Positions 1 to 64,000 of a DNA stretch of 64,000 nucleotides are shown here, piece by piece. Where the stretch lies: contig NZ_JOMJ01000003.1 in assembly GCF_000711295.1 (NCBI RefSeq), forward strand, positions 2,119,501 to 2,183,500. The letters run 5' to 3'. A model generated the notes under the pieces. The model saw nothing but the letters and a program-made list of their open reading frames with translations, had not been told where the DNA came from and did no database searches. A program made the position numbers and the translations under genes. Positions within the stretch are counted from its first letter, which is position 1. Every line of letters starts with the position of its first letter. This DNA is from Desulfohalovibrio reitneri. Lineage in GTDB: Bacteria > Desulfobacterota > Desulfovibrionia > Desulfovibrionales > Desulfovibrionaceae.

Positions 1-57
1 GAAGAGATTTTCGGGCCGCTGCTGACCACACTGCGACAAACGGATTTCCTAGAGTGA
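1..57 (+). CDS. C-terminal end of an unidentified upstream gene (partial)
   Basis: Frame 1 is open from the window edge and ends in TGA at 55-57, giving 18 residues that end FLE. The GTG start of the next gene lies inside this stop (GTGA overlap), as at many junctions further along the polysaccharide operon, so this is probably the tail of another gene in that operon. Too little is present to name a family. Confidence 0.6.
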   Translation, partial: EEIFGPLLTTLRQTDFLE

Positions 58-1262
58 GCTATCTGATCTTTTGCTCCTTCGAAGTCGGCGGCTTCCCCTA
101 CAAAATGGCGGAATTGTTGAACCGGCTTGGCCACGAAACCTTCTACGTTTCGGTGGACGCCATCGCCTCGGGGCATGACTCCACCCGTTACCATTACGAT
201 GTGGGGGATGTTCTTTGGGACCTGAGTGGGCGCTTCGCGCACACACTCGACTCGCGGCCGGGCATCCGCAAACAGTTGAGGGAACTGGCCGGGGAACTGG
301 ACATCAAGGGCTGCCTGGCCACGGGCAATCTGTCCTATCTGCTGGCCGAGGCTGGCATACCATACCACTACTGGACGTACGGCTCGGACCTCGACCAGAA
401 CTGCTTCGACCCTGTGCACCATCCCTCCATACCCGCCTGGAAATGGCCCCTGCTTCGCCTGGGGTTCCGCTTTCGCACGCGCCGCAGGCAGCGCCGCTCC
501 TACCGTTTGGCGAGCCGGGTCATGTTCGCCCCGCACCAGAAACCGATGGCCTTGGACGTCTTTCCGGGAAGGGAACTGTTCTTTCTGCCGCACTTCCTTA
601 CGCCCATGCCCTACGAGCAATTGGCCGAATTCAAGCGGCGAGCCAAGGCAGAAATTTGTGCCAAGCTGGGCTGCGACCGGTACGTTTTCTCCGCCACCCG
701 ACACGAATGGGCGGGCTTTCTCAAGGAGTACAAAGACAACAAGCGCAACGACGTGCTCATCAGGGCGTTCGAGCGCTTCGTTCGTCTGGCGCCGGAGCAG
801 GACACCCGGCTAGTTCTGGTGGAAAAGGGTAACGACGTGGAGGAATCAAGGCGATTGATCGAGGAGTTGGGCATTGCCGGGCGCGTGGTTTGGGTCAAGC
901 CCATGCCCCGGGGTGAACTCGATGAATACTACGCCGGGGCGGATTTCTGCCTGGCCCAGTTCGGTACGCCCGTTTTCAGCTTCGCTGTGCTGGAGCCGCT
1001 GGCTAACGCCACCCCCTGCGTTTCCCATACCGACAGCGCCAACGACGTCCCCATCTACAAGAGCTTTCCGCCGATACACAACAGCGTCGACCCCGAGGAC
1101 ATCGCCAGGTACATGGCCGAGACATTGGCCACTCCCGGCAAGCGAGATGCCCTTGGCCGCGAGGCTTGGCAATGGATAGTGGACAACTGCTCGGAAGAAG
1201 TGTTCGCGGCCAGCTTCACGAACATGTTCCAAAGCCCTCCCAAGGGAATACTGAGACCGTAA
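54..1262 (+). CDS. Glycosyltransferase, GT-B fold (group 1 type)
   Basis: A 402-residue protein that probably transfers a sugar from a nucleotide donor to a growing surface glycan in the cytoplasm. The N-terminal half is a divergent acceptor domain. The C-terminal half has the pattern of a group 1 transferase: a KEYKDNKRNDVLIRAF segment, then LVLVEKG, then GRVVWVKPMPRGELDEYYAGAD, followed by a region rich in VLEPLANATPCVS. The GTG start at 54 overlaps the upstream stop and no better ATG lies nearby. Donor and acceptor cannot be told from sequence. The following gene starts about 100 bp later. Confidence 0.75.
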   Translation: MSYLIFCSFEVGGFPYKMAELLNRLGHETFYVSVDAIASGHDSTRYHYDVGDVLWDLSGRFAHTLDSRPGIRKQLRELAGELDIKGCLATGNLSYLLAEAGIPYHYWTYGSDLDQNCFDPVHHPSIPAWKWPLLRLGFRFRTRRRQRRSYRLASRVMFAPHQKPMALDVFPGRELFFLPHFLTPMPYEQLAEFKRRAKAEICAKLGCDRYVFSATRHEWAGFLKEYKDNKRNDVLIRAFERFVRLAPEQDTRLVLVEKGNDVEESRRLIEELGIAGRVVWVKPMPRGELDEYYAGADFCLAQFGTPVFSFAVLEPLANATPCVSHTDSANDVPIYKSFPPIHNSVDPEDIARYMAETLATPGKRDALGREAWQWIVDNCSEEVFAASFTNMFQSPPKGILRP

Positions 1263-1363
1263 CAAGCCATGAAGATGAGTAAACGAAGCCGGGGTCGGAG
1301 CATGTGCAGCCCCATGGGCAGCGCGCAGGCGGGGAGACCCGCGGATTGCGAGGGGCGGACATC

Positions 1364-3241
1364 ATGTGCGGCATAGCCGGGTTCACCGGCGAGCCGGACT
1401 CCCGGCTCCTCAATTCCATGTGCGCCTCCATCGTGCACCGGGGGCCGGACGACCAGGGGTGCTACCACGACGAACGCGTGTCCATCGGAATGCGCAGGCT
1501 GGCCATCGTGGACATCGAATCCGGCCAGCAGCCCATCGCCAACGAAGACGAGACCGTCTGGGCCGTGTTCAACGGGGAGATCTACAATTTCGAAGACTTG
1601 CGCCGCGGGCTGGTCGAGCGCGGGCACAAACTGCGCACTCACCACTCGGACACGGAGACCATCGTGCATCTGTACGAGGAGCACGGACCGGAGTGGGTCG
1701 AGCACGTCTGGGGCATGTTCGGGCTGGCCGTGTGGGACAAGCGGCGAGGACGGTTGTGCCTGTATCGCGACCGGCTTGGCAAAAAGCCGCTCTACTGGGC
1801 GCGTAGCGGCCGGGACATCGTCTTCGGCTCCGAGATCAAGTCGCTGCTCCTGCATCCCGGGGTCTCGAGGGAGCCCGACCCAACCGCGCTTTTCCAGTAC
1901 TTCGGGCTCAAGAACACCAGCGCCCCGCGCACGGCCTACCGCGACATCCGCCAGCTGGAGCCGGGCCAAATGCTCGTCTGGCAGGACGGTGAGATCGAGA
2001 TCAAGCGATGGTGGCGGGCCGATTTTTCACCGCTGGAGACTGTAACGGAGGAAGAGGCCGCCGCCGAGATTCGACGCCTTTTCGAGGACGCGGTCAGGCT
2101 GCGCATGAAGTGCGACGCTCCGTTCGGAGCCTACCTTTCCGGCGGCGTGGACTCGTCCGCGGTGGCCACCCTAATGAGCCGGTTTCACGACCGCCCGGTC
2201 AAGACCTTCTGCCTGGGCTACGAGGACGAGGCTGCCGGGCAGTTCAAGGGGAAGGCCAACGACATCCTCTTCGCCCGCCAGATGTCCGAACGCATCGACA
2301 GCGACCACCACGAGTTCATAATCAACTACGACCTGTTTGCGGAAAAACTTCCCGAGGTGCTGGCCGCGTTCGACGAGCCGTTCTCAGGCAGCATTTCCAC
2401 GTATTTCCTCTCCATTCTCATCAAAGAGCACGTGAAAGTGGCCGTGTCCGGGGACGGGGCGGACGAGTTGTTCGCCAGCTACCTGCCGCATCGAATGGCC
2501 TTCCCCATGCAGCGCCTGCTGGCCATGGGCGCCTGGCGGGACTGGGGCGACCTTTCGCCCGATGAACGGCAGGCCCTTGCACCGTTCGACAACCCGGACG
2601 GGTACGCTTTCCTCTCCTCCCGCGCCAACCCGGATGAAGCCGTCTGGCGTGACGCCCTGTCTGTCTTTCCACTGACAGAAAGAGAAAAGCTGCTCTCGCC
2701 GGACTTCCTGGACCAGATTCCCGAGGCGGAACGCAAGGACCCCTATGCGGAGCTCGCTGCGGCCCATACCGCGTCGGACGCGCTCAACCGGACGCTGGAA
2801 ACCGACCAGGCGGAGATTTTGCCCAATCAGGTCCTGCCCTTCGTGGACCGGCTCTCCATGGCCCACTCCGTTGAGGTCCGCTGCCCCTTTCTGGATCACA
2901 GGCTGGTTGAATATGTGAATCGGTTGCCCGGTCGGTTCAAGATCAGCCGCGGCGACGGGGGTTCCCCGACCAACAAGGCCATTCTCAAGCGCGCGGTGGC
3001 GGACCTGCTGCCGCCCGAGTTGGTCAACCGGCCCAAGGAGGGCTTTGTGCCTCCCATCTATTCGTGGATGCACGGGGGGCTGAAGCCGTTCATGCTGGAA
3101 TGTCTCGCAGACCTGCCCGCATCGATTTTCAATCGCGACTACCTGGACAGGTTGACGCGGGCCTTCGACCAAGGCGACGAATCCCTGAACGCCCGGGTCT
3201 GGAATCTGGTCTGCTTTTCGGTCTGGCTGCGTCACGCGTGA
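1364..3241 (+). CDS. Asparagine synthase-like glutamine amidotransferase (copy 1)
   Basis: This 625-residue enzyme has an N-terminal class II glutaminase domain and a C-terminal synthase domain. The start is placed at the ATG that makes Cys2 the nucleophile (MCGIAGF), not at the longer open frame upstream. The ATP-pyrophosphatase loop SGGVDSSAVATL and a SGDGADELF segment are visible. Family members activate a carboxylate with ATP and amidate it with ammonia from glutamine. Inside a polysaccharide operon the substrate may be a uronic acid rather than aspartate (inference). Two paralogues lie at 7787 and 14810. Confidence 0.88.
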   Translation: MCGIAGFTGEPDSRLLNSMCASIVHRGPDDQGCYHDERVSIGMRRLAIVDIESGQQPIANEDETVWAVFNGEIYNFEDLRRGLVERGHKLRTHHSDTETIVHLYEEHGPEWVEHVWGMFGLAVWDKRRGRLCLYRDRLGKKPLYWARSGRDIVFGSEIKSLLLHPGVSREPDPTALFQYFGLKNTSAPRTAYRDIRQLEPGQMLVWQDGEIEIKRWWRADFSPLETVTEEEAAAEIRRLFEDAVRLRMKCDAPFGAYLSGGVDSSAVATLMSRFHDRPVKTFCLGYEDEAAGQFKGKANDILFARQMSERIDSDHHEFIINYDLFAEKLPEVLAAFDEPFSGSISTYFLSILIKEHVKVAVSGDGADELFASYLPHRMAFPMQRLLAMGAWRDWGDLSPDERQALAPFDNPDGYAFLSSRANPDEAVWRDALSVFPLTEREKLLSPDFLDQIPEAERKDPYAELAAAHTASDALNRTLETDQAEILPNQVLPFVDRLSMAHSVEVRCPFLDHRLVEYVNRLPGRFKISRGDGGSPTNKAILKRAVADLLPPELVNRPKEGFVPPIYSWMHGGLKPFMLECLADLPASIFNRDYLDRLTRAFDQGDESLNARVWNLVCFSVWLRHA

Positions 3242-3266
3242 TGGCCGGGTAGGAGGATTTCACCGG

Positions 3267-3806
3267 ATGAATTCTGTGCTTTCCGATTCGAGCATACGGC
3301 TCGTGCCCATCGAACCCAGGCATCTGGAGCGCACCCGCGAGTGGGCCAACGATCCGGTGTTGAAACGATTGATACTCCGCGTCTCCCACGTTAGCGTGGC
3401 GGACCAGCAGGGCTGGTACGAGAACCTCCTGGCTGACGGAACCCGGGAGGTGTTCGCCATTGAAGATGCCGCCAGCGGAGAACACGTAGGAAATACAGGT
3501 TTTTATCACATTGACCGCCACCATGGCCGCGCGGAGTTCTGGATTCTGGTGGGAGACAGCTCCCGGTGGGGAAGCGGCCTTGGCTCCCGAGCCCTGGCGC
3601 TCATGCTGGATTTCGGATTCAACACGCTGGGCCTGCACAAGATATACCTGAACGTAGGCGCCGAGAACCACCGTGCGATCGCGCTGTACGAACGGTTCGG
3701 CTTCAAGGCCACCGGCCTGATGCCGGAACATTACCTCATAGAAAATCAACGGGTTGACGTTGCCCACATGACCCTTCTCCGGAGTGAATATGAGTCCCAA
3801 AAGTGA
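3267..3806 (+). CDS. GNAT acetyltransferase (RimJ/RimL or PseH-like)
   Basis: A 179-residue GNAT protein. It starts with the IRLVPIEPRHLERTREWAND pattern typical of the Acetyltransf_3 group. The acetyl-CoA site appears as SRWGSGLGSRAL, and NHRAIALYERFGFKATG is the usual C-terminal motif. Within a sugar cluster the likely substrate is an amino sugar nucleotide, by analogy with PseH (inference). A GGAGG box lies about 10 bp before the ATG. The next gene starts inside its 3' end. Confidence 0.75.
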   Translation: MNSVLSDSSIRLVPIEPRHLERTREWANDPVLKRLILRVSHVSVADQQGWYENLLADGTREVFAIEDAASGEHVGNTGFYHIDRHHGRAEFWILVGDSSRWGSGLGSRALALMLDFGFNTLGLHKIYLNVGAENHRAIALYERFGFKATGLMPEHYLIENQRVDVAHMTLLRSEYESQK

Positions 3807-4716
3807 CATCGCCAAGGCTGACCGCATTCAGGAAGCCGCCGAGTTTCCCAAGGTCCTGCTCATCGACAACTGCAACGCCTGCAACCTGCGCTGTTCCATG
3901 TGCGATCACCCGAACATGGACAAATACCGCAAGGTGCAGCTCATGGACATGGACCTGTACCGCAAGCTCATTGATGAAATCGCGGTGGAGAACCCTGACG
4001 CGCGAGTGTGGCAGATATTCTTCGGCGATCCGTTCATGTGCCGCGACATGCCGGAGCGCATCCGCTACGCCAAGGAAAAGGGCCTGACCGATGTGGTGCT
4101 CAACACCAACGGCGTGAAGATGAAGCCGGAGAAGGCGCGCGCCGTGATCGAAGCTGGCCTGGACGCCCTCTACTGCGGCATCGACGCGGCCACTGCTGAA
4201 ACATACGGCAAAATCCGAGTGGGCGGTGATTTCGACAAAGCGGTGGCCAACGTGCTTGCCTACCGCGACATCCTGCGTGAGATCGGCAAGCCCGGGCAGG
4301 AGCTGTACGTGCAGTTCGTTGAAGACGAACTCAATGAACACGAGGTGCAGGACTTCATCGATTTCTGGAACGCGGAAGGCGTGAACGTGAAGATCCGGCC
4401 GAAAGTCAGCTGGGCGGGGCTCGTGAACGCGAACAACCTGTCCGCCAACGAGGACGTGGACCGCAAGGCCTGTTACTGGCTGATGCAGACCATCAACATT
4501 TGCGCGGACGGCCGCGTCGCCTTGTGTTCAGTTGACGTACACTGCCGGGTTGACTGCGGTAGCGTGGTGGACAGGAGCATCAAGGACGTGTGGCAGTCCA
4601 CCCTGCGCGAATACCGCGCCATGCACCTTGAAGGGCGGTTCGACGAACTGCCCGACATGTGCAGCAATTGCTCGGACTGGCAATCCGGATACGCCTCCTT
4701 CAAGAAGACTGGGTAG
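3790..4716 (+). CDS. Radical SAM / SPASM domain protein
   Basis: A 308-residue radical SAM enzyme. The cluster motif CNLRCSMC (CxxxCxxC) lies near residue 35, with the barrel following. A C-terminal SPASM-like region has cysteines at CYWLMQ, ALCSVDVHC, VDCGS and CSNCSDW, which should bind an auxiliary 4Fe-4S cluster. The ATG at 3790 is chosen over an in-frame GTG at 3784 because a GGAG box sits 5-6 bp upstream of it. The gene overlaps the GNAT by 17 bp. The substrate is unknown; relatives in polysaccharide loci have been proposed to modify sugars or peptides. Confidence 0.82.
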   Translation: MSPKSDIAKADRIQEAAEFPKVLLIDNCNACNLRCSMCDHPNMDKYRKVQLMDMDLYRKLIDEIAVENPDARVWQIFFGDPFMCRDMPERIRYAKEKGLTDVVLNTNGVKMKPEKARAVIEAGLDALYCGIDAATAETYGKIRVGGDFDKAVANVLAYRDILREIGKPGQELYVQFVEDELNEHEVQDFIDFWNAEGVNVKIRPKVSWAGLVNANNLSANEDVDRKACYWLMQTINICADGRVALCSVDVHCRVDCGSVVDRSIKDVWQSTLREYRAMHLEGRFDELPDMCSNCSDWQSGYASFKKTG

Positions 4717-4850
4717 GTGGCTGGCAAAGCTCTGGGGCTAACGCGCCATCCCTGCGGAAAGAGTGGTTTCGGGGCTGGCGTGGCGACGCGTTGCCGCTGC
4801 AACGGGCGTAACTTGCGAACATCCAATGAGGATTCAGGAACAGGGTGGGA

Positions 4851-5591
4851 ATGAGCAGGCAGCACGGCAGCCAGCCCCAAGAAAAGGTCGTCGGCATTCT
4901 GCAGCCCAGCTACCTGCCGTGGCTGGGATACTTCGAGCAGATGAACCGCTCGGATGTGTTCGTGCACTACGACGATACGCAGTACGAAAAGGGCAGCTGG
5001 CGCAACCGCAACCGCATCAAGACGCCGGGCGGCCCCCAGTGGCTTACCGTGCCGGTCATTACGAAAGGCAAGGGCGCCCAGCTGCTCACGGAAGTGCGAA
5101 TCAACAACGCCACGCCGTGGGCGGACAAGCATGTGAAAACCATCCGGCAGCATTACGCCAAGGCCCAGTACTTCGAGCGCTATGCGGAACCGTTGTTCGA
5201 AATGTTGGGCCGCCGCTGGGAGTTGCTGCTGGATCTGAACATGTCCGTGCTCTCGTGGTTGCAAAGCGAGCTCGGCATCCGCACCGAGTGCGTGCTCTCC
5301 AGCGAACTGGGCATCGAGGGCGCGTCCACGCAGCGGCTGATCCGGATTCTGCGCCATTTCGGGGCCACCGAATTCTACGAGGGCTCGGCGGGGCGCAACT
5401 ACATTGATGATTCGGAATTTGAAAGGGAGGAAATCCGGGTCCGCTACCAGGATTACGAGCACCCGGTATATGACCAGTTACACGGAGATTTCACGCCGTA
5501 TCTTTCCGTGCTGGACCTTCTCATGAACCACGGGCCGGAGAGCCTTTCCATCCTCTCCTCCACAGATTCGGCAACAAAGGACACAGCGTAA
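4851..5591 (+). CDS. WbqC-like family protein
   Basis: A 246-residue protein with the WbqC signature near its N-terminus: GILQPSYLPWLGYFEQM, then VHYDDTQYEKGSWRNRNRIK. The family is common in O-antigen and capsule loci, but its biochemical role is not settled. The ATG at 4851 is preferred over the in-frame GTG at 4845 because GGTGGGA lies directly before it. The 134 bp upstream hold no recognisable gene. The stop codon overlaps the start of the next gene (TAATG), which suggests translational coupling. Confidence 0.82.
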   Translation: MSRQHGSQPQEKVVGILQPSYLPWLGYFEQMNRSDVFVHYDDTQYEKGSWRNRNRIKTPGGPQWLTVPVITKGKGAQLLTEVRINNATPWADKHVKTIRQHYAKAQYFERYAEPLFEMLGRRWELLLDLNMSVLSWLQSELGIRTECVLSSELGIEGASTQRLIRILRHFGATEFYEGSAGRNYIDDSEFEREEIRVRYQDYEHPVYDQLHGDFTPYLSVLDLLMNHGPESLSILSSTDSATKDTA

Positions 5592-6628
5592 TGAAAACCA
5601 TCCTCATAACCGGCGGGGCCGGGTTCATCGGCTCCAATTTCGCCCACTACATCTACGAGAAATATCCCGACTACAGAATCCTGGTCCTTGATGCGCTCAC
5701 CTATGCGGGTTCCGTGGAAAACCTGCCTGTGGACATCTGCAAGGAATTCGACAACGGTCGCTTCCAGTTCTGGAACGGCAACGTGCTAAACGCCGAGTTG
5801 GTGGGCACCCTGGTCGCCGAAAGCGACTACATTGTCCATTTCGCGGCGGAAAGCCATGTGACTCGTTCCATTTACGACAACAAGCTGTTCTTCGAGACAG
5901 ACGTGCTGGGCACGCAGGCCATCGCCAACGCGGTCTGCAAGTACCAGGACAAGGTGGAGCGGTTCATCCACATCTCCACCAGCGAGGTGTACGGCACCGC
6001 AGAATCTGGAGCCATGGACGAGGAGCACCCCCTCAATCCCATGAGCCCTTACGCCGCGGCCAAGGCCGGGGCGGACAGGCTGGTGTACTCCTACTGGTCC
6101 ACCTACAACATCCCCGCCGTCATTATCCGCCCCTTCAACAACTACGGCGCGCGGCAGCACCTGGAAAAGGTCATCCCCCGCTTCGTCACTTCCGTGATTC
6201 TGGACGAAAAGCTGCGTGTTCACGGCGACGGCCAGTCCTCCCGCGATTTCATCCATACGGACGACACCTGCAGGGCCATCGACATGGCCTTGCACGCTCC
6301 GCAGGATAAGGTGGTCGGCGAGGTGTTCAACGTTGGCAGCGGCCAGCACCGCTCCATCCTCTCCATCGCCCAGGACATCACCTCTATCATGTGCACGGAC
6401 AAGCAGTGCTGGGTGCATGTGGGGAACAGGCCGGGCCAGGTCATGCGCCATACCTGCGATTACGGCAAGATCAAGGACGTGCTGGGCTGGGAACCGTGCG
6501 TGGACTGGGACGAGGGCCTCAAGAGGGTGATCCGCTGGTATTCGGAAAACGAGGAGTGGTGGCGGAAAATGTTGTGGATGCGGGGGATTCCCATTATCAC
6601 CGCTGAAGGCAAGAAAGAGCTGCACTAA
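5591..6628 (+). CDS. NAD-dependent sugar-nucleotide dehydratase (RmlB-like)
   Basis: A 345-residue extended short-chain dehydrogenase/reductase. The NAD site GGAGFIGSNF is at the N-terminus, HISTSEVYG carries the catalytic Thr-Ser region, and SPYAAAKAGAD holds the YxxxK pair. The segment NNYGARQHLEKVIPRF is typical of dTDP-glucose 4,6-dehydratase-like enzymes. It probably converts an NDP-hexose to the 4-keto-6-deoxy form, which the aminotransferase encoded next could use. The true donor nucleotide is not certain, so no symbol is given. Confidence 0.82.
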   Translation: MKTILITGGAGFIGSNFAHYIYEKYPDYRILVLDALTYAGSVENLPVDICKEFDNGRFQFWNGNVLNAELVGTLVAESDYIVHFAAESHVTRSIYDNKLFFETDVLGTQAIANAVCKYQDKVERFIHISTSEVYGTAESGAMDEEHPLNPMSPYAAAKAGADRLVYSYWSTYNIPAVIIRPFNNYGARQHLEKVIPRFVTSVILDEKLRVHGDGQSSRDFIHTDDTCRAIDMALHAPQDKVVGEVFNVGSGQHRSILSIAQDITSIMCTDKQCWVHVGNRPGQVMRHTCDYGKIKDVLGWEPCVDWDEGLKRVIRWYSENEEWWRKMLWMRGIPIITAEGKKELH

Positions 6629-6638
6629 CGGCGTCCGT

Positions 6639-7772
6639 ATGCAGGTCGAATTCTACCGCCACAATCTCGATGAGACCGACCGCGCCAATGCGCGGCGGGT
6701 ACTCGAGTCCGTGTTCCTCACCACCGGGCCGGTGTGCGGCGAGTTCGAAAAACGCTTCGCGGAGTACACCGGCTTAGAGCACGCGGTGGCCCTGAACTCA
6801 TGCACGGACGCACTGCACTTGGCACTGCTGGCCTTGGGAATCGGGCCGGGCGACGAGGTCATCACCACACCGATGACGTTCATCGCCTCGGCCACGGCCA
6901 TTCTGCATGCCGGGGCCACACCCGTTTTGGCGGACGTGAATCCGGCCACCGGCTGCCTGGACCCCGACCGGGTCAGGGAGGCGGTGACACCGAATACCCG
7001 CGCCATCCTGCCTGTGCACCTATACGGCACCATGTGCGACATGCCGGCCCTGCGGGAGATCGCCGACCGGCATGGCCTGGCCATCGTGGAGGATGCTGCC
7101 CACTGCGTGGCCAGTTCCCGCGGCGGCGTGTACGTTGGCGAGTTGGGCGACTGCGCCTGCTACAGCTTCTACGCCACCAAGAACCTGACCTGCGGCGAGG
7201 GCGGCGCCCTGGCCACGAACAATGGCGAACTCGCCGAACAAGTGCGGCTGCTGCGGCAGCACGGCATGAACAAAGAGGCAAGCGACCGCTACCACGGTAC
7301 CTACCAGCACTGGGACATGATCGAGTTGGGCTACAAGGCCAATCTCGATGACATCCGCGCTTCCCTGATGGTGGATCAAATCACCAGGCTGGACGAAATG
7401 CAGGCCGAACGAAAGCGCCTGCACGGGGTCTACAGCGAGGCCCTGGCGGGCTTGCTGGACGCTGGGCTTGTCGAGCTGCCGGAACTCAGAGGTGAGCCGT
7501 CTCACCACCTGTTCACCGTCCTCGTCCCGGAGAACATGCGGGACGAACTGCTGACACACATGGGGGCCAACGGCGTGGGCGTGGCCGTGAACTACCGAGC
7601 CATCCATACGCTTACTTGGTTCCGGGAGAACCTCAAGCACGAGCCCGAAGACTTCCCCCATGCCTGCTCCATTGGGCGGCGCACCATGAGCTTGCCATTT
7701 TACCCTGGGCTCACGGACGAGCAAGTGGCTTACGTGGTCCGGGTGCTCGCCGGGAAATTCGGCAAAGGCTGA
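6639..7772 (+). CDS. DegT/DnrJ/EryC1/StrS sugar aminotransferase
   Basis: A 377-residue PLP enzyme that should transaminate a keto sugar nucleotide. Visible motifs are LNSCTDALHLALLALGIGPGDEV in the N-terminal part, VEDAAHCVAS holding the PLP-ring aspartate, and CYSFYATKNLTCGEGG holding the Schiff-base lysine. It starts 10 bp after the dehydratase, so a 4-keto-6-deoxy product is the obvious substrate (inference from context). A second DegT protein at 12513 belongs to the Wlb-like set. Confidence 0.85.
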   Translation: MQVEFYRHNLDETDRANARRVLESVFLTTGPVCGEFEKRFAEYTGLEHAVALNSCTDALHLALLALGIGPGDEVITTPMTFIASATAILHAGATPVLADVNPATGCLDPDRVREAVTPNTRAILPVHLYGTMCDMPALREIADRHGLAIVEDAAHCVASSRGGVYVGELGDCACYSFYATKNLTCGEGGALATNNGELAEQVRLLRQHGMNKEASDRYHGTYQHWDMIELGYKANLDDIRASLMVDQITRLDEMQAERKRLHGVYSEALAGLLDAGLVELPELRGEPSHHLFTVLVPENMRDELLTHMGANGVGVAVNYRAIHTLTWFRENLKHEPEDFPHACSIGRRTMSLPFYPGLTDEQVAYVVRVLAGKFGKG

Positions 7773-7786
7773 CGTGCCGTCCTCCC

Positions 7787-9688
7787 ATGTGTGGCATAAC
7801 CGGCATACTCACCCCCTCACCCCGCTCAAGGGACGGGTTGCGGGAACGGGCGCGGTCCATGGCCGCGACCCTGGCGCACCGGGGGCCGGACGGCTCCGGG
7901 GTGTGGGTGGACGCGGCCGGATGCCTGGCGCTGGGGCAGCGGCGGTTGGCTGTCATCGACCTCTCCCCGCAGGGTGCGCAGCCCATGGTCTCGGCCTGCG
8001 GCGGCCACGTCATCGCCTACAACGGGGAAATCTACAACCACCGCGAAATCCGGGTCGAGCTGGAAAGTCTGGGCCACGCTTTCAGGGGCCATTCCGACAC
8101 CGAGGTCCTGCTGGCGGCAATCGCCCAGTGGGGGGTGGAGGAGGCGGTCAAGCGCTGCGTGGGCATGTTCGCCTTCGCGGCCTGGGATGCGGCCGCGCGC
8201 GAGCTGCACCTGGTGCGGGACCGGCTGGGCATCAAGCCGCTTTACGCCGGGTTCGCCGGGGACGACCTGGTGTTCGGCTCCGAACTGAAGGCGCTCACGG
8301 CGCACCCCGGATTCGACACGGCCCTGGACCCGAACGCCCTGGCTCTCTACTTCCGGCACAACTACATCCCCGCGCCCCATTCCATCTACTCCGCCGCCTG
8401 GAAGCTCCGCCCGGGCACCATCCGCACGTTCCGGCTGGCGGACGGCGGTCTGCGCGACATGGGGGAAACCGCGTACTGGTCAGCGCGGGCGGTCTGGGAC
8501 GCCGGGCTGGCCGCGCCCTTTGGGGGCACGGAGGAGGAGGCGGCCGACAGGCTGGAGGCCATACTCACCGATGCCGTTGGTCTGCGCATGATAGCGGACG
8601 TGCCCCTGGGCGCCTTCCTTTCGGGCGGCATCGATTCCTCTGCCGTGGCCGCGCTCATGCAGAAGCAAAGCCAGCGGCCGGTGAATACGTACTCCATCGG
8701 TTTCGCCGAGCGAGAGTACGACGAGGCCGAGCGGGCAGCGGCCGTGGCCAGGCATCTGGGCACGGACCACACGGAACTCACCTGCTCCCCTTCGGACCTG
8801 CTCGACGTGGTGCCGCGCATCCCCGAGCATTGGGACGAGCCCTTTTCCGACTCCTCCCAGGTACCCACGTACATGGTCTGCAAGCTGGCGCGCAAGCACG
8901 TAACCGTCTGCCTTTCCGGCGATGGTGGGGACGAGCTCTTCGCCGGATACGAGCGCTACGCCGCCCTGAAGCTCTGGAACCGCATGACTGCCATTCCCGG
9001 GAGCCTTCGCCTCGCAGCCTCTCTGCTCGGCCCGGCCCTGGGTCGGGACAGCCGCCTTGCCTCCCGCCTAGACTGTCTGGGATCACGGGATTTTCGAGCC
9101 TTCTACAAGCATCTCGTGTCGCACACCAAGCATCCCGAGCGATTGGTACGGAGCGGCCGTGAGCCGACCACAGTTCTTACGGACGAAGGCGAGGACTGGC
9201 GGGCGCTGGGTGACCCGGTGCGGGCCATGCAATACTGGGACCTCGCCACCTACCTGCCTGACGACATCCTGGCCAAGGTGGACCGGGCCTCCATGGCGGT
9301 TTCCCTGGAGGTCCGGGTGCCGCTGCTTGATCACCGGGTGGTGGAGTTCGCCGCCAGCCTGCCGCCGGCCATGCGTCCGGTTCCGCCCAGGGGCAAGCGC
9401 ATTCTGCGCAAGGTGCTGTACCGCCACGTCCCGCCGGAACTGGTGGACAGGCCCAAGATGGGCTTCGGCGTGCCCATTGCTGACTGGCTCCGCAACGAAC
9501 TCAAGGAATGGGCCGGAGACCTGCTGAACCCCACAGCCATTCGCGGGCAGGGGCTCATCGACCCATGCCAGGTGGAGCGCTGGTGGAATGAACACCAGTC
9601 CGGCAAGGCCGACCGCGCCTATTATCTGTGGGACGTGCTCATGCTGCAGGCTTGGCTTGACCAGCGGGCGGGGGAGGCGCGGCCGTGA
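7787..9688 (+). CDS. Asparagine synthase-like glutamine amidotransferase (copy 2)
   Basis: A 633-residue protein with glutaminase and synthase domains. The start is the ATG at 7787, which exposes Cys2 (MCGITGI); the open frame runs further upstream into the aminotransferase but that part has no family similarity. The PP-loop FLSGGIDSSAVAALM and the CLSGDGGDELFAGYERY segment are intact. It lies 14 bp after the aminotransferase and its stop overlaps the next gene. As for the other two copies, amidation of a uronic acid is suggested by context only. Confidence 0.88.
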   Translation: MCGITGILTPSPRSRDGLRERARSMAATLAHRGPDGSGVWVDAAGCLALGQRRLAVIDLSPQGAQPMVSACGGHVIAYNGEIYNHREIRVELESLGHAFRGHSDTEVLLAAIAQWGVEEAVKRCVGMFAFAAWDAAARELHLVRDRLGIKPLYAGFAGDDLVFGSELKALTAHPGFDTALDPNALALYFRHNYIPAPHSIYSAAWKLRPGTIRTFRLADGGLRDMGETAYWSARAVWDAGLAAPFGGTEEEAADRLEAILTDAVGLRMIADVPLGAFLSGGIDSSAVAALMQKQSQRPVNTYSIGFAEREYDEAERAAAVARHLGTDHTELTCSPSDLLDVVPRIPEHWDEPFSDSSQVPTYMVCKLARKHVTVCLSGDGGDELFAGYERYAALKLWNRMTAIPGSLRLAASLLGPALGRDSRLASRLDCLGSRDFRAFYKHLVSHTKHPERLVRSGREPTTVLTDEGEDWRALGDPVRAMQYWDLATYLPDDILAKVDRASMAVSLEVRVPLLDHRVVEFAASLPPAMRPVPPRGKRILRKVLYRHVPPELVDRPKMGFGVPIADWLRNELKEWAGDLLNPTAIRGQGLIDPCQVERWWNEHQSGKADRAYYLWDVLMLQAWLDQRAGEARP

Positions 9689-10806
9689 AGGTCCTATTTC
9701 TTTTGCGCTCCCTGCACCGGGGTGGGGCGGAGCGGCAGGCTTTGCTTCTGGCCCGCAGACTTCGGGAGATGGGGGAGGACGCCTCAATTATCCTTTTTTA
9801 CGACCAGGGGGAATTGCGCGGCGAGGCCGGAGATGTGCCCCTGTTCGACCTTGGCAAGAGCGGCAGATGGGACGTGGCCGGGCTCCTATGGCGTTTCGCC
9901 CGCTTGGTGCGGCGGGAGCAACCGGACGTGATTTACTCCTTTCTGGGCACGGCCAACCTGGTGGCCGGTCTTGGCGCGCGATTGGCGGGCAGGCCCGGAG
10001 TGGTCTGGGGGGTGCGCTCGGCCAACATGGACCTTTCCCACTACGACCGTGTGGTGCGGTTGGAGTATGCCCTGCAGCCCAGGTTGGCCAAGCTGGCGGA
10101 CGCGGTGGTGGTCAACTCCCAAGCCGGTCTGGAGCACCTGCGGGCTTCGGGGTTTCCTTCGGACCGGCTGCATGTGGTGGAGAACGGGGTGGACCTGGAT
10201 CATTTCCGCCGCGACCCGGCGGCAGGAGAGGCGGTACGCGCGGAGCTCGGCATTCCGGGCGATTCTATGGTTGTAGGCATGGTGGCCAGGATGGACCCGA
10301 TCAAAGACCATGCGACGTTTCTCAGGGCGGCTTCAGAGATGGTGGCGCGTGACGACTCCCTGCGATTTCTTCTGGTCGGAGGCGGTGACGTGGCTTACGA
10401 AAACGGGTTGCGCGCGTTGACAGGGGAGCTAGGGCTTGCGGACAAGGTTGTCTTCGCCGGGGAGCGGAGCGATCTGCCCGGGGTCTATTCCGCTATGGAC
10501 GTTTGCTGCTTGTGTTCCACCTCGGAAGGCTTCCCCAACGTGGTGGTGGAAGCCATGGCCTGCGGCTCGCCTTGCGTTGTGACCCGAGCCGGGGACATGC
10601 CACGTATCGTCGGAGATCCATCCCTTGTTGTTCAGGTGGGGGACGCCCCTGGAGTAGCCAGGGCCCTCGAGGCCGCCATTGGACAATTGCGAAAGGACGG
10701 AGGAGGGGTGCGGAAAAAGACCCGGGAGCGGATGCACGGTTTCGACACCGAAACAATGGTGAGCAAGACAGGAAGATTGTTGCGGGAGTTTTGCCGGCGG
10801 CGGTAG
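9685..10806 (+). CDS. Glycosyltransferase family 4-like
   Basis: A 373-residue GT-B enzyme beginning FLLRSLHRGGAERQALLLARRL, a typical GT4 acceptor-domain start. Later motifs are VVENGVDLDHFRR, VGMVARMDPIKDHATFLRA and CCLCSTSEGFPNVVVEAMACG, the last holding the donor-phosphate EGFPNVVVE box. The GTG start overlaps the stop of the amidotransferase (GTGA), so the two are probably translated together. The donor sugar is not predictable. Confidence 0.85.
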   Translation: MKVLFLLRSLHRGGAERQALLLARRLREMGEDASIILFYDQGELRGEAGDVPLFDLGKSGRWDVAGLLWRFARLVRREQPDVIYSFLGTANLVAGLGARLAGRPGVVWGVRSANMDLSHYDRVVRLEYALQPRLAKLADAVVVNSQAGLEHLRASGFPSDRLHVVENGVDLDHFRRDPAAGEAVRAELGIPGDSMVVGMVARMDPIKDHATFLRAASEMVARDDSLRFLLVGGGDVAYENGLRALTGELGLADKVVFAGERSDLPGVYSAMDVCCLCSTSEGFPNVVVEAMACGSPCVVTRAGDMPRIVGDPSLVVQVGDAPGVARALEAAIGQLRKDGGGVRKKTRERMHGFDTETMVSKTGRLLREFCRRR

Positions 10807-10935
10807 TGACGGGAAGGGTGGTCGCGCTCGTTAGGGACATTCGGCCGGACTTGCCACCCCCCAAGCGGAGGAGGTACAAACGCACCTTTGCCGCGCGTTA
10901 CCGCATGACGCAAATCAAGCTACACGAGTGAAAGA

Positions 10936-12516
10936 GTGGACAAACAAAACATAGCCGTCGTCGGCACGGGATACTGGGGGAAGAACCTTGTCCGCAACTT
11001 CCATGAGTTGGGGGCGTTGCGGCTGGTTTGCGATGAGAACCCGGACGCGCTGGAGTCCATGCGCCAGCGGTTCGAGGGCATCGACACCACCGTGTCCCTG
11101 TCCGAGGTGCTGGGCCGGGACGACGTGGACGGCGTGGTCATCGCCACCCCGGCGGAGTGCCATTTCCACATGGCCCGCGAGGCACTTCTGGCTGGCAAGC
11201 ACGTTTACGTGGAAAAGCCCCTGGTGCTGGAGGAGGCGCACGGCCGCGAGCTGATTGAGCTGGCCGAGGAGCGGGGGCGCATCCTCATGGTAGGGCACCT
11301 GCTGCACTACCACCCGGCCTTCGTGAAGCTGAAGGAGATGGCCGGTTCGGGCGAGCTGGGCCGCATCGACTACATCTATTCCAACCGTCTCAACCTGGGC
11401 AAGATACGCCGCGAGGAGAACATCCTCTTCTCCTTCGCCCCGCACGACATCTCCATGATCCTGGCCCTGGCCGGGGAGGATCCGGAGGAGGTCATGGCCG
11501 CGGGCGGCAACTACCTGCACCAGCGCATCGCCGACGTGACCACCACCCATCTCGCCTTCTCCACCGGGCTCAAGGCGCACATCTTCGTCTCCTGGCTGCA
11601 CCCCTTCAAGGAGCAGAAGCTGGTGGTGGTGGGCGAGAAGAAGATGGCCGTGTTCGACGACGTGCAGCCCTGGGAGGACAAGCTGCGGGTCTACTCCCAC
11701 GCCATCCGCTGGGAAGGCGGTGTGCCCGTGCCCGAGAAGGCGGACCCGGAGCGGGTGGAGGTGGGCCGGGGCGAGCCGCTGCGCTCCGAGTGCCAGCATT
11801 TTCTGGAGTGCATGGCCACCGGCAAGCAGCCCTACACCAACGGCCGCGAGGGGCTGCGGGTGCTGCGAGTGCTCAACGCCGCCCAGCGCTCCCTCAACGG
11901 GAACGGCTGCCGGGTTCCCCTGGCCCCGGCCAAGGCCGGGGAGGGGGAGTGGTTCGCCCACGAGTCCGCGGTCATCGACCCCGGCGTGCGCGTGGGGCGT
12001 GGCTCCAGAATATGGCATTTCTCGCACCTGCTGCCCGGCACCAGCCTGGGCGAGCGGGTCAACGTGGGGCAGAACGTGGTGGCCGGGCCGGACGTGACCG
12101 TGGGCAACGGCTGCAAGATCCAGAACAACGTCTCCATCTACAAGGGCGTGACCCTGGAGGAGGACGTCTTCTGCGGCCCCAGCATGGTTTTCACCAATGT
12201 TTTCAACCCCCGGGCGGCCATCCGCCGCATGGACGAACTGCGCCCCACCCTGGTGCGCAGGGGCGCCACCCTGGGAGCCAACTGCACCGTGGTCTGCGGC
12301 GTGACCATTGGCCGCTACGCCATGGTGGGCGCGGGCGCGGTCGTCACCCGCAACGTGCCGGACCACGCCCAGGTGCTGGGCAACCCCGCCCGGTTCGCGG
12401 GCTGGGTGTGCGCTTGCGCTGGCAAGCTCGACGAGGACCTTTCCTGCCCCGACTGCGGGGCCGCATACATCGAATCGGGCCAGGGCCTCGCCCCGGCCGC
12501 CGGAGAGAACGCATGA
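10936..12516 (+). CDS. Fused Gfo/Idh/MocA dehydrogenase and left-handed beta-helix N-acetyltransferase (WlbA-WlbB-like)
   Basis: A 526-residue fusion. Residues 1 to about 330 form an NAD-dependent sugar dehydrogenase with GTGYWGKNLVRNF near the N-terminus and the EKPLVLEE motif. Residues from about 338 form a hexapeptide-repeat acyltransferase (VRVGRGSRIWHFSHL, then GNGCKIQNNVSIYKGVTLEE) ending in a small CxC/CxxC cysteine cluster. In Bordetella and Pseudomonas these are separate enzymes (WlbA/WbpB and WlbB/WbpD) that make UDP-2,3-diacetamido-2,3-dideoxy-glucuronic acid. The aminotransferase and epimerase of that pathway follow directly. The GTG start has a weak ribosome site. Confidence 0.83.
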   Translation: MDKQNIAVVGTGYWGKNLVRNFHELGALRLVCDENPDALESMRQRFEGIDTTVSLSEVLGRDDVDGVVIATPAECHFHMAREALLAGKHVYVEKPLVLEEAHGRELIELAEERGRILMVGHLLHYHPAFVKLKEMAGSGELGRIDYIYSNRLNLGKIRREENILFSFAPHDISMILALAGEDPEEVMAAGGNYLHQRIADVTTTHLAFSTGLKAHIFVSWLHPFKEQKLVVVGEKKMAVFDDVQPWEDKLRVYSHAIRWEGGVPVPEKADPERVEVGRGEPLRSECQHFLECMATGKQPYTNGREGLRVLRVLNAAQRSLNGNGCRVPLAPAKAGEGEWFAHESAVIDPGVRVGRGSRIWHFSHLLPGTSLGERVNVGQNVVAGPDVTVGNGCKIQNNVSIYKGVTLEEDVFCGPSMVFTNVFNPRAAIRRMDELRPTLVRRGATLGANCTVVCGVTIGRYAMVGAGAVVTRNVPDHAQVLGNPARFAGWVCACAGKLDEDLSCPDCGAAYIESGQGLAPAAGENA

Positions 12517-13688
12517 TCCCATTCATAGACCTGCAGGCGCAGAAGCGCCGCGTGGAAACCGAGGCCAGGCGGCGCATGGACGCCGTGCTGGAGCATGGCC
12601 GCTTCGTCATGGGGCCGGAAGTGGACGAACTGGAAAAGCGGCTGGCGGAGTACGTGGGCGTGGAGCACGCCGTGTCCTGCGCCTCGGGCACCGACGCCCT
12701 GCTCATGCCGCTCATGGCCCTGGACATCGGCCCGGGCGACGCCGTGCTGACGACGCCCTTCACCTTCATCGCCACGGCCGAGGTGATCTCCCTGCTAGGG
12801 GCCACGCCCGTGTTCGTGGACATCGACCCCGTGACCTTCAACATCGACCCGGACAAGCTGGAAGCGGCCATCCGGGCGGTGGAGCAGAACGACTCCTCCA
12901 TCCACACCCTGCCGCCCAACGCGGGCAAGCTGACCGCCAAGGCGGTCATCCCGGTGGACCTCTTTGGCCAGGCCGCGGACTACGACCGCATCCTGCCCCT
13001 GTGCGAGAAGCACGGGGTGGCGGTCATCGAGGACGCGGCCCAGAGCTTCGGCGGCCGCCTGGGCGACCGCCGCTGCGGCTCCTTCGGGCTGTGCGGGGCC
13101 ACCTCCTTCTTCCCGGCCAAGCCCCTGGGCTGCTGGGGCGACGGCGGGGCCGTGTTCACGGATGACGCGGAGCTGGCCGAGAAGCTGACCTCCGTGCGGG
13201 TGCACGGCCAGGGCCGGGACAAGTACGAGAACGTGCGCGTGGGCATCAACGGCCGGCTGGACACCCTGCAGGCGGCGGTGCTGCTGGCCAAGCTGGACAT
13301 CTTCGACGACGAGATCGAGGCCCGGCAGAAGGTGGCTGCGGCCTACGCCAAGGGCATGGCGGGCCTGGAGGGCGTCGTCACCCCCACGGTGCCGGAGAAC
13401 ATGCTCTCGGCCTGGGCGCAGTACTCCCTGCTCACCCCCGGCCCCCAGGCGCGCGAGGGGCTCATGGCCCACCTCAAGGAGGCCGGGGTGCCCTCGGTCA
13501 TCTACTACCCCAAACCCCTGCACATGCAGACCGCCTACGCCGGGCTGGGCTACGGGGAAGGGGACTTCCCCATCAGCGAGGGCGTCTCCAGGCGCATCAT
13601 GAGCCTGCCCATGCATCCGTATCTTGAGGACGGGCAGATCGAAACCATCTGCCAGGCCGTGCGCCAGGGCGCGGAAAACTTCGCGTGA
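12513..13688 (+). CDS. DegT aminotransferase (WlbC/WbpE-like)
   Basis: A 391-residue PLP enzyme starting MIPFIDLQAQKRRVE, as in WlbC-type enzymes. The PLP aspartate lies in VIEDAAQSFGG and the Schiff-base lysine in SFFPAKPLGCWGDGG. It probably installs the 3-amino group on the UDP-3-keto uronic acid made by the preceding dehydrogenase domain, before acetylation by the fused transferase. ATGA overlap with the fusion gene and GTGA overlap with the next gene support a single pathway unit. Confidence 0.86.
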   Translation: MIPFIDLQAQKRRVETEARRRMDAVLEHGRFVMGPEVDELEKRLAEYVGVEHAVSCASGTDALLMPLMALDIGPGDAVLTTPFTFIATAEVISLLGATPVFVDIDPVTFNIDPDKLEAAIRAVEQNDSSIHTLPPNAGKLTAKAVIPVDLFGQAADYDRILPLCEKHGVAVIEDAAQSFGGRLGDRRCGSFGLCGATSFFPAKPLGCWGDGGAVFTDDAELAEKLTSVRVHGQGRDKYENVRVGINGRLDTLQAAVLLAKLDIFDDEIEARQKVAAAYAKGMAGLEGVVTPTVPENMLSAWAQYSLLTPGPQAREGLMAHLKEAGVPSVIYYPKPLHMQTAYAGLGYGEGDFPISEGVSRRIMSLPMHPYLEDGQIETICQAVRQGAENFA

Positions 13689-14761
13689 GCGTCCTGACGG
13701 TCGTCGGGGCCAGGCCCCAGTTCATCAAGGCCGCCCCGGTGCGGGCGGCCCTGGCCCGGGCGGGCGTGGCCGAGCGGCTGGTGCACACCGGCCAGCACTA
13801 CGACCACGCCATGTCCCAGGTCTTTTTCGACGAGCTGGACATCCCCCCGGCCGAGGCCAACCTGGCCGTGGGCTCCGGCGGCCACGGCGAGCAGACCGGC
13901 CGCATGCTGGCCCTCTTGGAGTCGGAGATGCAGGCGCACCGGCCCGGCGCGGTGTTGGTCTATGGCGACACCAACTCCACCCTGGCCGGGGCGCTGGCCG
14001 CTGCCAAGCTGCGCATCCCCGTGGCCCATGTGGAGGCGGGGCTGCGCTCCTTCAACCGCGACATGCCGGAGGAAATCAACCGCGTCCTCACCGACCACTG
14101 CTCCGACCTGCTCTTTTGCCCCACGGACGCGGCCGTGGCCAACCTGCGCGCCGAAGGCGTGACCGGGGGCGTGCACCAGGTGGGCGACACCATGTACGAC
14201 GTGGTGCTGGCATTCGAGAAACGTGCCAGGGAGAAGTCCACCATCCTCAAGCGTTTGGGCCTGGAGGAGAAGGGCTACCTGGCGGCCACCCTGCACCGCC
14301 CGGCCAACGTGGACGATCCGAAGAGGCTGCGGGCAGCGCTCGCCGCCCTGGCCGGGTGCGGCCGCCCGGTGGTGCTGCCGGTCCACCCCCGCACCCGCGC
14401 CCGCATGGAGGCCCTGCCCGGCTGGGACCCCGAGGGGTGGGGCGACCTGCGCTTCGTCGATCCCCTGGGCTACCTGGACATGCTGCGGCTGGTCTCGGGC
14501 GCGGCCAAGCTGGTCACGGACTCCGGCGGTCTGCAGAAGGAGGCCTACTTCCTGGGCGTGCCCTGCGTCACCGTGCGGGAGGAGACCGAATGGGTGGAGA
14601 CGGTGGAGGCGGGCTGGAACACCCTCGCGGGCGCGGCCCCGGACAGGCTGGCCCGGGCGGTGGCGGAGTTCGAACCGTCGGGCGAACGCCCCGCCCTGTA
14701 TGGCCGGGGCGATGCGGCGGACCGCATCGCGGACATCCTCAAGACGACCCTCGCGGCTTGA
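13685..14761 (+). CDS. Non-hydrolysing UDP-sugar 2-epimerase (WlbD/WecB family)
   Basis: A 358-residue epimerase starting SVLTVVGARPQFIKAAPVRAAL, the standard family opening. Other motifs are HTGQHYDHAMSQVFFDEL, VYGDTNSTLAGALAA, HVEAGLRSFNRDMPEEINR and a late TDSGGLQKEAYFLG segment. In the Wlb pathway the enzyme epimerises UDP-GlcNAc3NAcA to the manno form; a plain UDP-GlcNAc 2-epimerase is the alternative. Context next to WlbA, B and C homologues favours the former. No UDP-GlcNAc 6-dehydrogenase is present in this window, so that first step must be encoded elsewhere. Confidence 0.86.
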   Translation: MSVLTVVGARPQFIKAAPVRAALARAGVAERLVHTGQHYDHAMSQVFFDELDIPPAEANLAVGSGGHGEQTGRMLALLESEMQAHRPGAVLVYGDTNSTLAGALAAAKLRIPVAHVEAGLRSFNRDMPEEINRVLTDHCSDLLFCPTDAAVANLRAEGVTGGVHQVGDTMYDVVLAFEKRAREKSTILKRLGLEEKGYLAATLHRPANVDDPKRLRAALAALAGCGRPVVLPVHPRTRARMEALPGWDPEGWGDLRFVDPLGYLDMLRLVSGAAKLVTDSGGLQKEAYFLGVPCVTVREETEWVETVEAGWNTLAGAAPDRLARAVAEFEPSGERPALYGRGDAADRIADILKTTLAA

Positions 14762-14809
14762 ACGATGGTACGGTTGTGGCTGCGGGGGAAGGCTGGTAGC
14801 TAGGGCACC

Positions 14810-16714
14810 ATGTGCGGCATTGCGGGCATCTTCGACCCCTCCGGCGGCGACCTGGCCCCCCTGGCCGGGCGCATGGCCGACGCCCTGTCCTCGCGCGGCC
14901 CGGACGGACGCGGCGAGTGGGGCGGCGGCGCGGCCGCCCTGGGCCACCGCCGCCTGGCCATCCTCGATCTCTCCCAGGCCGGGGCGCAGCCCATGGCCTC
15001 GGCCTCCGGCCGCTTCCGCATCGCCTACAACGGCGAAATCTACAATTTCCGCGAACTGCGCGCCGAGCTTGAGGCGGAAGGCGTCGGCCCCTTCCGCACC
15101 GGCACGGACACCGAGGTGCTGCTGGAGGCGGTGGAGCACTGGGGGCTGGAGGACGCCCTGGGCCGCTGCATTGGCATGTTCGCCTTCGCCCTGTGGGACG
15201 AGCGGGTCAAGGAACTGGCCCTGGTGCGCGACCGCCTGGGCGTCAAGCCGCTCTTCTACGCCAAGGGGGAGGGCGGGCAGCTCCTCTTCGGCTCGGAGCT
15301 CAAGGCCCTGGCCGAGCATCCCGCCTTCAACCGGGAGATCGAGCCCGCCGCCCTGACCCTGTACCTGCGGCACAACTACGTGCCTGACCCCTACTGCATC
15401 CACCGGGACGCGGCCAAGCTGCCACCGGGCCACCTGCTCACAGCCCGGCTGGAGGGCGACAAGGTGGTCGTGGACGGCCCCCGCCCCTGGTGGTCCGCCC
15501 GCGAGGCGTGGCAACGCGGCCTGGAGAATCCCTTCTCCGGCGACGCGGCCGAGGCCGCCGGGGAAGTCCGGCGCATCCTGGAGGACGCGGTGCGCCTGCG
15601 GCTTGTGGCCGACGTGCCCGTGGGCGTGCTGCTCTCCGGCGGGGTGGACTCCTCCCTGGTGGCCGCGTTGGCCGCCCGCCACCACGCGGAACCCCTGCGC
15701 ACCTTCACCATCGGATTTTCCGACTCCGCCCTGGACGAGTCCGCCCACGCCCGGACCGTGGCCGAACACCTGGGCTGCCGCCACACCGAGCGGGTATTGG
15801 AGCCCTCCGCCGTGCGCGAGCTGGTGCCGGACCTGCCCAAGCTCTGGGACGAGCCCTTCGCCGACGCCTCCCAGGCCCCCACCCTGCTGGTCTCGCGGCT
15901 GGCGAGGGAGCACGTCACCGTGGCCCTGGCCGGGGACGGCGGGGACGAACTTTTCCTTGGCTACGCCCGCTATTTCTGGGCCCGCCATTTCGAGCACGTG
16001 GAGCGTTTTCCCCGCCCCCTGCGCCTGGCGGCCGCCACCCTGTGCAAGGCCTGGCCAGGGGCCTGCTTCAACCTGGCCGGGGAGCGGGGCCGCAAGCTGC
16101 GCTGGCGGGCCGGGCTGCTGGCCTCCCGTGACTTCAAGGCCTTCTACCGCGACCTGGTCTCCCACGAGCCCGAACCCGCCCGCTTGGTGCCCGGCGGCTC
16201 CGAGCCGCCCACCCCCCTGACCGACCCGGCCTGGAACCCCGCCGGGCTGGACCGCTACCGCCGTATGAGTTTGTGGGACGTGGGCACCTACCTGCCGGGC
16301 GACATCCTGACCAAGACCGACCGCGCCTCCATGGGCTGCGGCCTGGAGGCGCGGGTGCCGCTTCTGGACCACCGGCTGGTGGAGCTGGCCGCCTCCCTGC
16401 CGCCGGATTTGAACCTGGACGTGGAGGGCGGCGGCAAGGCCGTGCTCAAGGACGTGCTGGCCGACCTGCTGCCCCCGGAGCTGACCACCCGCCCCAAGCA
16501 GGGCTTCGGCGTGCCCCTGCCCGAGTGGCTGGGCGGGGAGCTGAAACCCTGGGCCGAGGACTTGCTTTCCCCGAACGCCCTGTCCCACGGCCTGCTGGAC
16601 ACCCAGGGGGTGCGCTCCCTGTGGTCCGGTTTCAAGGAGTGCGACACCTCCCGCGCCTCCCTGCTGTGGAACGTGCTCATGTTCCAGGCTTGGCTGGAGG
16701 AGCGCCGTGGCTGA
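14810..16714 (+). CDS. Asparagine synthase-like glutamine amidotransferase (copy 3)
   Basis: A 634-residue protein with Cys2 glutaminase domain (MCGIAGIFDP), PP-loop LLSGGVDSSLVAALAA and LAGDGGDELFLGYARY. It follows the 2-epimerase by 48 bp and overlaps the next glycosyltransferase by 8 bp. It resembles copy 2 more closely than copy 1, for example in the conserved RHNYxPxPxxIxxxAxKLxPG stretch, so those two may be the more recent duplicates. Directly behind a pathway for an amino-uronic acid, this is the best candidate for forming a uronamide (inference). Confidence 0.88.
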   Translation: MCGIAGIFDPSGGDLAPLAGRMADALSSRGPDGRGEWGGGAAALGHRRLAILDLSQAGAQPMASASGRFRIAYNGEIYNFRELRAELEAEGVGPFRTGTDTEVLLEAVEHWGLEDALGRCIGMFAFALWDERVKELALVRDRLGVKPLFYAKGEGGQLLFGSELKALAEHPAFNREIEPAALTLYLRHNYVPDPYCIHRDAAKLPPGHLLTARLEGDKVVVDGPRPWWSAREAWQRGLENPFSGDAAEAAGEVRRILEDAVRLRLVADVPVGVLLSGGVDSSLVAALAARHHAEPLRTFTIGFSDSALDESAHARTVAEHLGCRHTERVLEPSAVRELVPDLPKLWDEPFADASQAPTLLVSRLAREHVTVALAGDGGDELFLGYARYFWARHFEHVERFPRPLRLAAATLCKAWPGACFNLAGERGRKLRWRAGLLASRDFKAFYRDLVSHEPEPARLVPGGSEPPTPLTDPAWNPAGLDRYRRMSLWDVGTYLPGDILTKTDRASMGCGLEARVPLLDHRLVELAASLPPDLNLDVEGGGKAVLKDVLADLLPPELTTRPKQGFGVPLPEWLGGELKPWAEDLLSPNALSHGLLDTQGVRSLWSGFKECDTSRASLLWNVLMFQAWLEERRG

Positions 16715-17833
16715 GCCGGTGCGCGTCACGCACCTCATTACCTCCCTGGACCAGGGCGGGGCCGAGGCCTCCCTGGCCAAGCTGCTGGCCTCCATGGACC
16801 CGGGCGCTTTTTCCCACCGCGTCATCTGCCTGCTGCCGCCCGGCGTGGTGGCCGAGGACGTGCGGCGAGCCGGCGCACCCGTGGACAGCTTGCGCCTCTC
16901 CCGGGGCGTGGTGGCCCCGCTGGGCATGCCGCGCCTGCTGCGCCTGCTGCGGGCCGAGCGGCCGCACGTGCTGCAAACCTGGCTCTACCACGCCGACTTC
17001 CTTGGACTGGTGGCGGGGGAATGCTTCGAATCCCCGTGGCCTGGAACATCCGCTGCTCGGACATGGACCTGAGCAGGTACTCCCGCCTGACCCGCATGGT
17101 GGTGCGCTCCCTGGCCCTGCTTTCCTCCCGGCCGGGGGCCGTGGCCACGAACTCCCGCAAGGCGGTGGAGGTCCACCAGGGCCTCGGCTACGCGGACCGT
17201 GACTACGAGATCATCCCCGGCGGGTTCGACACCGGCAGATACCGTCCGGACCCCGAAGCCAGGGCGGCGGTGCGAGCCGAGTTGGGCGCGGCGGACGACG
17301 ACGTGCTGGTGGGCTGGATAGGCCGCGACGACCCCATGAAGGACCTGCCCTGTCTGGCTGCCGCATTCAACCGGGCCGCCGCTTCCAACCCCCGACTGCG
17401 GCTGGTGCTGGCAGGCAGCGGCCTCGGCCCGGACGACCCCGCAATCAACCTCTTCCAGGACAACGCCTCCCGCTGCAGCTTCCTCGGTCCACGCCGCGAC
17501 GTGGAGCGAATTTTGGCCGGCCTGGACGCCTTCGCCCTGTCCTCCCGCAGCGAAGGTCTGCCCAACGTGGTGGGCGAGGCCATGGCCGCCGAATTGCCCT
17601 GCGCCGTGACCGACGCCGGGGACACCGCCCGCCTGGTGGGCGATACCGGCCGGGTGGCCCCTGTGGGCGATGCCGAGGCCCTGGGCGACGCCCTGGCTTC
17701 CCTGGCCGCGCTCCCCGCGGATGAGCGCGCCGCCTTGGGCCGGGCCGCCAGACAACGCATCATCGACCGCTATTCCATCCAGGCCATGGTCGATGCTTAC
17801 GCCGCCCTGTACCGCCGTCTGGCCGGTCGCTGA
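16707..17833 (+). pseudogene. Glycosyltransferase family 4-like, broken by a one-base frameshift
   Basis: The first part (GTG 16707) reads VTHLITSLDQGGAEASLAKLL through WLYHADFLGLVAG, then runs out of frame to a stop at 17072. The frame that continues the family begins around 17021 (LRIPVAWNIRCSDMDLSRYS, then IPGGFDTGRYRPDPEA, GWIGRDDPMKD and a SSRSEGLPNVVGEAM donor box) and ends at 17833. Joining them needs one extra G in the G5 run at about 17015-17019. All GT-B motifs are otherwise intact, so this is either a recent mutation, a slippage-controlled gene or a sequencing error. Confidence 0.8.
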
Positions 17834-17897
17834 GCCCATCCGGACCGCTCCAGGCTGTTGCCATCCCCCAACCCCGGTGTTACATTTTCGTGTCGCC

Positions 17898-18476
17898 ATG
17901 GAAGCACAAGTCGTTGATTCCCACCCCGGGGCCACGCTTCTGAACAAGAAGCACCTCCAGGCCCTGCAGGACATCTACAAGTTCTCCGGCATCCGCCGCT
18001 ATCACGGCATGCTGCCGGAGAAACACGCCCTGCTCTACGACCCCGGCCTGCTTGACTACCTGGAGGAGAACTCCCTCATCGAGGAGGGCACGGTCATCGC
18101 CCGCTGCGGCTCCCAGTTGCGCGGCTACCGGCTGACCGACACCGCCCGCCGGGACCTGCGCAAGATGGGCCTGGACCTCACCGAGGAAGGGCAGATCGAG
18201 GAAATCCCCACGGACCAGGATTTCGGCGAGCTGACCAAGGAACAGATCAACATCATCCGCGACATCTACCACTTCATCCAGATCAAGAAGTTCAACGGCA
18301 TCGCCCCCAAGCACGAGGTCGAGGAATACGACAAACGGGACATGAAAATCCTCTACGACCTCGGCTACATCCTCTACATCAAGCTCAAGGGCAAGGCCGT
18401 GCGCTACACCAAGGGCTACATCCTCACCGACCAGGCCATCCGCCTGCTGCGCGCCCAGGGCCACATCCTCACCTAG
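17898..18476 (+). CDS. Uncharacterised protein with two tandem winged-helix-like repeats
   Basis: A 192-residue soluble protein without signal peptide or membrane segment. It contains two copies of the same unit, at about residues 18-95 and 112-190. Each has the form (I/L)xxDIYxFxxIxxxxGxxPxxxxxxYDxxxxxxLxxxxxI, then a G(Y)xLTDxAxRxLRxxGxxLT tail. The repeated helical pattern and basic C-terminal wing suggest a DNA- or protein-binding fold, but that is inference and I do not recognise a named family. The ATG at 17898 is used, not the longer open frame upstream. It is 7 bp from the next gene. Confidence 0.7.
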   Translation: MEAQVVDSHPGATLLNKKHLQALQDIYKFSGIRRYHGMLPEKHALLYDPGLLDYLEENSLIEEGTVIARCGSQLRGYRLTDTARRDLRKMGLDLTEEGQIEEIPTDQDFGELTKEQINIIRDIYHFIQIKKFNGIAPKHEVEEYDKRDMKILYDLGYILYIKLKGKAVRYTKGYILTDQAIRLLRAQGHILT

Positions 18477-18483
18477 CTTCCCC

Positions 18484-19835
18484 ATGGCAGCCCAGCGCCG
18501 CCGCCTGACCATCCTCGGCCTCGACGGCCTCTCCCTGCCCCTGGCCCGCCGCTTGGCGGAACTCCACCGCCTGCCCGCCGTGGCCAGCTTGGCCACCGCC
18601 CCCTCCGCCCGCACCGTCCCCTCGGAACTGCCCGAGCTCTCGCCCGTCAACTGGACCGCCCTGGCCACGGCCAGCGGGCCGGAAACCCACGGCGTGTACG
18701 GCTTCACCCGCCTGGACCCCACGGACTTCTCCCTCTCCCTGACCGACTTCTCCCACGTCCAGGCCCCCACCGTCTTCGACCGCCTGGGCGAGGCCGGGCT
18801 CACCTCCCGGGTGGTCAACCTGCCCAACACCTACCCGGCCCGGCCCATCCCCGGCATGCTGGTTTCCGGCTTCGTGGCCCCGAACCTGCACCGCGCCTGC
18901 CACCCGCCCATGCTGGCCGCCATGCTGGAACAGCGCGGCTACCTGCTGGAAGCCGACACCACCCGGGGCGCGGCCGAGCCGGACCACCTGCTGGCCCAGC
19001 TCCGCCAGACCATCGCCTCCCGCCGCTCCGCGCTGGACCTGCTCTGGGACGACCTGGACTGGGACTGTTTCTGCCTCGTCCTCACGGAAACCGACCGCCT
19101 TTTCCATTTCCTCCTCCCGGCCGCCCTGGACCCGGACAACCACCTCTTCGCCCCCATCACCGCCGTGCTGCGCCAATGGGACGAACTTGTGGGCGAGGTC
19201 CTCGAACGCCACCACGACCTGCCCGAACCCAAGCGCTTCATCACCGTGGCCGACCACGGCTTCACCGAGACCATCACCGAGGTGGACCTCAACGCCGTGC
19301 TCCGCGACATGGGCCTTTTGCGCCTGCGCCACGAACCGCGCGACGAGTGGGACACCACCGCCATCGACCCCGCCTCCCGCGCCTTCGCCCTGGACCCCTC
19401 CCGCGTCTACATCCACACCAGCGACCGCTTCCCCCACGGCCCCGTCCCCCGGCCGAGGCCCCCGCCATCGCCCGGGCCGTCAGCGACCGCCTGGCCGCCC
19501 TCCAGCACCACGGCCAGCCCGTCATCCAGCAGGTCCACACCCGCCACGACCTCTACAACGACGCCCCCCGCGCACCGGACCTGGTGGCCACGGCCCACCC
19601 CGGTTACGAGCTCAAGGCCAAGCTCGACCGCGTAGACATATTCTCCCTGCACGGCCGCTTCGGCTGCCACACCCCACACGACGCCATCTTCACCGACACA
19701 GGGCACGGTGAACCGGGAAGAATGCGGGAAGTGGGAGAGCTGGTGCTGGAATGGTTCGGGATTGGTTCGGGAAGTGAAGATTTCGCCCTTGCGGGCGACC
19801 AGGGCCTGCGCGGCCCTGGACCCGCGGCAAAGTAA
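18484..19835 (+). pseudogene. Alkaline-phosphatase superfamily / type I phosphodiesterase-like protein, frameshifted
   Basis: The N-terminal part has AP-superfamily metal-site motifs: TILGLDGLSLPLARRLAEL, the nucleophile region LSPVNWTALATA, LFHFLLP and TVADHGFTETITEV. The frame breaks in the C5 run at 19446-19450. One extra C restores the reading into ...PAEAPAIARAVSDRLAAL and on to VDIFSLHGRFGCHTPHDAIF. The restored frame then reads straight into repeat R1 and uses a TAA inside its third hairpin (19833-19835), so the last 20 or so residues are repeat-derived. Probable role: hydrolysis of a phosphodiester on a glycan or nucleotide. Confidence 0.72.
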
Positions 19836-19843
19836 CTTTGCAT
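19779..19843 (+). repeat. Three-hairpin downstream repeat, copy R1
   Basis: Core copy. Hairpin I is CGCCC/GGGCG, hairpin II is CCAGGGCC/GGCCCTGG with loop TGCGC, hairpin III is GCAAAG/CTTTGC around TAA. It is on the same strand as the phosphodiesterase-like gene and provides that frame's stop codon. The extended tail follows. Confidence 0.9.
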
Positions 19844-20045
19844 TTGTGTTCGCGGGTTGGAGCGCGTCAGTGGGATGTATGGGAGCACTCCGGCGAATCG
19901 GCGATTGTGGAGCGCGTCTGCCGGTACAACCTCGCCCCGGTCGTTTAGCTTCCCATGCGTGGGACGCGGAATTGGGCTACGGTCTCCCGGCTAAACTTTG
20001 CCAGTACCACGCCCCCGAGCGAAGCGAGCGATAGAAAGTTTCCTA
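19844..20045 (+). repeat. Extended tail of repeat R1
   Basis: About 200 bp after the core are shared, with point changes, with 48419-48620 (+) and partly with 60854-60990 (+) and 54110-54264 (-). Shared blocks include TTCGCGGG, GGGAGCACTCCGGCGAA, the GGCCGTTTGGCT-like block, GCGGAATTGGGCT and CGAGCGAAGCGAGCGA. No coding frame is conserved between copies. The 19836-20172 gap holds this tail and the palindrome below. Confidence 0.75.
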
Positions 20046-20073
20046 TGTGGCCCCAGGTCAAGAGGGAGAGGGG

Positions 20074-20125
20074 TTGGGAGAGGGAGGAAAGCCCCCTTTT
20101 TAAAGGGTTTTTTTCCCTCTCCCAA
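20074..20125. repeat. 52-nt imperfect palindrome associated with the extended repeat
   Basis: The left arm starts TTGGGAGAGGGAGGAAA and the right arm ends TTTTTCCCTCTCCCAA, with a small internal mismatch zone. The same 52-nt element occurs in near-perfect form at 48639-48690. Here it sits between convergent genes and could act as a bidirectional terminator. Confidence 0.7.
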
Positions 20126-20172
20126 TGCCCTGAACGCTCACCCTCGCCAGCCACCCTCCATTCTCTTGCTCC

Positions 20173-21261
20173 CTAGGCCACGCGCAGTTTCTTGAAGGCG
20201 CGGCGGATGTGGTCCAGCCAGGAGGGTTTGCGGGGTTGGCGGCTGGCTTCAAGGGCTTGGGCGAGTTGTTCCACGGTGACCGGCTGGGGGAGCTGGTGGC
20301 GCTGGAGCAGGTCTTCGGCCCGGTCCTCGTAGCCCATGATGATGTAGGCCTTGGCCAAGCAGGTGACCGTTTTCTGGCAGGTGGGGGTGAGTTTGACCGC
20401 CCGTCTCCAGGCCAGGACGGCTTGGCGGTAGAGTTCCTTTTTCCAGAGCTGTTTGCCCAGTTCGAAGAAGGGGTTTTCGATGGAGCCGCCGTCCTTGAGG
20501 ACTTCGCCGAAGATAGCCTTGACCTCCATGAAGCGGTCCTGTTCGGCGTAGAGCCAGGCCGCCTTGCTCATCAACCGCAGGAAGGCGTTCTTGTCGCCCT
20601 TGGCCTTCCAGGCGCGGGCCAGGCCTTCATAGGCCTCGGCGTAGGCGCGGTTGAGGGAGAGGGCGGTCTTGAAGCTGGTGACGGCCTGGTCGTAGTTGGC
20701 CGCGGCCAGGTGGTCCAGTCCCTGCTCCAGGTGGTCGCGGGCGGGGTGGGCGCGGGCGTAGGAGGTCACGGTGCGCTCGGCCTGCCGGGTGCTTTCGCGG
20801 CGCATGGCCCGGGCCTTGGCCAGCATCATGGCCGCGGCGGTGGGCAGGCGGGCGTTGCGCTGGGCGCGGTTGATCTGCTGGGAGAGGGCGTCCTGGGAGT
20901 ACGGCCGCACGAGGAAGCCGAAGCAGCCGGAGGAGACGGCGTCCAGCACGTGGTTGCGGTGGTTCTTGTCCGAAACCATGATTACGGGCAGATTGTGGTG
21001 GACGTCGCGCAGGCGGTTGATGAGTTCCGTGCCCGGCATATCGGACAGCACGCGGTCGCACAGGACCAGGTCGGCCTCGTTCTTTTCCAGGTGGCGCAGG
21101 ACCTGCCCGCCGGACTCGAAGGAGTTGACCTCTTCGGCGCCCAGGTTTTTGAGCATGGACCGGTCAAGCCTTGCGCGGGCCTCGTTTTCCGAAACGACCA
21201 GGACGGTTCCCAATTGCGGCATGACGTTCTCCAGCGGCAGTTTTTTCCCTTTTTGGGACAT
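20173..21261 (-). CDS. Receiver-domain protein with TPR repeats
   Basis: A 362-residue cytoplasmic protein. Residues about 14-135 form a response-regulator receiver: TVLVVSENEARARLDRSML at the acidic-pocket end, LVLCDRVLSDMPG with the phosphoacceptor Asp, IMVSDKN, and VRPYSQDAL holding an Arg where Lys is usual. Residues about 170-330 contain TPR-like helices such as HLAAANYDQAVTSFKTALSLN and AYAEAYEGLARAWKA. There is no output DNA-binding domain, so it likely works through protein contacts. The partner kinase is not obvious. It is divergent from the small membrane gene at 21300. Confidence 0.8.
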   Translation of the reverse strand: MSQKGKKLPLENVMPQLGTVLVVSENEARARLDRSMLKNLGAEEVNSFESGGQVLRHLEKNEADLVLCDRVLSDMPGTELINRLRDVHHNLPVIMVSDKNHRNHVLDAVSSGCFGFLVRPYSQDALSQQINRAQRNARLPTAAAMMLAKARAMRRESTRQAERTVTSYARAHPARDHLEQGLDHLAAANYDQAVTSFKTALSLNRAYAEAYEGLARAWKAKGDKNAFLRLMSKAAWLYAEQDRFMEVKAIFGEVLKDGGSIENPFFELGKQLWKKELYRQAVLAWRRAVKLTPTCQKTVTCLAKAYIIMGYEDRAEDLLQRHQLPQPVTVEQLAQALEASRQPRKPSWLDHIRRAFKKLRVA

Positions 21262-21299
21262 ACGCCGTGGAGAATGCAGTTGCGGTGCCAGGAGGATGC

Positions 21300-21776
21300 A
21301 TGGCGGGGAAGAACAAGGATTTCGAAGGCTGCGATCTGGAGTACGCCCAGATGCGCAAGGTGCTGGGCAGCGACGCCGAGGTCTGGAAGACCCTGCAGCA
21401 CCAGTTCGGCGTCATCCATCACCGCATCCAGACCCTTTTCACCCTGGGCGCGCTGGCCATCACCGTCACCGGCTTCTCCGGCCACCGCATGGTGGCCGCC
21501 GGGCCGTGGTCCGGCATCCCGCTGGTCATCGGCCTGGTCATCGTCATGGCCGGGCTGCTGGTGGCGTTGTATGGATTCTCGCGACTGCGCTGGATATCCA
21601 CCTACATCGCGGACAACCCGGAAGAGAGCTTCTGCCGCATCATCGCCGCCCGCAACCAGAAGACCCGCGCCTTCCGCACTTCCCTCAAGATCGTCCTCAT
21701 CGGCCTCTGCTTCTACGTCCTGGCCATCGCCAACTACCTCATACAGGCCTCGACGGGACAGATGCCGCTGTTTTAG
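21300..21776 (+). CDS. Small membrane protein with two to three transmembrane helices
   Basis: A 158-residue protein. The start is the ATG at 21300 with AGGAGG 4 bp before it; an in-frame GTG at 21267 lacks such a site and runs into the divergent promoter region. Hydrophobic segments are TLFTLGALAITVTGF, IPLVIGLVIVMAGLLVALYGF and LKIVLIGLCFYVLAIANYLI. The charged N-terminus and the loop between helices two and three would face the cytoplasm. I do not recognise the family. It is convergent with the epimerase at 21965. Confidence 0.75.
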   Translation: MAGKNKDFEGCDLEYAQMRKVLGSDAEVWKTLQHQFGVIHHRIQTLFTLGALAITVTGFSGHRMVAAGPWSGIPLVIGLVIVMAGLLVALYGFSRLRWISTYIADNPEESFCRIIAARNQKTRAFRTSLKIVLIGLCFYVLAIANYLIQASTGQMPLF

Positions 21777-21887
21777 GCGGAAGAGGGATGAAGGGTAGTG
21801 GAATGTGAGTATTATCCTGCCCCCGGTCGCGGATTCGCCGAAGCGCTCCCTTCCCTCGCACTCACGCGCGTTAACCCGCGAACACAC

Positions 21888-21954
21888 ATGCAAAGTTAGT
21901 TTGCCGCAGGGTCCAGGGGGCGCGTAGCCCCCTGGTCGCCCGAAGGGCGAAATC
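21888..21954 (-). repeat. Three-hairpin downstream repeat, copy R2
   Basis: On the - strand it begins about 10 bp after the stop codon of the epimerase at 21965. Hairpin II is CCAGGGGGC/GCCCCCTGG with loop TACGC. Hairpin III has one mismatch (GCAAAC/CTTTGC). Confidence 0.9.
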
Positions 21955-21964
21955 TTCCCAGCCT

Positions 21965-22957
21965 TTACGTATTGCCCCCAGCGAACCAGGCCACGGTGCG
22001 GCGCACCGCCCCGGGCAAGTCGGTGCGGGCTTGCCAGCCGAGCATGCGCCGGGCCTTGGAGGTGTCGGCGTAGTTGCGCATGACGTCGCCCTGCCGCTTT
22101 TCGCCGTGGCGCACGGTGAAGCCGGTTATGCCGGCGCGTTCAAGCTCCGGCACCAGGACGTCCATCAATTCCAGGATGGAGGTTTCCCGGGCAGTGGCGA
22201 TCTGGAAGACTTCACCGCCCACCCCGGGGGCGTAGGCCGCCCGCAGGATGGCCTCGATGAGGTCGTCCACGTACACGAAATCCCGCGTCTGGGTGCCGTC
22301 GCCGAAAATCTCCAGCTCCTCCCCGGCCATGGCCTTGCGGATGAACTTGGCCACCACGCTGGACTTGCGGCCGGACAGCGGCCCCAGCACGTTGGAGAAG
22401 CGCAGGGCCACGGTCTCCACCCCGAAGGTGTTGTAATAGGCCGAGCAGTAGCCCTCCCCCGCCAGCTTGGAGGCCCCGTAGGGCGAGACCGGCCGTGGCG
22501 GGATGTCCTCGCGGATGGGCGGCTCCACCTCCCCGGCGGGCGCGCCGGAGGAGGCGAAGACGAAGCGAGGCACGCCGCCCGCCCGCGCCGCCTCCAGATA
22601 GTTGAGGGTGCCGATGACGTTGGCCCGGCAGTCCATGCGGGGGTTCTCCACCGACGGGGCCACGCCGGTGTTGGCCGCCAGATGGACAACAACCTCCATG
22701 CCCTCGGCGGCGCGCACGGCCAGGTCCTCGTCCAGGATGTCGCCGGGGACGAGCTCCACCTTGCCCGGGCGTGGCTGGCCCGGCTCAGCCGCCTCCACGA
22801 AGTCGCAGGCCAGGGCCAGGTCCTCGCGGGTGCCCACGCTGAGGTTGTCCACCACGCGGATGAAGGGCTCCCCCTCGGCCAGCAGGCGGCGGATGAGGTT
22901 GCGGCCGATGAAGCCGCAGCCCCCGGTGATGAGCCAGTTGGCGCGCTCTAGGACCAT
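21965..22957 (-). CDS. NAD-dependent sugar epimerase/dehydratase
   Basis: A 330-residue extended short-chain dehydrogenase/reductase. Motifs are WLITGGCGFIGRNLIRRLL, VVHLAANTGVAPSVENP, FASSGAPAGE, and SPYGASKLAGEGYC with the YxxxK pair. The segment RDFVYVDDLIEAI is typical of UDP-glucose 4-epimerase-like enzymes. The start is the ATG at 22957; the upstream open frame is a shadow of the next gene. It overlaps the UDP-sulfoquinovose synthase gene by 10 bp, so the three genes from 25213 down to 21965 form one operon. Substrate not determined. Confidence 0.82.
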   Translation of the reverse strand: MVLERANWLITGGCGFIGRNLIRRLLAEGEPFIRVVDNLSVGTREDLALACDFVEAAEPGQPRPGKVELVPGDILDEDLAVRAAEGMEVVVHLAANTGVAPSVENPRMDCRANVIGTLNYLEAARAGGVPRFVFASSGAPAGEVEPPIREDIPPRPVSPYGASKLAGEGYCSAYYNTFGVETVALRFSNVLGPLSGRKSSVVAKFIRKAMAGEELEIFGDGTQTRDFVYVDDLIEAILRAAYAPGVGGEVFQIATARETSILELMDVLVPELERAGITGFTVRHGEKRQGDVMRNYADTSKARRMLGWQARTDLPGAVRRTVAWFAGGNT

Positions 22958-24096
22958 TTCACCCTCGGCAGAATCTTGCGGTTGTCGATGCGGTCGCGGT
23001 TGCGCAGCACCCGCTCCAGCATTTCGCCCAGCACGTCCTCGGTCATGTAGTGCGGCTTGAGCCCCAGATCCAGCAGGCCGGAATGGGCGGCGTTGTAGTA
23101 GTGCTCCTCGGCTTCCTTGCGCGGGTTGGGGATGGACTTCACGGCCACGTCCAGGCTGTGAAGCCGTCCCGCGGCCTGGATGCGCTCGGCCAGGTCCAGC
23201 ACGGTGAACTGCTCGGTGAACTGGTTGAAGATGCGCAGCTCGCCCTTGTCTGCCGGGCTGTTCATGGCCAGCTCCACGCACTGCAGCGTGTCCTTGATGT
23301 TCAGGTAGCCGCGCTCCTGCCCGCCTTTGCCGTACACGGTCAGGGGCACCCCGGCCGCGGCCTGTACCAGGAAGCGGTTGACCACGGTGCCGAAGATGTC
23401 GTCGTAATTGAAATAGGGCGCCAGGCGCGGGTGCAGGTCGGCCTCGTCCGTGGAGAGGCCGTAGACCGGACCCTGCATGAGGTCGGTCACGCGCAGGCCG
23501 TGGGTGCGCACGTAGAACCACAAGAGGTCCGTGTCCTGGATTTTGGTGGTGTGATAGAGGCTGGCGGCCTGGCGGGGGTAGAGAAAGGTGTCGCGGCGGC
23601 CCTTGTGCTCGATCTCAAGCCAGCCTTCCTCGATGTCGATGTCCGGGGTGCCGTACTCGCCCATGGTGCCCAGCTTGACGATGTGGCAGTCCGGCGCGTG
23701 CCTGAGCACAGCCCAGACGAGGTTGAAGGTGGTGCCCAGGTTGTTGTCCAGGGTCAGCTTGGCCTGCTCGAAGCCCATCATGGAGTACGGCGCGCTGGGC
23801 TGCTCAGCGTAGTGGATGACCGCCTCGGGGCGGTGTTCCTCCACCAGCCACTCCATGAAGCGCATGTCCGCGCAGTCGCCCACGGCGACCCGCACCTGGC
23901 TGCCGGAGGCCTCCTGAAAGAGTTCCGCCCGCTCCGCCAGGGTGGGCACGGGCAGCAGCGGCTCGGAGTCTGTCTCCAGGCAGATGGTGCGGCGCAGGTA
24001 GTTGTCCGCGGCCAGGACGTCGTGCCCCTTGGCCGCCAGGGCCATGGCCGTGGGCCAGCCCAGGTAGCCGTCGCCGCCGAGGATGAGGACGCGCAT
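22948..24096 (-). CDS. UDP-sulfoquinovose synthase (SQD1/SqdB-like)
   Basis: A 382-residue protein that closely follows plant and bacterial UDP-sulfoquinovose synthases: VLILGGDGYLGWPTAMAL at the start, then EQPSAPYSMMG, VKLGTMGEYGTPDIDIEEG holding the catalytic Thr, QAASLYHTTKIQDT holding Tyr-xxx-Lys, LTVYGKGGQERGYLNIKDT, and PNPRKEAEEHYYN. The family converts UDP-glucose and sulfite to UDP-sulfoquinovose. The start is the ATG at 24096, 1 bp after the upstream stop. No sulfolipid synthase (SqdX) is visible here, so the sugar may go to a glycan or to lipids made elsewhere. Confidence 0.9.
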   Translation of the reverse strand: MRVLILGGDGYLGWPTAMALAAKGHDVLAADNYLRRTICLETDSEPLLPVPTLAERAELFQEASGSQVRVAVGDCADMRFMEWLVEEHRPEAVIHYAEQPSAPYSMMGFEQAKLTLDNNLGTTFNLVWAVLRHAPDCHIVKLGTMGEYGTPDIDIEEGWLEIEHKGRRDTFLYPRQAASLYHTTKIQDTDLLWFYVRTHGLRVTDLMQGPVYGLSTDEADLHPRLAPYFNYDDIFGTVVNRFLVQAAAGVPLTVYGKGGQERGYLNIKDTLQCVELAMNSPADKGELRIFNQFTEQFTVLDLAERIQAAGRLHSLDVAVKSIPNPRKEAEEHYYNAAHSGLLDLGLKPHYMTEDVLGEMLERVLRNRDRIDNRKILPRVKWS

Positions 24097-24097
24097 G

Positions 24098-25213
24098 TCA
24101 GTTCTCCCGGCCTTCGGCCAGTTCTTCCTTGTCCCCCGGCCAGTAGCGGCGGGCGGGGTGGTCCACCTCCCGCTCCGCCTCGGCCAGCAGGTCGTTGTCC
24201 AGCAGGAAGCGGCGCAGCTCCTCCTGGTCCAGGGGGGTCTCGTTCTGGGAGTTGTAGGGGTTGTCCACCGTCTCGGAGAGCAGACCCGGGTGGTCGTACT
24301 CGATGTCCTTGAACAGCCCGCGGAAGGCGGGTAGCACCGCGAAGTAATCCTCAAGCTCCACGGCCCGGCGGGTCTCCTCGTGGCTCATGAGTTCCTCGTA
24401 CATCTTCTCGCCCGGCTTCACCCCGATGGTCTCGATGCCCACGTCCTCCGGGTCGTGCCCGAAGCGCGGGGCCAGCTCGCGGATCATGACCTCGGCCAGG
24501 TCGATGATGCGGATGACCGGCATCTTGGTGACGAAGATTTCCCCGCCCCTGGCCAGGGTGGCGGAGTCCACCACCAGCCGCACGGCCTGCTCCTCGCTCA
24601 TGATGAAGCGGGTCATTTCCGGGTCGGTGAGGGTCACGGGGCCGCCCCGGCGTATCTGCTCGCTGAAGATGGGGATGACCGAGCCGCGCGAGCCCAGCAC
24701 GTTGCCGAAGCGGGTGGAGGCGAAGACCGGGCGACCGCCTCGGCCGGAAAGGTTGGCAGCGGTCATGAGCCGCTCCCCCATGAGCTTGGAGGTGCCCATG
24801 ACGTTGGTGGGGTTCACGGCCTTGTCCGATGAGGTGAAGATCACCCGCTCCACGCCGCAGCGCAGGGCGGCGTGAACCACGTTCTGCACGCCGATGATGT
24901 TGGTCTGGGTGGCCTCGAAGGGCGAGTGCTCGCACATGACCACGTGCTTGAAGGCGGCGGTGTGGAAGACCACGTCCGCGCCCTCCATGACCCGGCCCAA
25001 CGTGTCGCGGTCGCGCACGTCGGCCAGACGGAAGGAGACCCCCGGCCGGGCGGCGTGCCGCTGCTCGCTGAAGAACAGCTCCGACTCGTTGTTGTCGATG
25101 CCCACCAGCTCGGCCACCTTGTGGTCGCGGAGCAGATGCTCCACCAGCCTGGCCCCGATGGTGCCGCAGGCCCCGGTGACCAGCACCCGCTTTTCGGCAA
25201 TCGATTCGCTCAT
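24098..25213 (-). CDS. UDP-sugar 4,6-dehydratase of the CapD/PseB type
   Basis: A 371-residue soluble member of the polysaccharide-biosynthesis dehydratase family. VLVTGACGTIGARLVEHLL is the NAD motif, FHTAAFKHVVMCEHSPFEA is the family signature, and SSDKAVNPTNVMGTSK has Met in place of the usual YxxxK tyrosine, as in WbpM-type enzymes. FASTRFGNVLGSRGSVIP is also typical. The ATG at 25213 has a GGGGAGAA box. It is the first gene of the operon, ahead of the UDP-sulfoquinovose synthase. Likely product: a UDP-4-keto-6-deoxy-HexNAc. Confidence 0.85.
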   Translation of the reverse strand: MSESIAEKRVLVTGACGTIGARLVEHLLRDHKVAELVGIDNNESELFFSEQRHAARPGVSFRLADVRDRDTLGRVMEGADVVFHTAAFKHVVMCEHSPFEATQTNIIGVQNVVHAALRCGVERVIFTSSDKAVNPTNVMGTSKLMGERLMTAANLSGRGGRPVFASTRFGNVLGSRGSVIPIFSEQIRRGGPVTLTDPEMTRFIMSEEQAVRLVVDSATLARGGEIFVTKMPVIRIIDLAEVMIRELAPRFGHDPEDVGIETIGVKPGEKMYEELMSHEETRRAVELEDYFAVLPAFRGLFKDIEYDHPGLLSETVDNPYNSQNETPLDQEELRRFLLDNDLLAEAEREVDHPARRYWPGDKEELAEGREN

Positions 25214-25498
25214 GGTTCTCCCCGCGGTCCGTTCGTGTTCCGGTACCATTGCCGTGGAACAATCCGCTGTCTCGCCGAACGGATACACGCTCCCGTAGAC
25301 CCTGGCAAACCAGCGCTAAGTGCGCTCCGGCAAGCCAGGCGGGATGGGGTGGGTGGTGTCGGTTTGGGCAAAAGAAAGGAGAAATAAACAGTTTTTGTTA
25401 TGCGGGAAATGCGTCAAGCGGTTTTGGAGCCAAGCCATGCCGATCCGCCGGAGCGCTCCCTTCCCTCGCACCTGACTCCCGCCATCCCGCGAATTCAC
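25214..25498. other. Intergenic region upstream of the 24098-25213 operon
   Basis: No credible gene. The part nearest 25213 should hold the promoter of the - strand sugar operon, but I see no clear -35/-10 pair. From about 25450 the sequence matches the tail side of repeat R3 (GGAGCGCTCCC, then CATCCCGCGAA). Confidence 0.5.
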
Positions 25499-25598
25499 AT
25501 GCAAAGTTACTTTGCCGCAGGGTCCAGGGGGTGCGTAGCCCCCTGGTCGCTGAAGGCGAAATGTCTTTCTGGTCCTGGGCGCCCGAAGGGCGGAATCT
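25499..25598 (-). repeat. Three-hairpin downstream repeat, copy R3, with an extra partial unit
   Basis: The core lies at 25499-25562 on the - strand. A second partial unit at about 25571-25598 repeats the first hairpin and starts within a few bases of the nuclease stop codon. Hairpin III is perfect here (GCAAAGT/ACTTTGC). Confidence 0.85.
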
Positions 25599-25601
25599 TC
25601 C

Positions 25602-26060
25602 CTACTCCCACATCCCTTTCTTCGCTTTCTTCGCCGTCTCCATGGCCTGTTTCAACTCCCTTTGGTGCTTGCCGTTGGGCTTATAGAACTTGGCCTTGGC
25701 CAGACCGGACTTGACGAGGTGGAGGTTGAGGAAGCGGCCGCGGCAGGTGACATAGGCCAGGAGGCGGTCGTAGCGGTCCCGCAGTTCCTGGTCGTAACGT
25801 AGATGGAGTCGGCTGCCTTGAGGGCAGTGCCGGACGACCCAATCCTCGGCCTGCTGGCCGTAGGGCTGGTTCCATTCAGGGGCGTCCAGGCCGATGAGGC
25901 GGACCTGGGTCTCCCTGGAGCCATGGCGCACCAGCAAGGAGTCGCCGTCGATGACCCGCACGAGTTGGGCTGTTTCCGGCGGGTTGGACTGCTGTTCAGC
26001 GCAGGCCGGGGCGGCGAGCAGGGCGGCCAGGAGCATGGCGGCCAGGTACCGGGCGGGCAT
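25602..26060 (-). CDS. Secreted thermonuclease-like (SNc) nuclease
   Basis: A 152-residue protein with an N-terminal signal peptide (MPARYLAAMLLAALLAAPACA) likely cut after ACA. The nuclease domain shows AQLVRVIDGDSLLV, VRLIGLDAPEWNQPYG, RYDRLLAYV and LNLHLVKSGLAKA, matching the Asp, Arg and Glu-region active-site layout of staphylococcal nuclease homologues. It should degrade nucleic acid in the periplasm or outside the cell. The upstream gene stops 65 bp away, so it may be read from the end of the hdr operon. Confidence 0.85.
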   Translation of the reverse strand: MPARYLAAMLLAALLAAPACAEQQSNPPETAQLVRVIDGDSLLVRHGSRETQVRLIGLDAPEWNQPYGQQAEDWVVRHCPQGSRLHLRYDQELRDRYDRLLAYVTCRGRFLNLHLVKSGLAKAKFYKPNGKHQRELKQAMETAKKAKKGMWE

Positions 26061-26125
26061 GCCCCCGGAATACCCCCAGCCGCACTCTGCCGCAAGGTTT
26101 CCGTCCGTGGAGCGTAAGATCGGGC

Positions 26126-27460
26126 TCAGTACTCCACATCCAGGTCGATGCCCAGCCGCTCCCACTGTTCCGCGGCTTCCGCTTCGGCCTTCTCGAGTTC
26201 CTTGCCTTCCAGGGGCTCGATGACCAGGGCCTCGGCCACCACCTGCCAGATGTACTTCACCTCGTAGTCGCAGCCTTCGTAGTATTTGGGCAGCCGCTTC
26301 ATGATCTGGTCGCGGCAGTTGGAGCAGCCAACGACCACCACGTCCGCGCCGCTGCGCTTGATCTGCTCCACCTTGAAGCGGCCGTGGTAGGCGGCCTGCT
26401 CCTCGAAGGGCATGGGCCACATGCCGCCGCCCGCGCCGCAGCAGAAGTTGGCCATGCGGTTTGGCACCAGGTCAACGTACTCGTCCACGCACTGCGAGAG
26501 AATCCAGCGCGGCTCCTCGAAGAAGGCCTGACCGTAGTGGCGCATGAGTTCCCGGCCGTGCTTGCAGGAGTCGTGAAAGGTGAAGCGTTTGCCCGCGTGG
26601 ACGCTCTTGTCCAGCGTGATGCGCCCCTGCTCGATGATCTCCTTGAGGTACTCGTAGAGGTAGATGAATTCCACTTCCGAGGTCTCCGGGCTCTCCTGAA
26701 GGCAGTACTTCAGCCCGGTGCGGCAGCCGTAGGAGCCGCCCCCGCAGTCGGGCATGATCATGCGCTTGATGCCGTGCTGGCGCATGTAGTCGATCTTGCG
26801 GCGGGCCAGCTTGCGGGTGCCCTCGTAGTTGCCGGTGAACAAGGCCCAGTCCACAGCCTCCCAGCCGGTGGAGGGAACGGTCCAGTTCTCCCGGGCGGCG
26901 TAGAAGATCTTCCACCACCAGTACTGGTCCTCAAAGTCGCCGTAGACTTCCTTGGAGTTGGGGAAGAAAAGGATTTCCGCCCCGTCCTTGTCCACGGGCA
27001 CGTAGAAGCCGGGGCACTCCTCCTCGGCCATTTCGGCGCCCAGCTCGGCCATGCCCTGCAGGTAGTCCTCCAGGGGGATGCCGAGGTTGTTGCCGGTGTC
27101 CAGGTTCTGCTGCGCCCCCTTGTGCAGGGTGCCGGGCACCTTGTCGCGGTCGCGCAGGTGCTTGAGGTGCAGCATGAGCGGGGCGATGTCCACGCCCGCC
27201 GGGCAGTTCTGGGTGCAGCGGCCGCAGCCGGTGCACAGCCAGACGTAGTTGGAGTCCACCACTTCCTGGAGCATGCCCAGGGAAAGCATGCGCAGCACCT
27301 TGCGGGTGTTCCAGTCCTCGTATCCCGGGGCGCAGGAGGTGGGGCAGCCGCTCACGCAGCTGCCGCAGGTCATGCAGGCGCTGAGGTCGAACTTGTCCAG
27401 GTACTCGCGCACTTCCCCCGGCAGTTCCCGGGGGTGGATGATCTCGGCGGCTTCGGTCAT
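26126..27460 (-). CDS. HdrD-like Fe-S oxidoreductase
   Basis: A 444-residue protein. Two 4Fe-4S motifs near the N-terminus (CMTCGSCVSGCP, then CTGCGRCTQNCP) are followed by cysteine-rich CCG-type motifs: DCGGGSYGCRTG, FHDSCKHGREL, FCCGAGGGMW and VVGCSNCRDQ. This combines features of HdrC and HdrB, as in HdrD-like subunits that bind a non-cubane cluster and reduce disulfides or pass electrons. It is the last gene of the redox operon, separated from Usp by 55 bp. The physiological acceptor is unknown. Confidence 0.83.
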   Translation of the reverse strand: MTEAAEIIHPRELPGEVREYLDKFDLSACMTCGSCVSGCPTSCAPGYEDWNTRKVLRMLSLGMLQEVVDSNYVWLCTGCGRCTQNCPAGVDIAPLMLHLKHLRDRDKVPGTLHKGAQQNLDTGNNLGIPLEDYLQGMAELGAEMAEEECPGFYVPVDKDGAEILFFPNSKEVYGDFEDQYWWWKIFYAARENWTVPSTGWEAVDWALFTGNYEGTRKLARRKIDYMRQHGIKRMIMPDCGGGSYGCRTGLKYCLQESPETSEVEFIYLYEYLKEIIEQGRITLDKSVHAGKRFTFHDSCKHGRELMRHYGQAFFEEPRWILSQCVDEYVDLVPNRMANFCCGAGGGMWPMPFEEQAAYHGRFKVEQIKRSGADVVVVGCSNCRDQIMKRLPKYYEGCDYEVKYIWQVVAEALVIEPLEGKELEKAEAEAAEQWERLGIDLDVEY

Positions 27461-27515
27461 GTCTGCCTCCGGCGCGGAGCGCGGCTCCCAGCGCCGCGCT
27501 CCGCTCGGGTGGGGC

Positions 27516-28451
27516 TCAGGCCTGGGTTTCGGCCTGGGCCGTGGTTTCGGCGACCGCGCCGGTCTGGTCGTACATCAGGCCGCAGCGCAGGTCGAAGTGC
27601 TTGTTCACGCTCATGGTGGGGCAGGCGGAGTTGAGGGCCACCTGGATGACGGTGGAGCCCAGAAGCGCCTTCTCGGGGTCCACCTCCTTGGAGTGGTGGG
27701 CCATGATGACAAGCCCGGCCTTGTTGATGCGGGCGGCCTTGAGGATTTCCGTTGAGGGCTTGCCCTCGGTGCACTCGTAGTCCACCTTCTCGATGCCCTT
27801 CAGCCGCTCGGCGAATTCCTCGCGCATGCGGTCGCGGTTCTCCTGGATGATGGCGTCCATCTGCTCCTGGGGCGCGCCGGACTCCTGCACGTGGAGGATG
27901 ATGAGGCGGGACTTGTAGTGGCGGGCCATCTGGCCGCCGTAGTTCACGGCGCACTCCGCGGGCTTGGAGAAGTCGGTGCAGACCAGGATGGTGTCGAAGC
28001 TGCACTCCGGCTTGCCCACCTCGGAGGTGACGACCATCACCGGGCAGGGCGCCCGCTGGCTGACCCGCTCAAGGGTGGACCCGGCCATGCCCCACATCTT
28101 GGAGCGGCGCTCGGTGTACTCCTTGGTGTGCGGGCCCATGACCACCAGATCGGCCTTCTTCTGCCGCACCAGCCGCAGGATCTCGTTGTAGGGGATGCCC
28201 GCCTTGACCAGGATTTCCAGATTGGGCACGCCCTCCAGCTTCTCCTTGTAGTAGGTTTCGATGTTCTCCCGCAGGCGCTGGCATTCGCCGGAGGCCTCCA
28301 GGTGTTCCATGTCGCCCCAGCCGCGCTCGATGCCCGTGACGTAGGTCAGGTAGAGCTTGGAGTCGAAGCGGCGGGCGTAGGCCAGGGCCGCGTCCACGGC
28401 GCACTCGCAGATTTCCGAGGGCGTCACGGCGAGAATGATGTCCTTGAACAT
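27516..28451 (-). CDS. Universal stress protein with two Usp domains
   Basis: A 311-residue tandem Usp protein. Domain 1 (about 1-145) starts FKDIILAVTPSEICECAVDAAL and has the ATP-loop region VVMGPHTKEY then GMAGSTLERV. Domain 2 (about 150-295) has FDTILVCTDFSKPAECAVNYG, VIMAHHSKEV and LLGSTVIQVAL. Such proteins bind ATP or AMP and affect stress survival. Its place between HdrB and an HdrD-like gene suggests a link to the state of this electron-transfer complex (inference). Confidence 0.88.
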   Translation of the reverse strand: MFKDIILAVTPSEICECAVDAALAYARRFDSKLYLTYVTGIERGWGDMEHLEASGECQRLRENIETYYKEKLEGVPNLEILVKAGIPYNEILRLVRQKKADLVVMGPHTKEYTERRSKMWGMAGSTLERVSQRAPCPVMVVTSEVGKPECSFDTILVCTDFSKPAECAVNYGGQMARHYKSRLIILHVQESGAPQEQMDAIIQENRDRMREEFAERLKGIEKVDYECTEGKPSTEILKAARINKAGLVIMAHHSKEVDPEKALLGSTVIQVALNSACPTMSVNKHFDLRCGLMYDQTGAVAETTAQAETQA

Positions 28452-28467
28452 GGCGTACCTCCCTGGG

Positions 28468-29370
28468 TTACGCGTTGACCACGGGTTCGTCTTTCTGCGC
28501 GGGTTCCGGCAGACGGCCGGCGGCCAAGCCGGGCTCCGCGCGCATGTTCTTGTCCAGCAGCAGCCGCCTGGGCGCCAAGTCCAGGGCCAGCCCCATGAGC
28601 TGGGGCAGGTAGAGGATGCTCAGGGGCTTCTCCCGGCCCGCCAGGGCGGACCGGCGGGCGGATTCCAGGTTCATCTGGCACAGGGGGCAGACCGTGACCA
28701 CCACGTCCGCGTCCCCAGCCTGGGCCAGTATCTCATCCACCCGGTCCAGGGCCGCCTGACGGTGCGTGACCAAAAGGGACGCGCCGCAGCAGCGGTTGCC
28801 GGCACCCCAGGGGACCACCTCTCCGCCCATGGCCTCCACAAGCGGCTCCATGGACACGGGGTGCTCGGGATCGTCGAACACGGCGTAGGGGCGCAGGGCC
28901 TGGCAGCCGTAGTAGGGGGCCACGCGCAGGCCGTTGAGGGATCGCTTGACGCGGCCGGTAAAGGCCTCCAGCAGGTCGGAGGAGAGCACGTCCAGCAGGT
29001 GTCGCACCCGCACCTCCCCTGACAGTTCCAGCCCTTCTCCGGCCAGGCCGCTGTTAATGCGGTCCAGCATGGCGTGATCGTGGCGGGTCTTTTCGGCCAC
29101 CCGCCGCAGGTTCAGGTAGCAGGCGGAGCAGGGCACCAGGACATCCCAGCCGGGCTCGTCGCGGGCGGCCAGGGCCAGGTTGCGGGCGGGCAGCAGCAGC
29201 CCCATGCTCTCGGAGACCGCGTCCGCGGCCGAGGCCCCGCAGCAGGTCCAGTCCGGGATGTCCTTGAGTTCGGCCCCCAGCACCTCCAGCACGGCCCGGG
29301 TGGAGGCGTCGTACTCCACCGCGCTCTCCTTGAGGGAACAGCCGGGGTAGTAAGCGTAGGTCATGGTCAT
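28468..29370 (-). CDS. hdrB: Heterodisulfide reductase subunit B-like
   Basis: About 300 residues with the two CCG motifs that bind the non-cubane 4Fe-4S cluster: CCGASAADAVSESMG with PCSACYLNLRR, and APYYGCQALRP with NRCCGASLLVTHR and CPLCQMNLE. It opens YAYYPGCSLKESAVEYD, as in HdrB. The first ATG (29370) overlaps the HdrC stop; a second ATG at 29364 has better spacing (8 bp) to the AGGAG box and may be the true start. It should carry the disulfide-reducing site of the complex. Confidence 0.87.
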   Translation of the reverse strand: MTMTYAYYPGCSLKESAVEYDASTRAVLEVLGAELKDIPDWTCCGASAADAVSESMGLLLPARNLALAARDEPGWDVLVPCSACYLNLRRVAEKTRHDHAMLDRINSGLAGEGLELSGEVRVRHLLDVLSSDLLEAFTGRVKRSLNGLRVAPYYGCQALRPYAVFDDPEHPVSMEPLVEAMGGEVVPWGAGNRCCGASLLVTHRQAALDRVDEILAQAGDADVVVTVCPLCQMNLESARRSALAGREKPLSILYLPQLMGLALDLAPRRLLLDKNMRAEPGLAAGRLPEPAQKDEPVVNA

Positions 29371-29900
29371 GACTCCTTCTCCTCTTGGGCGGCGAAGAGG
29401 GTGTCGAGCCTCCCCCGCCGCGCCGTGGACGGGGGATGGAGCTTGCCCTTGGCCAGCATCTTCAGCCCCATGGGCAGGTAGCTCAGTCCCAGGGCCGGGG
29501 AGCGGCGGGCCAGCAGGTAGCGGGTCATGAGGGCGCTCTCCTGCACCCGGCCGTAGCCCCGCACGTTGTCCATGAAGGCGCGGTAGAAGGCGGAGGACTC
29601 CTTGGCGCGGGGGGCGTTGGCCGCCTGGGCGGCGCGCTTGAGCGCGGCGATGGTATCGGTGAGGGGCAGGCCGCGCGGGCAGCGCAGGGTGCAGGCGTAG
29701 CAGGCGGAACACAGCCAAAAGGTGCGGGAGGCGAACAGCTCGTCCCACAGTCCCAGCTGCACCAGCCGCCACATGCGGCGCGGGGTGATGTCCATGTCCG
29801 GCGCGTTGACGCAGGAGGCGGAGCAGGTGCCGCACTGCATGCAGGCGGCCATGGTCTCCCGGATCAGGGCCAGGGGGTCGGTGCGGGCCGCGGTGTTCAT
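29367..29900 (-). CDS. hdrC: Heterodisulfide reductase subunit C-like
   Basis: A 177-residue protein with two 4Fe-4S sites (CMQCGTCSASC, then CSACYACTLRCP). It should carry electrons between the HdrA-type flavoprotein and HdrB. The ATG at 29900 overlaps the stop of the double HdrA, and its own stop overlaps HdrB, so the A-C-B genes are coupled. The C-terminal third is basic and not conserved enough to assign. Confidence 0.86.
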   Translation of the reverse strand: MNTAARTDPLALIRETMAACMQCGTCSASCVNAPDMDITPRRMWRLVQLGLWDELFASRTFWLCSACYACTLRCPRGLPLTDTIAALKRAAQAANAPRAKESSAFYRAFMDNVRGYGRVQESALMTRYLLARRSPALGLSYLPMGLKMLAKGKLHPPSTARRGRLDTLFAAQEEKES

Positions 29901-32900
29901 TTGCAGGTCTCCCCTCGGCCCTGGGCCAGGGCCGCGTCGATGGTTCCCATGACCTGGCGGTCGGTGAAGCCGCGCACGAAGCTGGCGCTGTTGGGGCAGA
30001 CGGCGGCGCAGGAGCCGCAGCCCTGGCAGAGCAGGTCGTCCACCACAACCGTGCCGCTTCGCATGTCCAGACGCCGGGCACCGTAGGGGCAGACCTCGAT
30101 ACAGCGGCCGCAGCGGGAGCAGAGGCTGTGGCGCACCCGCGCGGTGACGCGGGAGCCGGCCAGCCGGGTCTCGGAGAGGATGCGCAGGGCGCGCTGGGCG
30201 GCCGCCTTGGCCGAGGCCACGGTGTCGCGCAGCCCGCCCGGGGCGCGGGCCACTCCGCAGTAGAAGACCCCTTGCTTGAGGCTGTCCACAGGCCGCCATT
30301 TGCTCTCGGCCTCGCGGAAGAAGCCGTCCTGGTCCAATTCCACCCCGAACACCTCGGCGGTCTCCTCGGCCTCGCCCGCCTCCAGGCCGATGGACAGCAC
30401 CAGCAGGTCCGGGTCCATGGCCACGGGGGCGGCCAGGATGGGGTCGGTGTAGGTCAGCCTGGGGCGGCCGTCCTCGAACTCCACCCGGGGCTTGTCGTCC
30501 TGGGTGTAGGGCACGAAGAGCACTCCGGCCTCACGGGCGCGGGTGTAGTACTCCTCCATGAAGCCGGGGGTCATGATGTCACGGTAGAGAACGACCACGG
30601 GCAGGTCGGGCCGCCGCTTCTTGAGCAGCAGGGCGTTCTTCAGGGCCTGCGGGCAGCAGACGCGGCTGCAGTAGTTGCGGTTCTCGTCGCGGGAGCGCCA
30701 GCACTGGATCATGGCCACGCCGGAGAGCCCCGCGAGATCCAGTTCGCCCGAGGCCAGCACCTCCTCCAGGCGGCGCTGGGTCATGACCTTCTTGTGCACG
30801 TCCAGCCCGAAGTCGTGCACCTTCACCTCCCGTCCTCCGGTGGCCAGGATGGTTGCGCCGTGCTCCAGGGGGTAGGTGCCATCGGGGGTGGAGATGAGAC
30901 TCATGAAGTGTCCGGCCCGGCCCGTGGACAGGGCCACCCGCGCCTCAAGGAAAACCCGGATGCGGGGGTGCTTCTCCACCTGTTCAACCAGGTTCTCCAC
31001 GAAGCGCACCGGGTCGTCGCCGGTGAGGGTGGTGTGCAGCTTGTTGGCCAGCCCGCCCAGCCGCTCGGCCTCTTCCACCAGGCAGACGTTGTAGCCGTGG
31101 TCGGCCACGCCCAGGGCGGCGGTCATGCCAGCCACCCCGCCGCCCACCACCAGCGCCTCGCGGGAGACCTCCACCACCGGCTCCACCGGCTCGGGGTCCT
31201 GGTCCAAGAGCCGCACGGCGGCCATGGTCAGGCCGGAGGCCAGCCTGTCGGCCATGGCGGCGGGGTCGCGGGGTTCATCGCTCCCAGCGGCCATGAGCGG
31301 GGAGTAGACGTCAACCACGTCCATGAGGGCGGGGTTGAGATCGGTCTTTTCCGACAACTCGCGCAGCTTGGGCACGTAGGCGTAGGGCATGCACGCGCCG
31401 ATGAGCAGCCGGTTGGGCTTGTGCTCGTCCATCAACTCGGTGATGCGCTCCCAGCCCTCGGCGGTGCAACAGCGGGGCACGGACTCCACCGAGGCCACGC
31501 CGTGTACGGTTCCCAGCCGCTCCGCCAGGCGTCCCATGTCGGCCTCCTCCTCCAGCAGGGGGCAGGCGGTGCACAGGGCGGCCAGCACGCGCGGCCGCTC
31601 GCGGCGCACGTCGCGGTACTCGGGACGTGGTTCGGGCTTGCGCTCCTTGAGGGGGGCGTAGATGTTGATCAGCCGCGAGGCCTCCAGGGCGGCCGCGCCG
31701 GAGAGGATCATGGACTCGGAGATGTCCGCGGGCCAGGCGAAGCTGCCCGCGGCCATGACGCCCATGCGCGAGGTGCGAGAGGGGGTCAGGTTGGCGGTCT
31801 GGCAGAAGCCCCATTCGTTGGTCTCGATGCCGGTCACGCGGGCCAGCTCCTCCATGCCTCTGGGCGGCCGCGCGCCCACGGCCAGCACGGCCATGTCGAA
31901 GCTCTCGGTGACGAGCTTGCCGGTCTCGTCCACGTACTGCATGCGCACCTGGCCGGGGTCGTCCATGGAGGGCAGCAGGGTGTGGATGCGGGCGCGCACG
32001 AAGCGCACGCCGTCGCGATCCCGGGCCTGGTCGCAGTAGCGCTGGAAGTCCTTCCCGTGGGTGCGCACGTCCATGTAGAAGACGGTGGCTTCGGGTTCCT
32101 CCAGGCCAAGCTCCCGCGCCCGTTTCCTGACCAGCCGCGCCTCCTTGAGGGAGGCCAGGCAGCAGAAGGAGGAGCAGAAGCCGCCCTGCCGCTGCACGTC
32201 GCGCGAGCCCACGCACTGCAACCAGGCGATGCGCTTCACCGGGCGGCCGTCGCGGGGGCGGGGCAGGCCGCCGTGGCCGTCGCCGCGCCGCCCGGCGTCC
32301 AGGCCGGTGCCGCTCAGCCAGCGTTCCATCTCCATGGAGGTCAGCACCGCGGGGTGCTGGCCGTAGAGGTAGAAGTCGCCCAGGGCGGCCGGGTCTGTGG
32401 CGGGGTCGAAGAGCTGGAAGCCAGCGGCCAGGATGACCGAGGCCACGTCGATGTCCACCAGCTCGTCGCTGACCAGCCGCATGAACCGCTTTTCCAGGTC
32501 CGGCACCAGCTTGGCCGGGTCTTCGGGGACGACCATGACCTCGGCCGCGCCCTTGTCCAGCATCTCCTTGGCGGCTTCGCCGTTCGCAGTGGCCGCGTCC
32601 GGGGCCAGGAGGACGACAGGGGTGGCCGGAGCCAGCTCCAAGGCCCGGCCGATGATGCGCTCGGCGTCGCCCCTGGGCAGGTCCAGGGAGGCCAGAACCA
32701 GCCCCGCGCCGCCGGACTCCAGGGCGGCCACCGCCTCTTCGGCGTTCGCGGCCGAATGCACCGGGAACTCCCGCTTGCGCAGTCCCGCGGCCAGGGGTTC
32801 GGCCGCTTCGGGGTCGGGGTGGGCCAGCAGCACGGGAAATTCCGCCCGTTTTTCCAGTTGGAAGTCCACCGCGCCGGTGGGGCAGGCTTCGACGCACTCC

Positions 32901-33403
32901 AGGCAGCGCACGCAGTTGTCCAGGTCCACGGTGTAGGCGTTGGGGATGGCCTGGGGCACGGGCAGGTGGATTGCCGCCCGCTCGGACAGCCCGGCGTTGA
33001 ACTCGCTGGGCACCCGCACCGGGCAGACCTCGGAGCAGCGGCCGCAGCCGATGCATTTGTGGGGGTCCACGAAGGGGCTGTGCCGCTTGAGGGTGGCCTG
33101 GAACAGGCCGGGCTCCCCTTCCAGGGCGTGCAACTCGGTGAGGGGCATGACGTCGATGTTGCGGTGGAAGAGCCCCTTGCGCATGCAGAATTGGCTGGAG
33201 CTGTCGCGCTCGGTCAGGGGCAGCATCTTGCACATGCCGCAGTTGTCGCTGGGAAACTGGTGGTCCAGCTGGGTCAGCAACCCGCCCAAGGTGGCCTTGG
33301 CGTCGACGAGGGCCACCTTCTGCCCGGTCTCGGCCAGGCTGAGGGCGGCGTGCATGCCGCCGATGCCGGCCCCGACCACCAATGCGCCGTAACTCTTCTT
33401 CAT
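29897..33403 (-). CDS. hdrA: Double HdrA-like flavoprotein with an internal pseudo-receiver domain
   Basis: A 1168-residue protein, well over the usual HdrA length. The first half has FAD motif VVGAGIGGMHAALSLAE, DNCGMCKM, CIGCGRCSEVCP and CVRCLECVEACP, then LQCVGSRD and CSSFCCLASLKEARL. The second half repeats the plan: VVGGGVAGMTAALGVAD, IQCWRSRDE, CSRVCCPQALK, CSRCGRCIEVCP and CQGCGSCAAVCP. Residues about 190-305 look like a response-regulator receiver (VLLAHPDPEAAE, VLASLDLP, TPVVLLAPDA), but Ser stands where the phospho-Asp should be. Likely role: flavin-based electron bifurcation or confurcation. Confidence 0.85.
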   Translation of the reverse strand: MKKSYGALVVGAGIGGMHAALSLAETGQKVALVDAKATLGGLLTQLDHQFPSDNCGMCKMLPLTERDSSSQFCMRKGLFHRNIDVMPLTELHALEGEPGLFQATLKRHSPFVDPHKCIGCGRCSEVCPVRVPSEFNAGLSERAAIHLPVPQAIPNAYTVDLDNCVRCLECVEACPTGAVDFQLEKRAEFPVLLAHPDPEAAEPLAAGLRKREFPVHSAANAEEAVAALESGGAGLVLASLDLPRGDAERIIGRALELAPATPVVLLAPDAATANGEAAKEMLDKGAAEVMVVPEDPAKLVPDLEKRFMRLVSDELVDIDVASVILAAGFQLFDPATDPAALGDFYLYGQHPAVLTSMEMERWLSGTGLDAGRRGDGHGGLPRPRDGRPVKRIAWLQCVGSRDVQRQGGFCSSFCCLASLKEARLVRKRARELGLEEPEATVFYMDVRTHGKDFQRYCDQARDRDGVRFVRARIHTLLPSMDDPGQVRMQYVDETGKLVTESFDMAVLAVGARPPRGMEELARVTGIETNEWGFCQTANLTPSRTSRMGVMAAGSFAWPADISESMILSGAAALEASRLINIYAPLKERKPEPRPEYRDVRRERPRVLAALCTACPLLEEEADMGRLAERLGTVHGVASVESVPRCCTAEGWERITELMDEHKPNRLLIGACMPYAYVPKLRELSEKTDLNPALMDVVDVYSPLMAAGSDEPRDPAAMADRLASGLTMAAVRLLDQDPEPVEPVVEVSREALVVGGGVAGMTAALGVADHGYNVCLVEEAERLGGLANKLHTTLTGDDPVRFVENLVEQVEKHPRIRVFLEARVALSTGRAGHFMSLISTPDGTYPLEHGATILATGGREVKVHDFGLDVHKKVMTQRRLEEVLASGELDLAGLSGVAMIQCWRSRDENRNYCSRVCCPQALKNALLLKKRRPDLPVVVLYRDIMTPGFMEEYYTRAREAGVLFVPYTQDDKPRVEFEDGRPRLTYTDPILAAPVAMDPDLLVLSIGLEAGEAEETAEVFGVELDQDGFFREAESKWRPVDSLKQGVFYCGVARAPGGLRDTVASAKAAAQRALRILSETRLAGSRVTARVRHSLCSRCGRCIEVCPYGARRLDMRSGTVVVDDLLCQGCGSCAAVCPNSASFVRGFTDRQVMGTIDAALAQGRGETCK

Positions 33404-33413
33404 CTGGGCCTCC

Positions 33414-34565
33414 TCAGGACGTGGCCATGGTCACGTCCGGAAACTCGTCCTCGCGGAAGACGGACAGGGGCGGCGGGGCGTTGAGATCCTGGCCCGCGAC
33501 GTAGTCGAAGGCCCGCTGCACGCCGTCGGCCGTCAGCCGGAACAGTTCCGCCAGGGGGATCTCGTTGGGGCAGGCGTTGGAGCACTGTCCGCAGCCCACG
33601 CAGGCCGCGGACATGTGGGCCATACGGGTCAGGTGGTAGAATACCGTGTCCGTGGGCAGGCGCAGCGCGCCCTCCCGCTGGGCCCGGCCCAGGTACTCCC
33701 ACGGCTTGTGGTCGAAGACGTCGGTGACGAAGACGCACTCGCGGCAGTAGCAGACCGGGCAGGCCACCCGGCAGTTGTAGCAGTTGACGCAGCCCGCCAG
33801 GTACGTCTCCAGGGCGGCGATGTCCGGGGCCTTCCCGCGTGTTTCCTGGAAGATTTCGTCGCGGCGGGCGGTGCGCTCAGCCACAAGCTCGCGCAGGGCG
33901 GCGGCGCGTTCCGTGGGCAGGGGCGCGTCGGACAGGCCGAGCGCGCTGACCACCCGCTCGCCCCGGGCGGAGCCGGAGAGCAGCAGCAGGGCGTCGGCGG
34001 CGTCCACCCCGTACAGGCCGAGATGCAAATCCGCCTCGTCCGCCTCGGGGTGCTCGCACATGCGGCAGGCAGTGGCCATGTCCGGATCCTCGCTCCGCTG
34101 TCCGCCGGGCACGCCCTGGCCCTCCAGGAAACGGCGGGTCAGGTCGTGGGCCTCGACGCCTTCGGCCGCCCGCAGGTACTCGCGGTTGGAATAGGCGCCG
34201 GGGCAGTCGTAGTCGATGAGCACCAGGTTGTCGGTGGTGCCCTGGTTCAGCTTGACCAGCTCCACGAAGGCCCGCGCCTCGCACGGGCGCACCAGGGCGG
34301 CGATGGCGCCGTCGCCCTCGGCGTCCATGGTCAGGCGGCTGAGCAGCTTGGCCGCGTTCATGGGGTAGGCCGGGCTGAAGGGCTCGGCGTAACGCATGTG
34401 CTCGGGGTCGGTGACCAGCTCGGGCATGGGCATGGCCCTTTCCGGGCGGTGCATGGGGGTCAGCACGGCCCGGGCCGCGCCCGTGCGCAGCAGGTCCGCC
34501 AGAAAGCCCCGCATGGAAGCGGAGGGGTCGTTGTCAGTGACCGGTATGCGTGCGGTGGTGGCCAT
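33414..34565 (-). CDS. FdhB/FrhB-like ferredoxin-type Fe-S protein
   Basis: A 383-residue protein. The N-terminal half lacks clear motifs except RPCEARAFVELVKLNQG and VLIDYDCPG, which recall the beta subunits of F420-type formate dehydrogenase or hydrogenase. Cysteine groups follow: CRMCEHPEADEADL, CVNCYNCRVACPVCYCREC and CVGCGQCSNACPNE, enough for at least two 4Fe-4S clusters. It lies between MvhD and the double HdrA and may link the two flavoproteins. The ATG at 34565 lies 16 bp after the MvhD stop. Confidence 0.75.
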   Translation of the reverse strand: MATTARIPVTDNDPSASMRGFLADLLRTGAARAVLTPMHRPERAMPMPELVTDPEHMRYAEPFSPAYPMNAAKLLSRLTMDAEGDGAIAALVRPCEARAFVELVKLNQGTTDNLVLIDYDCPGAYSNREYLRAAEGVEAHDLTRRFLEGQGVPGGQRSEDPDMATACRMCEHPEADEADLHLGLYGVDAADALLLLSGSARGERVVSALGLSDAPLPTERAAALRELVAERTARRDEIFQETRGKAPDIAALETYLAGCVNCYNCRVACPVCYCRECVFVTDVFDHKPWEYLGRAQREGALRLPTDTVFYHLTRMAHMSAACVGCGQCSNACPNEIPLAELFRLTADGVQRAFDYVAGQDLNAPPPLSVFREDEFPDVTMATS

Positions 34566-34581
34566 ATCGGGCTCCTTGCGC

Positions 34582-35058
34582 TCAGGCTTGCGGTTGGGCG
34601 GTTTCCACGGCCTCGGCCGGCGGGGCGGCGGGCGTTTCCCTGCGCCCGGGGGCCAGCGGGTTGGGGCCGATGCGGCGGATGTCCTCGACCAGCTCGTTGA
34701 CCACATCGGCGAACTCGTTGCCCTCGGACGCGCCCACCCAGGTCAGCTTCAGCCGTCCGGGGTCCATGCCGTAGGTGGTCAGCACTTCCTTGAGCAAGCG
34801 CACCCGGCGACGCGCCTTGTAGTTGCCGTTGATGTAGTGGCAGTCCCCCGGATGGCAGCCGCTGATGAGCACCCCGTCCGCCCCGGCCAACAGGGCCTTG
34901 AGGACGTACTTGGGGTCCACCATGCCGGTGCACATCATGCGGATGAGCCGGACGTTGGGCTTCTGCTTCAGGCGCGATGTCCCGGCCAGGTCGGCCGCGG
35001 TGTAGGTGCACCAGTTGCAGACGAAGGCGATGATCACGGGGTCGAAGGTGGCTGGCAT
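34582..35058 (-). CDS. mvhD: MvhD-like 2Fe-2S electron-transfer subunit
   Basis: A 158-residue protein with the full MvhD pattern: IAFVCNWCTYTAADLAG, RLIRMMCTGMVDPKYVL, and ISGCHPGDCHYINGNYKA, which supply the 2Fe-2S cysteines. MvhD homologues carry electrons to HdrA in Mvh- and formate-dehydrogenase-linked complexes. The ATG at 35058 is 2 bp after the HdrA stop. The last 25 residues are a Pro/Ala-rich tail. No hydrogenase or Flx genes are present here, so the electron donor is encoded elsewhere. Confidence 0.88.
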   Translation of the reverse strand: MPATFDPVIIAFVCNWCTYTAADLAGTSRLKQKPNVRLIRMMCTGMVDPKYVLKALLAGADGVLISGCHPGDCHYINGNYKARRRVRLLKEVLTTYGMDPGRLKLTWVGASEGNEFADVVNELVEDIRRIGPNPLAPGRRETPAAPPAEAVETAQPQA

Positions 35059-35060
35059 GG

Positions 35061-37112
35061 TCAGGCTCCCTGGCTTGTTGTTTCTTCCGCGTGCGCGGTC
35101 CGCGCCGGTTGCTCGGCGGGATGGGGCGAGGCCGCGGCCGAGCGGGCCGCCTCCAGCATCCCCTCCAGCTCGGCGAAGACCTGCCGTTCGCTGAAGTGCT
35201 TGATCTGGGCCGCCCCGCTTGGGCAGTACCCGGCGCAGCTGCCGCAACCCTTGCACATGGCCTCGTTGACCACTGCCACGTGGCGGCGCTCGTCGAACTC
35301 GATGGCCGAGTAGGCGCACAGGCCGATGCAGGTCTTGCAGCCCACGCAGACGTCGGGGTTGATCCAGGAGATGGTGGGGGCGATGGTCACTTCGCCGCTG
35401 GCGGCCAGCCCCAGGGCCTTGGAGGCCGCGCCCGAGGCGTGGGAGACCGCGTCCGGGATGTCCTTGGGCCCCTGGCACGTCCCGGCCAGAAAAACGCCGT
35501 CCGTGGCGGTGGAGACCGGCCCCAGCTTGGGGTGCTCCTCCAGGAAGAAGCCGTCCAGTCCCTGACTGACGCCGAAGAGGCGGGCCACGTCCGGGGAGTC
35601 CGGGCGCGGCTCCATGGCCGTGCAGAGGATGGCCATGTCCACGGGCACCCGCATCACCTTGCCGGACAAGGTGTCCTCGGCCACCACCACCAGCTTGCCC
35701 TCCTCCTCCGGGGATTGGGCCTGGTCGGTGATCTCGGCCGGGCGGCCGCGGATGAAGGTCACGCCCTCTTCCTGCACCCGGCGGAAGAACTCCTCGTAGC
35801 CTTTCCCGAAGCAGCGCATGTCGATGTAGAAGTTCGTCACCTTGACGTGGTGGCCCACCTTGTCCTTGAGCAGGTGGTCGTACTTCAAGGCGTACATGCA
35901 GCAGACACGGGAGCAGTACGGGTGGTGGGCGGCGTCGCGGCTGCCCACGCAGTGCACGATGGCCACGGACTCGGGCGCGCGGCCGTCCTTCAATTGAATC
36001 TTGCCGCCGGTGGGGCCCACGGCGTTGTTCAGCCGCTCGAACTGCAGACCGGTGAGGACGTTGTCCAACCGGCCGTAGCCGTACTGGCCCAGGGGGGCGG
36101 GGTCGAAGGTGGAGAAGCCGGTGGCCAGGATGACCGAGCCCACGTCCAGGGTGATGCGCCGCTCCGCCTGCTCGAAGTCGATGGCCCCGGAGGGGCAGAC
36201 TTTCTGACAGACGCCGCATTTCTTGCCGTTGAGAACCCGGCAGTGGTCCGGATCGATGACCGGCTTGTTGGGCACGCTCTGCGGCGAGTTGCGGTGGATG
36301 GCCCGGCGGAGGCCCATGCCCTCCTCGAACTCGCTTTCCACCTTGGTGGGGCACTTTTCCATGCACAGCCCGCAGCCGGTGCAGGCCACCATGTCCACGT
36401 AGCGGGGCTTGAGCTTGATGGTGGCCTGGAAGTTGCCCACGAAGCCGCCCAGGGACTCCACCTCGGCGTAGGTCATGAGGTTGATGTTGGGCTCCTGGGC
36501 CACGGCCACCATTTTGGGCGTGGAGATGCAGGCGGCGCAGTCCAGGGTGGGGAAGGTCTTGTCGAACTGGGCCATGCGGCCGCCGATGGAGGGTTCGCGC
36601 TCCACCAGGTGCACTTTGTGGCCGGAGCGGGCCACGTCCAGGGCGGCCTGGATGCCGGCGATGCCCCCGCCCACCACCAGCACGTCCGGGTGGACGGTTT
36701 CGCGGCGGGAGTAGAGCTCGTGATGCTCGTTGACGCGGGTGACGGCCGCGGCCACGAGCTGCTTGGCCTTGGCGGTGGCCTCCGAGGAGTCCTCGGTGAT
36801 CCAGGAGCAGTGCTCGCGGATGCAGGTCATCTGGAAGAGGAAGGGGTTGAGCCCGGCGCGCAGGCAGGCGTTCTGGAAGGTCTTTTCGTGCAGGCGCGGC
36901 GAGCAGGAGGCCACCACCACCCGGTTCAAACCCATTTCCTTGATGTCGTTGATGATCATGTCCTGACCCGGGTCGGAGCACATGAACTTGTAGTCCCGGG
37001 CCACGGCCACGTTGCGCAGGGTGGCCGCGTATTGGGCCACCTCGTGCGTGTTCACCTTGGGGTCGATGTTGGTGCCGCAATGGCAGACGTAGACGCCGAT
37101 GCGATTGGCCAT
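35061..37112 (-). CDS. hdrA: Heterodisulfide reductase subunit A-like flavoprotein
   Basis: A 683-residue HdrA of standard layout. It opens RIGVYVCHCGTNIDPKVNTH, followed by ASCSPRLHEKTFQNAC. The FAD-binding part is VVGGGIAGIQAALDVARSG, then CAACISTPKM. Clusters are bound by CTGCGLCMEKCP, CGVCQKVCPSGA, CVGCKTCIGLC and CKGCGSCAGYCPSG. The VHCVGSRD and CSRVCCMYALKYD segments are also family marks. It is expected to house the bifurcating FAD. It sits 2 bp after the FrhB-like gene and 2 bp before mvhD. Confidence 0.9.
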   Translation of the reverse strand: MANRIGVYVCHCGTNIDPKVNTHEVAQYAATLRNVAVARDYKFMCSDPGQDMIINDIKEMGLNRVVVASCSPRLHEKTFQNACLRAGLNPFLFQMTCIREHCSWITEDSSEATAKAKQLVAAAVTRVNEHHELYSRRETVHPDVLVVGGGIAGIQAALDVARSGHKVHLVEREPSIGGRMAQFDKTFPTLDCAACISTPKMVAVAQEPNINLMTYAEVESLGGFVGNFQATIKLKPRYVDMVACTGCGLCMEKCPTKVESEFEEGMGLRRAIHRNSPQSVPNKPVIDPDHCRVLNGKKCGVCQKVCPSGAIDFEQAERRITLDVGSVILATGFSTFDPAPLGQYGYGRLDNVLTGLQFERLNNAVGPTGGKIQLKDGRAPESVAIVHCVGSRDAAHHPYCSRVCCMYALKYDHLLKDKVGHHVKVTNFYIDMRCFGKGYEEFFRRVQEEGVTFIRGRPAEITDQAQSPEEEGKLVVVAEDTLSGKVMRVPVDMAILCTAMEPRPDSPDVARLFGVSQGLDGFFLEEHPKLGPVSTATDGVFLAGTCQGPKDIPDAVSHASGAASKALGLAASGEVTIAPTISWINPDVCVGCKTCIGLCAYSAIEFDERRHVAVVNEAMCKGCGSCAGYCPSGAAQIKHFSERQVFAELEGMLEAARSAAASPHPAEQPARTAHAEETTSQGA

Positions 37113-37114
37113 GG

Positions 37115-38266
37115 TCAGACTCCCGGATGCCTGTGTTCGCGTCCCGCGGGCGAGAAGGCGTAGGCGGAGACGCCCCGGCCCTCGTCCCGGTTGGCCTGGG
37201 CGTTGTGCCGCTTGGCCGCGGAGTAGCGCCGGATGAGTTCCAGGGCGGTTTCCCGCAGGGGTTTCATCTTGGCCAGCTCCATTTCCTCCAGCACGGTCTC
37301 CCGCGCCTTGCGGTACAGCTCCCGCCCGCGCGGGGTGCGGGTGAGCACCACGGTCCAGCCGTCCGGCGCGCCCAGCCCGCCGAAGGAGATGTCGGCGTAC
37401 TCGGCCGAGTAGTCGGTGCAGTAGGCGCAGGCGCCCCGGGTCATGAAGTCCAGCACGTCCAGGGGCAGGGAGGCGGAGCGGCCGCCCTTGAGGTTGAAGC
37501 GCAGCTCGCGCTTGAGGTTCATGGACTCTAGTTCATCCCAGGCGAACCCGGCCATGTCCTCCAGCCGCTTGCGCTCCACGTCGCCGAAGGTGAAGCTGCG
37601 GGCGCAGAAGAGGCCGAGGTAGTATTTGATCTGTTGCGACGGGGGAATGCCCAGGGTCTCCATCTTGCGCATGGCCAGCACCTGGTCCGGCACGCCCACG
37701 AAGGCCACCCGGTTGAGGTCGCGCTCCTTGAGGCCGCCCAGGCTGGTCAGCGAGGGGCAGTAGGTGGAGTAGGCCCCGCCCAGGGCCACCGTGCCCGAGG
37801 ACTCCTCGTAGGCGGTCCCGGCCGAGAGGATGACGTCCTTGCGGGTGGAGGCCACCCAGGGCCTGCGCTGGAAGGGCCCGGTCTGGCGGGAGACGATGGC
37901 GCTGTCGATGCGCTTGTTGTCCAGCAGATGCAGCAGCATGGCCGTGACCACGCCGCCGTCGGTGCCCAGCTCCCGCAGCACCTCGTCGCGGGCGCGGGCG
38001 ATGTAGAGGGTGTCCACGTGCCCCATGGGCTCGGACCAGTGCAGGCGCTCCCGGGTTTCGGGCAGCAGATCGTCGGTCTCCGGGCAGACCTGGTAACAGA
38101 AGCCGCATTCGATGCACTTGGCCTCGTCGCGGTAGCGGGGGCCGTTGTCCGGGTCCATTTCCAGCGCGCCGTAGTTGATGGCCGAACAGAAGGTCACGCA
38201 GCCGCCGCAGTTGTGGCACAGACCGGGCCGCTGGACTTCATCGACAAGATTCTCGAACGTCTTCAT
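37115..38266 (-). CDS. FrhB-family flavin/Fe-S oxidoreductase (F420 hydrogenase beta-like)
   Basis: A 383-residue protein with two N-terminal 4Fe-4S motifs (CHNCGGCVTFC, then CIECGFCYQVCPE), followed by the FrhB fold: ARARDEVLRELGTDGGVVTAML, then FVGVPDQVLAMRKM and YYLGLFCARSF. FrhB homologues in bacteria without F420 are thought to use FAD and pass electrons to or from ferredoxin or NAD(P)H. It is the first gene of the operon; the ATG at 38266 has GGGAGAA upstream. The longer open frame is not supported by family similarity. Confidence 0.82.
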   Translation of the reverse strand: MKTFENLVDEVQRPGLCHNCGGCVTFCSAINYGALEMDPDNGPRYRDEAKCIECGFCYQVCPETDDLLPETRERLHWSEPMGHVDTLYIARARDEVLRELGTDGGVVTAMLLHLLDNKRIDSAIVSRQTGPFQRRPWVASTRKDVILSAGTAYEESSGTVALGGAYSTYCPSLTSLGGLKERDLNRVAFVGVPDQVLAMRKMETLGIPPSQQIKYYLGLFCARSFTFGDVERKRLEDMAGFAWDELESMNLKRELRFNLKGGRSASLPLDVLDFMTRGACAYCTDYSAEYADISFGGLGAPDGWTVVLTRTPRGRELYRKARETVLEEMELAKMKPLRETALELIRRYSAAKRHNAQANRDEGRGVSAYAFSPAGREHRHPGV

Positions 38267-38320
38267 GGGCGCTTCTCCCGGTTGCCGTGGGAGGGATGGG
38301 CCTTCGCCTGACTCGTCAAA

Positions 38321-38336
38321 AACAAAAGGCGTGCCC
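38321..38336 (-). promoter_or_regulatory. Possible sigma-54 promoter of the hdr operon
   Basis: On the - strand the sequence reads GGGCACGCCTTTTGTT. This fits the -24/-12 layout TGGCAC-N5-TTGCW except that the -12 GC is GT. It lies about 55 bp before the FrhB-like start and next to a gene for a sigma-54 activator. The -12 mismatch makes this a weak call. Confidence 0.4.
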
Positions 38337-38421
38337 GGATGGAAAAGGGCAGGAAATACAAGGGCGGGGATGCGGAGCCGGTTTGCTGAGGGGGCTTGGC
38401 GGGGCCGTGAACGGAGGGATT

Positions 38422-38461
38422 CGTCCCGTCCGGCGGGACGGTTTGTCTCGCGCGGCGAGAC
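38422..38461. promoter_or_regulatory. Two adjacent palindromes between the divergent hdr and kinase genes
   Basis: CGTCCCG/CGGGACG (38422-38428 and 38434-38440, 5-nt loop) is followed 4 bp later by GTCTCGC/GCGAGAC (38445-38451 and 38455-38461, 3-nt loop). Both have perfect 7-bp arms. They could be activator or repressor sites, or hairpins in the leader of the kinase gene. Confidence 0.45.
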
Positions 38462-38542
38462 AGGCGGAGAGGGGTTGCTCCTTTCTCCCACCCGGCGTAT
38501 GCAGGAAATGGCGGATAGTCCTTACAGCCCACGGAGGCGGGC

Positions 38543-40420
38543 ATGGACGTCCTGCACCGCGCGCTGCTGCGCGCCAGCTTCCACCAGACCCTGCTTGTCG
38601 ACGCCGACGGCCGGGTGCTGGAGGCCAACGACGCGGCCTGCCGTCGTTTGGGAATCCCTCGCGATTCGCTCCTGGACCGCGACGTATTCAGCCTCTTCCC
38701 CGAGCCGGTGGCCAGGGACAGGCGCCGCCATCTGCGCGAGGCGATCGACTCCGGCCAAACGATGACCTTCGAGGATGTCTCGCAGTCCGGGACGCCTTTC
38801 GAGTGCCGCATCCATCCCGTCGCCGACGGCGCTGGGGCGGACATGGCCGTTGTGGCCGTGCGCGACGCGCCCCAGGACCTGCGCGCCGAGGAGTCGCGCT
38901 ACCGGCTGGCCTGCGCCATTGAGCAGGCGGCCGAGGCGGTCATCATCCTCGACGAGGACATGGTGGTGGAGTACGTCAACCAGGCCTTCGAGGCCATGAC
39001 GGGCTACGCCCAGAAGGAAATCAAGGGCCGTTCCATCGAAGTGCTCTACCAAGGCGAGGACCAGGCCGGGGTGCTGGGCAACATCATGGGGTGTCTCGCC
39101 CATGGAGACAAATGGGCCGGACGCACCAACAACACCCGCAAGGACGGCTCTGTCTTTAGCTGCGAGCAGACCATCGGCCGCATCCGGGGCAAGCGCTACC
39201 TGCCCCTGGGCTTCGTCAGCATCTGGCGCGACGTGACCGAAATGCGCGCCCTGGAGCGGCAGCTGCGCCAGGCCCAGAAGATGGAGGCCATCGCCACCCT
39301 GGCCGGGGGCATTGCCCACGACTTCAACAACATTCTCGGCCCCATCATCATCCACGCCGAGCTGGGGCTGGCTCGGGCAGGGCCGGACGATCCCAACCGC
39401 GAATCCCTGGGCGAGATTCTCGACGCCGCCAACCGCGCCCGGGGGCTGGTCAACCACATCCTGGGCCTGAGCCGGGAGCGGGAACGCGACGCTCCGCTGC
39501 CTTTCCGCCTGGGGCAAAGCGTCAAGGAGTGCCTGCGGATCATCCGGCCCGGCCTGCCCTCTTCCATCGCCATCTCCTTCGCCAACGAGGCGGCCGACGA
39601 CACCGTGGTGGCCGATCCCACCCAGATCCATCAGGTGGTCATGAACCTCTGCACCAACGCGGCCCAGGCCATGGGGGAGACGGGCAGCCTGGACCTGCGC
39701 CTGGACCGGGTGGAGGTGGGAGAGGACCGCAGCCCCGGCGAGGCCGAACTGCCGCCCGGCTCCTATCTGCGGCTGCGGGTGGCGGACACCGGCCGGGGCA
39801 TCGCGCCGGAACATTTGGAGCGAGTATTCGACCCCTTCTTCACCACCAAGCGGGCGGGCGTGGGCACAGGGCTGGGGTTGACCGTCATGCGCGGCATCGT
39901 CTCTTCCATGGGAGGAGAGGTGCGGCTGTCCAGCGAGGTGGGACGGGGCACAGTGTTCGACGTCTACCTGCCCCGGCCCGCGGCGCCGGTGCGCCCCCTT
40001 GAGCCGCCTCCGAGGGAATCCGGGGAGGCGCCGGGGCGGCCGGGAGTGCTGCTTGTCTGCGGGGACGAGGTTTCGGCCAGGGGGGTGGCCTCCGCCCTGG
40101 AGCAGCTGGGTTACGCCGCGCGCGTCTGCGGCAACGGGTACGAGGCCCTGGCCCGGTTCCGCCAGGACCCGGACGCGGTGGAGCTGGCCATGGTGGACGT
40201 GGCCACCCCGGAAATGCGGGCCATGGAGCTGGTGCGGGAACTGCGCCTGACCCGGCCGGACCTGCCGGTGGTGGTGCTCTCCAGCTTCACCGAGGTCTTC
40301 CCCCCGGACCGGGCAGAGGCCACCGGGGTGCGAGCCTTTCTGCGCACGCCCTGCTGCCTGGATGAACTGGAAGGGGTGCTGCGGCGGGCGGCGCCCTTGC
40401 GGACGACGGAGGAGGCGTGA
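38543..40420 (+). CDS. PAS-domain hybrid sensor histidine kinase
   Basis: A 625-residue soluble kinase with no membrane helix, so it senses an internal signal. Order: PAS 1 (about 10-110), PAS 2 (about 118-235, VNQAFEAMTGYAQKEIKGRS), HisKA with the H-box GGIAHDFNNIL, and HATPase with N-box QVVMNLCTNAAQAM, DTGRGIAPEH and GTGLGLT. A C-terminal receiver (about 505-620) has VELAMVDVATPEM. The ATG at 38543 follows GGAGG. It overlaps the downstream regulator (ATGA). Divergent position suggests control of the hdr operon. Confidence 0.88.
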   Translation: MDVLHRALLRASFHQTLLVDADGRVLEANDAACRRLGIPRDSLLDRDVFSLFPEPVARDRRRHLREAIDSGQTMTFEDVSQSGTPFECRIHPVADGAGADMAVVAVRDAPQDLRAEESRYRLACAIEQAAEAVIILDEDMVVEYVNQAFEAMTGYAQKEIKGRSIEVLYQGEDQAGVLGNIMGCLAHGDKWAGRTNNTRKDGSVFSCEQTIGRIRGKRYLPLGFVSIWRDVTEMRALERQLRQAQKMEAIATLAGGIAHDFNNILGPIIIHAELGLARAGPDDPNRESLGEILDAANRARGLVNHILGLSRERERDAPLPFRLGQSVKECLRIIRPGLPSSIAISFANEAADDTVVADPTQIHQVVMNLCTNAAQAMGETGSLDLRLDRVEVGEDRSPGEAELPPGSYLRLRVADTGRGIAPEHLERVFDPFFTTKRAGVGTGLGLTVMRGIVSSMGGEVRLSSEVGRGTVFDVYLPRPAAPVRPLEPPPRESGEAPGRPGVLLVCGDEVSARGVASALEQLGYAARVCGNGYEALARFRQDPDAVELAMVDVATPEMRAMELVRELRLTRPDLPVVVLSSFTEVFPPDRAEATGVRAFLRTPCCLDELEGVLRRAAPLRTTEEA

Positions 40421-41832
40421 TGGCCGGGGTGCTCATCGTGGACGACGACATGCAGCTGTGCAAGGCGCTCGGCAAGGTCATGGAGAGCATGGGGCACAGC
40501 GCGGCCACGGCCGGATTCCTCTCCCAGGGTCTGGACCTTTGCCGCCGCCGCTCTTTCGACGTGGTCATCCTGGATATCCGCCTGCCCGACGGCAGCGGCC
40601 TGGACGCCCTGCCCGCCTTCCGCGAGTGCCCCGACAAGCCGGAGGTCATCATCCTCTCCGGCTCCTCCGATCCGGACGGCGCGGAGCTGGCCATACGCAG
40701 CGGGGCCTGGAGCTACATCCCCAAGCCGCCCACCCTGAGCAAGATCCGGCTGCCGGTGGAGCGGGCCATCGAGTACCGCCGCCACAAGCTCAGCCGCAGC
40801 GCCGAGTTCAGCCTGGACCGCTGCGGCATCGTGGGCCAGAGCCGCGCCCTGACCGCCTGCCTGGACCAGGTGGCCCAGGCCGCCCGAAGCGACGCCAACG
40901 TGCTGGTCACGGGCGAGACGGGCACCGGCAAGGAGCTCATCGCCCGCGCCCTGCACGTCAACAGCGCCCGGGCCAAGGGGCCGTTCGTGGTGGTCGACTG
41001 CGCCTCCCTGCCGGACAACCTGGTGGAGAGCACCCTCTTCGGCCACCAGCGCGGTGCCTTCACCGGAGCTGACCGCGCCTCGCCGGGCCTCATCCGCGAG
41101 GCGCACCACGGCACCCTCTTCCTGGACGAAATTGGCGAGTTGCCCCTGGTCATGCAAAAGGCCTTTTTGCGCGTGCTGCAGGAGCGCCGCTACCGTCCAG
41201 TGGGCGGCGGGCCGGAGGTGGAGAGCGACTTCCGCCTGGTGGCGGCCACCAACCGCGACCTGGACGAGATGGTTTCCCGCTGGGCCTTCCGCCAGGACCT
41301 GCTCTTCCGGGTTCGCACCATCCTGGTGGAGGTTCCCCCGTTGCGCGAGCGGGGCGGCGACGTGCGCCCGCTGGCCGAACACGCCCTGGCCAGGATGCCC
41401 AACGGCCAGGGCAAGCACCTCTCACCGGAGTTTCTGGAGGCGCTGGGCCGCTACCACTGGCCCGGCAACGTGCGGGAACTGATGAACGCGGTGCAGAGCG
41501 CGGCTGCGGCTTCCGGCGGGCAGGCGGTGCTTTCTCCTGCCCACCTGCCCATGGACATCCGGGTCCACCTGGCCCGCACTTCCATTTCCGGCGGCGGACG
41601 GTCGGAGGAGGAGGGCGGCCCGGGCGAGCCCGAGTCACTGCCCACCCTGCGCGAGACGCGGGAGCGGGCCATGGAGGAGGTGGAACGGCAATACCTCCTC
41701 GACCTGCTGGCCGCCACCGGCGGCGTGGTGGAGGAGTCCTGCCGCGTCTCCGGCCTGTCCCGGGCGCGCTTCTACGCCCTGCTCAAGAAATACGGCGTCT
41801 CCCGCAAGGCCTTCCGGGAGCCGGTGGACTAG
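40417..41832 (+). CDS. NtrC-family sigma-54-dependent response regulator
   Basis: A 471-residue activator: receiver (VLIVDDDMQLCKAL, phospho-Asp in VVILDIRLPDG), then an AAA+ domain with Walker A GETGTGKE, the sigma-54 contact loop GAFTGA, Walker B GTLFLDEIGEL and a WPGNVRELMN motif. A Fis-type helix-turn-helix follows at the end (SCRVSGLSRARFYALLKKYG). Presence of GAFTGA means it should activate sigma-54 promoters. Partner of the preceding kinase. Its TAG stop shares the palindrome CTAG with the convergent dctM stop. Confidence 0.9.
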   Translation: MMAGVLIVDDDMQLCKALGKVMESMGHSAATAGFLSQGLDLCRRRSFDVVILDIRLPDGSGLDALPAFRECPDKPEVIILSGSSDPDGAELAIRSGAWSYIPKPPTLSKIRLPVERAIEYRRHKLSRSAEFSLDRCGIVGQSRALTACLDQVAQAARSDANVLVTGETGTGKELIARALHVNSARAKGPFVVVDCASLPDNLVESTLFGHQRGAFTGADRASPGLIREAHHGTLFLDEIGELPLVMQKAFLRVLQERRYRPVGGGPEVESDFRLVAATNRDLDEMVSRWAFRQDLLFRVRTILVEVPPLRERGGDVRPLAEHALARMPNGQGKHLSPEFLEALGRYHWPGNVRELMNAVQSAAAASGGQAVLSPAHLPMDIRVHLARTSISGGGRSEEEGGPGEPESLPTLRETRERAMEEVERQYLLDLLAATGGVVEESCRVSGLSRARFYALLKKYGVSRKAFREPVD

Positions 41833-43142
41833 TACATCAGCCCCGGCAGCCAGAGGATGATTTCCGGAAACAGGAAGAACAGCCCCAGCCCGGCCAGGAT
41901 GGCCAGCAGGAAGGGAACCGCGCCCTTGAAGATCGACTCCAGGGAGATGTCCGGGGCTATCTTCCGCGTCATGCCGTAGACCACGTAGACGTTGATGCCC
42001 ACCGGCGGGGTGATGACCCCGATCTGCGTGACCAGCACGATGACGATGCCGAACCAGACGGGGTCGTAGCCCAGGTTCTGCACCACGGGGTAGAAGACCG
42101 GGATGGTCAGCATGATCAGCGCCAGGGCGTCCATGACGCAGCCGCCCAGGAAGTAGACCGCCAGGATCATGGCCATGACCGCGATGCCGGGCAGCTCCAT
42201 GCCCGCCACCCAGGCGGCGGTGGTGAAGGGGATGCGGGTCACGGCCAGGAATTTGCCGAAGACCAGCGCCCCGGCCACCAGAAAGAGCACCATGCAGGAG
42301 GTGCGCAGGGTCTCGGTGAGGGAGGCGGTGAAGCCGCTCCAGCTGATCTGCCGTTTGAGAAGCGACAGCGCCAGGATGGCCAGCACGCCGATGGAGGCGG
42401 CCTCCGTGGGGGTGAAGAATCCCAGGAATATCCCGCCGATGACCAGCAGGAAGACCGCCAGGGTGTCGGCCAGCCCCAACAGCGAGCGCAGCCGCTCGCC
42501 CCACGGCTTGGCCGGGGAGGCGGGCCCGGCTTGGGGCTCCACCGCGCAGAAGGCGCCGATGGCCGCGATGAAGAGCACCGTCAGTAGCAGGGCGGGCACG
42601 ATGCCCGCCACGAACAGCCTGCCGATGGACTGCTCCGTGAGCACGCCGTAGACGATGAGCACCACCGAGGGTGGCATGATCATGCCCAGCCCGCCGCCCG
42701 AGGCCACCGACCCGGCGGCCAGGGAGTCGGCGTAGCCGTACCGTTTCATTTGCGGGATGGAGACCAGGGACATGGTGGCCGCCGTGGCCGGGGAGGAGCC
42801 GCAGACCGCGCCGAAGGCGGTGCAGGCCGCGGCCGTGGCCATGGCCAGCCCGCCGCGCACGTGCCCCAGGAAGTGGTCCGCCGTGTCGTACAGCCGCCGC
42901 GAGATGCCGCTGTGGAAGGCCAGCTGCCCCATGAGGATGAACAGCGGGATGGTGGACAATTCGTACGAGGCGAAGGCATCGTAGATGGTGCGGGAGAGCA
43001 TGCCCATGCCCGCCTGCCAGCTTGTCAGCAAAGAGAAGCCCACGAACCCGGTCACGGCCATGGCGTAGGCCACGGGCATGCGCGTGGCGAACAGGGCCAG
43101 CATGGCGGCGATGCCAAGCAGCCCGGCGGTTGTCGGCTCCAT
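41829..43142 (-). CDS. dctM: TRAP transporter large permease, DctM type
   Basis: A 437-residue, strongly hydrophobic protein with about 12 membrane segments. Marks of the family are SIPLFILMGQLAFHSGI, AAACTAFGAVCGSSPATAATM, GGGLGMIMPPSVVLIVYG and GIVIVLVTQIGVITPPVGINVYV. It forms the sodium-driven channel of a TRAP system for an organic acid or related solute. The ATG at 43142 overlaps the DctQ stop (ATGA). Substrate is not predictable from the permease. Confidence 0.9.
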   Translation of the reverse strand: MEPTTAGLLGIAAMLALFATRMPVAYAMAVTGFVGFSLLTSWQAGMGMLSRTIYDAFASYELSTIPLFILMGQLAFHSGISRRLYDTADHFLGHVRGGLAMATAAACTAFGAVCGSSPATAATMSLVSIPQMKRYGYADSLAAGSVASGGGLGMIMPPSVVLIVYGVLTEQSIGRLFVAGIVPALLLTVLFIAAIGAFCAVEPQAGPASPAKPWGERLRSLLGLADTLAVFLLVIGGIFLGFFTPTEAASIGVLAILALSLLKRQISWSGFTASLTETLRTSCMVLFLVAGALVFGKFLAVTRIPFTTAAWVAGMELPGIAVMAMILAVYFLGGCVMDALALIMLTIPVFYPVVQNLGYDPVWFGIVIVLVTQIGVITPPVGINVYVVYGMTRKIAPDISLESIFKGAVPFLLAILAGLGLFFLFPEIILWLPGLMY

Positions 43143-43660
43143 CAGTCGGCCGCCTCCCGCTCCCGTTTGCCCCCAAGCGCCAGCAGGCCGGTGCGCCCCA
43201 GGGCCAGGGAAAAGACGGCGAAACACGCTGCCAAGCCGTACTGCACCAGATGCACCGGCAGACCCAGGTTCATGGTCAGGGTGCCCACCCGCTGCATGGC
43301 CGCGCCGTACAGGGCCATGCGCCAGGCCACCACCGCGAAGAACACGCAGGCGGCCAGCGATGTGGCCGCCGTGAGCCCCAGCCGCGCCCCGCGCGGCAGG
43401 CGGCGGTAGACCACCTCCACCCCGATGTGGCTGCCCTTGCGGTGGGCGTAGGGCAGGGACAGCCCCACCACGGCCACGGCCAGGATGGAGACGATTTCCT
43501 CCGAGCCGTACAGCGGGGCGTTGAACAGCCCCCGGCCCACCACGTCCACGCCGGTGACCACGGCCATGCCCGCCAGGCAGGCCGCGGCCAGCCCGCGCAT
43601 GGCCCTGGTCAGCCGCTCCAGCGCGCCGGGCGCGTCCGAATTCTGGCGGGCACCGGCCAC
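43142..43660 (-). CDS. dctQ: TRAP transporter small permease, DctQ type
   Basis: A 172-residue membrane protein with four hydrophobic segments, including GLAAACLAGMAVVTGVDVVGRGLF and EIVSILAVAVVGLSLPYAHRKG. It holds the DctQ pattern of a polar HRKGSHIGVEVVYRRLP loop. It pairs with DctM to form the permease. It starts 1 bp after the DctP stop region, so the three genes are co-transcribed. Confidence 0.88.
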   Translation of the reverse strand: MAGARQNSDAPGALERLTRAMRGLAAACLAGMAVVTGVDVVGRGLFNAPLYGSEEIVSILAVAVVGLSLPYAHRKGSHIGVEVVYRRLPRGARLGLTAATSLAACVFFAVVAWRMALYGAAMQRVGTLTMNLGLPVHLVQYGLAACFAVFSLALGRTGLLALGGKREREAAD

Positions 43661-43661
43661 G

Positions 43662-44666
43662 CTACTCTCCCTTGGCCTCGGTCAGCGATTTCCGGGTGAA
43701 TTCCAGCACGGCCCGGCCGTCCACGCCCTTGGAGTCCGCCTCCCGGACGTAGTTTTCAAGCATGGGCTCGGCCGCGGCTTTCCACGTTTCGGCCTGCCCG
43801 GCCTTGAGCGGAACGACCTCGCCGCCCTGCGCCTTGAAGAACTCCATGCCCTCGGCGTCGCTCTCGTCCCAGGCCGTGGCGTGCTTGTCCGCCCACTCCC
43901 GGTTGATGGCCTCGATGGCCTGGCGGTTCTTCTCGGAGATGGACTGCCAGCGCGCCTTGTTCATGACCACGAAGAAGGTGGTGGTGTAGGCCACGGGGTG
44001 GGACTCGGTCATGTAGTCCACCACCTCGGCCATGTTCCAGCCCTTGTTGGTCTCCACCGGGTACATGCCGCCGTCCACCACGCCCTTCTGGATGGCCTGG
44101 TAGGAGTCCGGCATGGACATGGCCACCGGCGTGCCGCCCAGGGCCTCCACCAGCCGCGCGGAGTTGCCCGTGGCTCGCAGCTTCAGCCCCTTCATGTCGG
44201 CAAGCTCGTCCACCTTCCCGCCCTTGGTGTGCAAAAGCCCCGGCCCGTGGGCGTGGAAGTACATCACCTTCACTTGGTCGAAGGCTTTGGGCTGGAACTC
44301 GTCGTACACCGCGTTGGCCACCTCGGTGGCGGCCTCGCCCGAGGGGTAGCCCAGGGGCAGGTCCACCGCGGCCATCACCGGGAACCGCCCGCGCGAGTAT
44401 GCCAGCACGGAGAAGCCCACGTCCGCCATGCCGTGCACCACGCCGTCGAAGGTCTGGGCAGCCTTCACCAGCGTGCCGCCGGGAAAGTAGTCCACCGCCA
44501 CCTCGCCGTCCGTGCGCTTCTCCACTTCCGCGCACCACTGCTTGGCCAGCTTGGACTGCACGTGGGTGGGCGGGAAGAAGCTCGCGTAGGTCAGCCGTTG
44601 CGCCGCCTGCGCGGACAGGGCCAGGGCCAGGACCAGCATCGCGGCCAGAACAAGAATGCGCCTCAT
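43662..44666 (-). CDS. dctP: TRAP transporter solute-binding protein, DctP type
   Basis: A 334-residue periplasmic protein with a signal peptide (MRRILVLAAMLVLALALSAQAAQ). Family motifs are LTYASFFPPTHVQSKLAKQWC, VKVMYFHAHGPGLLHTKGG, LKLRATGNSARLVEALGGTPVAM (which holds the Arg that binds a carboxylate) and YQAIQKGVVDGGMYPVE. It should deliver a carboxylate or similar anion to DctQM. The ATG overlaps the TetR stop (ATGA). Confidence 0.9.
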   Translation of the reverse strand: MRRILVLAAMLVLALALSAQAAQRLTYASFFPPTHVQSKLAKQWCAEVEKRTDGEVAVDYFPGGTLVKAAQTFDGVVHGMADVGFSVLAYSRGRFPVMAAVDLPLGYPSGEAATEVANAVYDEFQPKAFDQVKVMYFHAHGPGLLHTKGGKVDELADMKGLKLRATGNSARLVEALGGTPVAMSMPDSYQAIQKGVVDGGMYPVETNKGWNMAEVVDYMTESHPVAYTTTFFVVMNKARWQSISEKNRQAIEAINREWADKHATAWDESDAEGMEFFKAQGGEVVPLKAGQAETWKAAAEPMLENYVREADSKGVDGRAVLEFTRKSLTEAKGE

Positions 44667-45265
44667 GTCTCCTCCTCGTGTCCGGCCGCTCCCAGCGTGC
44701 GCGACAAGGCCACCGCGGCCTCCCGCACGTCCGCCAGGTCCAGCACCCCGGACTCCAAAGCGTTGTGCACCATGAACCCCTCGAACAGAGCCGTGTTCAA
44801 AGCCCCCAGCTTGCGCGCCGGGTACCCCTCGGGCACGAACGGACGGATCAGCCGGGCGAACAGGTCCTCGGACAGCCTGTACCGCGTGGCGCCAAGCTCC
44901 TCGCGCAACCCCTCGTCGCGCGCTGCGTGCACCGTGAACTCCAAAAACACCTTGGCCCAGTTGCGGTCCGCCACCATGGTGGCCAGAAAATCCCAGATGA
45001 CTCGCAGCGCCTCTTCCAGGTCCGCCGCCTCCTCGATGCTGCGGTCACGCTGCGCCCGGTACTCCGCCAGCTTGCGCTCCAGAATATCCAGAAACAGCCG
45101 GTCCTTGCCGTCGAAGTGCCGGTAGAAACTGCCCTTGGCGTACCCCGCCCGGGCCGTAATCTCCGCCACGCTCGTCTCGCCGAACCCCTTGTCCGCGAAC
45201 AAGGCCATGGCCGCGTCCATCAACTCCCTGCGCGTCTGCCGCGACTTCTCCCGCTGCTTGGTCAT
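44663..45265 (-). CDS. TetR-family transcriptional regulator
   Basis: A 200-residue regulator. The N-terminal helix-turn-helix reads LMDAAMALFADKGFGETSV, then AEITARAGYAKGSFYRHFDGKD. The C-terminal ligand domain is variable. It is the first gene of the tetR-dctPQM operon. Two identical palindromes 21-50 bp before its start suggest it represses its own operon, with the transported solute or a derivative as a possible inducer (inference). Confidence 0.88.
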   Translation of the reverse strand: MTKQREKSRQTRRELMDAAMALFADKGFGETSVAEITARAGYAKGSFYRHFDGKDRLFLDILERKLAEYRAQRDRSIEEAADLEEALRVIWDFLATMVADRNWAKVFLEFTVHAARDEGLREELGATRYRLSEDLFARLIRPFVPEGYPARKLGALNTALFEGFMVHNALESGVLDLADVREAAVALSRTLGAAGHEEET

Positions 45266-45285
45266 CCGATGTGCGTCCCCGAAAG

Positions 45286-45315
45286 CGACCGGCGGTCAAA
45301 AAGTGACCGGCGGTC
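45286..45315. promoter_or_regulatory. Tandem operator for the TetR regulator
   Basis: GACCGGCGGTC occurs twice, at 45286-45296 and within TGACCGGCGGTCA at 45303-45315, with centres 18 bp apart. Each is an odd palindrome GACCG-N-CGGTC. Spacing of nearly two helical turns and position just before tetR fit cooperative dimer binding. Confidence 0.7.
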
Positions 45316-45412
45316 ATTTTGTGAGGAGGTTGTATGCGGGGGAGGGGGTGGTGTCAAGCGTGTTCGGCGGGCAAGGCACGCGCCAAACACGCGCACGATG
45401 GGGGTGAAGAAG

Positions 45413-45480
45413 GATTTCGCCCTTCGGGCGACCAGGGGGCTGCGCGCCCCCTGGACCCTGCGGCAAAGTAACTTTGCATG
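45413..45480 (+). repeat. Three-hairpin downstream repeat, copy R4
   Basis: Hairpins: CGCCC/GGGCG, CCAGGGGGC/GCCCCCTGG with loop TGCGC, and GCAAAGT/ACTTTGC. Tail similarity runs to about 45545. It is the only core copy with no gene ending just before it: on its left lies the start of the divergent tetR. Confidence 0.9.
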
Positions 45481-45690
45481 TGTGTTCGCGGGATGGCGCG
45501 GGGCTGGGTGCGGAAGGGGAGTACCCCGGCGGATTGGCGGCTGGGGGAGTGGGGGAGTATTTCTGAGTATGCCTGGTCGCGGTCCAGGGATGGCAGGGTG
45601 ATTTTGACTGCCCGGCCAATCCGTCCCCAGCCGTGCCATCCAGCAAAGGCAGAGCTACCAAGTAAATTTGGATTTTGCAGAACTAAGTGC

Positions 45691-45720
45691 TTGCTAAGTA
45701 TCTTCAGTATGGTCTATAAT
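45691..45720 (+). promoter_or_regulatory. Sigma-70-type promoter upstream of the 45839 gene
   Basis: TTGCTA at 45691-45696 and TATAAT at 45715-45720, spacing 18 bp. The -10 box is a perfect match. The local sequence is AT-rich compared with the flanks. Transcription would begin near 45727, leaving a leader of about 110 nt before the ATG at 45839. Confidence 0.6.
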
Positions 45721-45838
45721 TAAAATGGTCTTCGTGATCGTCCACGTTTTCAAGCTTCGAAGAAATCCAAGCTTTGGGGGGTGGACGGTGGAGTTCGGCT
45801 TGCCGCTACTGGACGAACGTGCAACACATGGAGGCCAC

Positions 45839-46804
45839 ATGGCTGGGCGATCTCACTTTATTGGCAGGGGAAAGGCCGTTTCCACTTTCAGCGAGGGTCT
45901 TTTGGACGAAATCTTCCCGAAAGTGCGGGAAATCGACCCCGGGAGGCCTCGGCGCAATCCCGACCCGGACTTCGCCATCGACCCGGCGAGCCCGCGTTTC
46001 GATTCTGGCTCCCCTGCTCAGATGCCAGAACCAAATCCGCTTCCGAAGTCACGTCTCATGTTGGAAAATGGGGACCGCTTCCCGAAAAAGTTTCTGGAGC
46101 GACTCCCTGACGAACCCATCAGCTCCGAAGACTACCTCGGTGTAGCTTTCGGTAATCCAGACTACATGGCCAAGTTTGAACGGGAGCTTCTCGGAAATCA
46201 TGCCCCGGAAGAAAATGGACGCGCCGCAACCGCATCAATCACCTCGGTGGACAAGAAATTCACTCGCGGGTCACTTTTCGCCCCGGAAGAACCTCAGGAT
46301 TTCGATCAATCGGCCGCCATACCCACAACCAGCCTCTTCTCGCCGGACGCCAACACCACCAAGCCACATCCGCCATCCAAAAGCCAGGAAGGCGGGGTGA
46401 CCGCGCGTAGAGATTCTTCACACAAGCAAGCACGCCCTAAAGAGGATGACGGCACTCCCCGCTCATTTAAGGATCAGGATTATCCAGGACAGATACTCGT
46501 CGAGACGTTCGAACGAGCGATCCCGGCTTCGTACGAGGCGGTCACCGATGAGCGGACCGCCAAAGGCTTTGAGATGGCAGGGGCGGTTTCGAAATTCGTA
46601 GCCGAAGAGGTGGGGCGGCAGATAGTTCAAAATGGTTCTCGAGCCGTTCTGGCTGCGGGAGGGCCATTAACTGCCTCGAGTTCTCTATATGAGGGGCTTC
46701 AGGCACCTTTGAAGACTGCTAAAGTGGTAAGCGACTTGGAGAGATGGGAAAAAAGAATAAGCCCGACAATTGAAAAGCTACAGAAAATTAGCGAGAAAAA
46801 ATAA
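45839..46804 (+). CDS. Uncharacterised 321-residue protein, possible effector
   Basis: I do not recognise this protein. The start at 45839 is supported by GGAGG 4 bp upstream and by the promoter at 45691. Residues 30-210 are low in hydrophobic content and rich in Pro, Ser, Asp and Arg (a disordered linker). The C-terminal 100 residues form a predicted helical, amphipathic region (FEMAGAVSKFVAEEVGRQ, then TAKVVSDLERWEKRI). No signal peptide. Codon use is less GC-biased than in neighbours. It is followed by a small membrane protein gene and a broken second copy of that gene, an arrangement like effector plus immunity (speculative). Confidence 0.6.
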   Translation: MAGRSHFIGRGKAVSTFSEGLLDEIFPKVREIDPGRPRRNPDPDFAIDPASPRFDSGSPAQMPEPNPLPKSRLMLENGDRFPKKFLERLPDEPISSEDYLGVAFGNPDYMAKFERELLGNHAPEENGRAATASITSVDKKFTRGSLFAPEEPQDFDQSAAIPTTSLFSPDANTTKPHPPSKSQEGGVTARRDSSHKQARPKEDDGTPRSFKDQDYPGQILVETFERAIPASYEAVTDERTAKGFEMAGAVSKFVAEEVGRQIVQNGSRAVLAAGGPLTASSSLYEGLQAPLKTAKVVSDLERWEKRISPTIEKLQKISEKK

Positions 46805-46855
46805 TCATGTGGCTTGGCCCTGATGGAAAGGGTCAAGCCAAATAAGGACCCGCGG

Positions 46856-47395
46856 ATGGATGCAACGCAGCTGTTGGAGACCGTCAAAGCCATCTTCGAG
46901 ACGGCACCCTTCAAGTTTTTTCTTTGGACCGTCTTTCTCTTGCAGGTGTATTTTGCCTATGTCGCATGCCGGAAAGACCTCGGGCACAATAGGTTCGTGT
47001 TCACCGAATTTCTGGGGAAGAGCACGCAACGATTCCTCATCGGGCAGGCTGTGCTTGCTGTGCTTTTTCTCCTGGGGCCGGGCAGAACCGAGTTCGGCCA
47101 CTTCTACGCTGGGCTTCTCCTTCTTCTTCTCGCCTTGATGTTTTCCAGCATCAGTCTTCGCTACGACCCAGACGATCCAAAAACTGCCGACAAAGCCCAA
47201 GGCATTGCTCCCTATGTCAAGGAAAACGTATATTTCCTGGCCCCCCTCATCGTAATGGGGGTTCATCCTGAAGGATTGCCAGCTTTACTGGCCTATGCCT
47301 ACCTCGCCCTCTTTTGCACCGTATCTTGGATAATCCTGCTTGCCCGAGCTATCATACTCTTCCGCCGACGCAGGGCCGCTGGATTCCCGATGTAA
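46856..47395 (+). CDS. Multi-pass membrane protein (intact copy of a duplicated gene)
   Basis: A 179-residue protein with about five hydrophobic segments (FFLWTVFLLQVYFAYVAC, FLIGQAVLAVLFLLG, YAGLLLLLLALMFSSI, FLAPLIVMGV, LALFCTVSWIILLARAIILF) and a basic end RRRRAAGFPM. The ATG at 46856 is chosen because the broken paralogue aligns from that point; a TTG at 46814 is the alternative. The family is not recognised. It lies 51 bp after the 321-residue gene, on the same strand. Confidence 0.7.
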   Translation: MDATQLLETVKAIFETAPFKFFLWTVFLLQVYFAYVACRKDLGHNRFVFTEFLGKSTQRFLIGQAVLAVLFLLGPGRTEFGHFYAGLLLLLLALMFSSISLRYDPDDPKTADKAQGIAPYVKENVYFLAPLIVMGVHPEGLPALLAYAYLALFCTVSWIILLARAIILFRRRRAAGFPM

Positions 47396-47410
47396 GTCGA
47401 AAGCGGGTAT

Positions 47411-47452
47411 GATTTCGCCCTTCGGGCGACCAGGGGCTGCGCACCCCGGTCC
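47411..47452 (+). repeat. Three-hairpin downstream repeat, copy R5 (truncated)
   Basis: Starts 16 bp after the stop of the membrane gene. Hairpin I is intact, hairpin II is degenerate and hairpin III is missing. The sequence then changes to AT-rich DNA. Confidence 0.75.
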
Positions 47453-47521
47453 GGTTTGAAACAGCCTTGATCTAAGTGGAAGTCGCGAATTTAAGATTTG
47501 ACCGATAAACTGAATAAAGAC

Positions 47522-47563
47522 ACATGCCACCTGTCCTCAGGTAGCTGGGAACAGGTGGCATGT
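47522..47563. promoter_or_regulatory. 13-bp inverted repeat just before the pseudogene start
   Basis: ACATGCCACCTGT (47522-47534) and ACAGGTGGCATGT (47551-47563) are perfect complements with a 16-nt loop. A GGAGG box and the ATG of the broken membrane gene follow within 12 bp. It may be an operator or a leader hairpin that hides the ribosome site. Confidence 0.5.
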
Positions 47564-47574
47564 TGGAGGCTAAG

Positions 47575-47696
47575 ATGGAACAGATGTATGAGATATTTTC
47601 CATTTTTTGATTCAATATATTTCATTTTGTTACTATCCGTAATGTTTATGCTGCAAGCCTACTTTTCATATGTTGTTTGGAAAAAAGATATGTAGT
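47575..47696 (+). pseudogene. 5' fragment of the second membrane-protein copy
   Basis: From ATG 47575 (GGAGG upstream) the frame reads MEQMYEIFSIF and stops. One T fewer in the T6 run near 47601-47606 would continue into DSIYFILLLSVMFMLQAYFSYV, which matches FFLWTVFLLQVYFAYV of the intact copy at 46856. The homology stops at 47696, where the IS remnant begins. Confidence 0.75.
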
Positions 47697-48235
47697 CGGT
47701 CCTGAAAAAGGCCTTTCAGATTGAATCAGGCGTACTTTAGTCTGCCCCGACTCCAGGTTCCGAAGCAGAGCCAAGGGGCGAAAAGAGACAAAAAGTGCTT
47801 CAGTCCCCGCATCCACTTCTTGAAGTTGAACGCGGCTGCGGCCATCAGCAGGTTGATCGCATCACCGAGGGCCCCTTTCAGGAAGTTTTTGGCCATGCGG
47901 AAGTCGTGTTTGAGATGTCCGATCACCGGCTCGATGCCAGCGCGTCTGCGAAAACGTTGCCTGGCCTTTCGTCTCTGGTAGGGCGTGTCGCTTTTCTTCG
48001 GCCGGCCCGGAATCAGAATGCTCGTGTCACCGACTTTTTTGCGCCCCCTGTAACCCCGGTCACAGATGGCCGCCTCGGGGCAGGATTCCGTGATTTGCGA
48101 AACTTGCTCCAGAACATCCGGCAGGGTGTGACCGTCGAAAACGTTCTCCTTGAAGGACATGGCTCCTACGATCACACCGGTGGTCTTGGTCCAGGCGATG
48201 GAGACCTTGCGTCCGGACTCGTACCTCGCAACCAT
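47697..48235 (-). mobile_element. IS5-type insertion sequence remnant
   Basis: This block separates the two halves of the membrane-protein pseudogene. It holds the 3' end of a transposase (to 47726) plus a short end sequence (GGTCCTGAAAAAGGC at 47699-47713). The other end, with the transposase N-terminus, is missing, so the element was deleted on the right side after insertion. Confidence 0.8.
47726..48235 (-). pseudogene. IS5-family transposase, C-terminal fragment
   Basis: 169 residues remain of a DDE transposase. TKTTGVIVGAMSFKENVFDGHTL, ICDRGYRGRKKVGDT (second catalytic Asp) and RAGIEPVIGHLKHDFRMAKN (catalytic Glu) are typical, as is the end AAAFNFKKWMRGLKHFL. The N-terminal part with the first Asp is absent, so it cannot be active. 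The ATG at 48235 is chance; it lies at the junction with the pseudogene 3' part. Confidence 0.88.
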
Positions 48236-48332
48236 CTACGCGTTCCTTTATTTCATTGTCTCCTGGGTGATCCTCCTCATCCGCGCCACCATCCTCTTTC
48301 GCCAACGCAGGGCCGCTGGGTACGCTTTCTGA
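48222..48332 (+). pseudogene. 3' fragment of the second membrane-protein copy
   Basis: Reads YLATIYAFLYFIVSWVILLIR, then ATILFRQRRAAGYAF and stop, closely matching the end of the intact gene (CTVSWIILLARAIILF, then RRRRAAGFPM). The middle of the gene was lost with the right side of the IS. Repeat R6 follows 16 bp after the stop, as R5 follows the intact copy, so gene and repeat were probably duplicated together. Confidence 0.8.
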
Positions 48333-48348
48333 GCCACGAGTGAATGAA

Positions 48349-48418
48349 GATTTCGCCCTTCGGGCGACCAGGGGGCTGCGCGCCCCCTGGACCCTGCGGC
48401 AAAGTAACTTTGCATGTG
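48349..48418 (+). repeat. Three-hairpin downstream repeat, copy R6
   Basis: Full core following the pseudogene stop. Hairpin II is CCAGGGGGC/GCCCCCTGG and hairpin III GCAAAGT/ACTTTGC. It is nearly identical to R4. Confidence 0.9.
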
Positions 48419-48620
48419 TATTCGCGGGATGGTGCGTGGTGGGATCGCGGAAAGGGAGCACTTCGGCGAACCCGCGATTGCCGGGCTATTTCCAGCCGGT
48501 AAATATCCTTGCCCGGCCGTTTGGCTAGCGATGCGCTGAACGCCAGATTGGGCTGTGGTCCCTGCGGCAACCATACGTCAGTACCCCGCCCCCGAGCGGA
48601 GCGAGCGACAGGGAGTTTTG
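48419..48620 (+). repeat. Extended tail of repeat R6
   Basis: Matches the R1 tail at 19844-20045 block by block, including the CCCCGAGCGGAGCGAGCGACA segment near its end. No coding content. Together with the palindrome below it fills most of the gap before the MFS gene. Confidence 0.75.
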
Positions 48621-48638
48621 GAAAAGGAGGGTGAGGGT

Positions 48639-48690
48639 TTGGGAGAGGGAGGAAAAACCCTTTCCAAAGGGTTTTTCCTCCCTCTCCCAA
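48639..48690. repeat. 52-nt perfect palindrome (25-bp arms, 2-nt centre)
   Basis: The left arm 48639-48663 and right arm 48666-48690 are exact complements around CC. The left arm begins TTGGGAGAGGGAGGAAAAA. The same element, less perfect, is at 20074-20125. The outer half is purine/pyrimidine-rich and the inner half T/A-rich, so transcripts of either strand end a GC stem with a U-rich side. Confidence 0.9.
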
Positions 48691-48790
48691 TGCCCTGAAT
48701 AGAAACCCCCGCCAATCATCATCCATTCCCCCACTCCCAATCCCGCGCCCTCTGGCATCTTCCCGGTCAAAGGTGTAGGACCGACCGGTC

Positions 48791-49939
48791 ATGCGTGAAT
48801 CGCGGAAGATGTACCTGTTTTTGTTTGCCCTCACCGTGGCCACGTTCGCGGGTTTTCAGGGCTGGCGGACGCTGTTGAACAACTTCGCGGTGGAGCGCGC
48901 GGGCATCAGCGGGCTGGAGATGGGCGTCATCCAGTCGGTGCGCGAGGTGCCGGGTTTTCTGGCGCTGCTGGTGGTGTATCTGCTGCTCATCGTGCGGGAG
49001 CACCGCCTGGCCGCGTTGTCCGTGCTCTTGCTGGGGCTGGGCGTGGGGCTGACCGGGCTGTTCCCCAGCTACGGCGGCTTGATGCTGACCACCCTGCTGA
49101 TGTCCTTCGGCTTCCATTATTTCGAGACCTGCAACCAGTCGCTGACCCTGCAATACTTCGATAAGGGCACCGCGCCGCTGGTGTTCGGGCGGCTGCGGGC
49201 GGTGGGCTCGGCCACCAACATCGCCGTGGGCGGGCTGGTCTGGCTGGCCTCCACGCATTTGGAGTACGTCTCCATGTACGCCGTGCTGGGCGGGTTCGCG
49301 GTGGTTGTGGCCCTGGGCTGCCTGCTGGCCGACCCCACGCGGGTGGACCTGCCCGCCCAGTCCAAGAAGATGGTCCTCAAGCGCACCTACTGGCTGTTTT
49401 ACGTCCTCACCTTTTTGGGTGGGGCCAGGCGGCAGATCTTCGTGGCCTTCGCGGTCTACCTGCTGGTCAGCAAGTTCGAGTTCTCCATCCAGGAAGTGGC
49501 CGCGCTCTTCATCGTCAACAACGTCATCGGCTGGTTCGCCAACCCCTACATCGGCAAGGCCGTCAACCGCTTCGGCGAGCGAAAGGTGCTCAGCCTGGAG
49601 TACGTTTCCCTGTTGGCGGTCTTCGTGGTCTACGCCTTTTCCGAGAGCAAGTGGCTGGTGGCGTCCATGTACGTTGTGGACCACCTGGTCTTCAATTTCG
49701 CCATGGCCATCCGCACCTTCTTCCAGAAAATCGCCGCGCCCGAGGACATCGCCCCCTCCATGGCCGTGGGCTTCACCATCAACCACATTGCCGCCGTGGC
49801 CATCCCCGCCCTGGGCGGCATCGTCTGGGCCACCGTCTCCCCTGCGGCGGTCTTCACCGCCGGAGTCGGCCTGGCAGTCGCCTCCCTGGTATTCGTCCAG
49901 CTCATCGACCGCGAAGTGCGGTTGAAGGGTGAAGAGTAG
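48791..49939 (+). CDS. MFS transporter
   Basis: A 382-residue membrane protein with about 11-12 helices. It opens with LFALTVATFAGFQGWRTLLNNFAVERAG and has IQSVREVPGFLALLVVYLLL and an EHRLAALSVLLLGLGV loop. Later segments GGARRQIFVAFAVYLLV and GERKVLSLEYVSLLAVF fit the second half of an MFS protein. The substrate is unknown. The last residues are charged and the stop is followed 23 bp later by repeat R7. Confidence 0.8.
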   Translation: MRESRKMYLFLFALTVATFAGFQGWRTLLNNFAVERAGISGLEMGVIQSVREVPGFLALLVVYLLLIVREHRLAALSVLLLGLGVGLTGLFPSYGGLMLTTLLMSFGFHYFETCNQSLTLQYFDKGTAPLVFGRLRAVGSATNIAVGGLVWLASTHLEYVSMYAVLGGFAVVVALGCLLADPTRVDLPAQSKKMVLKRTYWLFYVLTFLGGARRQIFVAFAVYLLVSKFEFSIQEVAALFIVNNVIGWFANPYIGKAVNRFGERKVLSLEYVSLLAVFVVYAFSESKWLVASMYVVDHLVFNFAMAIRTFFQKIAAPEDIAPSMAVGFTINHIAAVAIPALGGIVWATVSPAAVFTAGVGLAVASLVFVQLIDREVRLKGEE

Positions 49940-49962
49940 GGAAAACTGGAGGGAAGAGGGAA

Positions 49963-50028
49963 GATTTCGCCCTGCGGGCGACCAGGGCCTGCGCGGCCCT
50001 GGACCCGCGGCAGGATAATCCTGCACGT
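49963..50028 (+). repeat. Three-hairpin downstream repeat, copy R7
   Basis: Follows the MFS stop. Hairpin II is CCAGGGCC/GGCCCTGG. Hairpin III is GCAGGA/TCCTGC around TAA, a compensated variant of the GCAAAG/CTTTGC form. Its tail (GAGGGAGCACCCCGGCGAATGGGCGG) runs to about 50090. Confidence 0.9.
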
Positions 50029-50146
50029 GCATCGCGTGTTGGAACGAGTCGCGGGGAGGGGAGGGAGCACCCCGGCGAATGGGCGGAGGCTGGGCGCGTC
50101 GGGAAGGCATGGAATGGCCATCCTCTTTATATTATTGAATACAGCA

Positions 50147-50176
50147 TTGACTTGTTGCGTGAGCCGGTCGTATGGA
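50147..50176 (+). promoter_or_regulatory. Possible sigma-70 promoter of the outer-membrane barrel gene
   Basis: TTGACT at 50147-50152 and TATGGA at 50171-50176, spacing 18 bp, about 45 bp before the ATG. The -10 box is only a partial match. A short AT-rich stretch lies just upstream (50124-50140). Confidence 0.4.
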
Positions 50177-50220
50177 ACGATTTTTGGCAAAATCCTCAAA
50201 AACGCGACAGGGGTGGCGGA

Positions 50221-50913
50221 ATGAAAGTTGTTAAGGGAATCGCTCTGTTGGCCATTGTTCTGCTGTTCGCCGCGCAGGCCGCTGCGGAAAGCCGCGTGCC
50301 CGTGTATCTCAGCGGCAAGCTGGGCGCGTCCTTCATGACGGCCGACGGCATCAAGAACACCACGGATGGCTCGAACCTGGATGTGCACAAGTCGGAAGAG
50401 GACGACACCCTCTTTGTCGGCGGCGCGGCCGTGGGCTACGACTTCGGGAAAACCACCGAGGTCCCCGTTCGTCTGGAGATGGAGTACATGTACCGCTCCG
50501 ACTTCAGCTTCGACGCCGAACCCGCGTTCGTCGGGGCTGGTATCCCCAACAAGGGCAGCCTGGATATGAGCGTGCAGACCCTGCTCTTCAACGCCTACGT
50601 GGACATCCCCACCGGCACCGCCTTCACCCCCTACGTCGGCGGCGGCATCGGCTGGGCCTTCCTCAACTCCGAAGGCACCATCACCGACCTGTCCACCGGC
50701 GATTCCGCCAGCCACGACAATGACGAGACCAACGCCGCCTGGAACATCGGCGGGGGCGTAGCTTACGAAATCAACACCAACTGGACCGCCGACCTGGGCT
50801 ACCGATACCTCGACGTCGGCGACATGGAATGGGGCGAGTCCGAGTTCGTCTCCGTCAAGCCCGACGACATCACCACCCACGAAGTGGTGCTGGGCATCCG
50901 CTACACCTTCTAG
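50221..50913 (+). CDS. Outer-membrane beta-barrel protein
   Basis: A 230-residue protein with signal peptide MKVVKGIALLAIVLLFAAQAAA. The mature part has alternating strands such as VPVYLSGKLGASFM, VRLEMEYMYRSDFSF and TPYVGGGIGWAFLNSEGT. It ends in the C-terminal barrel signature HEVVLGIRYTF, with Phe last, which is recognised by the Bam complex. The size suggests eight strands, as in OmpW/OmpX/OmpA-like barrels. The function may be structural or a small pore. A strong terminator follows. Confidence 0.85.
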   Translation: MKVVKGIALLAIVLLFAAQAAAESRVPVYLSGKLGASFMTADGIKNTTDGSNLDVHKSEEDDTLFVGGAAVGYDFGKTTEVPVRLEMEYMYRSDFSFDAEPAFVGAGIPNKGSLDMSVQTLLFNAYVDIPTGTAFTPYVGGGIGWAFLNSEGTITDLSTGDSASHDNDETNAAWNIGGGVAYEINTNWTADLGYRYLDVGDMEWGESEFVSVKPDDITTHEVVLGIRYTF

Positions 50914-50940
50914 CGCCCGGCCGAGTACTACCCGCCAGCA

Positions 50941-50974
50941 AAGGCGGGCTTCCCACGGGAGGCCCGCCTTTTTT
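50941..50974 (+). terminator. Rho-independent terminator of the barrel gene
   Basis: AAGGCGGGCTTCC pairs with GGAGGCCCGCCTT around CACG, with one mismatch, and is followed by TTTT. It lies 27 bp after the stop codon. Confidence 0.88.
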
Positions 50975-51024
50975 GCGTTGATGGGGGACTTCGCTTTCGG
51001 TGGCCAGGGGAGGCTGAAGGAAAG

Positions 51025-51092
51025 GCATTTCGCCCTGGTGGGCAACCAGGGCCTGCGCGGCCCTGGACCCGCGGCGGGATTGTCCCGCATGT
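51025..51092 (+). repeat. Three-hairpin downstream repeat, copy R8
   Basis: Hairpin II is CCAGGGCC/GGCCCTGG. Hairpin III is GCGGGA/TCCCGC around TTG, a third compensated form. A degenerate partial copy (TTCGCTTTCGGTGGCCAGGGG) lies just before it, at 50990-51010. Confidence 0.88.
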
Positions 51093-51268
51093 GCAGCGCG
51101 TGTGGGGGCGAGTCAGGCGACGGAAAGAGAGCGGACCGCGAAGTTGCGCTACCCAGGTGCCATTCGCCGGTTCAACCTTGCCCTGGTTTCTTGTTCACAA
51201 ACGCGCTGAGAACGAAGCTGGGTTGCCGCCCCAACTATCCCCGACCATAGGCATTTCGGGAGAGGAAA

Positions 51269-51334
51269 GATTTCGCCTTTGGCGACCAGGGGCTGCGCGC
51301 CCCCTGGACCCTGCGGCAGGATAATCCTGCACGT
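51269..51334 (+). repeat. Three-hairpin downstream repeat, copy R9
   Basis: Hairpin I is shortened on both sides (CGCC/GGCG). Hairpin II is CCAGGGGC/GCCCCCTGG with one bulge. Hairpin III is GCAGGA/TCCTGC. Its tail runs to about 51400 and is similar to the R7 tail. Confidence 0.9.
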
Positions 51335-51606
51335 GTATCGCGTGTTGGGGAGTGAGTCGCGGGGAGAACAGGGAGCACCCCGGCGAATGGGCGGCGGGGT
51401 GGTGAATCCAGCCGGTGAGGCGGAAGCGTGGTTGTCTGGCGGAAGGGTGGCGTGCTTTGAACGAGCTGAAGCAGAGGAATGAATTGGTTGCGGGGTGGCG
51501 TGGTGGGCGCTGGATCAGCGGCGGCAAGTGGCTTGCAGGAACGCAAAGCGGGCTCCAGGCCAGGCAAATGCCGAACCCGCGGGGTCTCTGAACGCCGCGC
51601 AGGACC
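51335..51606. other. Non-coding tail of R9 and unassigned sequence
   Basis: The first 70 bp are repeat tail. I see no gene, RNA or strong terminator in the rest; short open frames here have no family features. Confidence 0.5.
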
Positions 51607-51942
51607 CTACGAAGGCAGCGGCATGGCCCGTCCGTCCCGCAGGTACAGAAAGCCCTTCACAATGCGGTACAGGCACCAGATGGACACGCCCACCAGGATA
51701 GCCACCCCAAGCCCGAACACCGGAGACAACACCACCCCGACCACGGACCCAGCCAACGTCCACCAGAACGTCCGAATCTGCCAGGTCACATGCGAGGAAA
51801 GCACCGAATCCCCCCGCATTTCCCCCCGCTTCACATAATCCACAATCACCGCAATCAAAAACGTAATCCCCACAACAAATGAAAGGGCCTGGAGGATGTA
51901 GACGGCGAAGAGAAGGCGGCGGTTTTTGGAAAAGTTGGTCAC
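51607..51942 (-). CDS. Small conserved membrane protein
   Basis: A 111-residue protein with three hydrophobic segments (FAVYILQALSFVVGITFLIAVI, LAGSVVGVVLSPVFGLGVAILVG, WCLYRIVKGFLYL). The stretch SHVTWQIRTFWW and the end LYRIVKGFLYLRDGRAMP match a membrane-protein family common in proteobacteria (DUF4870-like), whose role is unknown. The start is a GTG at 51942 with a weak ribosome site. It lies downstream of the dGTPase gene on the same strand. Confidence 0.7.
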   Translation of the reverse strand: MTNFSKNRRLLFAVYILQALSFVVGITFLIAVIVDYVKRGEMRGDSVLSSHVTWQIRTFWWTLAGSVVGVVLSPVFGLGVAILVGVSIWCLYRIVKGFLYLRDGRAMPLPS

Positions 51943-51996
51943 TTCTGTACTCTATCTGTGGGAGGTAGGCATTGTAGTTGCCGTAATGCTTATTCT

Positions 51997-53475
51997 CTAG
52001 CCAATAGGAGCGTCGCCATACAGTTTGTTGTACTCTGAGATGACAAAAGAGTCAGTCATGCCTGCAATGTGGTCACAGATTGACCTCAACAGGGCGGACT
52101 GAAACTCAGGTGAGTTCTTCAACTCTGTTTTGCTCAATTTATTTCTCAAATCGCCTAACTCTTGTTTATTAATTTTGTTTGCGTCGAGTTTTATATCTGT
52201 ATCAAACATGTTGAATGCTCTTATGATTGTATAGTCATGAAGCTGGTTTGGATTTGTTAAGTAAGCTTTGAACAACTTTTTTATGACATAAAGACCTTTC
52301 CCGTCCATTCTTTGAACCCAAAAAGAATTGAGTATAGTATCTCTGAGGAAGCCTTTAAATTTCTTGTCAGCTTCCTTCAGTTCACGTGGAAAATCTATGC
52401 TCTTTTCTGCCTCGTCAGGGTCAACCGATAGGTATTTTTGGGCGAAATCTGTCTTATTTTTGATATTGTATTTTTTCATAAACTTTCTCATCATTGATGC
52501 AGAATGATTAATAAGATTTTTGTTGTAAAAATGAACGATGAGCTTGGATATTAGTGGAAGGAAATAAGAATCCAATTTACTTTCTACCAAGTAAAGGTTT
52601 TGAATATCATCGTCCTCTAATAAATCCTCAAAGTGCTTTTTGAATATAGCAATAATGTCTTTTTTGTTAAGTATGCCCATTATGAATGCATCTTCGATGT
52701 CGTGATGCCGCTGTGCAATTTCGTCAGCCAGATTTACAAGTCTCCCTTCAAAAGACCATGCCGGGTTGTCATTGTTTATTTTAGTATATGGCTCGTATTG
52801 TTCATATGCGCTAAGCATTGTTGTTCCGTCATTTGGACAATTTTGTTCGGATATCCCAAGAAAACATTTGCCGTAAAAATAGTGCTCGCACTGCTTCCAA
52901 AATGTATTGCTATGGTGTAGTATTCCCCAAAGAGTGAAATTAGAGAGGTCCATGCCATGGTTTTCGTCGTATAATGAGTTGAGTTCACAGGCAATACGTA
53001 AGGATTGCCAGTTGTGCTTGAAGCCAGCAGTGGTTTTTCTTGGCACATCCAGTCCAATATTCTCACAATTGTTCATGATGTAATTTAAAGCTCTCTCTCC
53101 GATGTGGCCGAATGGAGTATGACCAATATCATGCCCAAGAGCTATGGCTTCAGCCAAGTCTTCGTTCAGGGCAAGTTGTCTTGCTGTAACTCTAGATATC
53201 TGCACAACCTCAAGTGTGTGTGTAAGCCTGTTTCGTACATGGTCATGGGCTTGTGATAAAAAAACTTGAGTCTTCCCATTCAATCGCCTGAAAGATTTTG
53301 AGTATAAAATTCGGTCTCGGTCTCTTTGAAAATTTGACCGATAAGTGTCTGCTGTTTTTCCAGATGAGCGCCAGCAAAACTTTTCAGGAACAGTTAACGG
53401 GTCATTTTTGAATTTTCTTTTAGCCAGAGCTAATCCTTTTTTGCCAAGGCTATAAGAATATTTGAATATTGCCAA
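51997..53475 (-). CDS. dgt: dGTPase-like HD-domain dNTP triphosphohydrolase
   Basis: A 492-residue HD phosphohydrolase. RSNFQRDRDRILYSKSFRRL and KTQVF near the N-terminus, RNRLTHTLEVVQIS, and LGHDIGHTPFGHIGE (the metal-binding HD) are typical of Dgt enzymes, which cut dGTP to deoxyguanosine and triphosphate. Such enzymes control dNTP pools, and some deplete dNTPs during phage infection. The gene is AT-rich, in strong contrast to its neighbours, so it was probably acquired. The only start in range is a TTG at 53475, just after the terminator of the tRNA-Leu gene. Confidence 0.85.
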   Translation of the reverse strand: MAIFKYSYSLGKKGLALAKRKFKNDPLTVPEKFCWRSSGKTADTYRSNFQRDRDRILYSKSFRRLNGKTQVFLSQAHDHVRNRLTHTLEVVQISRVTARQLALNEDLAEAIALGHDIGHTPFGHIGERALNYIMNNCENIGLDVPRKTTAGFKHNWQSLRIACELNSLYDENHGMDLSNFTLWGILHHSNTFWKQCEHYFYGKCFLGISEQNCPNDGTTMLSAYEQYEPYTKINNDNPAWSFEGRLVNLADEIAQRHHDIEDAFIMGILNKKDIIAIFKKHFEDLLEDDDIQNLYLVESKLDSYFLPLISKLIVHFYNKNLINHSASMMRKFMKKYNIKNKTDFAQKYLSVDPDEAEKSIDFPRELKEADKKFKGFLRDTILNSFWVQRMDGKGLYVIKKLFKAYLTNPNQLHDYTIIRAFNMFDTDIKLDANKINKQELGDLRNKLSKTELKNSPEFQSALLRSICDHIAGMTDSFVISEYNKLYGDAPIG

Positions 53476-53481
53476 TTAGAT

Positions 53482-53543
53482 CCTTCGGCACCACAAAAAA
53501 GCCCCCGATCAAACGATCGGGGGCTTTTTTGTGGTGCCGAAGG
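53482..53543. terminator. 62-nt perfect palindrome: tRNA terminator plus an inverted copy of the tRNA 3' end
   Basis: Left arm 53482-53510 and right arm 53515-53543 are exact complements of 29 nt around AAAC. The inner part (GCCCCCGATC/GATCGGGGGC flanked by A6/T6) is a normal bidirectional terminator. The outer 13 nt of the right arm are the CCA end and acceptor stem of the tRNA-Leu, and the left arm carries their inverted copy. Confidence 0.92.
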
Positions 53544-53618
53544 GGAGACTCGAACTCCCACGGCCGTGAAGCCACTAGACCCTGAACCTAGCGTGTCTAC
53601 CAATTCCACCACTTCGGC
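53532..53618 (-). tRNA. tRNA-Leu (anticodon CAG)
   Basis: An 87-nt class II tRNA with encoded CCA. The acceptor stem is GCCGAAG/CTTCGGC, followed by discriminator A. The D-arm region is GTGGTGGAATTGGTAGACAC. The anticodon arm is CTAGG-TTCAGGG-TCTAG with anticodon CAG. There is a long variable arm (TGGCTTCACGGCC), and the T-arm GGGAG-TTCGAGT-CTCCC. Confidence 0.95.
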
Positions 53619-53639
53619 ACGCGAGAGGGAGTACCTAAC

Positions 53640-53940
53640 CAAAGCTGGGCTGCTTGGCAAGGGGTTTTGGGGGGTGAGGTGAAAATTTTTGTGGCTGTGG
53701 TAGTGCGCGGTGGGTTGTGGTTGCTTTTTGGGTTTCGGCTCCATGGTGCCTGGCGGATTTCTTGGCGAACTCGGTGGCGGCTTGGTTCGGGTTTTTGGTT
53801 GCACTCGTGTACGGGACTGGCTTGGAAATACGGAGTTGTGTGGCTTGCTTGGTGCGAAGGTGGATGTCTTGTTTCAGCCCTTGCCAATCCTTCGGCAGGG
53901 CCTGGATTGACTCAAGGATTTCCTTGCCATGGTAGTCCCT
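53640..53940 (-). other. Possible degraded coding sequence upstream of tRNA-Leu
   Basis: On the - strand a frame reads GKEILESIQALPKDWQGLKQ and on through a Lys/Thr/Pro-rich stretch to a stop near 53635. It has no usable start codon and its upstream end lies in repeat R10. It may be the tail of a lost gene or chance. No family is recognised. Confidence 0.3.
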
Positions 53941-53992
53941 TCGCCGGAGCACTCCCGCCCATCTTCCTGACGCGCGCCAACCCGCGAATACA

Positions 53993-54059
53993 CATGCAAA
54001 GATGGTTTGCCGCCGGGTCCAGGGGGCGCGTAGCCCCTGGCCGCCCTGAGGGCGAAATC
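53993..54059 (-). repeat. Three-hairpin downstream repeat, copy R10
   Basis: On the - strand. Hairpin I is CGCCC/GGGCG with loop TCA. Hairpin II is CCAGGGGC/GCCCCCTGG with loop TACGC. Hairpin III is degraded to 5 bp. It lies in tandem behind R11. Confidence 0.85.
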
Positions 54060-54109
54060 TTTTCTTCCGGGAAAGAAGAGTGGTCCGATTCGCGAGGGTC
54101 GGAGGCTGG

Positions 54110-54264
54110 CGTGTCGTAGCCAGGAGGCAACAGCCCAATCCCGCGTCCCACGCATGGCCAGCCAGACGGCGGTGATTGGTTTTACCGGGTAAACGCGTTC
54201 CGCAAATCGCAAGTTCGCCGGGTTACTCCCGTCCGTTCCCTGGCGCGCTCCATCCCGCGTCACA
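54110..54264 (-). repeat. Extended tail of repeat R11
   Basis: Read on the - strand after R11, it shows GACGCGGGATGG, CGGGAGTAACCCGGCGAA, GTCTGGCTGGCCATGCG, and GGGACGCGGGATTGGGCT, the same block order as the tails of R1 and R6. The CGAGCGAAGCGAGCGA block and the large palindrome are missing here. Confidence 0.7.
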
Positions 54265-54366
54265 CATGCAAAGTTAGTTTGCCGCCGGGTCCAGGGGGCG
54301 CGCAGCCCCTGGTCGCCGAAGGCGAAATCTTTTCCCTCGCAGGCCCTGGTCGCCAGAAGGGCGAAA
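54265..54366 (-). repeat. Three-hairpin downstream repeat, copy R11, with an extra partial unit
   Basis: The core is 54265-54329 on the - strand. Hairpin I is the shortened CGCC/GGCG form. A partial unit at 54340-54366 repeats the first hairpin and the start of the second. It lies about 40 bp after the photolyase stop. Confidence 0.85.
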
Positions 54367-54403
54367 CGCATTTCTTTTCTTGCCCGAAGGGCGATGCAAC
54401 GTT

Positions 54404-55777
54404 CTACCCCTTGCCCTCCGTCCACCTCTTTACATAGGCCTGCACGTCGAATTTCCGTTTGGCGCCGTTGAAGTTCATGTAGCGGACTTTGCCGAACACT
54501 TGGCGTTCCTTCCAGCCGTGGTCGTGAACGCCGCCGATGGACCAGGCGATGCCGGTGTAGCCGTTGGCGTCGCGGCCATCGAACTCATAGCGGTCGTTGA
54601 GGCGGATGAGGGCGGCCATGGCTTCCTCCGGGGTGCGGGTCCACTCCAGCACCTTCTTGGCCCAGTACATGCGCATGTAGCCGTGCATGTAACCGGTTTC
54701 GACCATCTGCGTTTGGGCCGCGTTCCAGAGGGGATCGTGGGTGGCGGCACGCTCGAACTCGTCTTTCGAGTAGAGGTAGTCGCGCTCGTCGCCGGTGTGG
54801 TCGGCCAGGGTTTGCCTGGCCCAGTCGGGGAAGCAGGCCGGGGAGTCGTACTCGGCGTGCAGGCAGAAGTTGTCGGACAGCTCGCGCCGGACCACCAGCT
54901 GTTCCAGAAACGATTGCACCGTCTCGTGCTTCTTGCCGGAGCGGGAGACGGCCAGGGCCGCCTCCTGGGCGCTGATGTGGCCGAAGTGCAGCCACGGCGA
55001 CAAACCGGACACGACCCCGGCGTTGGGGTCGTTGCTGTCCTCGTACCCGCCCAGGCGGTGCTGGATGAAGGCCCCCAGCCTACCCAGCCCGGCGCGGGTG
55101 CCGGGCGCGGCCCAGTCCAAGGGGGGGATTGTCTCGTCGATGGCGAGGCCCCGGACGGCGGCCCGCCAGTCGATGGCCGGGACGTCCCACGGCCAGGGAG
55201 CGGGCGGGGGCGGGAGATCGGCGGGGAACGGCTCCAGGAATTCGTCCAGCAGCCGGTGGATCTTTGGCCGGATGGTGCGGGCGGCGTGCTCCCGCTTTTC
55301 CGAGACCACCCAGCAGGGGCAGATGTTGCGGGAGTCCACCTCCACGAGGGGGCGGTCCAGCCCGTCCGCCGCCTGGCGCATCCACTCCCGCTTGGGCTTG
55401 AGGGAGTCGAAGTCCGTGACCACGCAGGCCGCGTCCACCTCGCGGGCCAGCCGCGCCACCTCCGTCGGCGGGTCGCCGGTGCGCAGGAGGAAGGGGATGT
55501 TCATGCCCTCCAGGTCGGCGGCGACTTCCCGCAGCCCGCCCAGCAGAAAGTCGTACTGCCGCCGGGCGGCGTCCAGAAAGGAGTCGGCCAGGCAGTAGAC
55601 CACGGCCAGCGGGGCCTTGCGGGTGAGGGCCAGCTCCAGGGCGTGGATGAGGCCCCAGTTGTGGCGGGCGCGGTGCTCGCGGTGCATCCAGTACAGCACC
55701 GGGCCAGCGCCGTGCTGCGGCCCGGCCGCGCGGCCGTCGAAAGGCCGTGCCCGGCGGTGGTTCATCAGCCGTCCCAT
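54404..55777 (-). CDS. phr: Class II deoxyribodipyrimidine (CPD) photolyase
   Basis: A 457-residue light-dependent DNA repair enzyme that splits cyclobutane pyrimidine dimers with FAD. The N-terminal antenna domain opens VLYWMHREHRARHNWGLIHAL. The C-terminal part has class II marks: SGLSPWLHFGHISAQE, QLVVRRELSDNFCLH, GYMHGYMRMYWAKKVLEW and FDGRDANGYTGIAWSIGG. The ATG at 55777 has GGAGG 4 bp before it; ATG 55765 overlaps the previous stop but has no such site. It is the last gene of a three-gene unit. Confidence 0.9.
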   Translation of the reverse strand: MGRLMNHRRARPFDGRAAGPQHGAGPVLYWMHREHRARHNWGLIHALELALTRKAPLAVVYCLADSFLDAARRQYDFLLGGLREVAADLEGMNIPFLLRTGDPPTEVARLAREVDAACVVTDFDSLKPKREWMRQAADGLDRPLVEVDSRNICPCWVVSEKREHAARTIRPKIHRLLDEFLEPFPADLPPPPAPWPWDVPAIDWRAAVRGLAIDETIPPLDWAAPGTRAGLGRLGAFIQHRLGGYEDSNDPNAGVVSGLSPWLHFGHISAQEAALAVSRSGKKHETVQSFLEQLVVRRELSDNFCLHAEYDSPACFPDWARQTLADHTGDERDYLYSKDEFERAATHDPLWNAAQTQMVETGYMHGYMRMYWAKKVLEWTRTPEEAMAALIRLNDRYEFDGRDANGYTGIAWSIGGVHDHGWKERQVFGKVRYMNFNGAKRKFDVQAYVKRWTEGKG

Positions 55778-57246
55778 ACTTCCTCCAGAAAGTTCTCGGC
55801 CGCGCGCAGTTTGTCCCGCAGCTTGCCCTGGTCCATGCGGTCCAGGGCGGCGGGCATGGCCTTCAGGCGCGGGGTGGACTCGAACAGTTTCCGGTGGCGG
55901 CGCACGAACCGCCAATACAGCCCGTCCCAGGCGGTCTCCCACTCCCCGCGCGGGTAGCGGCCCATCTTGCGCAGGTAGTTGGAGGAGGAGCAGTAGGGCT
56001 TGGTGGTCATGCCCCCGCCGTCGGCGTACTGGCTCATGGCGTAGACGTTGGGCACCATCACCCAGTCGAAGCCGTCGATGTGCAGCTCCAGGAACCAGCG
56101 GTAGACCTCGCCGGGGTCGATTTCGCACAGCAGCATGGCGTTGCCCAGCACCATAAGCCGCTCGATGTGGTGGGTGTAGGCGCGGCGGCGCAGCTTGGCC
56201 ACGGCCAGGTCCACGGGCGGCAGGCCGGTTGTTCCGTCATAGAAGGCACGGGGCATGGGGCGATGGTGGCCCAGCGCGTTGGCCGCCCGCTGGTTCTCCC
56301 CCTCCACGCGGTACATGGCCCGCACGTACTCCCGCCAGCCCATGACCTGCCGCAGAAACCCCTCCAGGCAGTTCATCGGCGCGTCGCGGCCGCGCTCCAG
56401 GGTGCGCTCCACCACCTCCGCCGGGGGCAGCAGGCCGGTGTTCAGGGCGGGGGAGAGCAGGGAGTGGAACAGGAAGGGGTGGTCCGGCTCCAGGGCGTCC
56501 TGAAAATCCCCGAACCGGGCCAGCCGATGGTCCAGGAAGTCGTCCAGACAGTCGCGGGCCTGCTGGCGGGTGACGGGCCAGCGGAAGCCCGCCAGGTCGC
56601 CGGGGTTGTCGGGAAAAGCCCGGGCCGCCCAGGCCAGGGCATCGGTAAGGTGCTGCGTGGCGGGCGGCGCGGGGATGTCCGGCACCGGCTCGTCCCTGGG
56701 CAGCTTGCGGCGGTTCTCCGGGTCGAAGCTCCACTTGCCGCCCTCGGGGTGGCCCGCCTCGTCCACCAGCACGCCGCGCCGCGTGCGCACCTGGCGGTAG
56801 AACGAGGTCTGGGAGTGGCGTTGTCCCTCCTTCCCGGCCAACTCCCGCGCCGTGGCGTCGTCCAGCAGGAAGCCGGGGGAGGGGAGATACGCCAGACGCA
56901 CCCCGTGCTCCGCGGCGCCGTCCTCCAGCCGCTTTTCCAGCGGGTGGTCCACCGGGTCGCACAGCCGCAGTTCAGCCACCCCGTCCGCCCTTAGCCGCGC
57001 CCACAGGTCCGGCGGCTCTTTGGGCTCAAAGCGCAGGTGGATGGGGTTCGCGCCGCGCTCCCGCAGCCGGTCCGCGTAGTGCAGCATGCTGGCCCGGTGC
57101 AGGGCGGGTTTTTGGCGGTGCAGCCGGGTGCTTCGTTCGGAGTCGGAAAAGAAGAGGGGATCCTCGAAAAGATAGACCGCTTCCGCGCCGTCCAGGGCCG
57201 GATGGTCGTCGAACAACTGGTGGGGCAGGACCAGGGCGGCCTTCAC
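55765..57246 (-). CDS. Cryptochrome/photolyase-related protein (FeS-BCP type) lacking most cluster cysteines
   Basis: A 493-residue protein of the bacterial (6-4) photolyase/cryptochrome group: LVLPHQLFDDHPAL and VYLFEDPLFF at the start, then NCLEGFLRQVMGWREYVRAMY, MLLCEIDPGEVYRWFLELHIDG, and NVYAMSQYADGGGMTTKPY. The family normally binds a 4Fe-4S cluster through one Cys near this NCLEGF site and three Cys in a loop after SGSNY. Here that loop is short (SSSNYLRKMGRYPRGEWETAW) and has no Cys. The GTG at 57246 overlaps the GNAT stop. Confidence 0.83.
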   Translation of the reverse strand: MKAALVLPHQLFDDHPALDGAEAVYLFEDPLFFSDSERSTRLHRQKPALHRASMLHYADRLRERGANPIHLRFEPKEPPDLWARLRADGVAELRLCDPVDHPLEKRLEDGAAEHGVRLAYLPSPGFLLDDATARELAGKEGQRHSQTSFYRQVRTRRGVLVDEAGHPEGGKWSFDPENRRKLPRDEPVPDIPAPPATQHLTDALAWAARAFPDNPGDLAGFRWPVTRQQARDCLDDFLDHRLARFGDFQDALEPDHPFLFHSLLSPALNTGLLPPAEVVERTLERGRDAPMNCLEGFLRQVMGWREYVRAMYRVEGENQRAANALGHHRPMPRAFYDGTTGLPPVDLAVAKLRRRAYTHHIERLMVLGNAMLLCEIDPGEVYRWFLELHIDGFDWVMVPNVYAMSQYADGGGMTTKPYCSSSNYLRKMGRYPRGEWETAWDGLYWRFVRRHRKLFESTPRLKAMPAALDRMDQGKLRDKLRAAENFLEEVWDG

Positions 57247-57821
57247 CGCTCCTCCGCCTCCTCGTCCACGGGCAGCAGCTTGGCCATGACCACGGCGTCC
57301 AGGTACTCCCCGCCCACCCGGTAGGCCATGCGCTCCACCCCCTCCCGCTGGAAGCCAAGGGATTCGTAGAGGGAAGCCGCTTCCGTGTTGGGTGTCATGT
57401 ATTTCAGCTCCAGCCGCCGCACGCCCGCCTCGCGGGCCAGCACCTCCAGGGCGCGCATCAGCGCCCGGGCCACGCCGTGCCCCCGCATCTCCGGCAGCAC
57501 GCCGATGCCGTTCACCCGGCTCACGTGGGACAGACCGGTCAAATGGCCGCCCAGGGCGAACACGTAGCCCACCAGCCGCTCGTTTTCGTCCTCGGCCACC
57601 AGGATGAACGAGGTCGGCCGCGACAGGATGGAGGCCATGCGCGAGAGCATGGTCTTGGGCGTCAGCCCCAGTTCGTCCACCTCGTCCAGCAGATAGGGGG
57701 CCCCGCCCTCCACGCGGCGGACAAGCTCCAGCAGCCGTCCCGCGTCCTCCAGCCGGGCGGGGCGTATGGCGGGAGAGGGCGCGGGACGCTCCGCGCGGGC
57801 GGACGAGACGGAATCGGTCAT
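57243..57821 (-). CDS. GNAT N-acetyltransferase
   Basis: A 192-residue acetyltransferase. Motifs are AIRPARLEDAGRLLELVRRV, HVSRVNGIGVLPEMRGHGVA (acetyl-CoA loop RGHGVA), and TEAASLYESLGFQREGV. The N-terminal 20 residues are Ser/Ala-rich and may be disordered. The ATG at 57821 is used; a TTG two codons upstream is possible. It leads the operon with the two photolyase-type genes. The substrate is unknown. Confidence 0.8.
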   Translation of the reverse strand: MTDSVSSARAERPAPSPAIRPARLEDAGRLLELVRRVEGGAPYLLDEVDELGLTPKTMLSRMASILSRPTSFILVAEDENERLVGYVFALGGHLTGLSHVSRVNGIGVLPEMRGHGVARALMRALEVLAREAGVRRLELKYMTPNTEAASLYESLGFQREGVERMAYRVGGEYLDAVVMAKLLPVDEEAEER

Positions 57822-57961
57822 GCTCAACGGATAACACGGCGCGGGAGCGGGGGAAAGCCGTGGGGTATTCGCGGACTTGCGCCGCTGGGGGATTTGCGAT
57901 AGCCATGCGACGACTCCGTTACCCGGCCTCTTGAGCCGGGCCGGACAGAGGCCCCGAAAGC

Positions 57962-58924
57962 ATGATCGTCATCAACGACCCAAGCGAGCTCGAAGGCAGC
58001 CTGACCGAGTCCTGCGTCACGCTCGGCAACTTCGACGGCGTGCACAAGGGCCACCAGAAACTCATCTCCTCGGTCACGCAACACGCCGTCTGCCACCACC
58101 AGCTCTCTGTGGTGGTCACATTCGAGCCCCACCCCATGAAGGTGCTGGCCGGGCGCAAGGCCCCGCCCTTCATCACGCTTTTGGACCAGAAGCTGGAGCT
58201 CATAGCCGCCCTTGGCGTGGAGGTCTGCCTGGTCATGCCCTTCACCCGCGAGCTGGCCGCCCTGCCGCCGGAGGAGTTCGTCCGCAGCCACCTTGTCGAG
58301 GGGTTGCGCATGAAGGCCCTCTACATCGGCTACGACTACGCCTTCGGCCGCAACCGCGCCGGTGACTATTCCGCACTCAAGGCCCTGGGCGAACGCTACG
58401 GCTATTCCGTCACCCAGCTCGGCCCGGTCATGGTGGGCGACGCCGTGGTCTCCTCCACCCGCATCCGCGATCTGGTGCAGGCGGGCAGGCTGTGGGACGC
58501 CCGCGAGCTGCTGGGCCGCTTCTACCAGGTGGCGGGCAAGGTGGTCTCCGGAGTGGGGCGGGGCGCGGCGCAGCTGGGCTTCCCCACCGCCAACCTGGAG
58601 CTGGTGGACGAACTGGTCCCCCGCGTGGGCGTCTACGCCTGCTGGGCGGAACTGCTTGACAAGCCCCGCGAGGAGCGCGAACCCGTACCGGCCGTGGTCA
58701 ACGTGGGCCACAACCCCACCTTCGGCGAGGGCGCGGACCTCTCGGTGGAAGCCCACCTGCTGGATTTCGCCGAGAACATCTACGGCCAGAACATCCGCCT
58801 GCACTTCGTGCAGCGCATCCGCGACGAACAACGTTTTTCCGGTCCCGAGGAGCTGGTTGCCCGCATCACCGAGGACGTGCGCCTCGGGCGGCGCATCCTG
58901 GCCGCTTCCGAGGCGCTGCTTTAG
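57962..58924 (+). CDS. ribF: Bifunctional riboflavin kinase / FAD synthetase
   Basis: A 320-residue RibF. The N-terminal FMN adenylyltransferase domain has CVTLGNFDGVHKGHQKLI, VTFEPHPMKVL, FVRSHLVEGLRMKALYIGYDYAFG and VSSTRIRDLVQAG. The C-terminal riboflavin kinase domain has GKVVSGVGRGAAQLGFPTANL and VVNVGHNPTFG. It makes FMN and FAD, needed by the many flavoproteins encoded nearby. It is divergent from the photolyase operon with 140 bp between. Confidence 0.93.
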   Translation: MIVINDPSELEGSLTESCVTLGNFDGVHKGHQKLISSVTQHAVCHHQLSVVVTFEPHPMKVLAGRKAPPFITLLDQKLELIAALGVEVCLVMPFTRELAALPPEEFVRSHLVEGLRMKALYIGYDYAFGRNRAGDYSALKALGERYGYSVTQLGPVMVGDAVVSSTRIRDLVQAGRLWDARELLGRFYQVAGKVVSGVGRGAAQLGFPTANLELVDELVPRVGVYACWAELLDKPREEREPVPAVVNVGHNPTFGEGADLSVEAHLLDFAENIYGQNIRLHFVQRIRDEQRFSGPEELVARITEDVRLGRRILAASEALL

Positions 58925-58972
58925 GACGATGAGCGATACGAACCGCGCCATACCCCTCCCAGGAGGGTCCCG

Positions 58973-60787
58973 GTGAGCCCCCTGGGACGGCATATCCGGC
59001 TGTGGCGCGAATTCCTGCGCTCCTACCGCCAGATCAGCTCCGTGCGCTGGCTGGTGCTGGGCATCGGCGTGGGCGTGGCCTCCGGCCTGGGAGCCGTCCT
59101 CTTCTACCTCGGGGTGGAGCACGGCAAGCACTTCATCCTCACCACCCTGGCGGGCTTCGAACTCCCCGCCCCGGCGGGCGAACGCCTGGTCCACGGCGGC
59201 CACACCGGCGATTTCCGGCCCTGGATCGTGCCCGTGGCCCTGTGCGCCATCGGCCTGCTCACCGGCTGGCTGGTGCAGCGCTTCATCCCCGAGACCAAGG
59301 ACGCGGGCACCGACGGCACCGACGCCATGATCAACTCCTTCCACAACCAGGAAGGACGCATCAGGCCGCGGACACCCATCATCAAGGGGCTCATGGCCAT
59401 CCTCACCATTTCCGGCGGCGGCTCCGCCGGGCAGGAAGGACCCATCTCCCAGATTGGCGCGGGGGTGGGCTCGTTCCTGGCCACCCGACTGGGCCTGTCC
59501 GTGCGCGAACGCCGCATCATGCTCCTGGCCGGTGCGGCGGGCGGCCTGGGCGCCATCTTCCGCGCCCCCCTGGGCGGCGCCCTCACCGCCATCGAGGTCA
59601 TCTACACCGAGGACTTCGAGGCCGAGGCCATCCTGCCCTCGGTTCTCTCCTCCGTGGTGGCCTACACCATCTTCACCCTCTTCTACGGCACCGAACCCAT
59701 CTTCGGCATCCCCTCGTTCCAGTTCGAAAACCCCCTGGAACTGCCGTTCTACGCCATTCTGGCCGTGGCCACCTCGGCCGTGGGCTGGTTCTACGTGCGC
59801 GCCTTCTACTTCATCAAATTCAGCATCTTCCACCGCGTGCGCGCCAAGGTCGGCCTCATGTGGACCGCCGGACTCGGCGGCCTGTGCATGGGCGCCTTCG
59901 GCGTCTTCTTCCCCCACGTCCTCACCGGCGGCTACGGCTGGCTGGAAATGGCCATCTTCGGCCAGCTCCCCCTCATGCTCATGCTGGCCATCATCCTGGG
60001 CAAGACCGTGGCCACCTCCATGACCATCGGCTCCGGCATGTCCGGCGGCATGTTCGCCCCCGCCCTCTTCGTGGGCGGCATGACAGGCGGAATGGTGGGC
60101 AAGCTGGCCCATATCCGCTACCCCCACATCGTCGGCGAACCCGGGGCCTACGTCCTGGTGGGCATGGCCGCCTTCTTCGCGGGCGTGGCCAACGCCCCCA
60201 TCGGGCCGCTGATCATGGTCACGGAGATTACCCAGGGCTACGGCCTGCTCGCGCCCCTCATGCTCGCCTCCGCCCTGGCCCTGGTGCTCTGCCGCCGCAC
60301 CTCCCTCTACGAACACCAGGTGGAAAACAAGTTCGAGTCGCCGGCGCACGTCAACGACGCCACCATCAACATCCTCGAGGAACTCCAGGTCAAGGACTTC
60401 TACAAGAAAGGGCGCGTCACCGTTCTGGAAGAGTCCATGAACCTCAAGGTCCTCACCCACATCATCGCTAACACCAACGAACTCTTCTTCCCCGTGCGCG
60501 GCGACGACGACCGTATCTCCGGCATCCTCACCCTCCAGGACGTGCGCAAAGTCCTCTACGAGGACGCCCTCTTCGAGCTCATCGTCGCCCGCGACCTCAT
60601 GCGCAAGCCCGCCTTCCTCTACCCCAATGACGACCTCTACACCGCCCTGCTGCAATTCGTGGACACCGACTACGGACAAATCCCCGTCATCGACCCCGAC
60701 GACGCCACCGACGTCCTCGGCATCATCAACCGCCACGACGTCTTCCAGGCCTACTCCCAGACTATAAGAAGGTTGAAGGAAGAATAA
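58973..60787 (+). CDS. ClC-family chloride channel or H+/Cl- antiporter with CBS domains
   Basis: A 604-residue membrane protein. The selectivity motifs are visible: GGGSAGQEGPISQIGAG with the gating Glu, and GSGMSGGMFAPALFVGG. About 10-12 hydrophobic segments cover residues 20-440. Residues about 460-600 form a CBS pair (LQVKDFYKKGRVTVLEESM, ILTLQDVRKVLY, VIDPDDATDVLGIINRHDV), which may bind nucleotides. The GTG start at 58973 has AGGAGG 6 bp upstream. Repeat R12 starts directly at the stop codon. Confidence 0.9.
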   Translation: MSPLGRHIRLWREFLRSYRQISSVRWLVLGIGVGVASGLGAVLFYLGVEHGKHFILTTLAGFELPAPAGERLVHGGHTGDFRPWIVPVALCAIGLLTGWLVQRFIPETKDAGTDGTDAMINSFHNQEGRIRPRTPIIKGLMAILTISGGGSAGQEGPISQIGAGVGSFLATRLGLSVRERRIMLLAGAAGGLGAIFRAPLGGALTAIEVIYTEDFEAEAILPSVLSSVVAYTIFTLFYGTEPIFGIPSFQFENPLELPFYAILAVATSAVGWFYVRAFYFIKFSIFHRVRAKVGLMWTAGLGGLCMGAFGVFFPHVLTGGYGWLEMAIFGQLPLMLMLAIILGKTVATSMTIGSGMSGGMFAPALFVGGMTGGMVGKLAHIRYPHIVGEPGAYVLVGMAAFFAGVANAPIGPLIMVTEITQGYGLLAPLMLASALALVLCRRTSLYEHQVENKFESPAHVNDATINILEELQVKDFYKKGRVTVLEESMNLKVLTHIIANTNELFFPVRGDDDRISGILTLQDVRKVLYEDALFELIVARDLMRKPAFLYPNDDLYTALLQFVDTDYGQIPVIDPDDATDVLGIINRHDVFQAYSQTIRRLKEE

Positions 60788-60853
60788 GATTTCGCCCTGG
60801 CGGGCGACCAGGGCCTGCGCGGCCCTGGACCCGCGGCAAAGTAACTTTGCATG
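60788..60853 (+). repeat. Three-hairpin downstream repeat, copy R12
   Basis: Begins at the base after the ClC stop codon. Hairpin I CGCCC/GGGCG, hairpin II CCAGGGCC/GGCCCTGG, hairpin III GCAAAGT/ACTTTGC. Confidence 0.9.
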
Positions 60854-61104
60854 TGGGTTCGCGGGATGGGGCGCGCCATGGGCATACGCGGGAGCGCTCC
60901 GGCGAACCTGCGATTGTGGTGATTTCCCAGCCAGTAAAACCTCGCCCTGGCCGTTTGGCTCCAGATGCGTTCAACGCGGAATTGGGCCGCTATTCCCAGC
61001 CAACCCCCGCCCACACCCCCGCCGACCTCACCCCATTCCCCGCCACCCGTGATTTTCCCAAATCTCCATTTGCCCTGCCCGGGGGGTGCTGGTATTGCCG
61101 CCGG
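60854..61104 (+). repeat. Extended tail of repeat R12 and leader of the MFS gene
   Basis: Up to about 60990 the sequence follows the R1 and R6 tails (GGGAGCGCTCCGGCGAA, GGCCGTTTGGCT, GCGGAATTGGGCC). The CGAGCGAAGCGAGCGA block and the 52-nt palindrome are missing. The last 110 bp are C-rich with no clear promoter. Confidence 0.65.
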
Positions 61105-62259
61105 ATGCATGAACTGTTGAAGGATCCGCGTTTGCGGATCATTTTCGGCGTCACGTTGATGGTGGTTTTGGGGGTTTCCTCGATTATTCCCATTTTGCCG
61201 GACATGGGCCGGGCGTTCGGCGTGGGGCCGGAGAAGATAGGCTGGGTGGTGGCCGCCTTCACCATTCCGGGCGTGTTTTTGACGCCGTTTCTGGGGATGC
61301 TGGCGGACAGGTGGGGGCGCAAGCTGGTGCTGGTGCCCTCCATGGTGCTATTCGCCCTGGCCGGGTCGGCTTGCGCCTTCGCGCCGGATTTCTCCAGCTT
61401 GCTGGTGCTCCGGCTTTTGCAGGGCGTGGGGGCTTCGGCGCTGGGGGTTTTGGCCACCACCATGCTGGGGGATTTCTGGTCCGGCCGGGAGCTGGCCACG
61501 GTGATGGGGTTCAACGCCGGGGCGCTGTCCGTGGGCACGGCGGCCTATCCCTTCATCGGCGGGCTGCTGGGGCTGTTCGGCTGGCGGTATCCCTTTGTCC
61601 TGCCGCTGGTGGCCCTGCCGTTGGCCTGGGTGGTGCTGACAAAGCTGGAGACGGTGCCGTCCTCCCGTGACGAAAAGTTTTTAAGCTACCTGCGCGGTTC
61701 GCTGCGGGAGATGAAGACGCGCACGGTGCTGGGGCTTTTGCTGTCCGCCCTGGTGACGTTCGTTCTGCTGTACGGACCGCTGGTGACCTACTACCCGGTG
61801 CTCTTGTCCAGCCGGTTCGAGGCCTCGCCCTTCATCATCGGGCTGATTATTTCCGTCTCTTCGTTCTTCACCGCGCTGGCCTCGTCGCAGCTGGGAAGGC
61901 TTTCCGCCATGGTGGGGGAGAAGCGCCTAATCCGGGTGGCCTACCTGCTGTACGCCATAGCCTTCGGGGTGACGCCATTCATCGGCGAGAAGTGGTGGCT
62001 TCTCGCGCCGGTGACCTGTTTCGGTCTGGCCCAGGGGCTGAACATTCCATCGGCGCTGACGCTTCTGAACACACTGGCTCCGGGCAAGTACAGGGGCATG
62101 TTCATGGCCGCCAACGCCACCATCCTGCGCGTCGGCCAGTCCATCGGCCCGCTGCTCATGGGCGGGGTCTACCTCCTGGCCGGGCTGGAAGGAGTATTCC
62201 TGCTGGCTTCGGCCATGGCCGTGGCCATGGGCCTGGCCTGCTTCAAGCTCATCCGGTAG
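61105..62259 (+). CDS. MFS drug-resistance-type transporter
   Basis: A 384-residue membrane protein with 12 predicted helices. It opens with DPRLRIIFGVTLMVVLGVSS and has the MFS loop FLGMLADRWGRKLVLVP between helices 2 and 3, and LLQGVGASALGVLATTMLGD in the region of helix 4-5 (motif C-like). This resembles the Bcr/CflA and related proton-driven exporters. The ATG at 61105 is the start of family similarity; the longer upstream frame is in repeat DNA. Substrate unknown. Confidence 0.85.
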   Translation: MHELLKDPRLRIIFGVTLMVVLGVSSIIPILPDMGRAFGVGPEKIGWVVAAFTIPGVFLTPFLGMLADRWGRKLVLVPSMVLFALAGSACAFAPDFSSLLVLRLLQGVGASALGVLATTMLGDFWSGRELATVMGFNAGALSVGTAAYPFIGGLLGLFGWRYPFVLPLVALPLAWVVLTKLETVPSSRDEKFLSYLRGSLREMKTRTVLGLLLSALVTFVLLYGPLVTYYPVLLSSRFEASPFIIGLIISVSSFFTALASSQLGRLSAMVGEKRLIRVAYLLYAIAFGVTPFIGEKWWLLAPVTCFGLAQGLNIPSALTLLNTLAPGKYRGMFMAANATILRVGQSIGPLLMGGVYLLAGLEGVFLLASAMAVAMGLACFKLIR

Positions 62260-62325
62260 CGCCGCGCAAGACGCTTGCCAGGGAGTCGGACCATGGTATT
62301 GTGGCCGTAAAACACGGAGGTCCCC

Positions 62326-62733
62326 ATGCCCGGTAAAACGTGGCTCGCCTTGCTGATACTGGCGGCGATGCTGGCCGGTTGCGCCAAGCCGACCATGACG
62401 CTGTCCAACTTCAGGTTCCATTGCAACTTCGTCACCAACCGCAACCTGCATCGGTATCCGGCGGCCTGCAGCTCCTTTACCCGCAAGCGCATCTGCAACG
62501 ACTACTCAGACGGCCTGGCCGCCCTGGGAGCGGACGCGGATCTGCGCCAGTGCCTGCAAACCTGCGACCGGCTGCGCAAGGAAGTGCGCAGCAAGACGCA
62601 GGCGGCCATCAACTGCATCGACATCCTGGATAACGCGGACCTCAACTGCAAGATTTACTGCCGCCGCAACTACGAGGGGACGCTGGCCGATTCGGATACC
62701 GCCTTCCTTGCCCCGCGCGCGGAAAGAAACTAG
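62326..62733 (+). CDS. Cysteine-rich predicted lipoprotein
   Basis: A 135-residue protein with a lipoprotein signal (LALLILAAMLAGC), Cys19 being the lipid site. The mature part has eight further cysteines (FHCNF, AACSS, RICND, RQCLQTCDR, INCID, LNCKIYC). This number fits disulfide bonds in the periplasm; no haem CxxCH motif is present. No family is recognised. It lies between the MFS gene and the aro genes with its own ribosome site. Confidence 0.7.
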   Translation: MPGKTWLALLILAAMLAGCAKPTMTLSNFRFHCNFVTNRNLHRYPAACSSFTRKRICNDYSDGLAALGADADLRQCLQTCDRLRKEVRSKTQAAINCIDILDNADLNCKIYCRRNYEGTLADSDTAFLAPRAERN

Positions 62734-62766
62734 GCTCCCGCAAAACCCAAACTTTCCGGGGGCGAC

Positions 62767-63870
62767 ATGTCTGACGCGATAAAGGCGGAAAAACTGACGA
62801 GCTGGGGCATCCCCTTTGACGAATACCTGGTTGTATCCGGGCCGTGCAGCGCCGAGAGCGAGGAGCAGGTGCTGGCCACGGCCAAGGGGCTGGCCGAGCT
62901 TGGCCGGGTGAACATGCTGCGGGCGGGCATCTGGAAGCCCCGCACGCGGCCCGGATCCTTCGAGGGCGTGGGCAAGGAGGGGCTGTACTGGTTGAAACAG
63001 GCGGGCAAGGAGGTCGGCCTGCCCGTGACCTGCGAGGTGGCCACCCCGCAACACGTGGAAGAGGCCCTGGAGGCGGGCATCGACGTGCTCTGGATCGGGG
63101 CGCGCACCACCGTGAACCCCTTCTCGGTGCAGCCCATCGCCGACGCCCTCAAGGGCGTGGACATCCCGGTCATGGTCAAGAACCCCATCAACCCGGACAT
63201 CGAGCTGTGGCTGGGTGCGCTGGAGCGGGTGCAGACCTCGGGAATCACCAAGCTGGCGGCCATCCACCGGGGCTTCACCGCCTACAAGAAGTCCCGCTTC
63301 CGCAACAAGCCCAACTGGAAGATTCCCATCGAGCTGCGCCGCCGCGTGCCCTCGCTGCCCATCATCTGCGACCCCTCCCACATTTGCGGCACCCGCGCAC
63401 TCATCCAGGAAGTCGCCCAGACCGCCCTGGACCTGACCTTCGACGGCCTGATGATCGAGTCGCACATCGACCCGGACTCGGCCTTGTCCGACGCCAAGCA
63501 GCAGCTCAAGCCCAAGGCCCTGGGCAAGGTGCTGGCCGCGCTGCAGACCAAGAAGGAGAAGGCCGGGTCGGAGCAGGCCGCCTACCTGGACAACATGCGC
63601 GGCATCCTGGACCAGATCGACACCGCCCTGCTGGGGCTCATCCGGCAGCGCATGGACGTTTCCCGCTCCATCGGCGCCTTCAAGAAGGCCAACGGCATCT
63701 CCGTGTACCAGCCCAAGCGCTGGAAGCAGACCCTGCAGCAGCGCATCCGCCAGGGCAAGGAGTTGGGGCTGGACGAGGATTTCGTACTGCGCGTCTACCA
63801 GTACGTGCATGAGGAATCCATCCGCCACCAGGAGTCCGGGGCCTCCGACCTGACCGGGGAAAGGGACTGA
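62767..63870 (+). CDS. Fused DAHP synthase (type I-beta) and chorismate mutase
   Basis: A 367-residue fusion. Residues 1-255 form a 3-deoxy-7-phosphoheptulonate synthase of the type without an N-terminal regulatory domain: VVSGPCSAESEEQVLATA, LRAGIWKPRTRPGSFEG, IWIGARTTVNPF and ICDPSHICG. Residues about 275-360 form an AroQ chorismate mutase (LDNMRGILDQIDTALLGLIRQRMDVSRSIGAFK). The first and a late step of aromatic amino acid synthesis are thus joined. AroB follows with overlapping codons. Confidence 0.9.
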   Translation: MSDAIKAEKLTSWGIPFDEYLVVSGPCSAESEEQVLATAKGLAELGRVNMLRAGIWKPRTRPGSFEGVGKEGLYWLKQAGKEVGLPVTCEVATPQHVEEALEAGIDVLWIGARTTVNPFSVQPIADALKGVDIPVMVKNPINPDIELWLGALERVQTSGITKLAAIHRGFTAYKKSRFRNKPNWKIPIELRRRVPSLPIICDPSHICGTRALIQEVAQTALDLTFDGLMIESHIDPDSALSDAKQQLKPKALGKVLAALQTKKEKAGSEQAAYLDNMRGILDQIDTALLGLIRQRMDVSRSIGAFKKANGISVYQPKRWKQTLQQRIRQGKELGLDEDFVLRVYQYVHEESIRHQESGASDLTGERD

Positions 63871-64000
63871 TGGAGGAGGTGCGGGTCTGCCTCCGCCGGG
63901 AGGAGGACCTTTCCTATGACATCCGCGTGGGGCCGGGGCAGTTGGACAGGGTGGCCGACGACCTGGCGGCGCGCCCCGTGGCCGCTCGCTATCTGGTGCT
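63870..64000 (+). CDS. aroB: 3-Dehydroquinate synthase-like, N-terminal part (cut by window end)
   Basis: The ATG overlaps the stop of the DAHP synthase fusion (TGATG) and follows AGGGA. The 43 residues seen (DLSYDIRVGPGQLDRVADDL, then RYLV) fit the start of AroB-type enzymes, and the position directly behind DAHP synthase agrees. Only the N-terminus is present, so the assignment rests partly on context. Confidence 0.65.
   Translation, partial: MEEVRVCLRREEDLSYDIRVGPGQLDRVADDLAARPVAARYLV

What the first reader, a model, noticed from the sequence alone, without database searches (positions are those of the whole stretch)
19779..60853. A dispersed three-hairpin element placed behind stop codons, with compensatory stem changes
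Twelve copies (R1-R12) share a core of about 65-70 bp that folds into three hairpins in a row. Seen directly: hairpin II is CCAGGGCC/GGCCCTGG in some copies and CCAGGGGGC/GCCCCCTGG in others. Hairpin III is GCAAAG/CTTTGC, GCAGGA/TCCTGC or GCGGGA/TCCCGC. Hairpin I is CGCCC/GGGCG or CGCC/GGCG. Both sides change together, which means pairing is selected, not the bases. Eleven copies lie downstream of a gene, pseudogene or another copy in the same orientation, often within 0-25 bp of the stop; R4 is the exception. There is no U-tract, so these are not ordinary terminators. They could be mRNA 3'-end stabilisers, rho or processing signals, or a non-autonomous element that targets gene ends.
Basis: partly seen in the sequence, partly recalled or inferred. 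Interest (0 to 1): 0.78.

Follow-up and report, generated by a model that had tools for sequence, protein, structure and literature searches.

The report
Hairpin repeat behind bacterial stop codons
A repeated DNA element of about 390 bases, built from RNA-type hairpins, sits just behind genes about 110 times in this Desulfovibrionaceae-type bacterium, and both of its ends match hairpin units that related genera also place behind stop codons; it looks like an undescribed gene-end signal that has multiplied here as a repeat.

Summary
In detail: 12 copies in the window and at least 111 in the genome, with compensated stem changes.

Copies prefer gene 3' ends: 71 of 93 sites follow a same-strand gene, and convergent gaps outnumber divergent ones 43 to 7. 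Orientation in the informative tandem gaps is only 28:15.

The 90-base core as a unit was found only in this genome. Its parts are wider. Hairpins I and II recur in 40 of 348 genomes, 12 genera, behind stops, with compensated inner stems that the search left free. The tail is the reverse complement of another gene-end unit, found in 14 genera including this one. So the element is two inward-facing gene-end units, REPIN-like in layout. No RAYT-type (Y1) transposase was detected; a recent IS3-family element inserts beside it. Copies concentrate away from dnaA.

Best reading: an mRNA 3'-end structure, exonuclease barrier and/or terminator, amplified here as a REP-like repeat. Function is inferred, not shown.

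The parts
19779..19866 (+). R1 core (hairpins I, II, III); full unit runs to about 20160
20074..20125 (+). R1 tail palindrome (right-hand gene-end unit, read on the - strand)
21865..21954 (-). R2 core, 10 nt behind the stop of 21965-22957 (-)
25476..25563 (-). R3 core, preceded by a 5' fragment of another copy at about 25571-25601
45413..45502 (+). R4 core; the exception, upstream neighbour is a TetR-type gene on the other strand
47411..47451 (+). R5, truncated in hairpin II; IS-end-like sequence TTTGAAACAGCC follows at 47455
48349..48438 (+). R6 core; full unit runs to about 48728
48639..48690 (+). R6 tail palindrome TTGGGAGAGGGAGGAAAAACCCTT/AAGGGTTTTTCCTCCCTCTCCCAA
49963..50048 (+). R7 core, 23 nt behind the stop of 48791-49939
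51026..51112 (+). R8 core; an intrinsic terminator lies between the stop of 50221-50913 and this copy
51269..51354 (+). R9 core, tandem behind R8 (243 bases on)
53971..54059 (-). R10 core, tandem behind R11
54244..54329 (-). R11 core, preceded by a 5' fragment of another copy at about 54336-54366
60788..60875 (+). R12 core directly at the stop of 58973-60787; unit runs to about 61036 without the tail palindrome

Best explanation
It is a REP-like gene-end repeat. A purine-rich leader follows the stop codon (or the native terminator), then hairpin I (GCCTYCGGC type), hairpin II (CCAGG..CCTGG, inner part free to change as long as it pairs), ACCC, and often a third hairpin. In this lineage such a unit and a second, different gene-end unit facing it are joined through a middle region into a ~390-bp compound repeat that multiplied to over 100 gaps. 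Shown: the anatomy, the conserved pairing, the gene-end placement, homologous end units in other genera, copy number, tandem and partial copies. Inferred: the hairpins act in the transcript, blocking 3'-to-5' exonucleases and/or helping RNA polymerase stop, for the gene on either side; and copies spread by an unidentified enzyme or by recombination.
For: At least 111 copies. Covariation in own copies (16 of 26 pairs change on both sides, shuffled 4.3) and, independently, in hairpin II of 12 genera at positions the search left free: 54/57, 37/39, 20/21 paired vs 25.6, 15.6, 9.4 shuffled. 71/93 sites behind a same-strand gene, convergent:divergent 43:7; the same in four other genera, 28/39 and 15:3. 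Distance to stop bimodal: 38 sites at 0-40 nt, 32 at 49-167 nt, half of the latter with a terminator in between. Tail is the reverse complement of a gene-end unit of other genera.
Against: No transcript data. In 16 sites a canonical terminator precedes the copy, so there the copy cannot be the main 3' end of that gene. 22 of 93 sites are not behind a same-strand gene. Some other genes have canonical terminators (31% of sampled genes), so the repeat is not indispensable. The enzyme that would copy it is unknown.
Confidence: 0.58

Rival explanations
1. Purely selfish non-autonomous mobile element (MITE- or REPIN-like). The hairpins are recognised as folded single-stranded DNA by a transposase, and gene ends are favoured only because insertions in genes or near promoters are lost.
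For: ~390-bp unit with recurrent ends, >100 copies, tandem and partial copies, lineage-specific; convergent over divergent 43:7 is what purifying selection would give; tandem orientation bias is weak (28:15).
Against: No Y1 transposase or reverse transcriptase detected in a 97%-complete assembly; no clear terminal repeats or target duplications; homologous end units hold the same gene-end position in genera where the compound repeat is absent.
Confidence: 0.25
2. The hairpins are passive palindromes kept complementary by template-switch (quasipalindrome) correction during replication, without selection for pairing; gene-end position reflects tolerance.
For: The tail palindrome shows whole-arm replacements at 88-100% complementarity, as palindrome correction would give.
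Against: Does not explain the gene-end position shared by many genera, the constant hairpin I and CCAGG/CCTGG-ACCC frame around changing inner stems, or the loop-to-helix pair 63-97, which lies outside the stems.
Confidence: 0.12
3. Replication- or nucleoid-related sites: the concentration opposite dnaA would mean a terminus-domain DNA signal.
For: Only 2 of 99 copies on contig C3 lie in its first 1.14 Mb around dnaA; density peaks at 1.6-2.2 Mb; gap lengths are alike in both halves.
Against: The IS3-family copies show the same bias (18 of 19); strand use between 1.14 and 2.17 Mb is 37:42, with no polarity; contig order is unknown; a terminus signal does not explain gene-end placement.
Confidence: 0.04

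Closest known systems
REP / BIME / REPIN sequences with RAYT transposases (PMC3116915, PMC2817692)
   Same: Extragenic palindromic repeats in over 100 copies; inverted doublets as the unit that multiplies; targets of IS elements; from general knowledge also mRNA 3'-end stabilisers.
   Different: No Y1 (RAYT) transposase detected here; much longer unit (~390 bp vs about 100); the two facing units are different sequences; single units form a family-wide gene-end architecture in several hairpins.
Hairpin-cluster terminators (PMC8355165)
   Same: Several short hairpins in a row, most within 20-50 bases of the stop codon, U-tract not required.
   Different: That work proposes a generic, sequence-independent class from folding and RNA-seq slopes; here the hairpins are homologous, repeated and covarying. 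Desulfovibrio was not among its genomes by text search.
Rho-independent terminators (TransTermHP, PMC1852404)
   Same: GC-rich stem behind the stop codon; tail palindrome contains A5/T5.
   Different: Core has no U-tract; 16 copies lie beyond a canonical terminator.
MITEs
   Same: Non-coding, many copies, intergenic, lineage-specific.
   Different: No clear terminal inverted repeats, no target duplication established, no parent IS found.
IS elements that target REPs (PMC1525189)
   Same: An IS3-family element here lies within 1.3 kb of a core in 13 of 19 cases and in the tail of several.
   Different: The target is this compound repeat rather than a REP.

Membership tests
REP/REPIN | Extragenic, palindromic, many copies | tested here: met
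   111 copies; 93 of 95 clusters lie in gaps
REP/REPIN | Inverted doublet as the replicating unit | tested here: inconclusive
   Two inward-facing gene-end units, shown by homology of the tail's reverse complement with units of other genera; the two are different sequences
REP/REPIN | Cognate RAYT (Y1_Tnp) transposase in the genome | tested here: not met
   PF01797: 0 matches, control rings in 5 genomes including E. coli; assembly 97% complete
REP/REPIN | Conserved tetranucleotide at the foot of the palindrome (GTAG/GTGG type) | not tested
   Not examined
Intrinsic (rho-independent) terminator | GC-rich hairpin followed by a U-tract | tested here: not met
   0 of 80 same-strand copies have one within the core; tail palindrome has A5/T5 inside a longer stem
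MITE | Terminal inverted repeats | tested here: inconclusive
   Only GGGGAA-type similarity between the two ends seen by eye
MITE | Target-site duplication and empty sites | tested here: inconclusive
   No element behind the same gene in 28 loci of other genomes, but gene order differs; duplications not established
MITE | Parent transposase with matching ends | tested here: inconclusive
   The IS3-family element has unrelated ends TGCCCCC..GGGGGCA; other transposases not compared
Described RNA family (Rfam 15) | Match at the gathering score | tested here: not met
   Only a tRNA in the window
Integron attC array / group II intron | Integron integrase with attC core sites, or intron reverse transcriptase | tested here: inconclusive
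   RVT_1: 0 in the genome; integron integrase and attC core sites not searched

The most novel reading that the evidence does not exclude
Desulfovibrionaceae share an undescribed, modular mRNA 3'-end structure (constant hairpin I, freely exchangeable hairpin II, ACCC, often hairpin III) that forms or protects transcript ends without a U-tract, and in this lineage it became a self-multiplying two-sided gene-end cassette, possibly using a contact between the hairpin II loop and helix III.
Probability: 0.35. Interest if true: 0.78.

Novelty: new variant of a known kind. Interest (0 to 1): 0.6.

Why it matters
A homologous, covarying gene-end module present in at least 12 genera gives many natural variants in which the role of pairing at mRNA 3' ends can be tested directly. 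It links REP-like repeats to an older gene-end role and suggests how a 3'-end structure can turn into a dispersed repeat. For annotation, it gives a name and an anatomy to many unnamed gap sequences in these genomes.

Tried and rejected
RAYT and reverse-transcriptase mobilisers: none detected. Pattern scans of species genomes for two core motifs: 0 hits, with the own genome possibly left out by the tool; one viral scan: 0. Empty-site test behind the gene upstream of the L080 copy: none of the 28 loci of other genomes has the element in the 170 bases after the stop, but lepA does not follow there, so there is no exact empty site. Lack of room does not explain the absence near dnaA: gap lengths are alike in both halves. 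A first gene finder trained on the longest ORFs picked antisense frames and was replaced. An insertion-into-hairpin-II model for the 5' fragments was considered; behind R11 the remainder of an older copy was not found, so it is not claimed. Literature searches found no description.

Full report
OBSERVATION. The twelve copies are there. A profile from three copies finds all twelve, and a covariance model built from seven of them with a structure drawn by hand finds twelve in the window at E below 1e-6. The seven training copies match by construction; the other five were not in the model. No Rfam family matches.

EXTENT. Aligning all copies with flanks shows conservation well past the core. Complete copies carry, in order: purine-rich leader; GATTTCGCC; hairpins I, II, III; a fourth hairpin GGGAGNNCNCCGG; CCGGTAAAACC; GCCCTGGCCGTTTGGC; GCGTTGAACGCGG; CCACGCCCCCGAGCGAAGCGAGCG; a long palindrome; CAATGCCCTGAA; CCCCGCCAGCCATCATCCATTCCCC. 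In 39 copies with a recognisable right end, length from GATTTC is mostly 318-396 bases, with a second group at 225-276. The tail is found at about 40 places, nearly all next to a core.

COPY NUMBER. 111 matches in the own genome, a lower bound, since 150 of 1,414 first-look candidates were scored. They form 95 clusters; 14 of these are same-strand tandem groups, mostly spaced 205-290 bases, once three copies exactly 246 apart.

PAIRING. On 111 own-genome copies (109 distinct), 94.6% of cells pair (shuffled 90.3), 16 of 26 pairs have changes on both sides (shuffled 4.3), covariation score 0.108 vs 0.046, none of 500 shuffles as high, and sliding the partner strand destroys it. That alignment was fitted to the structure and the copies are related, so this alone is not decisive. 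Hairpin III gives the clearest series: AAAG/CTTT, AAAA/TTTT, AAGA/TCTT, AGGA/TCCT, GGGA/TCCC. Independent support comes from other genera: a pattern that fixes hairpin I and the outer part of hairpin II but leaves the inner 3-16 bases free hits 40 of 348 genomes in 12 genera, with no hit for the reversed control pattern. Among 58 distinct inner sequences listed there, the first, second and third free positions pair in 54/57, 37/39 and 20/21 cases, against 25.6, 15.6 and 9.4 when 3' letters are shuffled; 0 of 2000 shuffles reach this. This count does not correct for relatedness within a genus, but 11 of 12 genera, one sequence each, pair at the first position.

A CONTACT OUTSIDE THE THREE HAIRPINS. 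Mutual information ranks the pair 63-97 second of all: the middle base of the hairpin II loop (CGC or CTC) with the middle base of GCG or GAG in the 5' strand of helix III: GC 75, TA 15. The GAG form breaks the helix III pair 97-138 (20 unpaired cells), so loop II and helix III may compete or switch. The TA form occurs with both the long and the short hairpin I (10 and 5 copies), but the number of independent events was not resolved.

PLACEMENT. Genes were called with a codon-composition script trained on these stretches, so single calls can be wrong. Of 93 classifiable sites, 43 are convergent, 28 tandem in gene orientation, 15 tandem in the opposite orientation, 7 divergent. Behind a same-strand gene: 71 of 93, p 3e-7. 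Convergent vs divergent 43:7, p 2e-7, and p 2e-4 against 19:20 in spaced sample stretches. Tandem 28:15, p 0.066. The distance from stop to left end falls into two groups: 38 sites at 0-40 nt with no terminator in between, and 32 at 49-167 nt, half of them with a canonical terminator between stop and copy. So the repeat abuts either the stop codon or the end of the native terminator.

RELATIVES. The 90-base core as a unit is absent from 58 other genomes of the order searched with the model, apart from four matches at E 1e-4 to 5e-4 that show only GC hairpins. But hairpins I-II recur: in four other genera 28 of 39 placed copies follow a same-strand gene, median 21 nt from the stop, 15 convergent vs 3 divergent, in the best cases as [purines]-AAGATGCCTCCGGCGGC-CAGGGG..CCCCTGG-ACCC, often with a third hairpin behind. 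The own left end GAAGATTTCGCCTTCGGCGACCAGGGG is the same arrangement. BLAST of the own tail hits 30 of 199 family genomes in 14 genera (own genome included), up to 84% over 104 bases, E 2e-25. In several of the loci read, the matching palindrome is hairpin II of a gene-end unit read in the other direction, e.g. TAG-AAAGATGCCTCCGGCGGC-TGGGGGAAGGGGAGGAAAAACCCTTT..-ACCCCC. The own repeat is therefore two different gene-end units facing inward around a lineage-specific middle. This would explain why copies lying in reverse orientation still bring their right end near a stop codon (median 69 nt).

SURROUNDINGS. An IS3-family element (HTH_Tnp_1 plus rve) has 19 copies, 11 of them with the same top score at 100% identity; 13 lie within 1.3 kb of a core (about 2.6 expected from the chance fraction 0.137), and several sit in the tail at about +300. 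This resembles IS elements that target REPs (PMC1525189). About ten copies are preceded by a 5' fragment of another copy that ends in hairpin II, and a few have a long insert there.

CHROMOSOMAL DISTRIBUTION. A dnaA gene (479-aa frame) is at C3:476,883. Only 2 of 99 copies on C3 lie in its first 1.14 Mb; the binomial p is about 2e-22 per copy or 1e-15 per merged site, with the boundary chosen after seeing the data. Density peaks at 1.6-2.2 Mb, opposite dnaA if the 3.39 Mb is one circle. Gap lengths do not explain it. Contig order is unknown and the IS copies are biased the same way (18 of 19), so this may be a general property of the origin-distal half rather than of the repeat.

MECHANISM. 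Most likely the hairpins are part of the mRNA 3' end and act as exonuclease barrier and/or pause-and-release site; the tail palindrome with A5/T5 may serve both strands. Amplification is shown by copy number; its enzyme is not known. Function is inferred throughout, since no transcript data were available.

VERDICT. Real, not chance; function plausible but unproven; kind: REP-like gene-end repeat, new variant. Interest 0.6.

Noticed in passing
G000 C3:1,148,927-2,477,213 and C4:60,938-531,491: All copies but two, and 18 of 19 copies of an IS3-family element, lie in the part of the genome far from dnaA; density peaks roughly opposite dnaA.
   Followed up: partly
L069:2508-3627 and 18 other places in G000: Recently active IS3-family element (OrfA/OrfB, ends TGCCCCC..GGGGGCA) that lies near or in the tail of the repeat in 13 of 19 cases.
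   Followed up: yes
A3 columns 63 and 97 (loop of hairpin II, 5' strand of helix III): Strong covariation CGC:GCG to CTC:GAG that breaks the drawn helix III; pseudoknot-like contact or alternative pairing.
   Followed up: partly
L092, L083, L094, L102, window 25571-25601 and 54336-54366: 5' fragments of about 30 bases of the repeat, ending in hairpin II, sit 1-7 nt before complete copies.
   Followed up: partly
L085, L082, L117, L107: Variant copies with a long hairpin-rich insert in hairpin II (..TTGGCCCTCGCCCTTCGGGCCAA..AAATCGCCCTCCGGGCGATTT..).
   Followed up: no
window 46814-47451 and 48198-48438: Similar gene tails (75% over 75 bases), each followed by a copy (R5, R6), as if gene end and repeat had been duplicated together; a DDE_Tnp_1 transposase fragment at 47726-48235 (-) lies between.
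   Followed up: no
G000 C3:1,881,711-1,882,175: Second Bac_DnaA-domain hit in a 976-aa open frame, besides the normal dnaA.
   Followed up: no
window 7787-9688 and 14804-16714: Two similar large ORFs that look like asparagine-synthase-type proteins (CNGE motif); not checked with Pfam.
   Followed up: no
window 26126-38266: Gene cluster with very large Fe-S/FAD proteins (1168 and 683 aa), an FrhB/FdhB-type protein and a universal stress protein.
   Followed up: no

Follow-up and report, generated by a model that had tools for sequence, protein, structure and literature searches.

A CapD-like gene partners a UDP-sulfoquinovose-synthase homologue in a cassette for a probable sulfonated sugar of bacterial surfaces

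A small gene set, found across many bacterial phyla, is likely to supply the cell surface, and not a membrane lipid, with a sulfonated sugar. In the 64,000-nucleotide stretch of Desulfohalovibrio reitneri DNA that we analyzed (the window), this set consists of a UDP-sulfoquinovose-synthase-like gene, which we call SQD1-A, a CapD-like gene and an epimerase gene (Table 1). Our preferred reading, to which we assign a probability of roughly 0.6, is that the three-gene cassette leads to a nucleotide-activated hexose that is sulfonated at C6 with sulfite-derived sulfur and used in a cell-surface glycan.

Known places of sulfonated sugars are archaeal N-glycans and, in photosynthetic organisms, the sulfolipid (PMC4388408; we cite this paper and PMC8987622 from excerpts). 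Our literature search, which was confined to CC-licensed PMC papers and judged in part by title, found no report of a bacterial SQD1-CapD system or of sulfoquinovosamine. The nearest papers by topic were, going by their titles, a review of nucleotide-sugar dehydratases, a study of plant enzyme evolution and a review of microalgal lipids. If our reading is correct, C-sulfonated glycans would be common on bacterial surfaces and would constitute a non-photosynthetic source of organosulfur. The annotation of SQD1 homologues would also change, and many genes labeled 'UDP-sulfoquinovose synthase' would be no predictor of sulfolipid. The cassette names a testable partner enzyme and poses a concrete question, namely what the substrate of SQD1-A is.

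Gene layout and the SQD1-A clade

The three genes are tightly packed: 1 base separates the CapD-like gene (P0002) from SQD1-A, and the SQD1-A stop overlaps the epimerase gene by 10 bases. An upstream ATG at 25249 gives P0002 an alternative start that would add 12 residues. An earlier note on this DNA had placed a CapD-like dehydratase and an epimerase beside the SQD1 homologue; both genes do flank it, with the epimerase gene lying beyond the 22948-25213 interval that was described there. Within the window, the operon adjoins a cluster that resembles those for surface glycans.

Table 1. Coordinates and features of the three cassette genes in the window.
Feature	Product	Position	Strand	Remarks
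SQD1-A (P0001)	UDP-sulfoquinovose-synthase-like SDR, 382 aa	22948..24096	-	intact frame; TMG...YHTTK active site; Pro100 where SQD1 has Arg101
P0002	CapD-like partner, Polysacc_synt_2, 371 aa	24098..25213	-	operon's first gene; SSDKAVNPTNVMGTSK, Met at usual catalytic Tyr
EPI	epimerase-type SDR, 330 aa	21965..22957	-	accessory cassette member

The same note had described a near-complete match to the catalytic regions of plant SQD1. Much of this stands: P0001 carries all three motifs that were quoted (LGTMGEYGTP, YHTTK and YGKGGQERGYL), and its residues 2-381 align with Arabidopsis SQD1 (PDB 1qrr, E 4.6e-126), a full-length family similarity, with 48% identity in our multiple alignment. The exception is Arg101 of SQD1, which is Pro100 in P0001. 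Among NCBIfam models, NF041015 (UDP-sulfoquinovose synthase) fits P0001 best, matching along the full length with E 5.9e-129; its score nevertheless stays under the equivalog cut-off (430 vs 575 bits). We give this shortfall little weight because, in a control set of 14 genomes, the model matched in 13, including Synechococcus elongatus and Sulfolobus acidocaldarius, and exceeded its cut-off in only 1.

SQD1-A forms a separate clade with support of 100/100 in a tree that holds 31 of the 105 SQD1-A sequences and in which, as in the alignment, Agl3 and cyanobacterial SqdB are absent. Two viral-contig sequences, L033 and L034, fall within the clade, and the label SQD1-A therefore does not mark strictly one side of a branch. 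A match to SQD1 was absent from 50,697 phage records; SQD1 homologues do occur on IMG/VR contigs.

Proline occupies the Arg101 position in 105 of 105 aligned SQD1-A sequences, while the arginine of this EQ-R-SAP segment is kept in 11 of 11 group-B (SqdB-like) and 6 of 8 other homologues. Proline is also found there in all 13 viral-contig homologues and in two haloarchaeal homologues, the latter having lost the TMG motif too. Further residues specific to the clade lie at positions 33, 183, 190, 207 and 210. Thr144, Met145, Tyr181, Lys185 and His95 are conserved in all 105 SQD1-A sequences and Glu147 in 103, and the [ST]MG ... Yx3K catalytic pattern (PMC8987622) is present in every one. These residues are the counterparts of those tested in Agl3 of Sulfolobus acidocaldarius, where replacing the EQ-R-SAP arginine with Ala gives an inactive mutant (PMC4388408). 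Given the loss of this arginine, neither activity on UDP-glucose nor UDP-sulfoquinovose as the exact product can be assumed for SQD1-A. Judged by its sequence, the P0001 gene is something other than an ordinary UDP-sulfoquinovose synthase gene.

The invariant proline could also mean that SQD1-A does not sulfonate at all and that a deoxysugar pathway uses it simply as an epimerase or as a 5,6- or 4,6-dehydratase, which the two TMG-less haloarchaeal homologues with proline would fit. We find this quite unlikely: TMG, Tyr, Lys and His are all conserved in SQD1-A, and PAPS-reductase-family genes lie nearby in a number of carriers (see below).

With SQD1/SqdB of plants, cyanobacteria and rhizobia, SQD1-A shares full-length homology, the fold family and TMG...Yx3K, but it differs in forming its own clade, in the Arg101-to-Pro change, in its linkage to P0002 and the epimerase and in having no linked sulfolipid glycosyltransferase. 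Agl3 makes UDP-sulfoquinovose for an S-layer N-glycan with free sulfite as the donor (PMC4388408). The GEYGTP segment is common to Agl3 and SQD1-A, and a sulfonated sugar for a glycan with free sulfite as donor is what we propose for SQD1-A. However, SQD1-A is bacterial and lacks the essential arginine, Agl3 stands outside our alignment and tree, and the excerpt of PMC4388408 describes no dehydratase partner for Agl3.

A CapD-like partner

P0002 has a PF02719 (Polysacc_synt_2) domain (E 3e-93), and its closest relative in the PDB is 6bwc, 'CapD' (284 bits, the next entry scoring 220.5), which we take to be Pen. It has the DK ... M x3 K pattern of PglF/WbpM 4,6-dehydratases, with Met in place of Pen's Tyr; by expression match alone, DK...M is found in 75 of 90 partner sequences and missed in 15. 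PglF and WbpM are retaining UDP-GlcNAc 4,6-dehydratases (PMC8987622). Of the earlier description of this protein as CapD/PseB-like, the first half holds, by both likeness to CapD and the PF02719 domain. We rejected an identity as PseB, with 266 bits against the TIGR03589 cut-off of 407.75 and Met for the catalytic Tyr.

Within the order Desulfovibrionales, SQD1-A occurs in 25 of 297 genomes, and a P0002 orthologue accompanies it in 24 of these 25 compared to 0 of the 272 others (Fisher 1.8e-34, a value that ignores relatedness). We took the 297-genome set to be the same for the SQD1-A, partner and epimerase counts, as every handle and coordinate listed for them matches. The partner lies 17-67 kb from SQD1-A in three of the order's genomes, and in genome G332 a search for it found none. 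Beyond the orthologues, identity to P0002 drops from 52% to 48% and lower (E from 1e-110 to 1e-66), and homologues at 38-48% are present in many genomes without SQD1-A. The epimerase follows SQD1-A more loosely, with orthologues in 17 of the 297 genomes: 16 of the 25 with SQD1-A and 1 of the 272 others.

A similar association is seen in other phyla, for which we used 49 genomes, mostly of non-sulfate-reducers, drawn from the best 80 of at least 577 loci. The partner is present in 46 of these 49 genomes, and 44 of their 50 SQD1-A genes have it on the same strand at a distance of at most 250 bp. Overall, a partner-type neighbour is found at 90 of 104 SQD1-A loci versus 0 of 11 group-B and 0 of 13 viral-contig homologues. 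No CapD-SQD1 fusion was found at L111, L136 or L157. The CapD-like gene is thus a nearly obligate partner of SQD1-A and no casual neighbour. We rejected an ordinary polysaccharide-cluster neighbourhood as the explanation, the partner being exclusive at the ortholog level and missing beside group-B copies. P0002 is like Pen, PglF and WbpM in its PF02719 domain, its nearest PDB entry and its DK...M pattern, yet it is a subfamily of its own that occurs in the order only alongside SQD1-A.

Glycan or sulfolipid destination

The conserved neighbours of the SQD1-A clade are two nucleotide-sugar enzymes. Coarse clustering of neighbours revealed no single conserved glycosyltransferase beside SQD1-A loci, and no SqdX/SQD2 or SqdD is linked to SQD1-A in the window, in agreement with the earlier remark that the gene is not co-encoded with a sulfolipid synthase. 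Nine of the 49 other-phyla genomes have a second, non-A copy (40-48% identity), and the four such copies placed on the tree group with plant SQD1 or SqdB, outside SQD1-A. Rhodanobacter sp. DHG33, a culturable carrier of SQD1-A, is one example with an additional SqdB-like copy. In Rubrobacter, the plant-like SQD1 copy adjoins a GT4 gene, presumably SqdX.

If SQD1-A were a UDP-sulfoquinovose synthase for sulfoquinovosyl diacylglycerol, a GT4 encoded elsewhere would have to serve as SqdX. Using the Rubrobacter SqdX-like protein as a proxy, we found only GT4 paralogues in the D. reitneri genome, the best at 34% and 32% identity, and these sequences leave room for a possible sulfolipid glycosyltransferase. 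However, the 34% match is to just the GT4 half of a protein of 850 aa, and among 120 genomes of the order the 32% match is present in 19, of which no more than 3 carry SQD1-A. An SqdD-like query had no match in the same genome, in a search without a positive control. Taken with the separate non-A copies and the lack of a conserved glycosyltransferase beside SQD1-A, this makes the sulfolipid improbable. Beside group B of the order, an S. meliloti query for the SqdD-like GT8 matched no locus protein.

The earlier preference for a sulfonated sugar in a glycan over a sulfolipid is instead favored by the adjacent glycan-like cluster, the absence of a conserved glycosyltransferase, the second copies and dsrA in the genome. 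From these we infer the glycan destination, as we do the sulfite chemistry of SQD1-A.

Candidate reactions and sulfite supply

SQD1-A would carry out a reaction of the UDP-sulfoquinovose-synthase type, on either UDP-glucose or a UDP-HexNAc: C4 is oxidized with NAD, the C6 hydroxyl is lost, sulfite is added at C6 and C4 is reduced again. P0002 would act in the same pathway, supplying either an intermediate for SQD1-A or a sugar that is always used beside the sulfo-sugar. The epimerase, if present, would work on the sulfo-sugar or on the sugar of the P0002 pathway.

One specific form of this explanation, which we regard as tentative, is sequential: P0002 acts first, as a dehydratase on UDP-GlcNAc, and its 4-keto-5,6-ene product then receives sulfite through SQD1-A, yielding UDP-N-acetyl-sulfoquinovosamine (or its 4-epimer via the epimerase), which in some species feeds a sialic-acid-type pathway. 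The closeness of P0002 to 6bwc favors this if that entry is, as we assume, Pen. Pen makes UDP-6-deoxy-GlcNAc-5,6-ene (PMC8987622); its analogue lacking the acetamido group, UDP-Glc-5,6-ene, is what Agl3 forms when sulfite is missing (PMC4388408). The exclusivity of the partner despite its 38-48% homologues in other genomes points the same way, as do the Arg101-to-Pro change and the NeuB-, NeuC- and CMP-transferase-like genes that follow SQD1-A at two of the 104 loci (L121 and L161). At the GalE Tyr299 site, Tyr as a rule disfavors and Asn tolerates N-acetyl sugars; the epimerase has Asn there, but SQD1-A keeps Tyr (Tyr333), as plant SQD1 does. Further points against the sequential route are that P0002 has DK...M without Pen's Tyr, that the finished product of a 4,6-dehydratase has a C6 methyl to which no sulfite can be added, and that the proline is shared with viral-contig and haloarchaeal homologues. 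Moreover, ordinary sialic acid needs just NeuB, NeuC and a CMP-transferase, and at L121 NeuC exceeds its NCBIfam cut-off but NeuB and the CMP-transferase fall below theirs. More doubtful still is the fully specified version, in which P0002 and SQD1-A turn UDP-GlcNAc and sulfite into UDP-N-acetyl-sulfoquinovosamine (the galacto form with the epimerase), a surface-glycan unit from which, at loci such as L121 and L161, a sialic-acid-like sugar sulfonated at position 9 would be built.

It is also possible, although we would not count on it, that the two enzymes work in parallel, with SQD1-A converting UDP-glucose to ordinary UDP-sulfoquinovose and P0002, helped by the epimerase as 4-reductase or epimerase, making a 6-deoxy-HexNAc, both sugars always being in one glycan unit. 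The PglF/WbpM pattern of P0002 and most partners fits this arrangement, and so does the retention in SQD1-A of Tyr333 and of TMGEYG, a segment also present in plant SQD1 and in Agl3. Yet independent sugars would be expected to occur apart at times, and no genome of the order has a P0002 orthologue without SQD1-A; coarse clustering gave no shared glycosyltransferase at the loci, and Arg101 is gone.

The earlier note took the host for a probable sulfate reducer, and dsrA is indeed present in its genome (627.8 bits); in the preferred reading, a sulfonated hexose for a surface glycan, sulfite would come here from dissimilatory sulfate metabolism. As a general reason for the gene, sulfate reduction fails: among the best 80 of at least 577 loci, the same pair is also seen in Rhodobacterales, Chloroflexota, Rubrobacter, Gallionella, Rhodanobacter and other groups, several of them with a PAPS-reductase-family gene nearby. 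In several other carriers, sulfite would probably come from a PAPS-reductase-type enzyme encoded nearby. Of the 49 other-phyla genomes, 9 have a PF01507 (PAPS-reductase-family) gene no more than 5 kb from SQD1-A (expected 0.25) and 12 have one no more than 10 kb away (expected 0.46), in a set picked after seven CysH neighbours had been seen, with all seven included and L125 (CysH ~6.6 kb off) excluded. PF01507 also includes CysD; three of the nine close genes are divergent and CysH-like, and the two of these that were scanned both fall below the NCBIfam PAPS-reductase cut-off.

Gene context of the SQD1-A/CapD-like pair

The earlier note had described a plant-like SQD1 inside a surface-sugar operon. 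This is borne out: P0001, an intact SQD1 homologue (48% identical to Arabidopsis SQD1 in the alignment) and the only close one in its genome, is encoded between the CapD-like P0002 and EPI, which has UDP-glucose and UDP-GlcNAc 4-epimerases among its best matches of solved structure. A single base separates P0002 from P0001, and P0001 and EPI overlap by 10 bases. The glycan cluster neighbouring the operon holds GT4 genes, three asparagine-synthase-type amidotransferases, two DegT aminotransferases, WecB, WbqC, a radical SAM/SPASM protein, a GFO/IDH/MocA-hexapeptide fusion and other glycan genes. The PF01663 frame overlaps two further frames, possibly through a frameshift or sequencing error.

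Coordinates of the operon and its surroundings in the window
Feature	Position	Strand	Description
P0002	25213 to 24098	-	Polysacc_synt_2 protein; first of three consecutive genes
P0001 (SQD1-A)	24096 to 22948	-	full-length Arabidopsis SQD1 homologue; middle gene
EPI	22957 to 21965	-	epimerase-type SDR; third gene
Glycan cluster	105-18476	+	surface-glycan-like
PF01663 frame	18484-19835	+	region of the phosphodiesterase-family frame, which ends in a Pro/Ser-rich tail
Overlapping frame	19176-19835		
Overlapping frame	19187-19711		
Iron-sulfur gene run	26126-38491	-	with HdrA-like flavoprotein; sulfate-reducer type (read by eye)

SQD1 homologues (E <= 1e-40) occur in 36 of 297 genomes of the order Desulfovibrionales, 25 with the close form (SQD1-A, 55-70% identity) and 11 with a distant form (group B, 37-42%). 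Of the 297 genomes, 24 yielded a P0002 orthologue (at least 52% identity, E <= 1e-110; next matches at most 48%, E >= 1e-67), and each of these also carries SQD1-A (Fisher's test 1.8e-34, relatedness ignored); in G023, the single SQD1-A genome without one, SQD1-A sits at a contig edge. Of the order's 26 SQD1-A genes, 18 lie no more than 250 bases from a partner in the same orientation, and three more lie within 1.4 kb of one. For another three the distance along the contig is 17-67 kb, and the contigs of the remaining two lack a partner. EPI orthologues (E <= 1e-75) are present in 17 genomes of the order, 16 of them with SQD1-A.

Similar pairing was seen in other phyla, where 46 of 49 genomes carry a P0002 relative (E <= 1e-70, 47-64% identity) and the partner adjoins 44 of 50 SQD1-A genes, 33 times upstream and 11 times downstream. 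The relative is absent from G330 and G344, with SQD1-A at a contig edge, and from G332, where it is not at an edge. Clustering of neighbours at 104 SQD1-A loci returned CapD-like proteins at 75 and EPI at 40, with no other cluster at more than six; a direct search found a CapD-like protein of 45% identity or more no further than 8 kb away at 90 of the 104, and at none of 11 group-B and 13 viral loci, where some flanks were short. The unit of interest is the SQD1-A/P0002 pair, with EPI accessory, rather than a plant-type SQD1 merely located in a sugar operon.

A clade apart from plant SQD1 and SqdB

The 31 SQD1-A sequences included in a 66-sequence maximum-likelihood tree group together with two viral-contig sequences (support 100/100), and plant SQD1, a second Rubrobacter copy and SqdB-like sequences form another (98/83). 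The two viral homologues come from IMG/VR contigs L033 and L034; in L034 the preceding gene matches the phage-associated glycosyltransferase family phrog_14945. In a genome-contig scan, the best 80 of 577 relatives (61-73% identical) came from Thermodesulfobacteriota, Chloroflexota, Actinomycetota, several proteobacterial classes, Bacteroidota, Planctomycetota and others, a scatter which suggests that SQD1-A was dispersed by transfer.

Group B shares 55-61% identity with an SqdB-like protein encoded on Sinorhizobium meliloti pSymB, just ahead of a glycosyltransferase gene. A further SQD1 homologue (40-48% identity) is present in nine of the 49 genomes of other phyla, and the four placed on the tree all fall outside SQD1-A. 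In Rubrobacter marinus, a GT4 gene comes after the second copy, whereas the SQD1-A of this species goes with a CapD-like partner and EPI. When this GT4 was used as a query for a SqdX in the D. reitneri genome, only GT4 relatives at 34% (a portion of an 850-aa protein) and 32% were found; among 120 genomes of the order the latter occurs in 19, including three SQD1-A carriers. These relatives may include a sulfolipid glycosyltransferase. Overall, the glycan reading of the earlier note is the better one.

Active site and possible product

Thr144, Met145, Tyr181, Lys185 and His95 are kept in 105 of 105 aligned SQD1-A sequences and Glu147 in 103; these are counterparts of residues tested in the archaeal UDP-sulfoquinovose synthase Agl3, in which alanine mutation of the EQ-R-SAP arginine abolished activity (PMC4388408). 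This site is Pro throughout the 105 SQD1-A sequences and the 13 viral-contig homologues, as it is in two homologues from haloarchaea, and Arg in 11 of 11 group-B and six of eight further sequences; Lys84 of E. coli GalE aligns with it. Given the kept catalytic residues and the changed arginine site, SQD1-A should retain the chemistry with a different sugar pocket. The haloarchaeal homologues (34-35% identical; plasmid loci L176 4001-7202 and L178 4001-7170) do not have the TMG motif, and each is followed by two further SDR genes.

The closest solved structure to P0002 is 6bwc (284 bits; the runner-up scores 220.5), which we take to be the UDP-GlcNAc 5,6-dehydratase Pen. Pen yields UDP-6-deoxy-GlcNAc-5,6-ene (PMC8987622), the acetamido counterpart of the UDP-Glc-5,6-ene formed by Agl3 when sulfite is absent (PMC4388408). 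This makes it attractive to suppose that P0002 and SQD1-A act in succession to build a sulfonated amino sugar. However, P0002 has the DK...M pattern of the 4,6-dehydratases PglF/WbpM, and SQD1-A retains Tyr333, which aligns with GalE Tyr299 (Asn in EPI). At L121 (6886-13922) and L161 (6863-13189), the CapD-like partner and SQD1-A are followed by NeuB-, NeuC-, 2-hydroxyacid-dehydrogenase- and CMP-transferase-like genes, whose order differs between the two loci. These would fit a sulfonated sialic-acid-like sugar, although they could also make plain sialic acid.

Possible sulfite supply

The argument that a sulfate reducer can provide sulfite stands in its sulfite-metabolising part, because the genome carries dsrA (627.8 bits, above its cut-off). 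Among the 49 genomes of other phyla, chosen after seven PAPS-reductase-type neighbours of SQD1-A had already been seen, there are 81 matches to PF01507, a family that also takes in CysD. Such a gene lies within 5 kb of SQD1-A in nine genomes and within 10 kb in 12 (0.25 and 0.46 matches expected by chance), and directly after it in two. Neighbours of L092, L143, L150 and, outside the 49-genome set, L125 passed the NCBIfam PAPS-reductase cut-off, those of L110, L158 and L104 missed it, and those of L099, L108, L114 and L149 are PF01507 matches. By length only, the G305 neighbour at 7.6 kb and the second G306 neighbour may be CysD. The PAPS-reductase link is not unique to SQD1-A, since on a Pelagovum pacificum plasmid (L177, 4001-5907) an annotated phosphoadenylyl-sulfate reductase gene comes directly after a SqdB-like gene.

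What the first reader, a model, noticed from the sequence alone, without database searches (positions are those of the whole stretch)
29897..33403. Giant double HdrA with an embedded receiver-like domain lacking the phospho-aspartate
Two complete HdrA-like flavin/Fe-S modules are fused, and residues about 190-305 look like a response-regulator receiver inserted after the ferredoxin motifs of the first module. Ser replaces the phospho-Asp (VLASLDLP). A signalling fold inside a bifurcating flavoprotein could be an allosteric or docking domain. I know of no described role for this arrangement.
Basis: partly seen in the sequence, partly recalled or inferred. Interest (0 to 1): 0.66.

Follow-up and report, generated by a model that had tools for sequence, protein, structure and literature searches.

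The report
Receiver domain built into fused HdrA
A flavin/iron-sulfur protein that sulfate-reducing bacteria probably use to split electrons carries, inside its sequence, a signal-receiver domain like those of bacterial two-component systems; the domain is intact in dozens of relatives, often next to a sensor-kinase gene, but has lost its phosphorylation site in this bacterium's order, so the enzyme may be, or once was, switched directly by a sensor kinase.

Summary
Confirmed and extended. The ORF (minus strand, 33403-29897, 1168 aa) is a fused double HdrA. Residues ~188-312 form a real receiver fold: Pfam PF00072 E=1e-6, AlphaFold pLDDT 93, Foldseek PDB hits all receivers. Ser239 replaces the phospho-Asp, and none of the canonical catalytic residues remains. 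The two HdrA modules are not both complete: they are complementary halves (module 1 has Cys197 and the inserted ferredoxin; module 2 has the N-terminal domain and C-terminal ferredoxin), a known kind of HdrA fusion.

Outside Desulfovibrionales, 48 of 49 keep every catalytic residue (PF00072 E about 1e-30) under stronger purifying selection than the enzyme body, and 20 of 37 have a co-directional histidine kinase just downstream. In Desulfovibrionales (this window) the receiver decayed, selection relaxed and no kinase follows, yet the fold persists with new conserved residues.

Best reading: an ancestral kinase-controlled switch inside a putative electron-bifurcating complex, now a phosphorylation-independent pseudo-receiver here. 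Phosphorylation and gating are inferred, not shown. I found no published description in the open-access library searched.

The parts
29897..33403 (-). Fused double HdrA with embedded receiver, 1168 aa (stop codon 29897-29899)
31619..33403 (-). Module 1 (residues 1-595): thioredoxin-reductase-like FAD domain, Cys197-equivalent C58, inserted 2x[4Fe-4S] ferredoxin; no N-terminal domain, no C-terminal ferredoxin
   Evidence: alignment to PDB 5odc_A and 9sfi_A; invariant Cys
33230..33232 (-). C58 = Cys197 of methanogen HdrA (the trans ligand of the N-terminal-domain cluster); Sec in insert-less double HdrA of the same order
32858..33076 (-). Inserted ferredoxin of module 1 (residues 110-182, two 4Fe-4S motifs)
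32468..32842 (-). Embedded receiver-like domain (residues 188-312), between the inserted ferredoxin and the return strand of the FAD domain
32687..32689 (-). S239, at the phospho-Asp position
29900..31618 (-). Module 2 (residues 596-1168): N-terminal Fe-S domain (603-740; invariant C611, C646, C671), FAD domain without Cys197 or inserted ferredoxin, C-terminal ferredoxin (1088-1145)
37115..38266 (-). FrhB/FdhB-type subunit, first gene of the apparent operon
   Evidence: PF04432/PF04422
35061..37112 (-). Single complete HdrA, 683 aa
34582..35058 (-). MvhD/FlpD
   Evidence: PF02662 E=1.4e-53
33414..34565 (-). FdhB-like Fe-S subunit, 383 aa
   Evidence: phmmer to 7bkb_E formate dehydrogenase beta, E=2e-29
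29367..29900 (-). HdrC, overlapping the fused HdrA stop codon
   Evidence: TIGR03290; PF13183
28468..29370 (-). HdrB (CCG domains)
   Evidence: PF02754; TIGR03288
27516..28451 (-). Tandem universal-stress-protein gene, conserved after HdrB in Desulfovibrionales
   Evidence: PF00582
26126..27460 (-). HdrD-like Fe-S/CCG protein of HmcF/TmcB/DsrK type
38543..40420 (+). Divergent PAS-PAS histidine kinase with C-terminal receiver (neighbour; regulator candidate, not a member of the complex)
40417..41832 (+). NtrC-type sigma-54 response regulator paired with that kinase (neighbour)

Best explanation
The protein is the large subunit of a predicted cytoplasmic electron-bifurcating Hdr complex (HdrA1-MvhD-FdhB-like-fused HdrA-HdrC-HdrB). 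Its two halves act as a built-in asymmetric HdrA dimer in which C58 of half 1 completes the cluster of the N-terminal domain in half 2. In the ancestor of the insert-bearing clade a whole NtrC/AtoC-like phospho-receiver was inserted at the hinge between the inserted ferredoxin (the proposed exit to soluble ferredoxin) and the FAD domain. There a partner histidine kinase phosphorylates the Asp, and the resulting movement of the receiver's alpha4-beta5-alpha5 face, which runs straight into a strand of the FAD domain, opens, closes or re-docks the ferredoxin arm. That makes the enzyme a response regulator whose output is electron transfer. In Desulfovibrionales, including this window, the phosphorylation site was lost; the domain is now a pseudo-receiver (here aspartate-less) that works without phosphorylation, as a fixed spacer or docking surface. 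Shown by computation: fold, position, residue loss, shared origin, selection contrast, kinase neighbourhood. Inferred: phosphotransfer, gating, and the electron donors and acceptors.
For: Fold. Same insertion point in all full-length orthologues: (24 of 120 genomes of the order, 10 of 31 genera). Canonical receiver in relatives: PF00072 E=1e-29 to 9e-34 for L054, L061, L069, L081; DD, D, T, K all kept in 48 of 49 non-Desulfovibrionales. One clade of insert-bearing proteins (SH-aLRT 98) with the decayed forms as one subclade (100), from a tree built without the insert. Mean pairwise identity of the insert is 70% in the canonical set (mod1 N-part 71%, mod2 54%) against 40% in Desulfovibrionales (74%, 61%). 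dN/dS of insert below flanks in 10 of 10 canonical pairs; above flanks in all 8 computable Desulfovibrionales pairs, but below 1. Co-directional histidine kinase within 4.6 kb downstream: 20 of 37 canonical, 0 of 18 decayed; kinase domains confirmed by Pfam. Other receiver fusions at these loci: REC-REC-HdrA in L066, Usp-REC-Usp in L090; stand-alone intact receiver in 6 of 18 Desulfovibrionales operons. New alpha5/linker conservation in Desulfovibrionales (K305, R309, S312 100%). Complementary Cys pattern; Chadwick et al. PMC9012536.
Against: No experiment shows phosphorylation, complex formation or bifurcation. Kinase adjacency is not independent across related loci and could reflect ordinary transcriptional control: NtrC-type regulators are also nearby. 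17 of 37 canonical loci have no co-directional kinase in that range. Placement of the receiver against the FAD comes from a predicted model whose coordinates I could not measure. The direction of the switch (on/off, which arm moves) is unknown. The order of branching within the canonical forms rests on weak support (17).
Confidence: 0.55

Rival explanations
1. Reverse signalling (trigger enzyme): the HdrA-borne receiver does not control the enzyme; the redox state of HdrA changes how well the receiver competes for phosphoryl groups or docks on the kinase, so the enzyme reports cell redox state to the kinase/NtrC pair that controls the operon.
For: Sigma-54 regulators and kinases often flank the operon, including the divergent kinase + NtrC pair in the window. 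The receiver sits beside redox centres.
Against: The downstream kinases in L065, L071-L073, L077 and L080 have no further response regulator next to them on the same strand. No sequence feature supports a redox-to-receiver coupling in that direction.
Confidence: 0.15
2. Assembly element: the receiver fold is used only as a dimerisation or subunit-docking surface, with phosphorylation irrelevant in all lineages.
For: The fold persists in Desulfovibrionales without the active site and with newly conserved alpha5/linker residues.
Against: All six checked receiver residues are intact in 48 of 49 canonical members, under dN/dS of 0.00-0.09, lower than the enzyme body. A pure spacer would not need DD, D, T and K.
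Confidence: 0.2
3. Decaying passenger: in Desulfovibrionales the insert has no function and is being lost.
For: Identity 40%, raised dN/dS (0.16-0.66), catalytic residues scattered away.
Against: No stop, frameshift or deletion of the domain in the full-length Desulfovibrionales orthologues seen; dN/dS stays below 1; R186, R253, E256, P293, K305, R309 and S312 are invariant in the 22 compared; predicted fold pLDDT 93.
Confidence: 0.1

Closest known systems
Fused/tandem heterodimeric HdrA (HdrA3, HdrA4 of ANME archaea; HdrA of the Moorella MetFV-HdrABC-MvhD complex), Chadwick et al. 2022 PMC9012536
   Same: Two HdrA modules in one chain with complementary presence of the N-terminal domain and Cys197, predicted to be their own dimer partners.
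   Different: Module order is reversed here (Cys197 half first, N-terminal-domain half second), and no receiver is described there.
HdrL / HdrA9-11 with NfnB-like insertion (Strittmatter 2009 PMC2702500; Chadwick 2022)
   Same: A large foreign domain inserted near the inserted ferredoxin of HdrA.
   Different: That insert is a GltD/NfnB flavoprotein between the two Fe-S motifs; here it is a receiver after the second motif. In canonical loci an NfnB-insert HdrA is the upstream partner gene.
Bacterial pseudo-receivers / aspartate-less receivers (J Bacteriol 2025, PMC12632262)
   Same: Receiver fold lacking catalytic residues; the window domain fits the stated definition of an ALR.
   Different: Those discussed are response regulators with ordinary output domains; here the domain lies inside a multi-cofactor redox enzyme and its relatives are still canonical.
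NtrC/AtoC/ZraR-type receivers
   Same: Best sequence matches of the canonical insert (NCBIfam ZraR, AtoC, NtrX).
   Different: No AAA+ or DNA-binding output; the flanking chain is HdrA.
Methanogen HdrA (PDB 5odc, 7bkb, 8rvu, 9sfi)
   Same: Domain types, cluster and FAD motifs.
   Different: Single symmetric chain, no receiver, dimerises between two copies.

Membership tests
Receiver domain (PF00072) | (beta-alpha)5 fold | tested here: met
Receiver domain (PF00072) | Pfam curated score 30.2 bits | tested here: inconclusive
   window insert 29.3 bits excised, just below; orthologues L054, L061, L069, L081 103-116 bits
Catalytically competent receiver | DD, D, T/S and K residues in the window protein | tested here: not met
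   H195, P196, S239, A267, V292
Catalytically competent receiver | DD, D, T/S and K in non-Desulfovibrionales orthologues | tested here: met
   48 of 49
Catalytically competent receiver | Accepts phosphoryl groups from a histidine kinase | not testable with these tools
   only adjacency of kinases: 20 of 37 canonical loci
Aspartate-less pseudo-receiver (ALR; definition in PMC12632262) | Receiver homologue lacking the phospho-Asp | tested here: met
   S239
HdrA | FAD GxGxxG motif, Cys/CxxxCC cluster motif, 4Fe-4S ferredoxin motifs | tested here: met
HdrA of methanogens (NCBIfam equivalogs) | Curated score cut-offs (1100-1400 bits) | tested here: not met
   618.7, 481.5 and 461.7 bits: an HdrA-like protein, not the methanogen equivalog
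Fused heterodimeric HdrA | One module has the N-terminal domain without Cys197, the other Cys197 without the N-terminal domain | tested here: met
   alignment to 5odc_A; invariant C58 / C611, C646, C671
Electron-bifurcating Hdr complex | HdrB, HdrC and MvhD partners encoded alongside | tested here: met
Electron-bifurcating Hdr complex | Measured flavin-based bifurcation | not testable with these tools
   biochemistry needed

The most novel reading that the evidence does not exclude
In Desulfobacterales and Syntrophobacterales a histidine kinase directly phosphorylates the catalytic subunit of a flavin-based electron-bifurcating complex, making electron bifurcation itself the output of a two-component system, while Desulfovibrionales have converted that switch into a phosphorylation-independent pseudo-receiver. 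The two lineages would be a natural before/after pair for how a pseudo-receiver arises inside an enzyme.
Probability: 0.42. Interest if true: 0.86.

Novelty: new variant of a known kind. Interest (0 to 1): 0.72.

Why it matters
Electron-bifurcating Hdr complexes set the ferredoxin budget of many anaerobes, but direct sensory control of such an enzyme was not found in any paper searched. If the receiver works, sulfate reducers can retune bifurcation quickly without changing transcription. The clade also holds intact and decayed versions of the same domain in the same enzyme, which makes the open question of what pseudo-receivers do testable by swapping domains between lineages.

Tried and rejected
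(1) Chance resemblance or another Rossmann-like fold: rejected by Foldseek and by canonical orthologues. (2) NfnB/GltD-type insertion as in HdrL: rejected; that insert is at a different point and occurs in L009/L010 and in the upstream HdrA of canonical loci. (3) Recent capture of the receiver from the neighbouring hybrid kinase or NtrC gene of the window: neither was the best match of any insert; nearest receivers among the loci were Usp-REC-Usp (L090) and NtrC-type regulators. (4) Usp-REC-Usp as a general donor: found only in L090 among 12 genomes, so more likely a copy of the HdrA-borne receiver. (5) Loss of Asp as the defining feature: rejected. (6) Two translated fragments were out of frame (MvhD, HdrC) and were redone; one multiple alignment failed on strand and was redone. 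(7) Literature for a receiver in HdrA: none found in ten searches; subscription papers are not in the library.
Full report
OBSERVATION. The finding is an ORF of 1168 aa on the minus strand, 33403 to 29897. Pfam finds duplicated FAD and 4Fe-4S domains and one Response_reg match at residues 191-300: E=3.5e-5 in the whole protein, 1e-6 when excised, 29.3 bits against a curated cut-off of 30.2. AlphaFold2 on residues 182-312 with 28 sequences gives mean pLDDT 93.4 and strand/helix order b1a1b2a2b3a3b4a4b5a5. Foldseek against the PDB returns 380 matches at E<=0.001, and the top 50 are all receivers or response regulators (best 3crn, TM 0.79/0.82). The full-length model (55 sequences, pLDDT 86.8, pTM 0.88) keeps the same fold and shows alpha5 (296-312) running directly into strand 314-325 of the FAD domain.

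THE ENZYME BODY. Alignment to methanogen HdrA 5odc_A places C58 on Cys197. Module 1 has Cys197 and the inserted ferredoxin but no N-terminal domain and no C-terminal ferredoxin. Module 2 has the N-terminal domain (three invariant Cys: 611, 646, 671) and the C-terminal ferredoxin but no Cys197 and no inserted ferredoxin. This is the complementary pattern that Chadwick et al. (PMC9012536) described for fused and tandem HdrA, where Cys197 of one copy ligates the N-terminal cluster of the other; the module order is reversed here. So the modules are not two complete HdrA but one asymmetric dimer in one chain. The apparent operon (38266 to 26126, minus strand) encodes FrhB-like, HdrA, MvhD, FdhB-like, fused HdrA, HdrC, HdrB, a tandem Usp protein and an HmcF/TmcB/DsrK-type protein.

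RELATIVES. Five complete orthologues and one cut off by a contig end came from 28 relatives, 53-57% identical, all with the insert. Across 120 genomes of the order, 24 genomes in 10 of 31 genera have it, and every match runs through the insert. A scan of 84,980 species genomes gave 107 relatives, of which 80 loci were kept. They lie almost wholly in Desulfobacterota (Desulfovibrionales, Desulfobacterales, Syntrophobacterales), with one MAG labelled Latescibacterota and one labelled Myxococcales. Seven kept loci (L102-L108) are sister double HdrA with the same CGMC-type motif and no insert, and 14 further insert-less double HdrA from the window's order carry an in-frame TGA (probable Sec) at the Cys197 position; L009 and L010, also Sec, have the NfnB-type insert instead.

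THE RECEIVER IS CANONICAL ELSEWHERE. In 48 of 49 insert-bearing loci outside Desulfovibrionales all six checked positions (DD, D, T, Y, K) are intact, with PF00072 E-values of 1e-29 to 9e-34 in four tested. In 29 Desulfovibrionales sequences (some near-duplicates) plus 10 more, none keeps the full set; the Asp column holds D, G or S. A tree built without the insert puts all insert-bearing proteins in one clade (SH-aLRT 98) and the decayed ones in one subclade (100); support for the deepest splits among canonical forms is weak. Insert and module 2 identities correlate across pairs (Spearman 0.61), consistent with joint inheritance. Selection differs sharply. Mean insert identity is 70.0% in the canonical set, as high as module 1's N-part (70.9%) and above module 2 (54.4%), but 40.3% in Desulfovibrionales against 73.7% and 60.9%. 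Insert dN/dS is lower than the flanks in all 10 canonical pairs (0.00-0.09 against 0.10-0.27) and higher in all 8 computable Desulfovibrionales pairs (0.16-0.66 against 0.09-0.33), still below 1. In Desulfovibrionales, R253, E256, K305, R309 and S312, mostly variable in the canonical set, are invariant in the 22 compared, which suggests a new role rather than mere decay.

PARTNERS. Of 37 canonical loci with at least 2.5 kb downstream, 20 have a co-directional histidine kinase starting within 4.6 kb of the fused HdrA, against 0 of 18 Desulfovibrionales loci (Fisher 4.6e-5, not corrected for shared ancestry). The kinases are of several kinds: membrane HAMP-PAS-HisKA-HATPase (~760 aa), soluble PAS kinases (~375 aa), GAF kinases and REC-PAS kinases. 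In L074 and L098 the kinase ORF overlaps the end of hdrB. All 18 Desulfovibrionales loci have the Usp gene instead, and six of them add a stand-alone intact receiver right after it. Two further fusions point the same way: L066 encodes a REC-REC-HdrA protein in the same locus, and L090 a Usp-REC-Usp protein whose receiver is 55-68% identical to the HdrA-borne ones of the canonical set.

MECHANISM. Shown: a canonical receiver is embedded at the junction of the inserted ferredoxin and the FAD domain in one branch, and a pseudo-receiver (aspartate-less in the window) at the same point in the other. Inferred from known receiver and HdrA biology: kinase-driven phosphorylation moves the receiver's signalling face and with it the ferredoxin arm that passes electrons to soluble ferredoxin (proposed route: Chadwick et al.). 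In the window's lineage the domain must act without phosphorylation, most simply as a fixed docking or spacer element. Rival readings are a trigger enzyme that reports redox state to the kinase, a purely structural element in all lineages, or a functionless remnant; each is weighed in its field.

NOVELTY. Fused HdrA, HdrA with inserted enzyme domains, receivers and pseudo-receivers are each known. A receiver inside a putative electron-bifurcating flavoprotein was not found in ten full-text searches of 5.39 million open papers; subscription papers were not searched, and domain databases may already list the architecture without comment. I rate it a new variant of a known kind.

Noticed in passing
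L009-L022, L027, L028, position equivalent to window 33230-33232: Double HdrA without the receiver in the window's order carry an in-frame TGA (probable selenocysteine) exactly at the Cys197 position in all 16 sequences compared; all receiver-bearing ones have Cys.
   Followed up: partly
window 33185-33232 (residues 58-73): The insert-bearing clade has a ~10-residue extension after Cys197 with an additional Cys (C73) and residues R66, S70, R75, G77, H80 invariant in 55 sequences; possible extra ligand.
   Followed up: no
L066:18828-20567: Protein with two N-terminal receivers followed by the HdrA N-terminal and FAD regions: an independent receiver-HdrA fusion in the same locus.
   Followed up: partly
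L090:14804-16228: Usp-REC-Usp protein after hdrB; its receiver resembles the HdrA-borne receivers more than any other at these loci, suggesting the module was copied between subunits.
   Followed up: partly
L029-L033, L035: Stand-alone ~130 aa receiver gene directly after the Usp gene in operons whose HdrA-borne receiver is degenerate.
   Followed up: partly
L054:4644-8042 and equivalents: The upstream HdrA of canonical loci is the NfnB-insert (HdrL) type, whereas the window has a plain HdrA plus a separate FrhB gene, so the electron donor probably differs between lineages.
   Followed up: partly
L062 (residues at phospho-Asp column): One non-Desulfovibrionales sequence has lost only the phospho-Asp (G) while keeping DD, T and K: a second, independent start of decay.
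   Followed up: no
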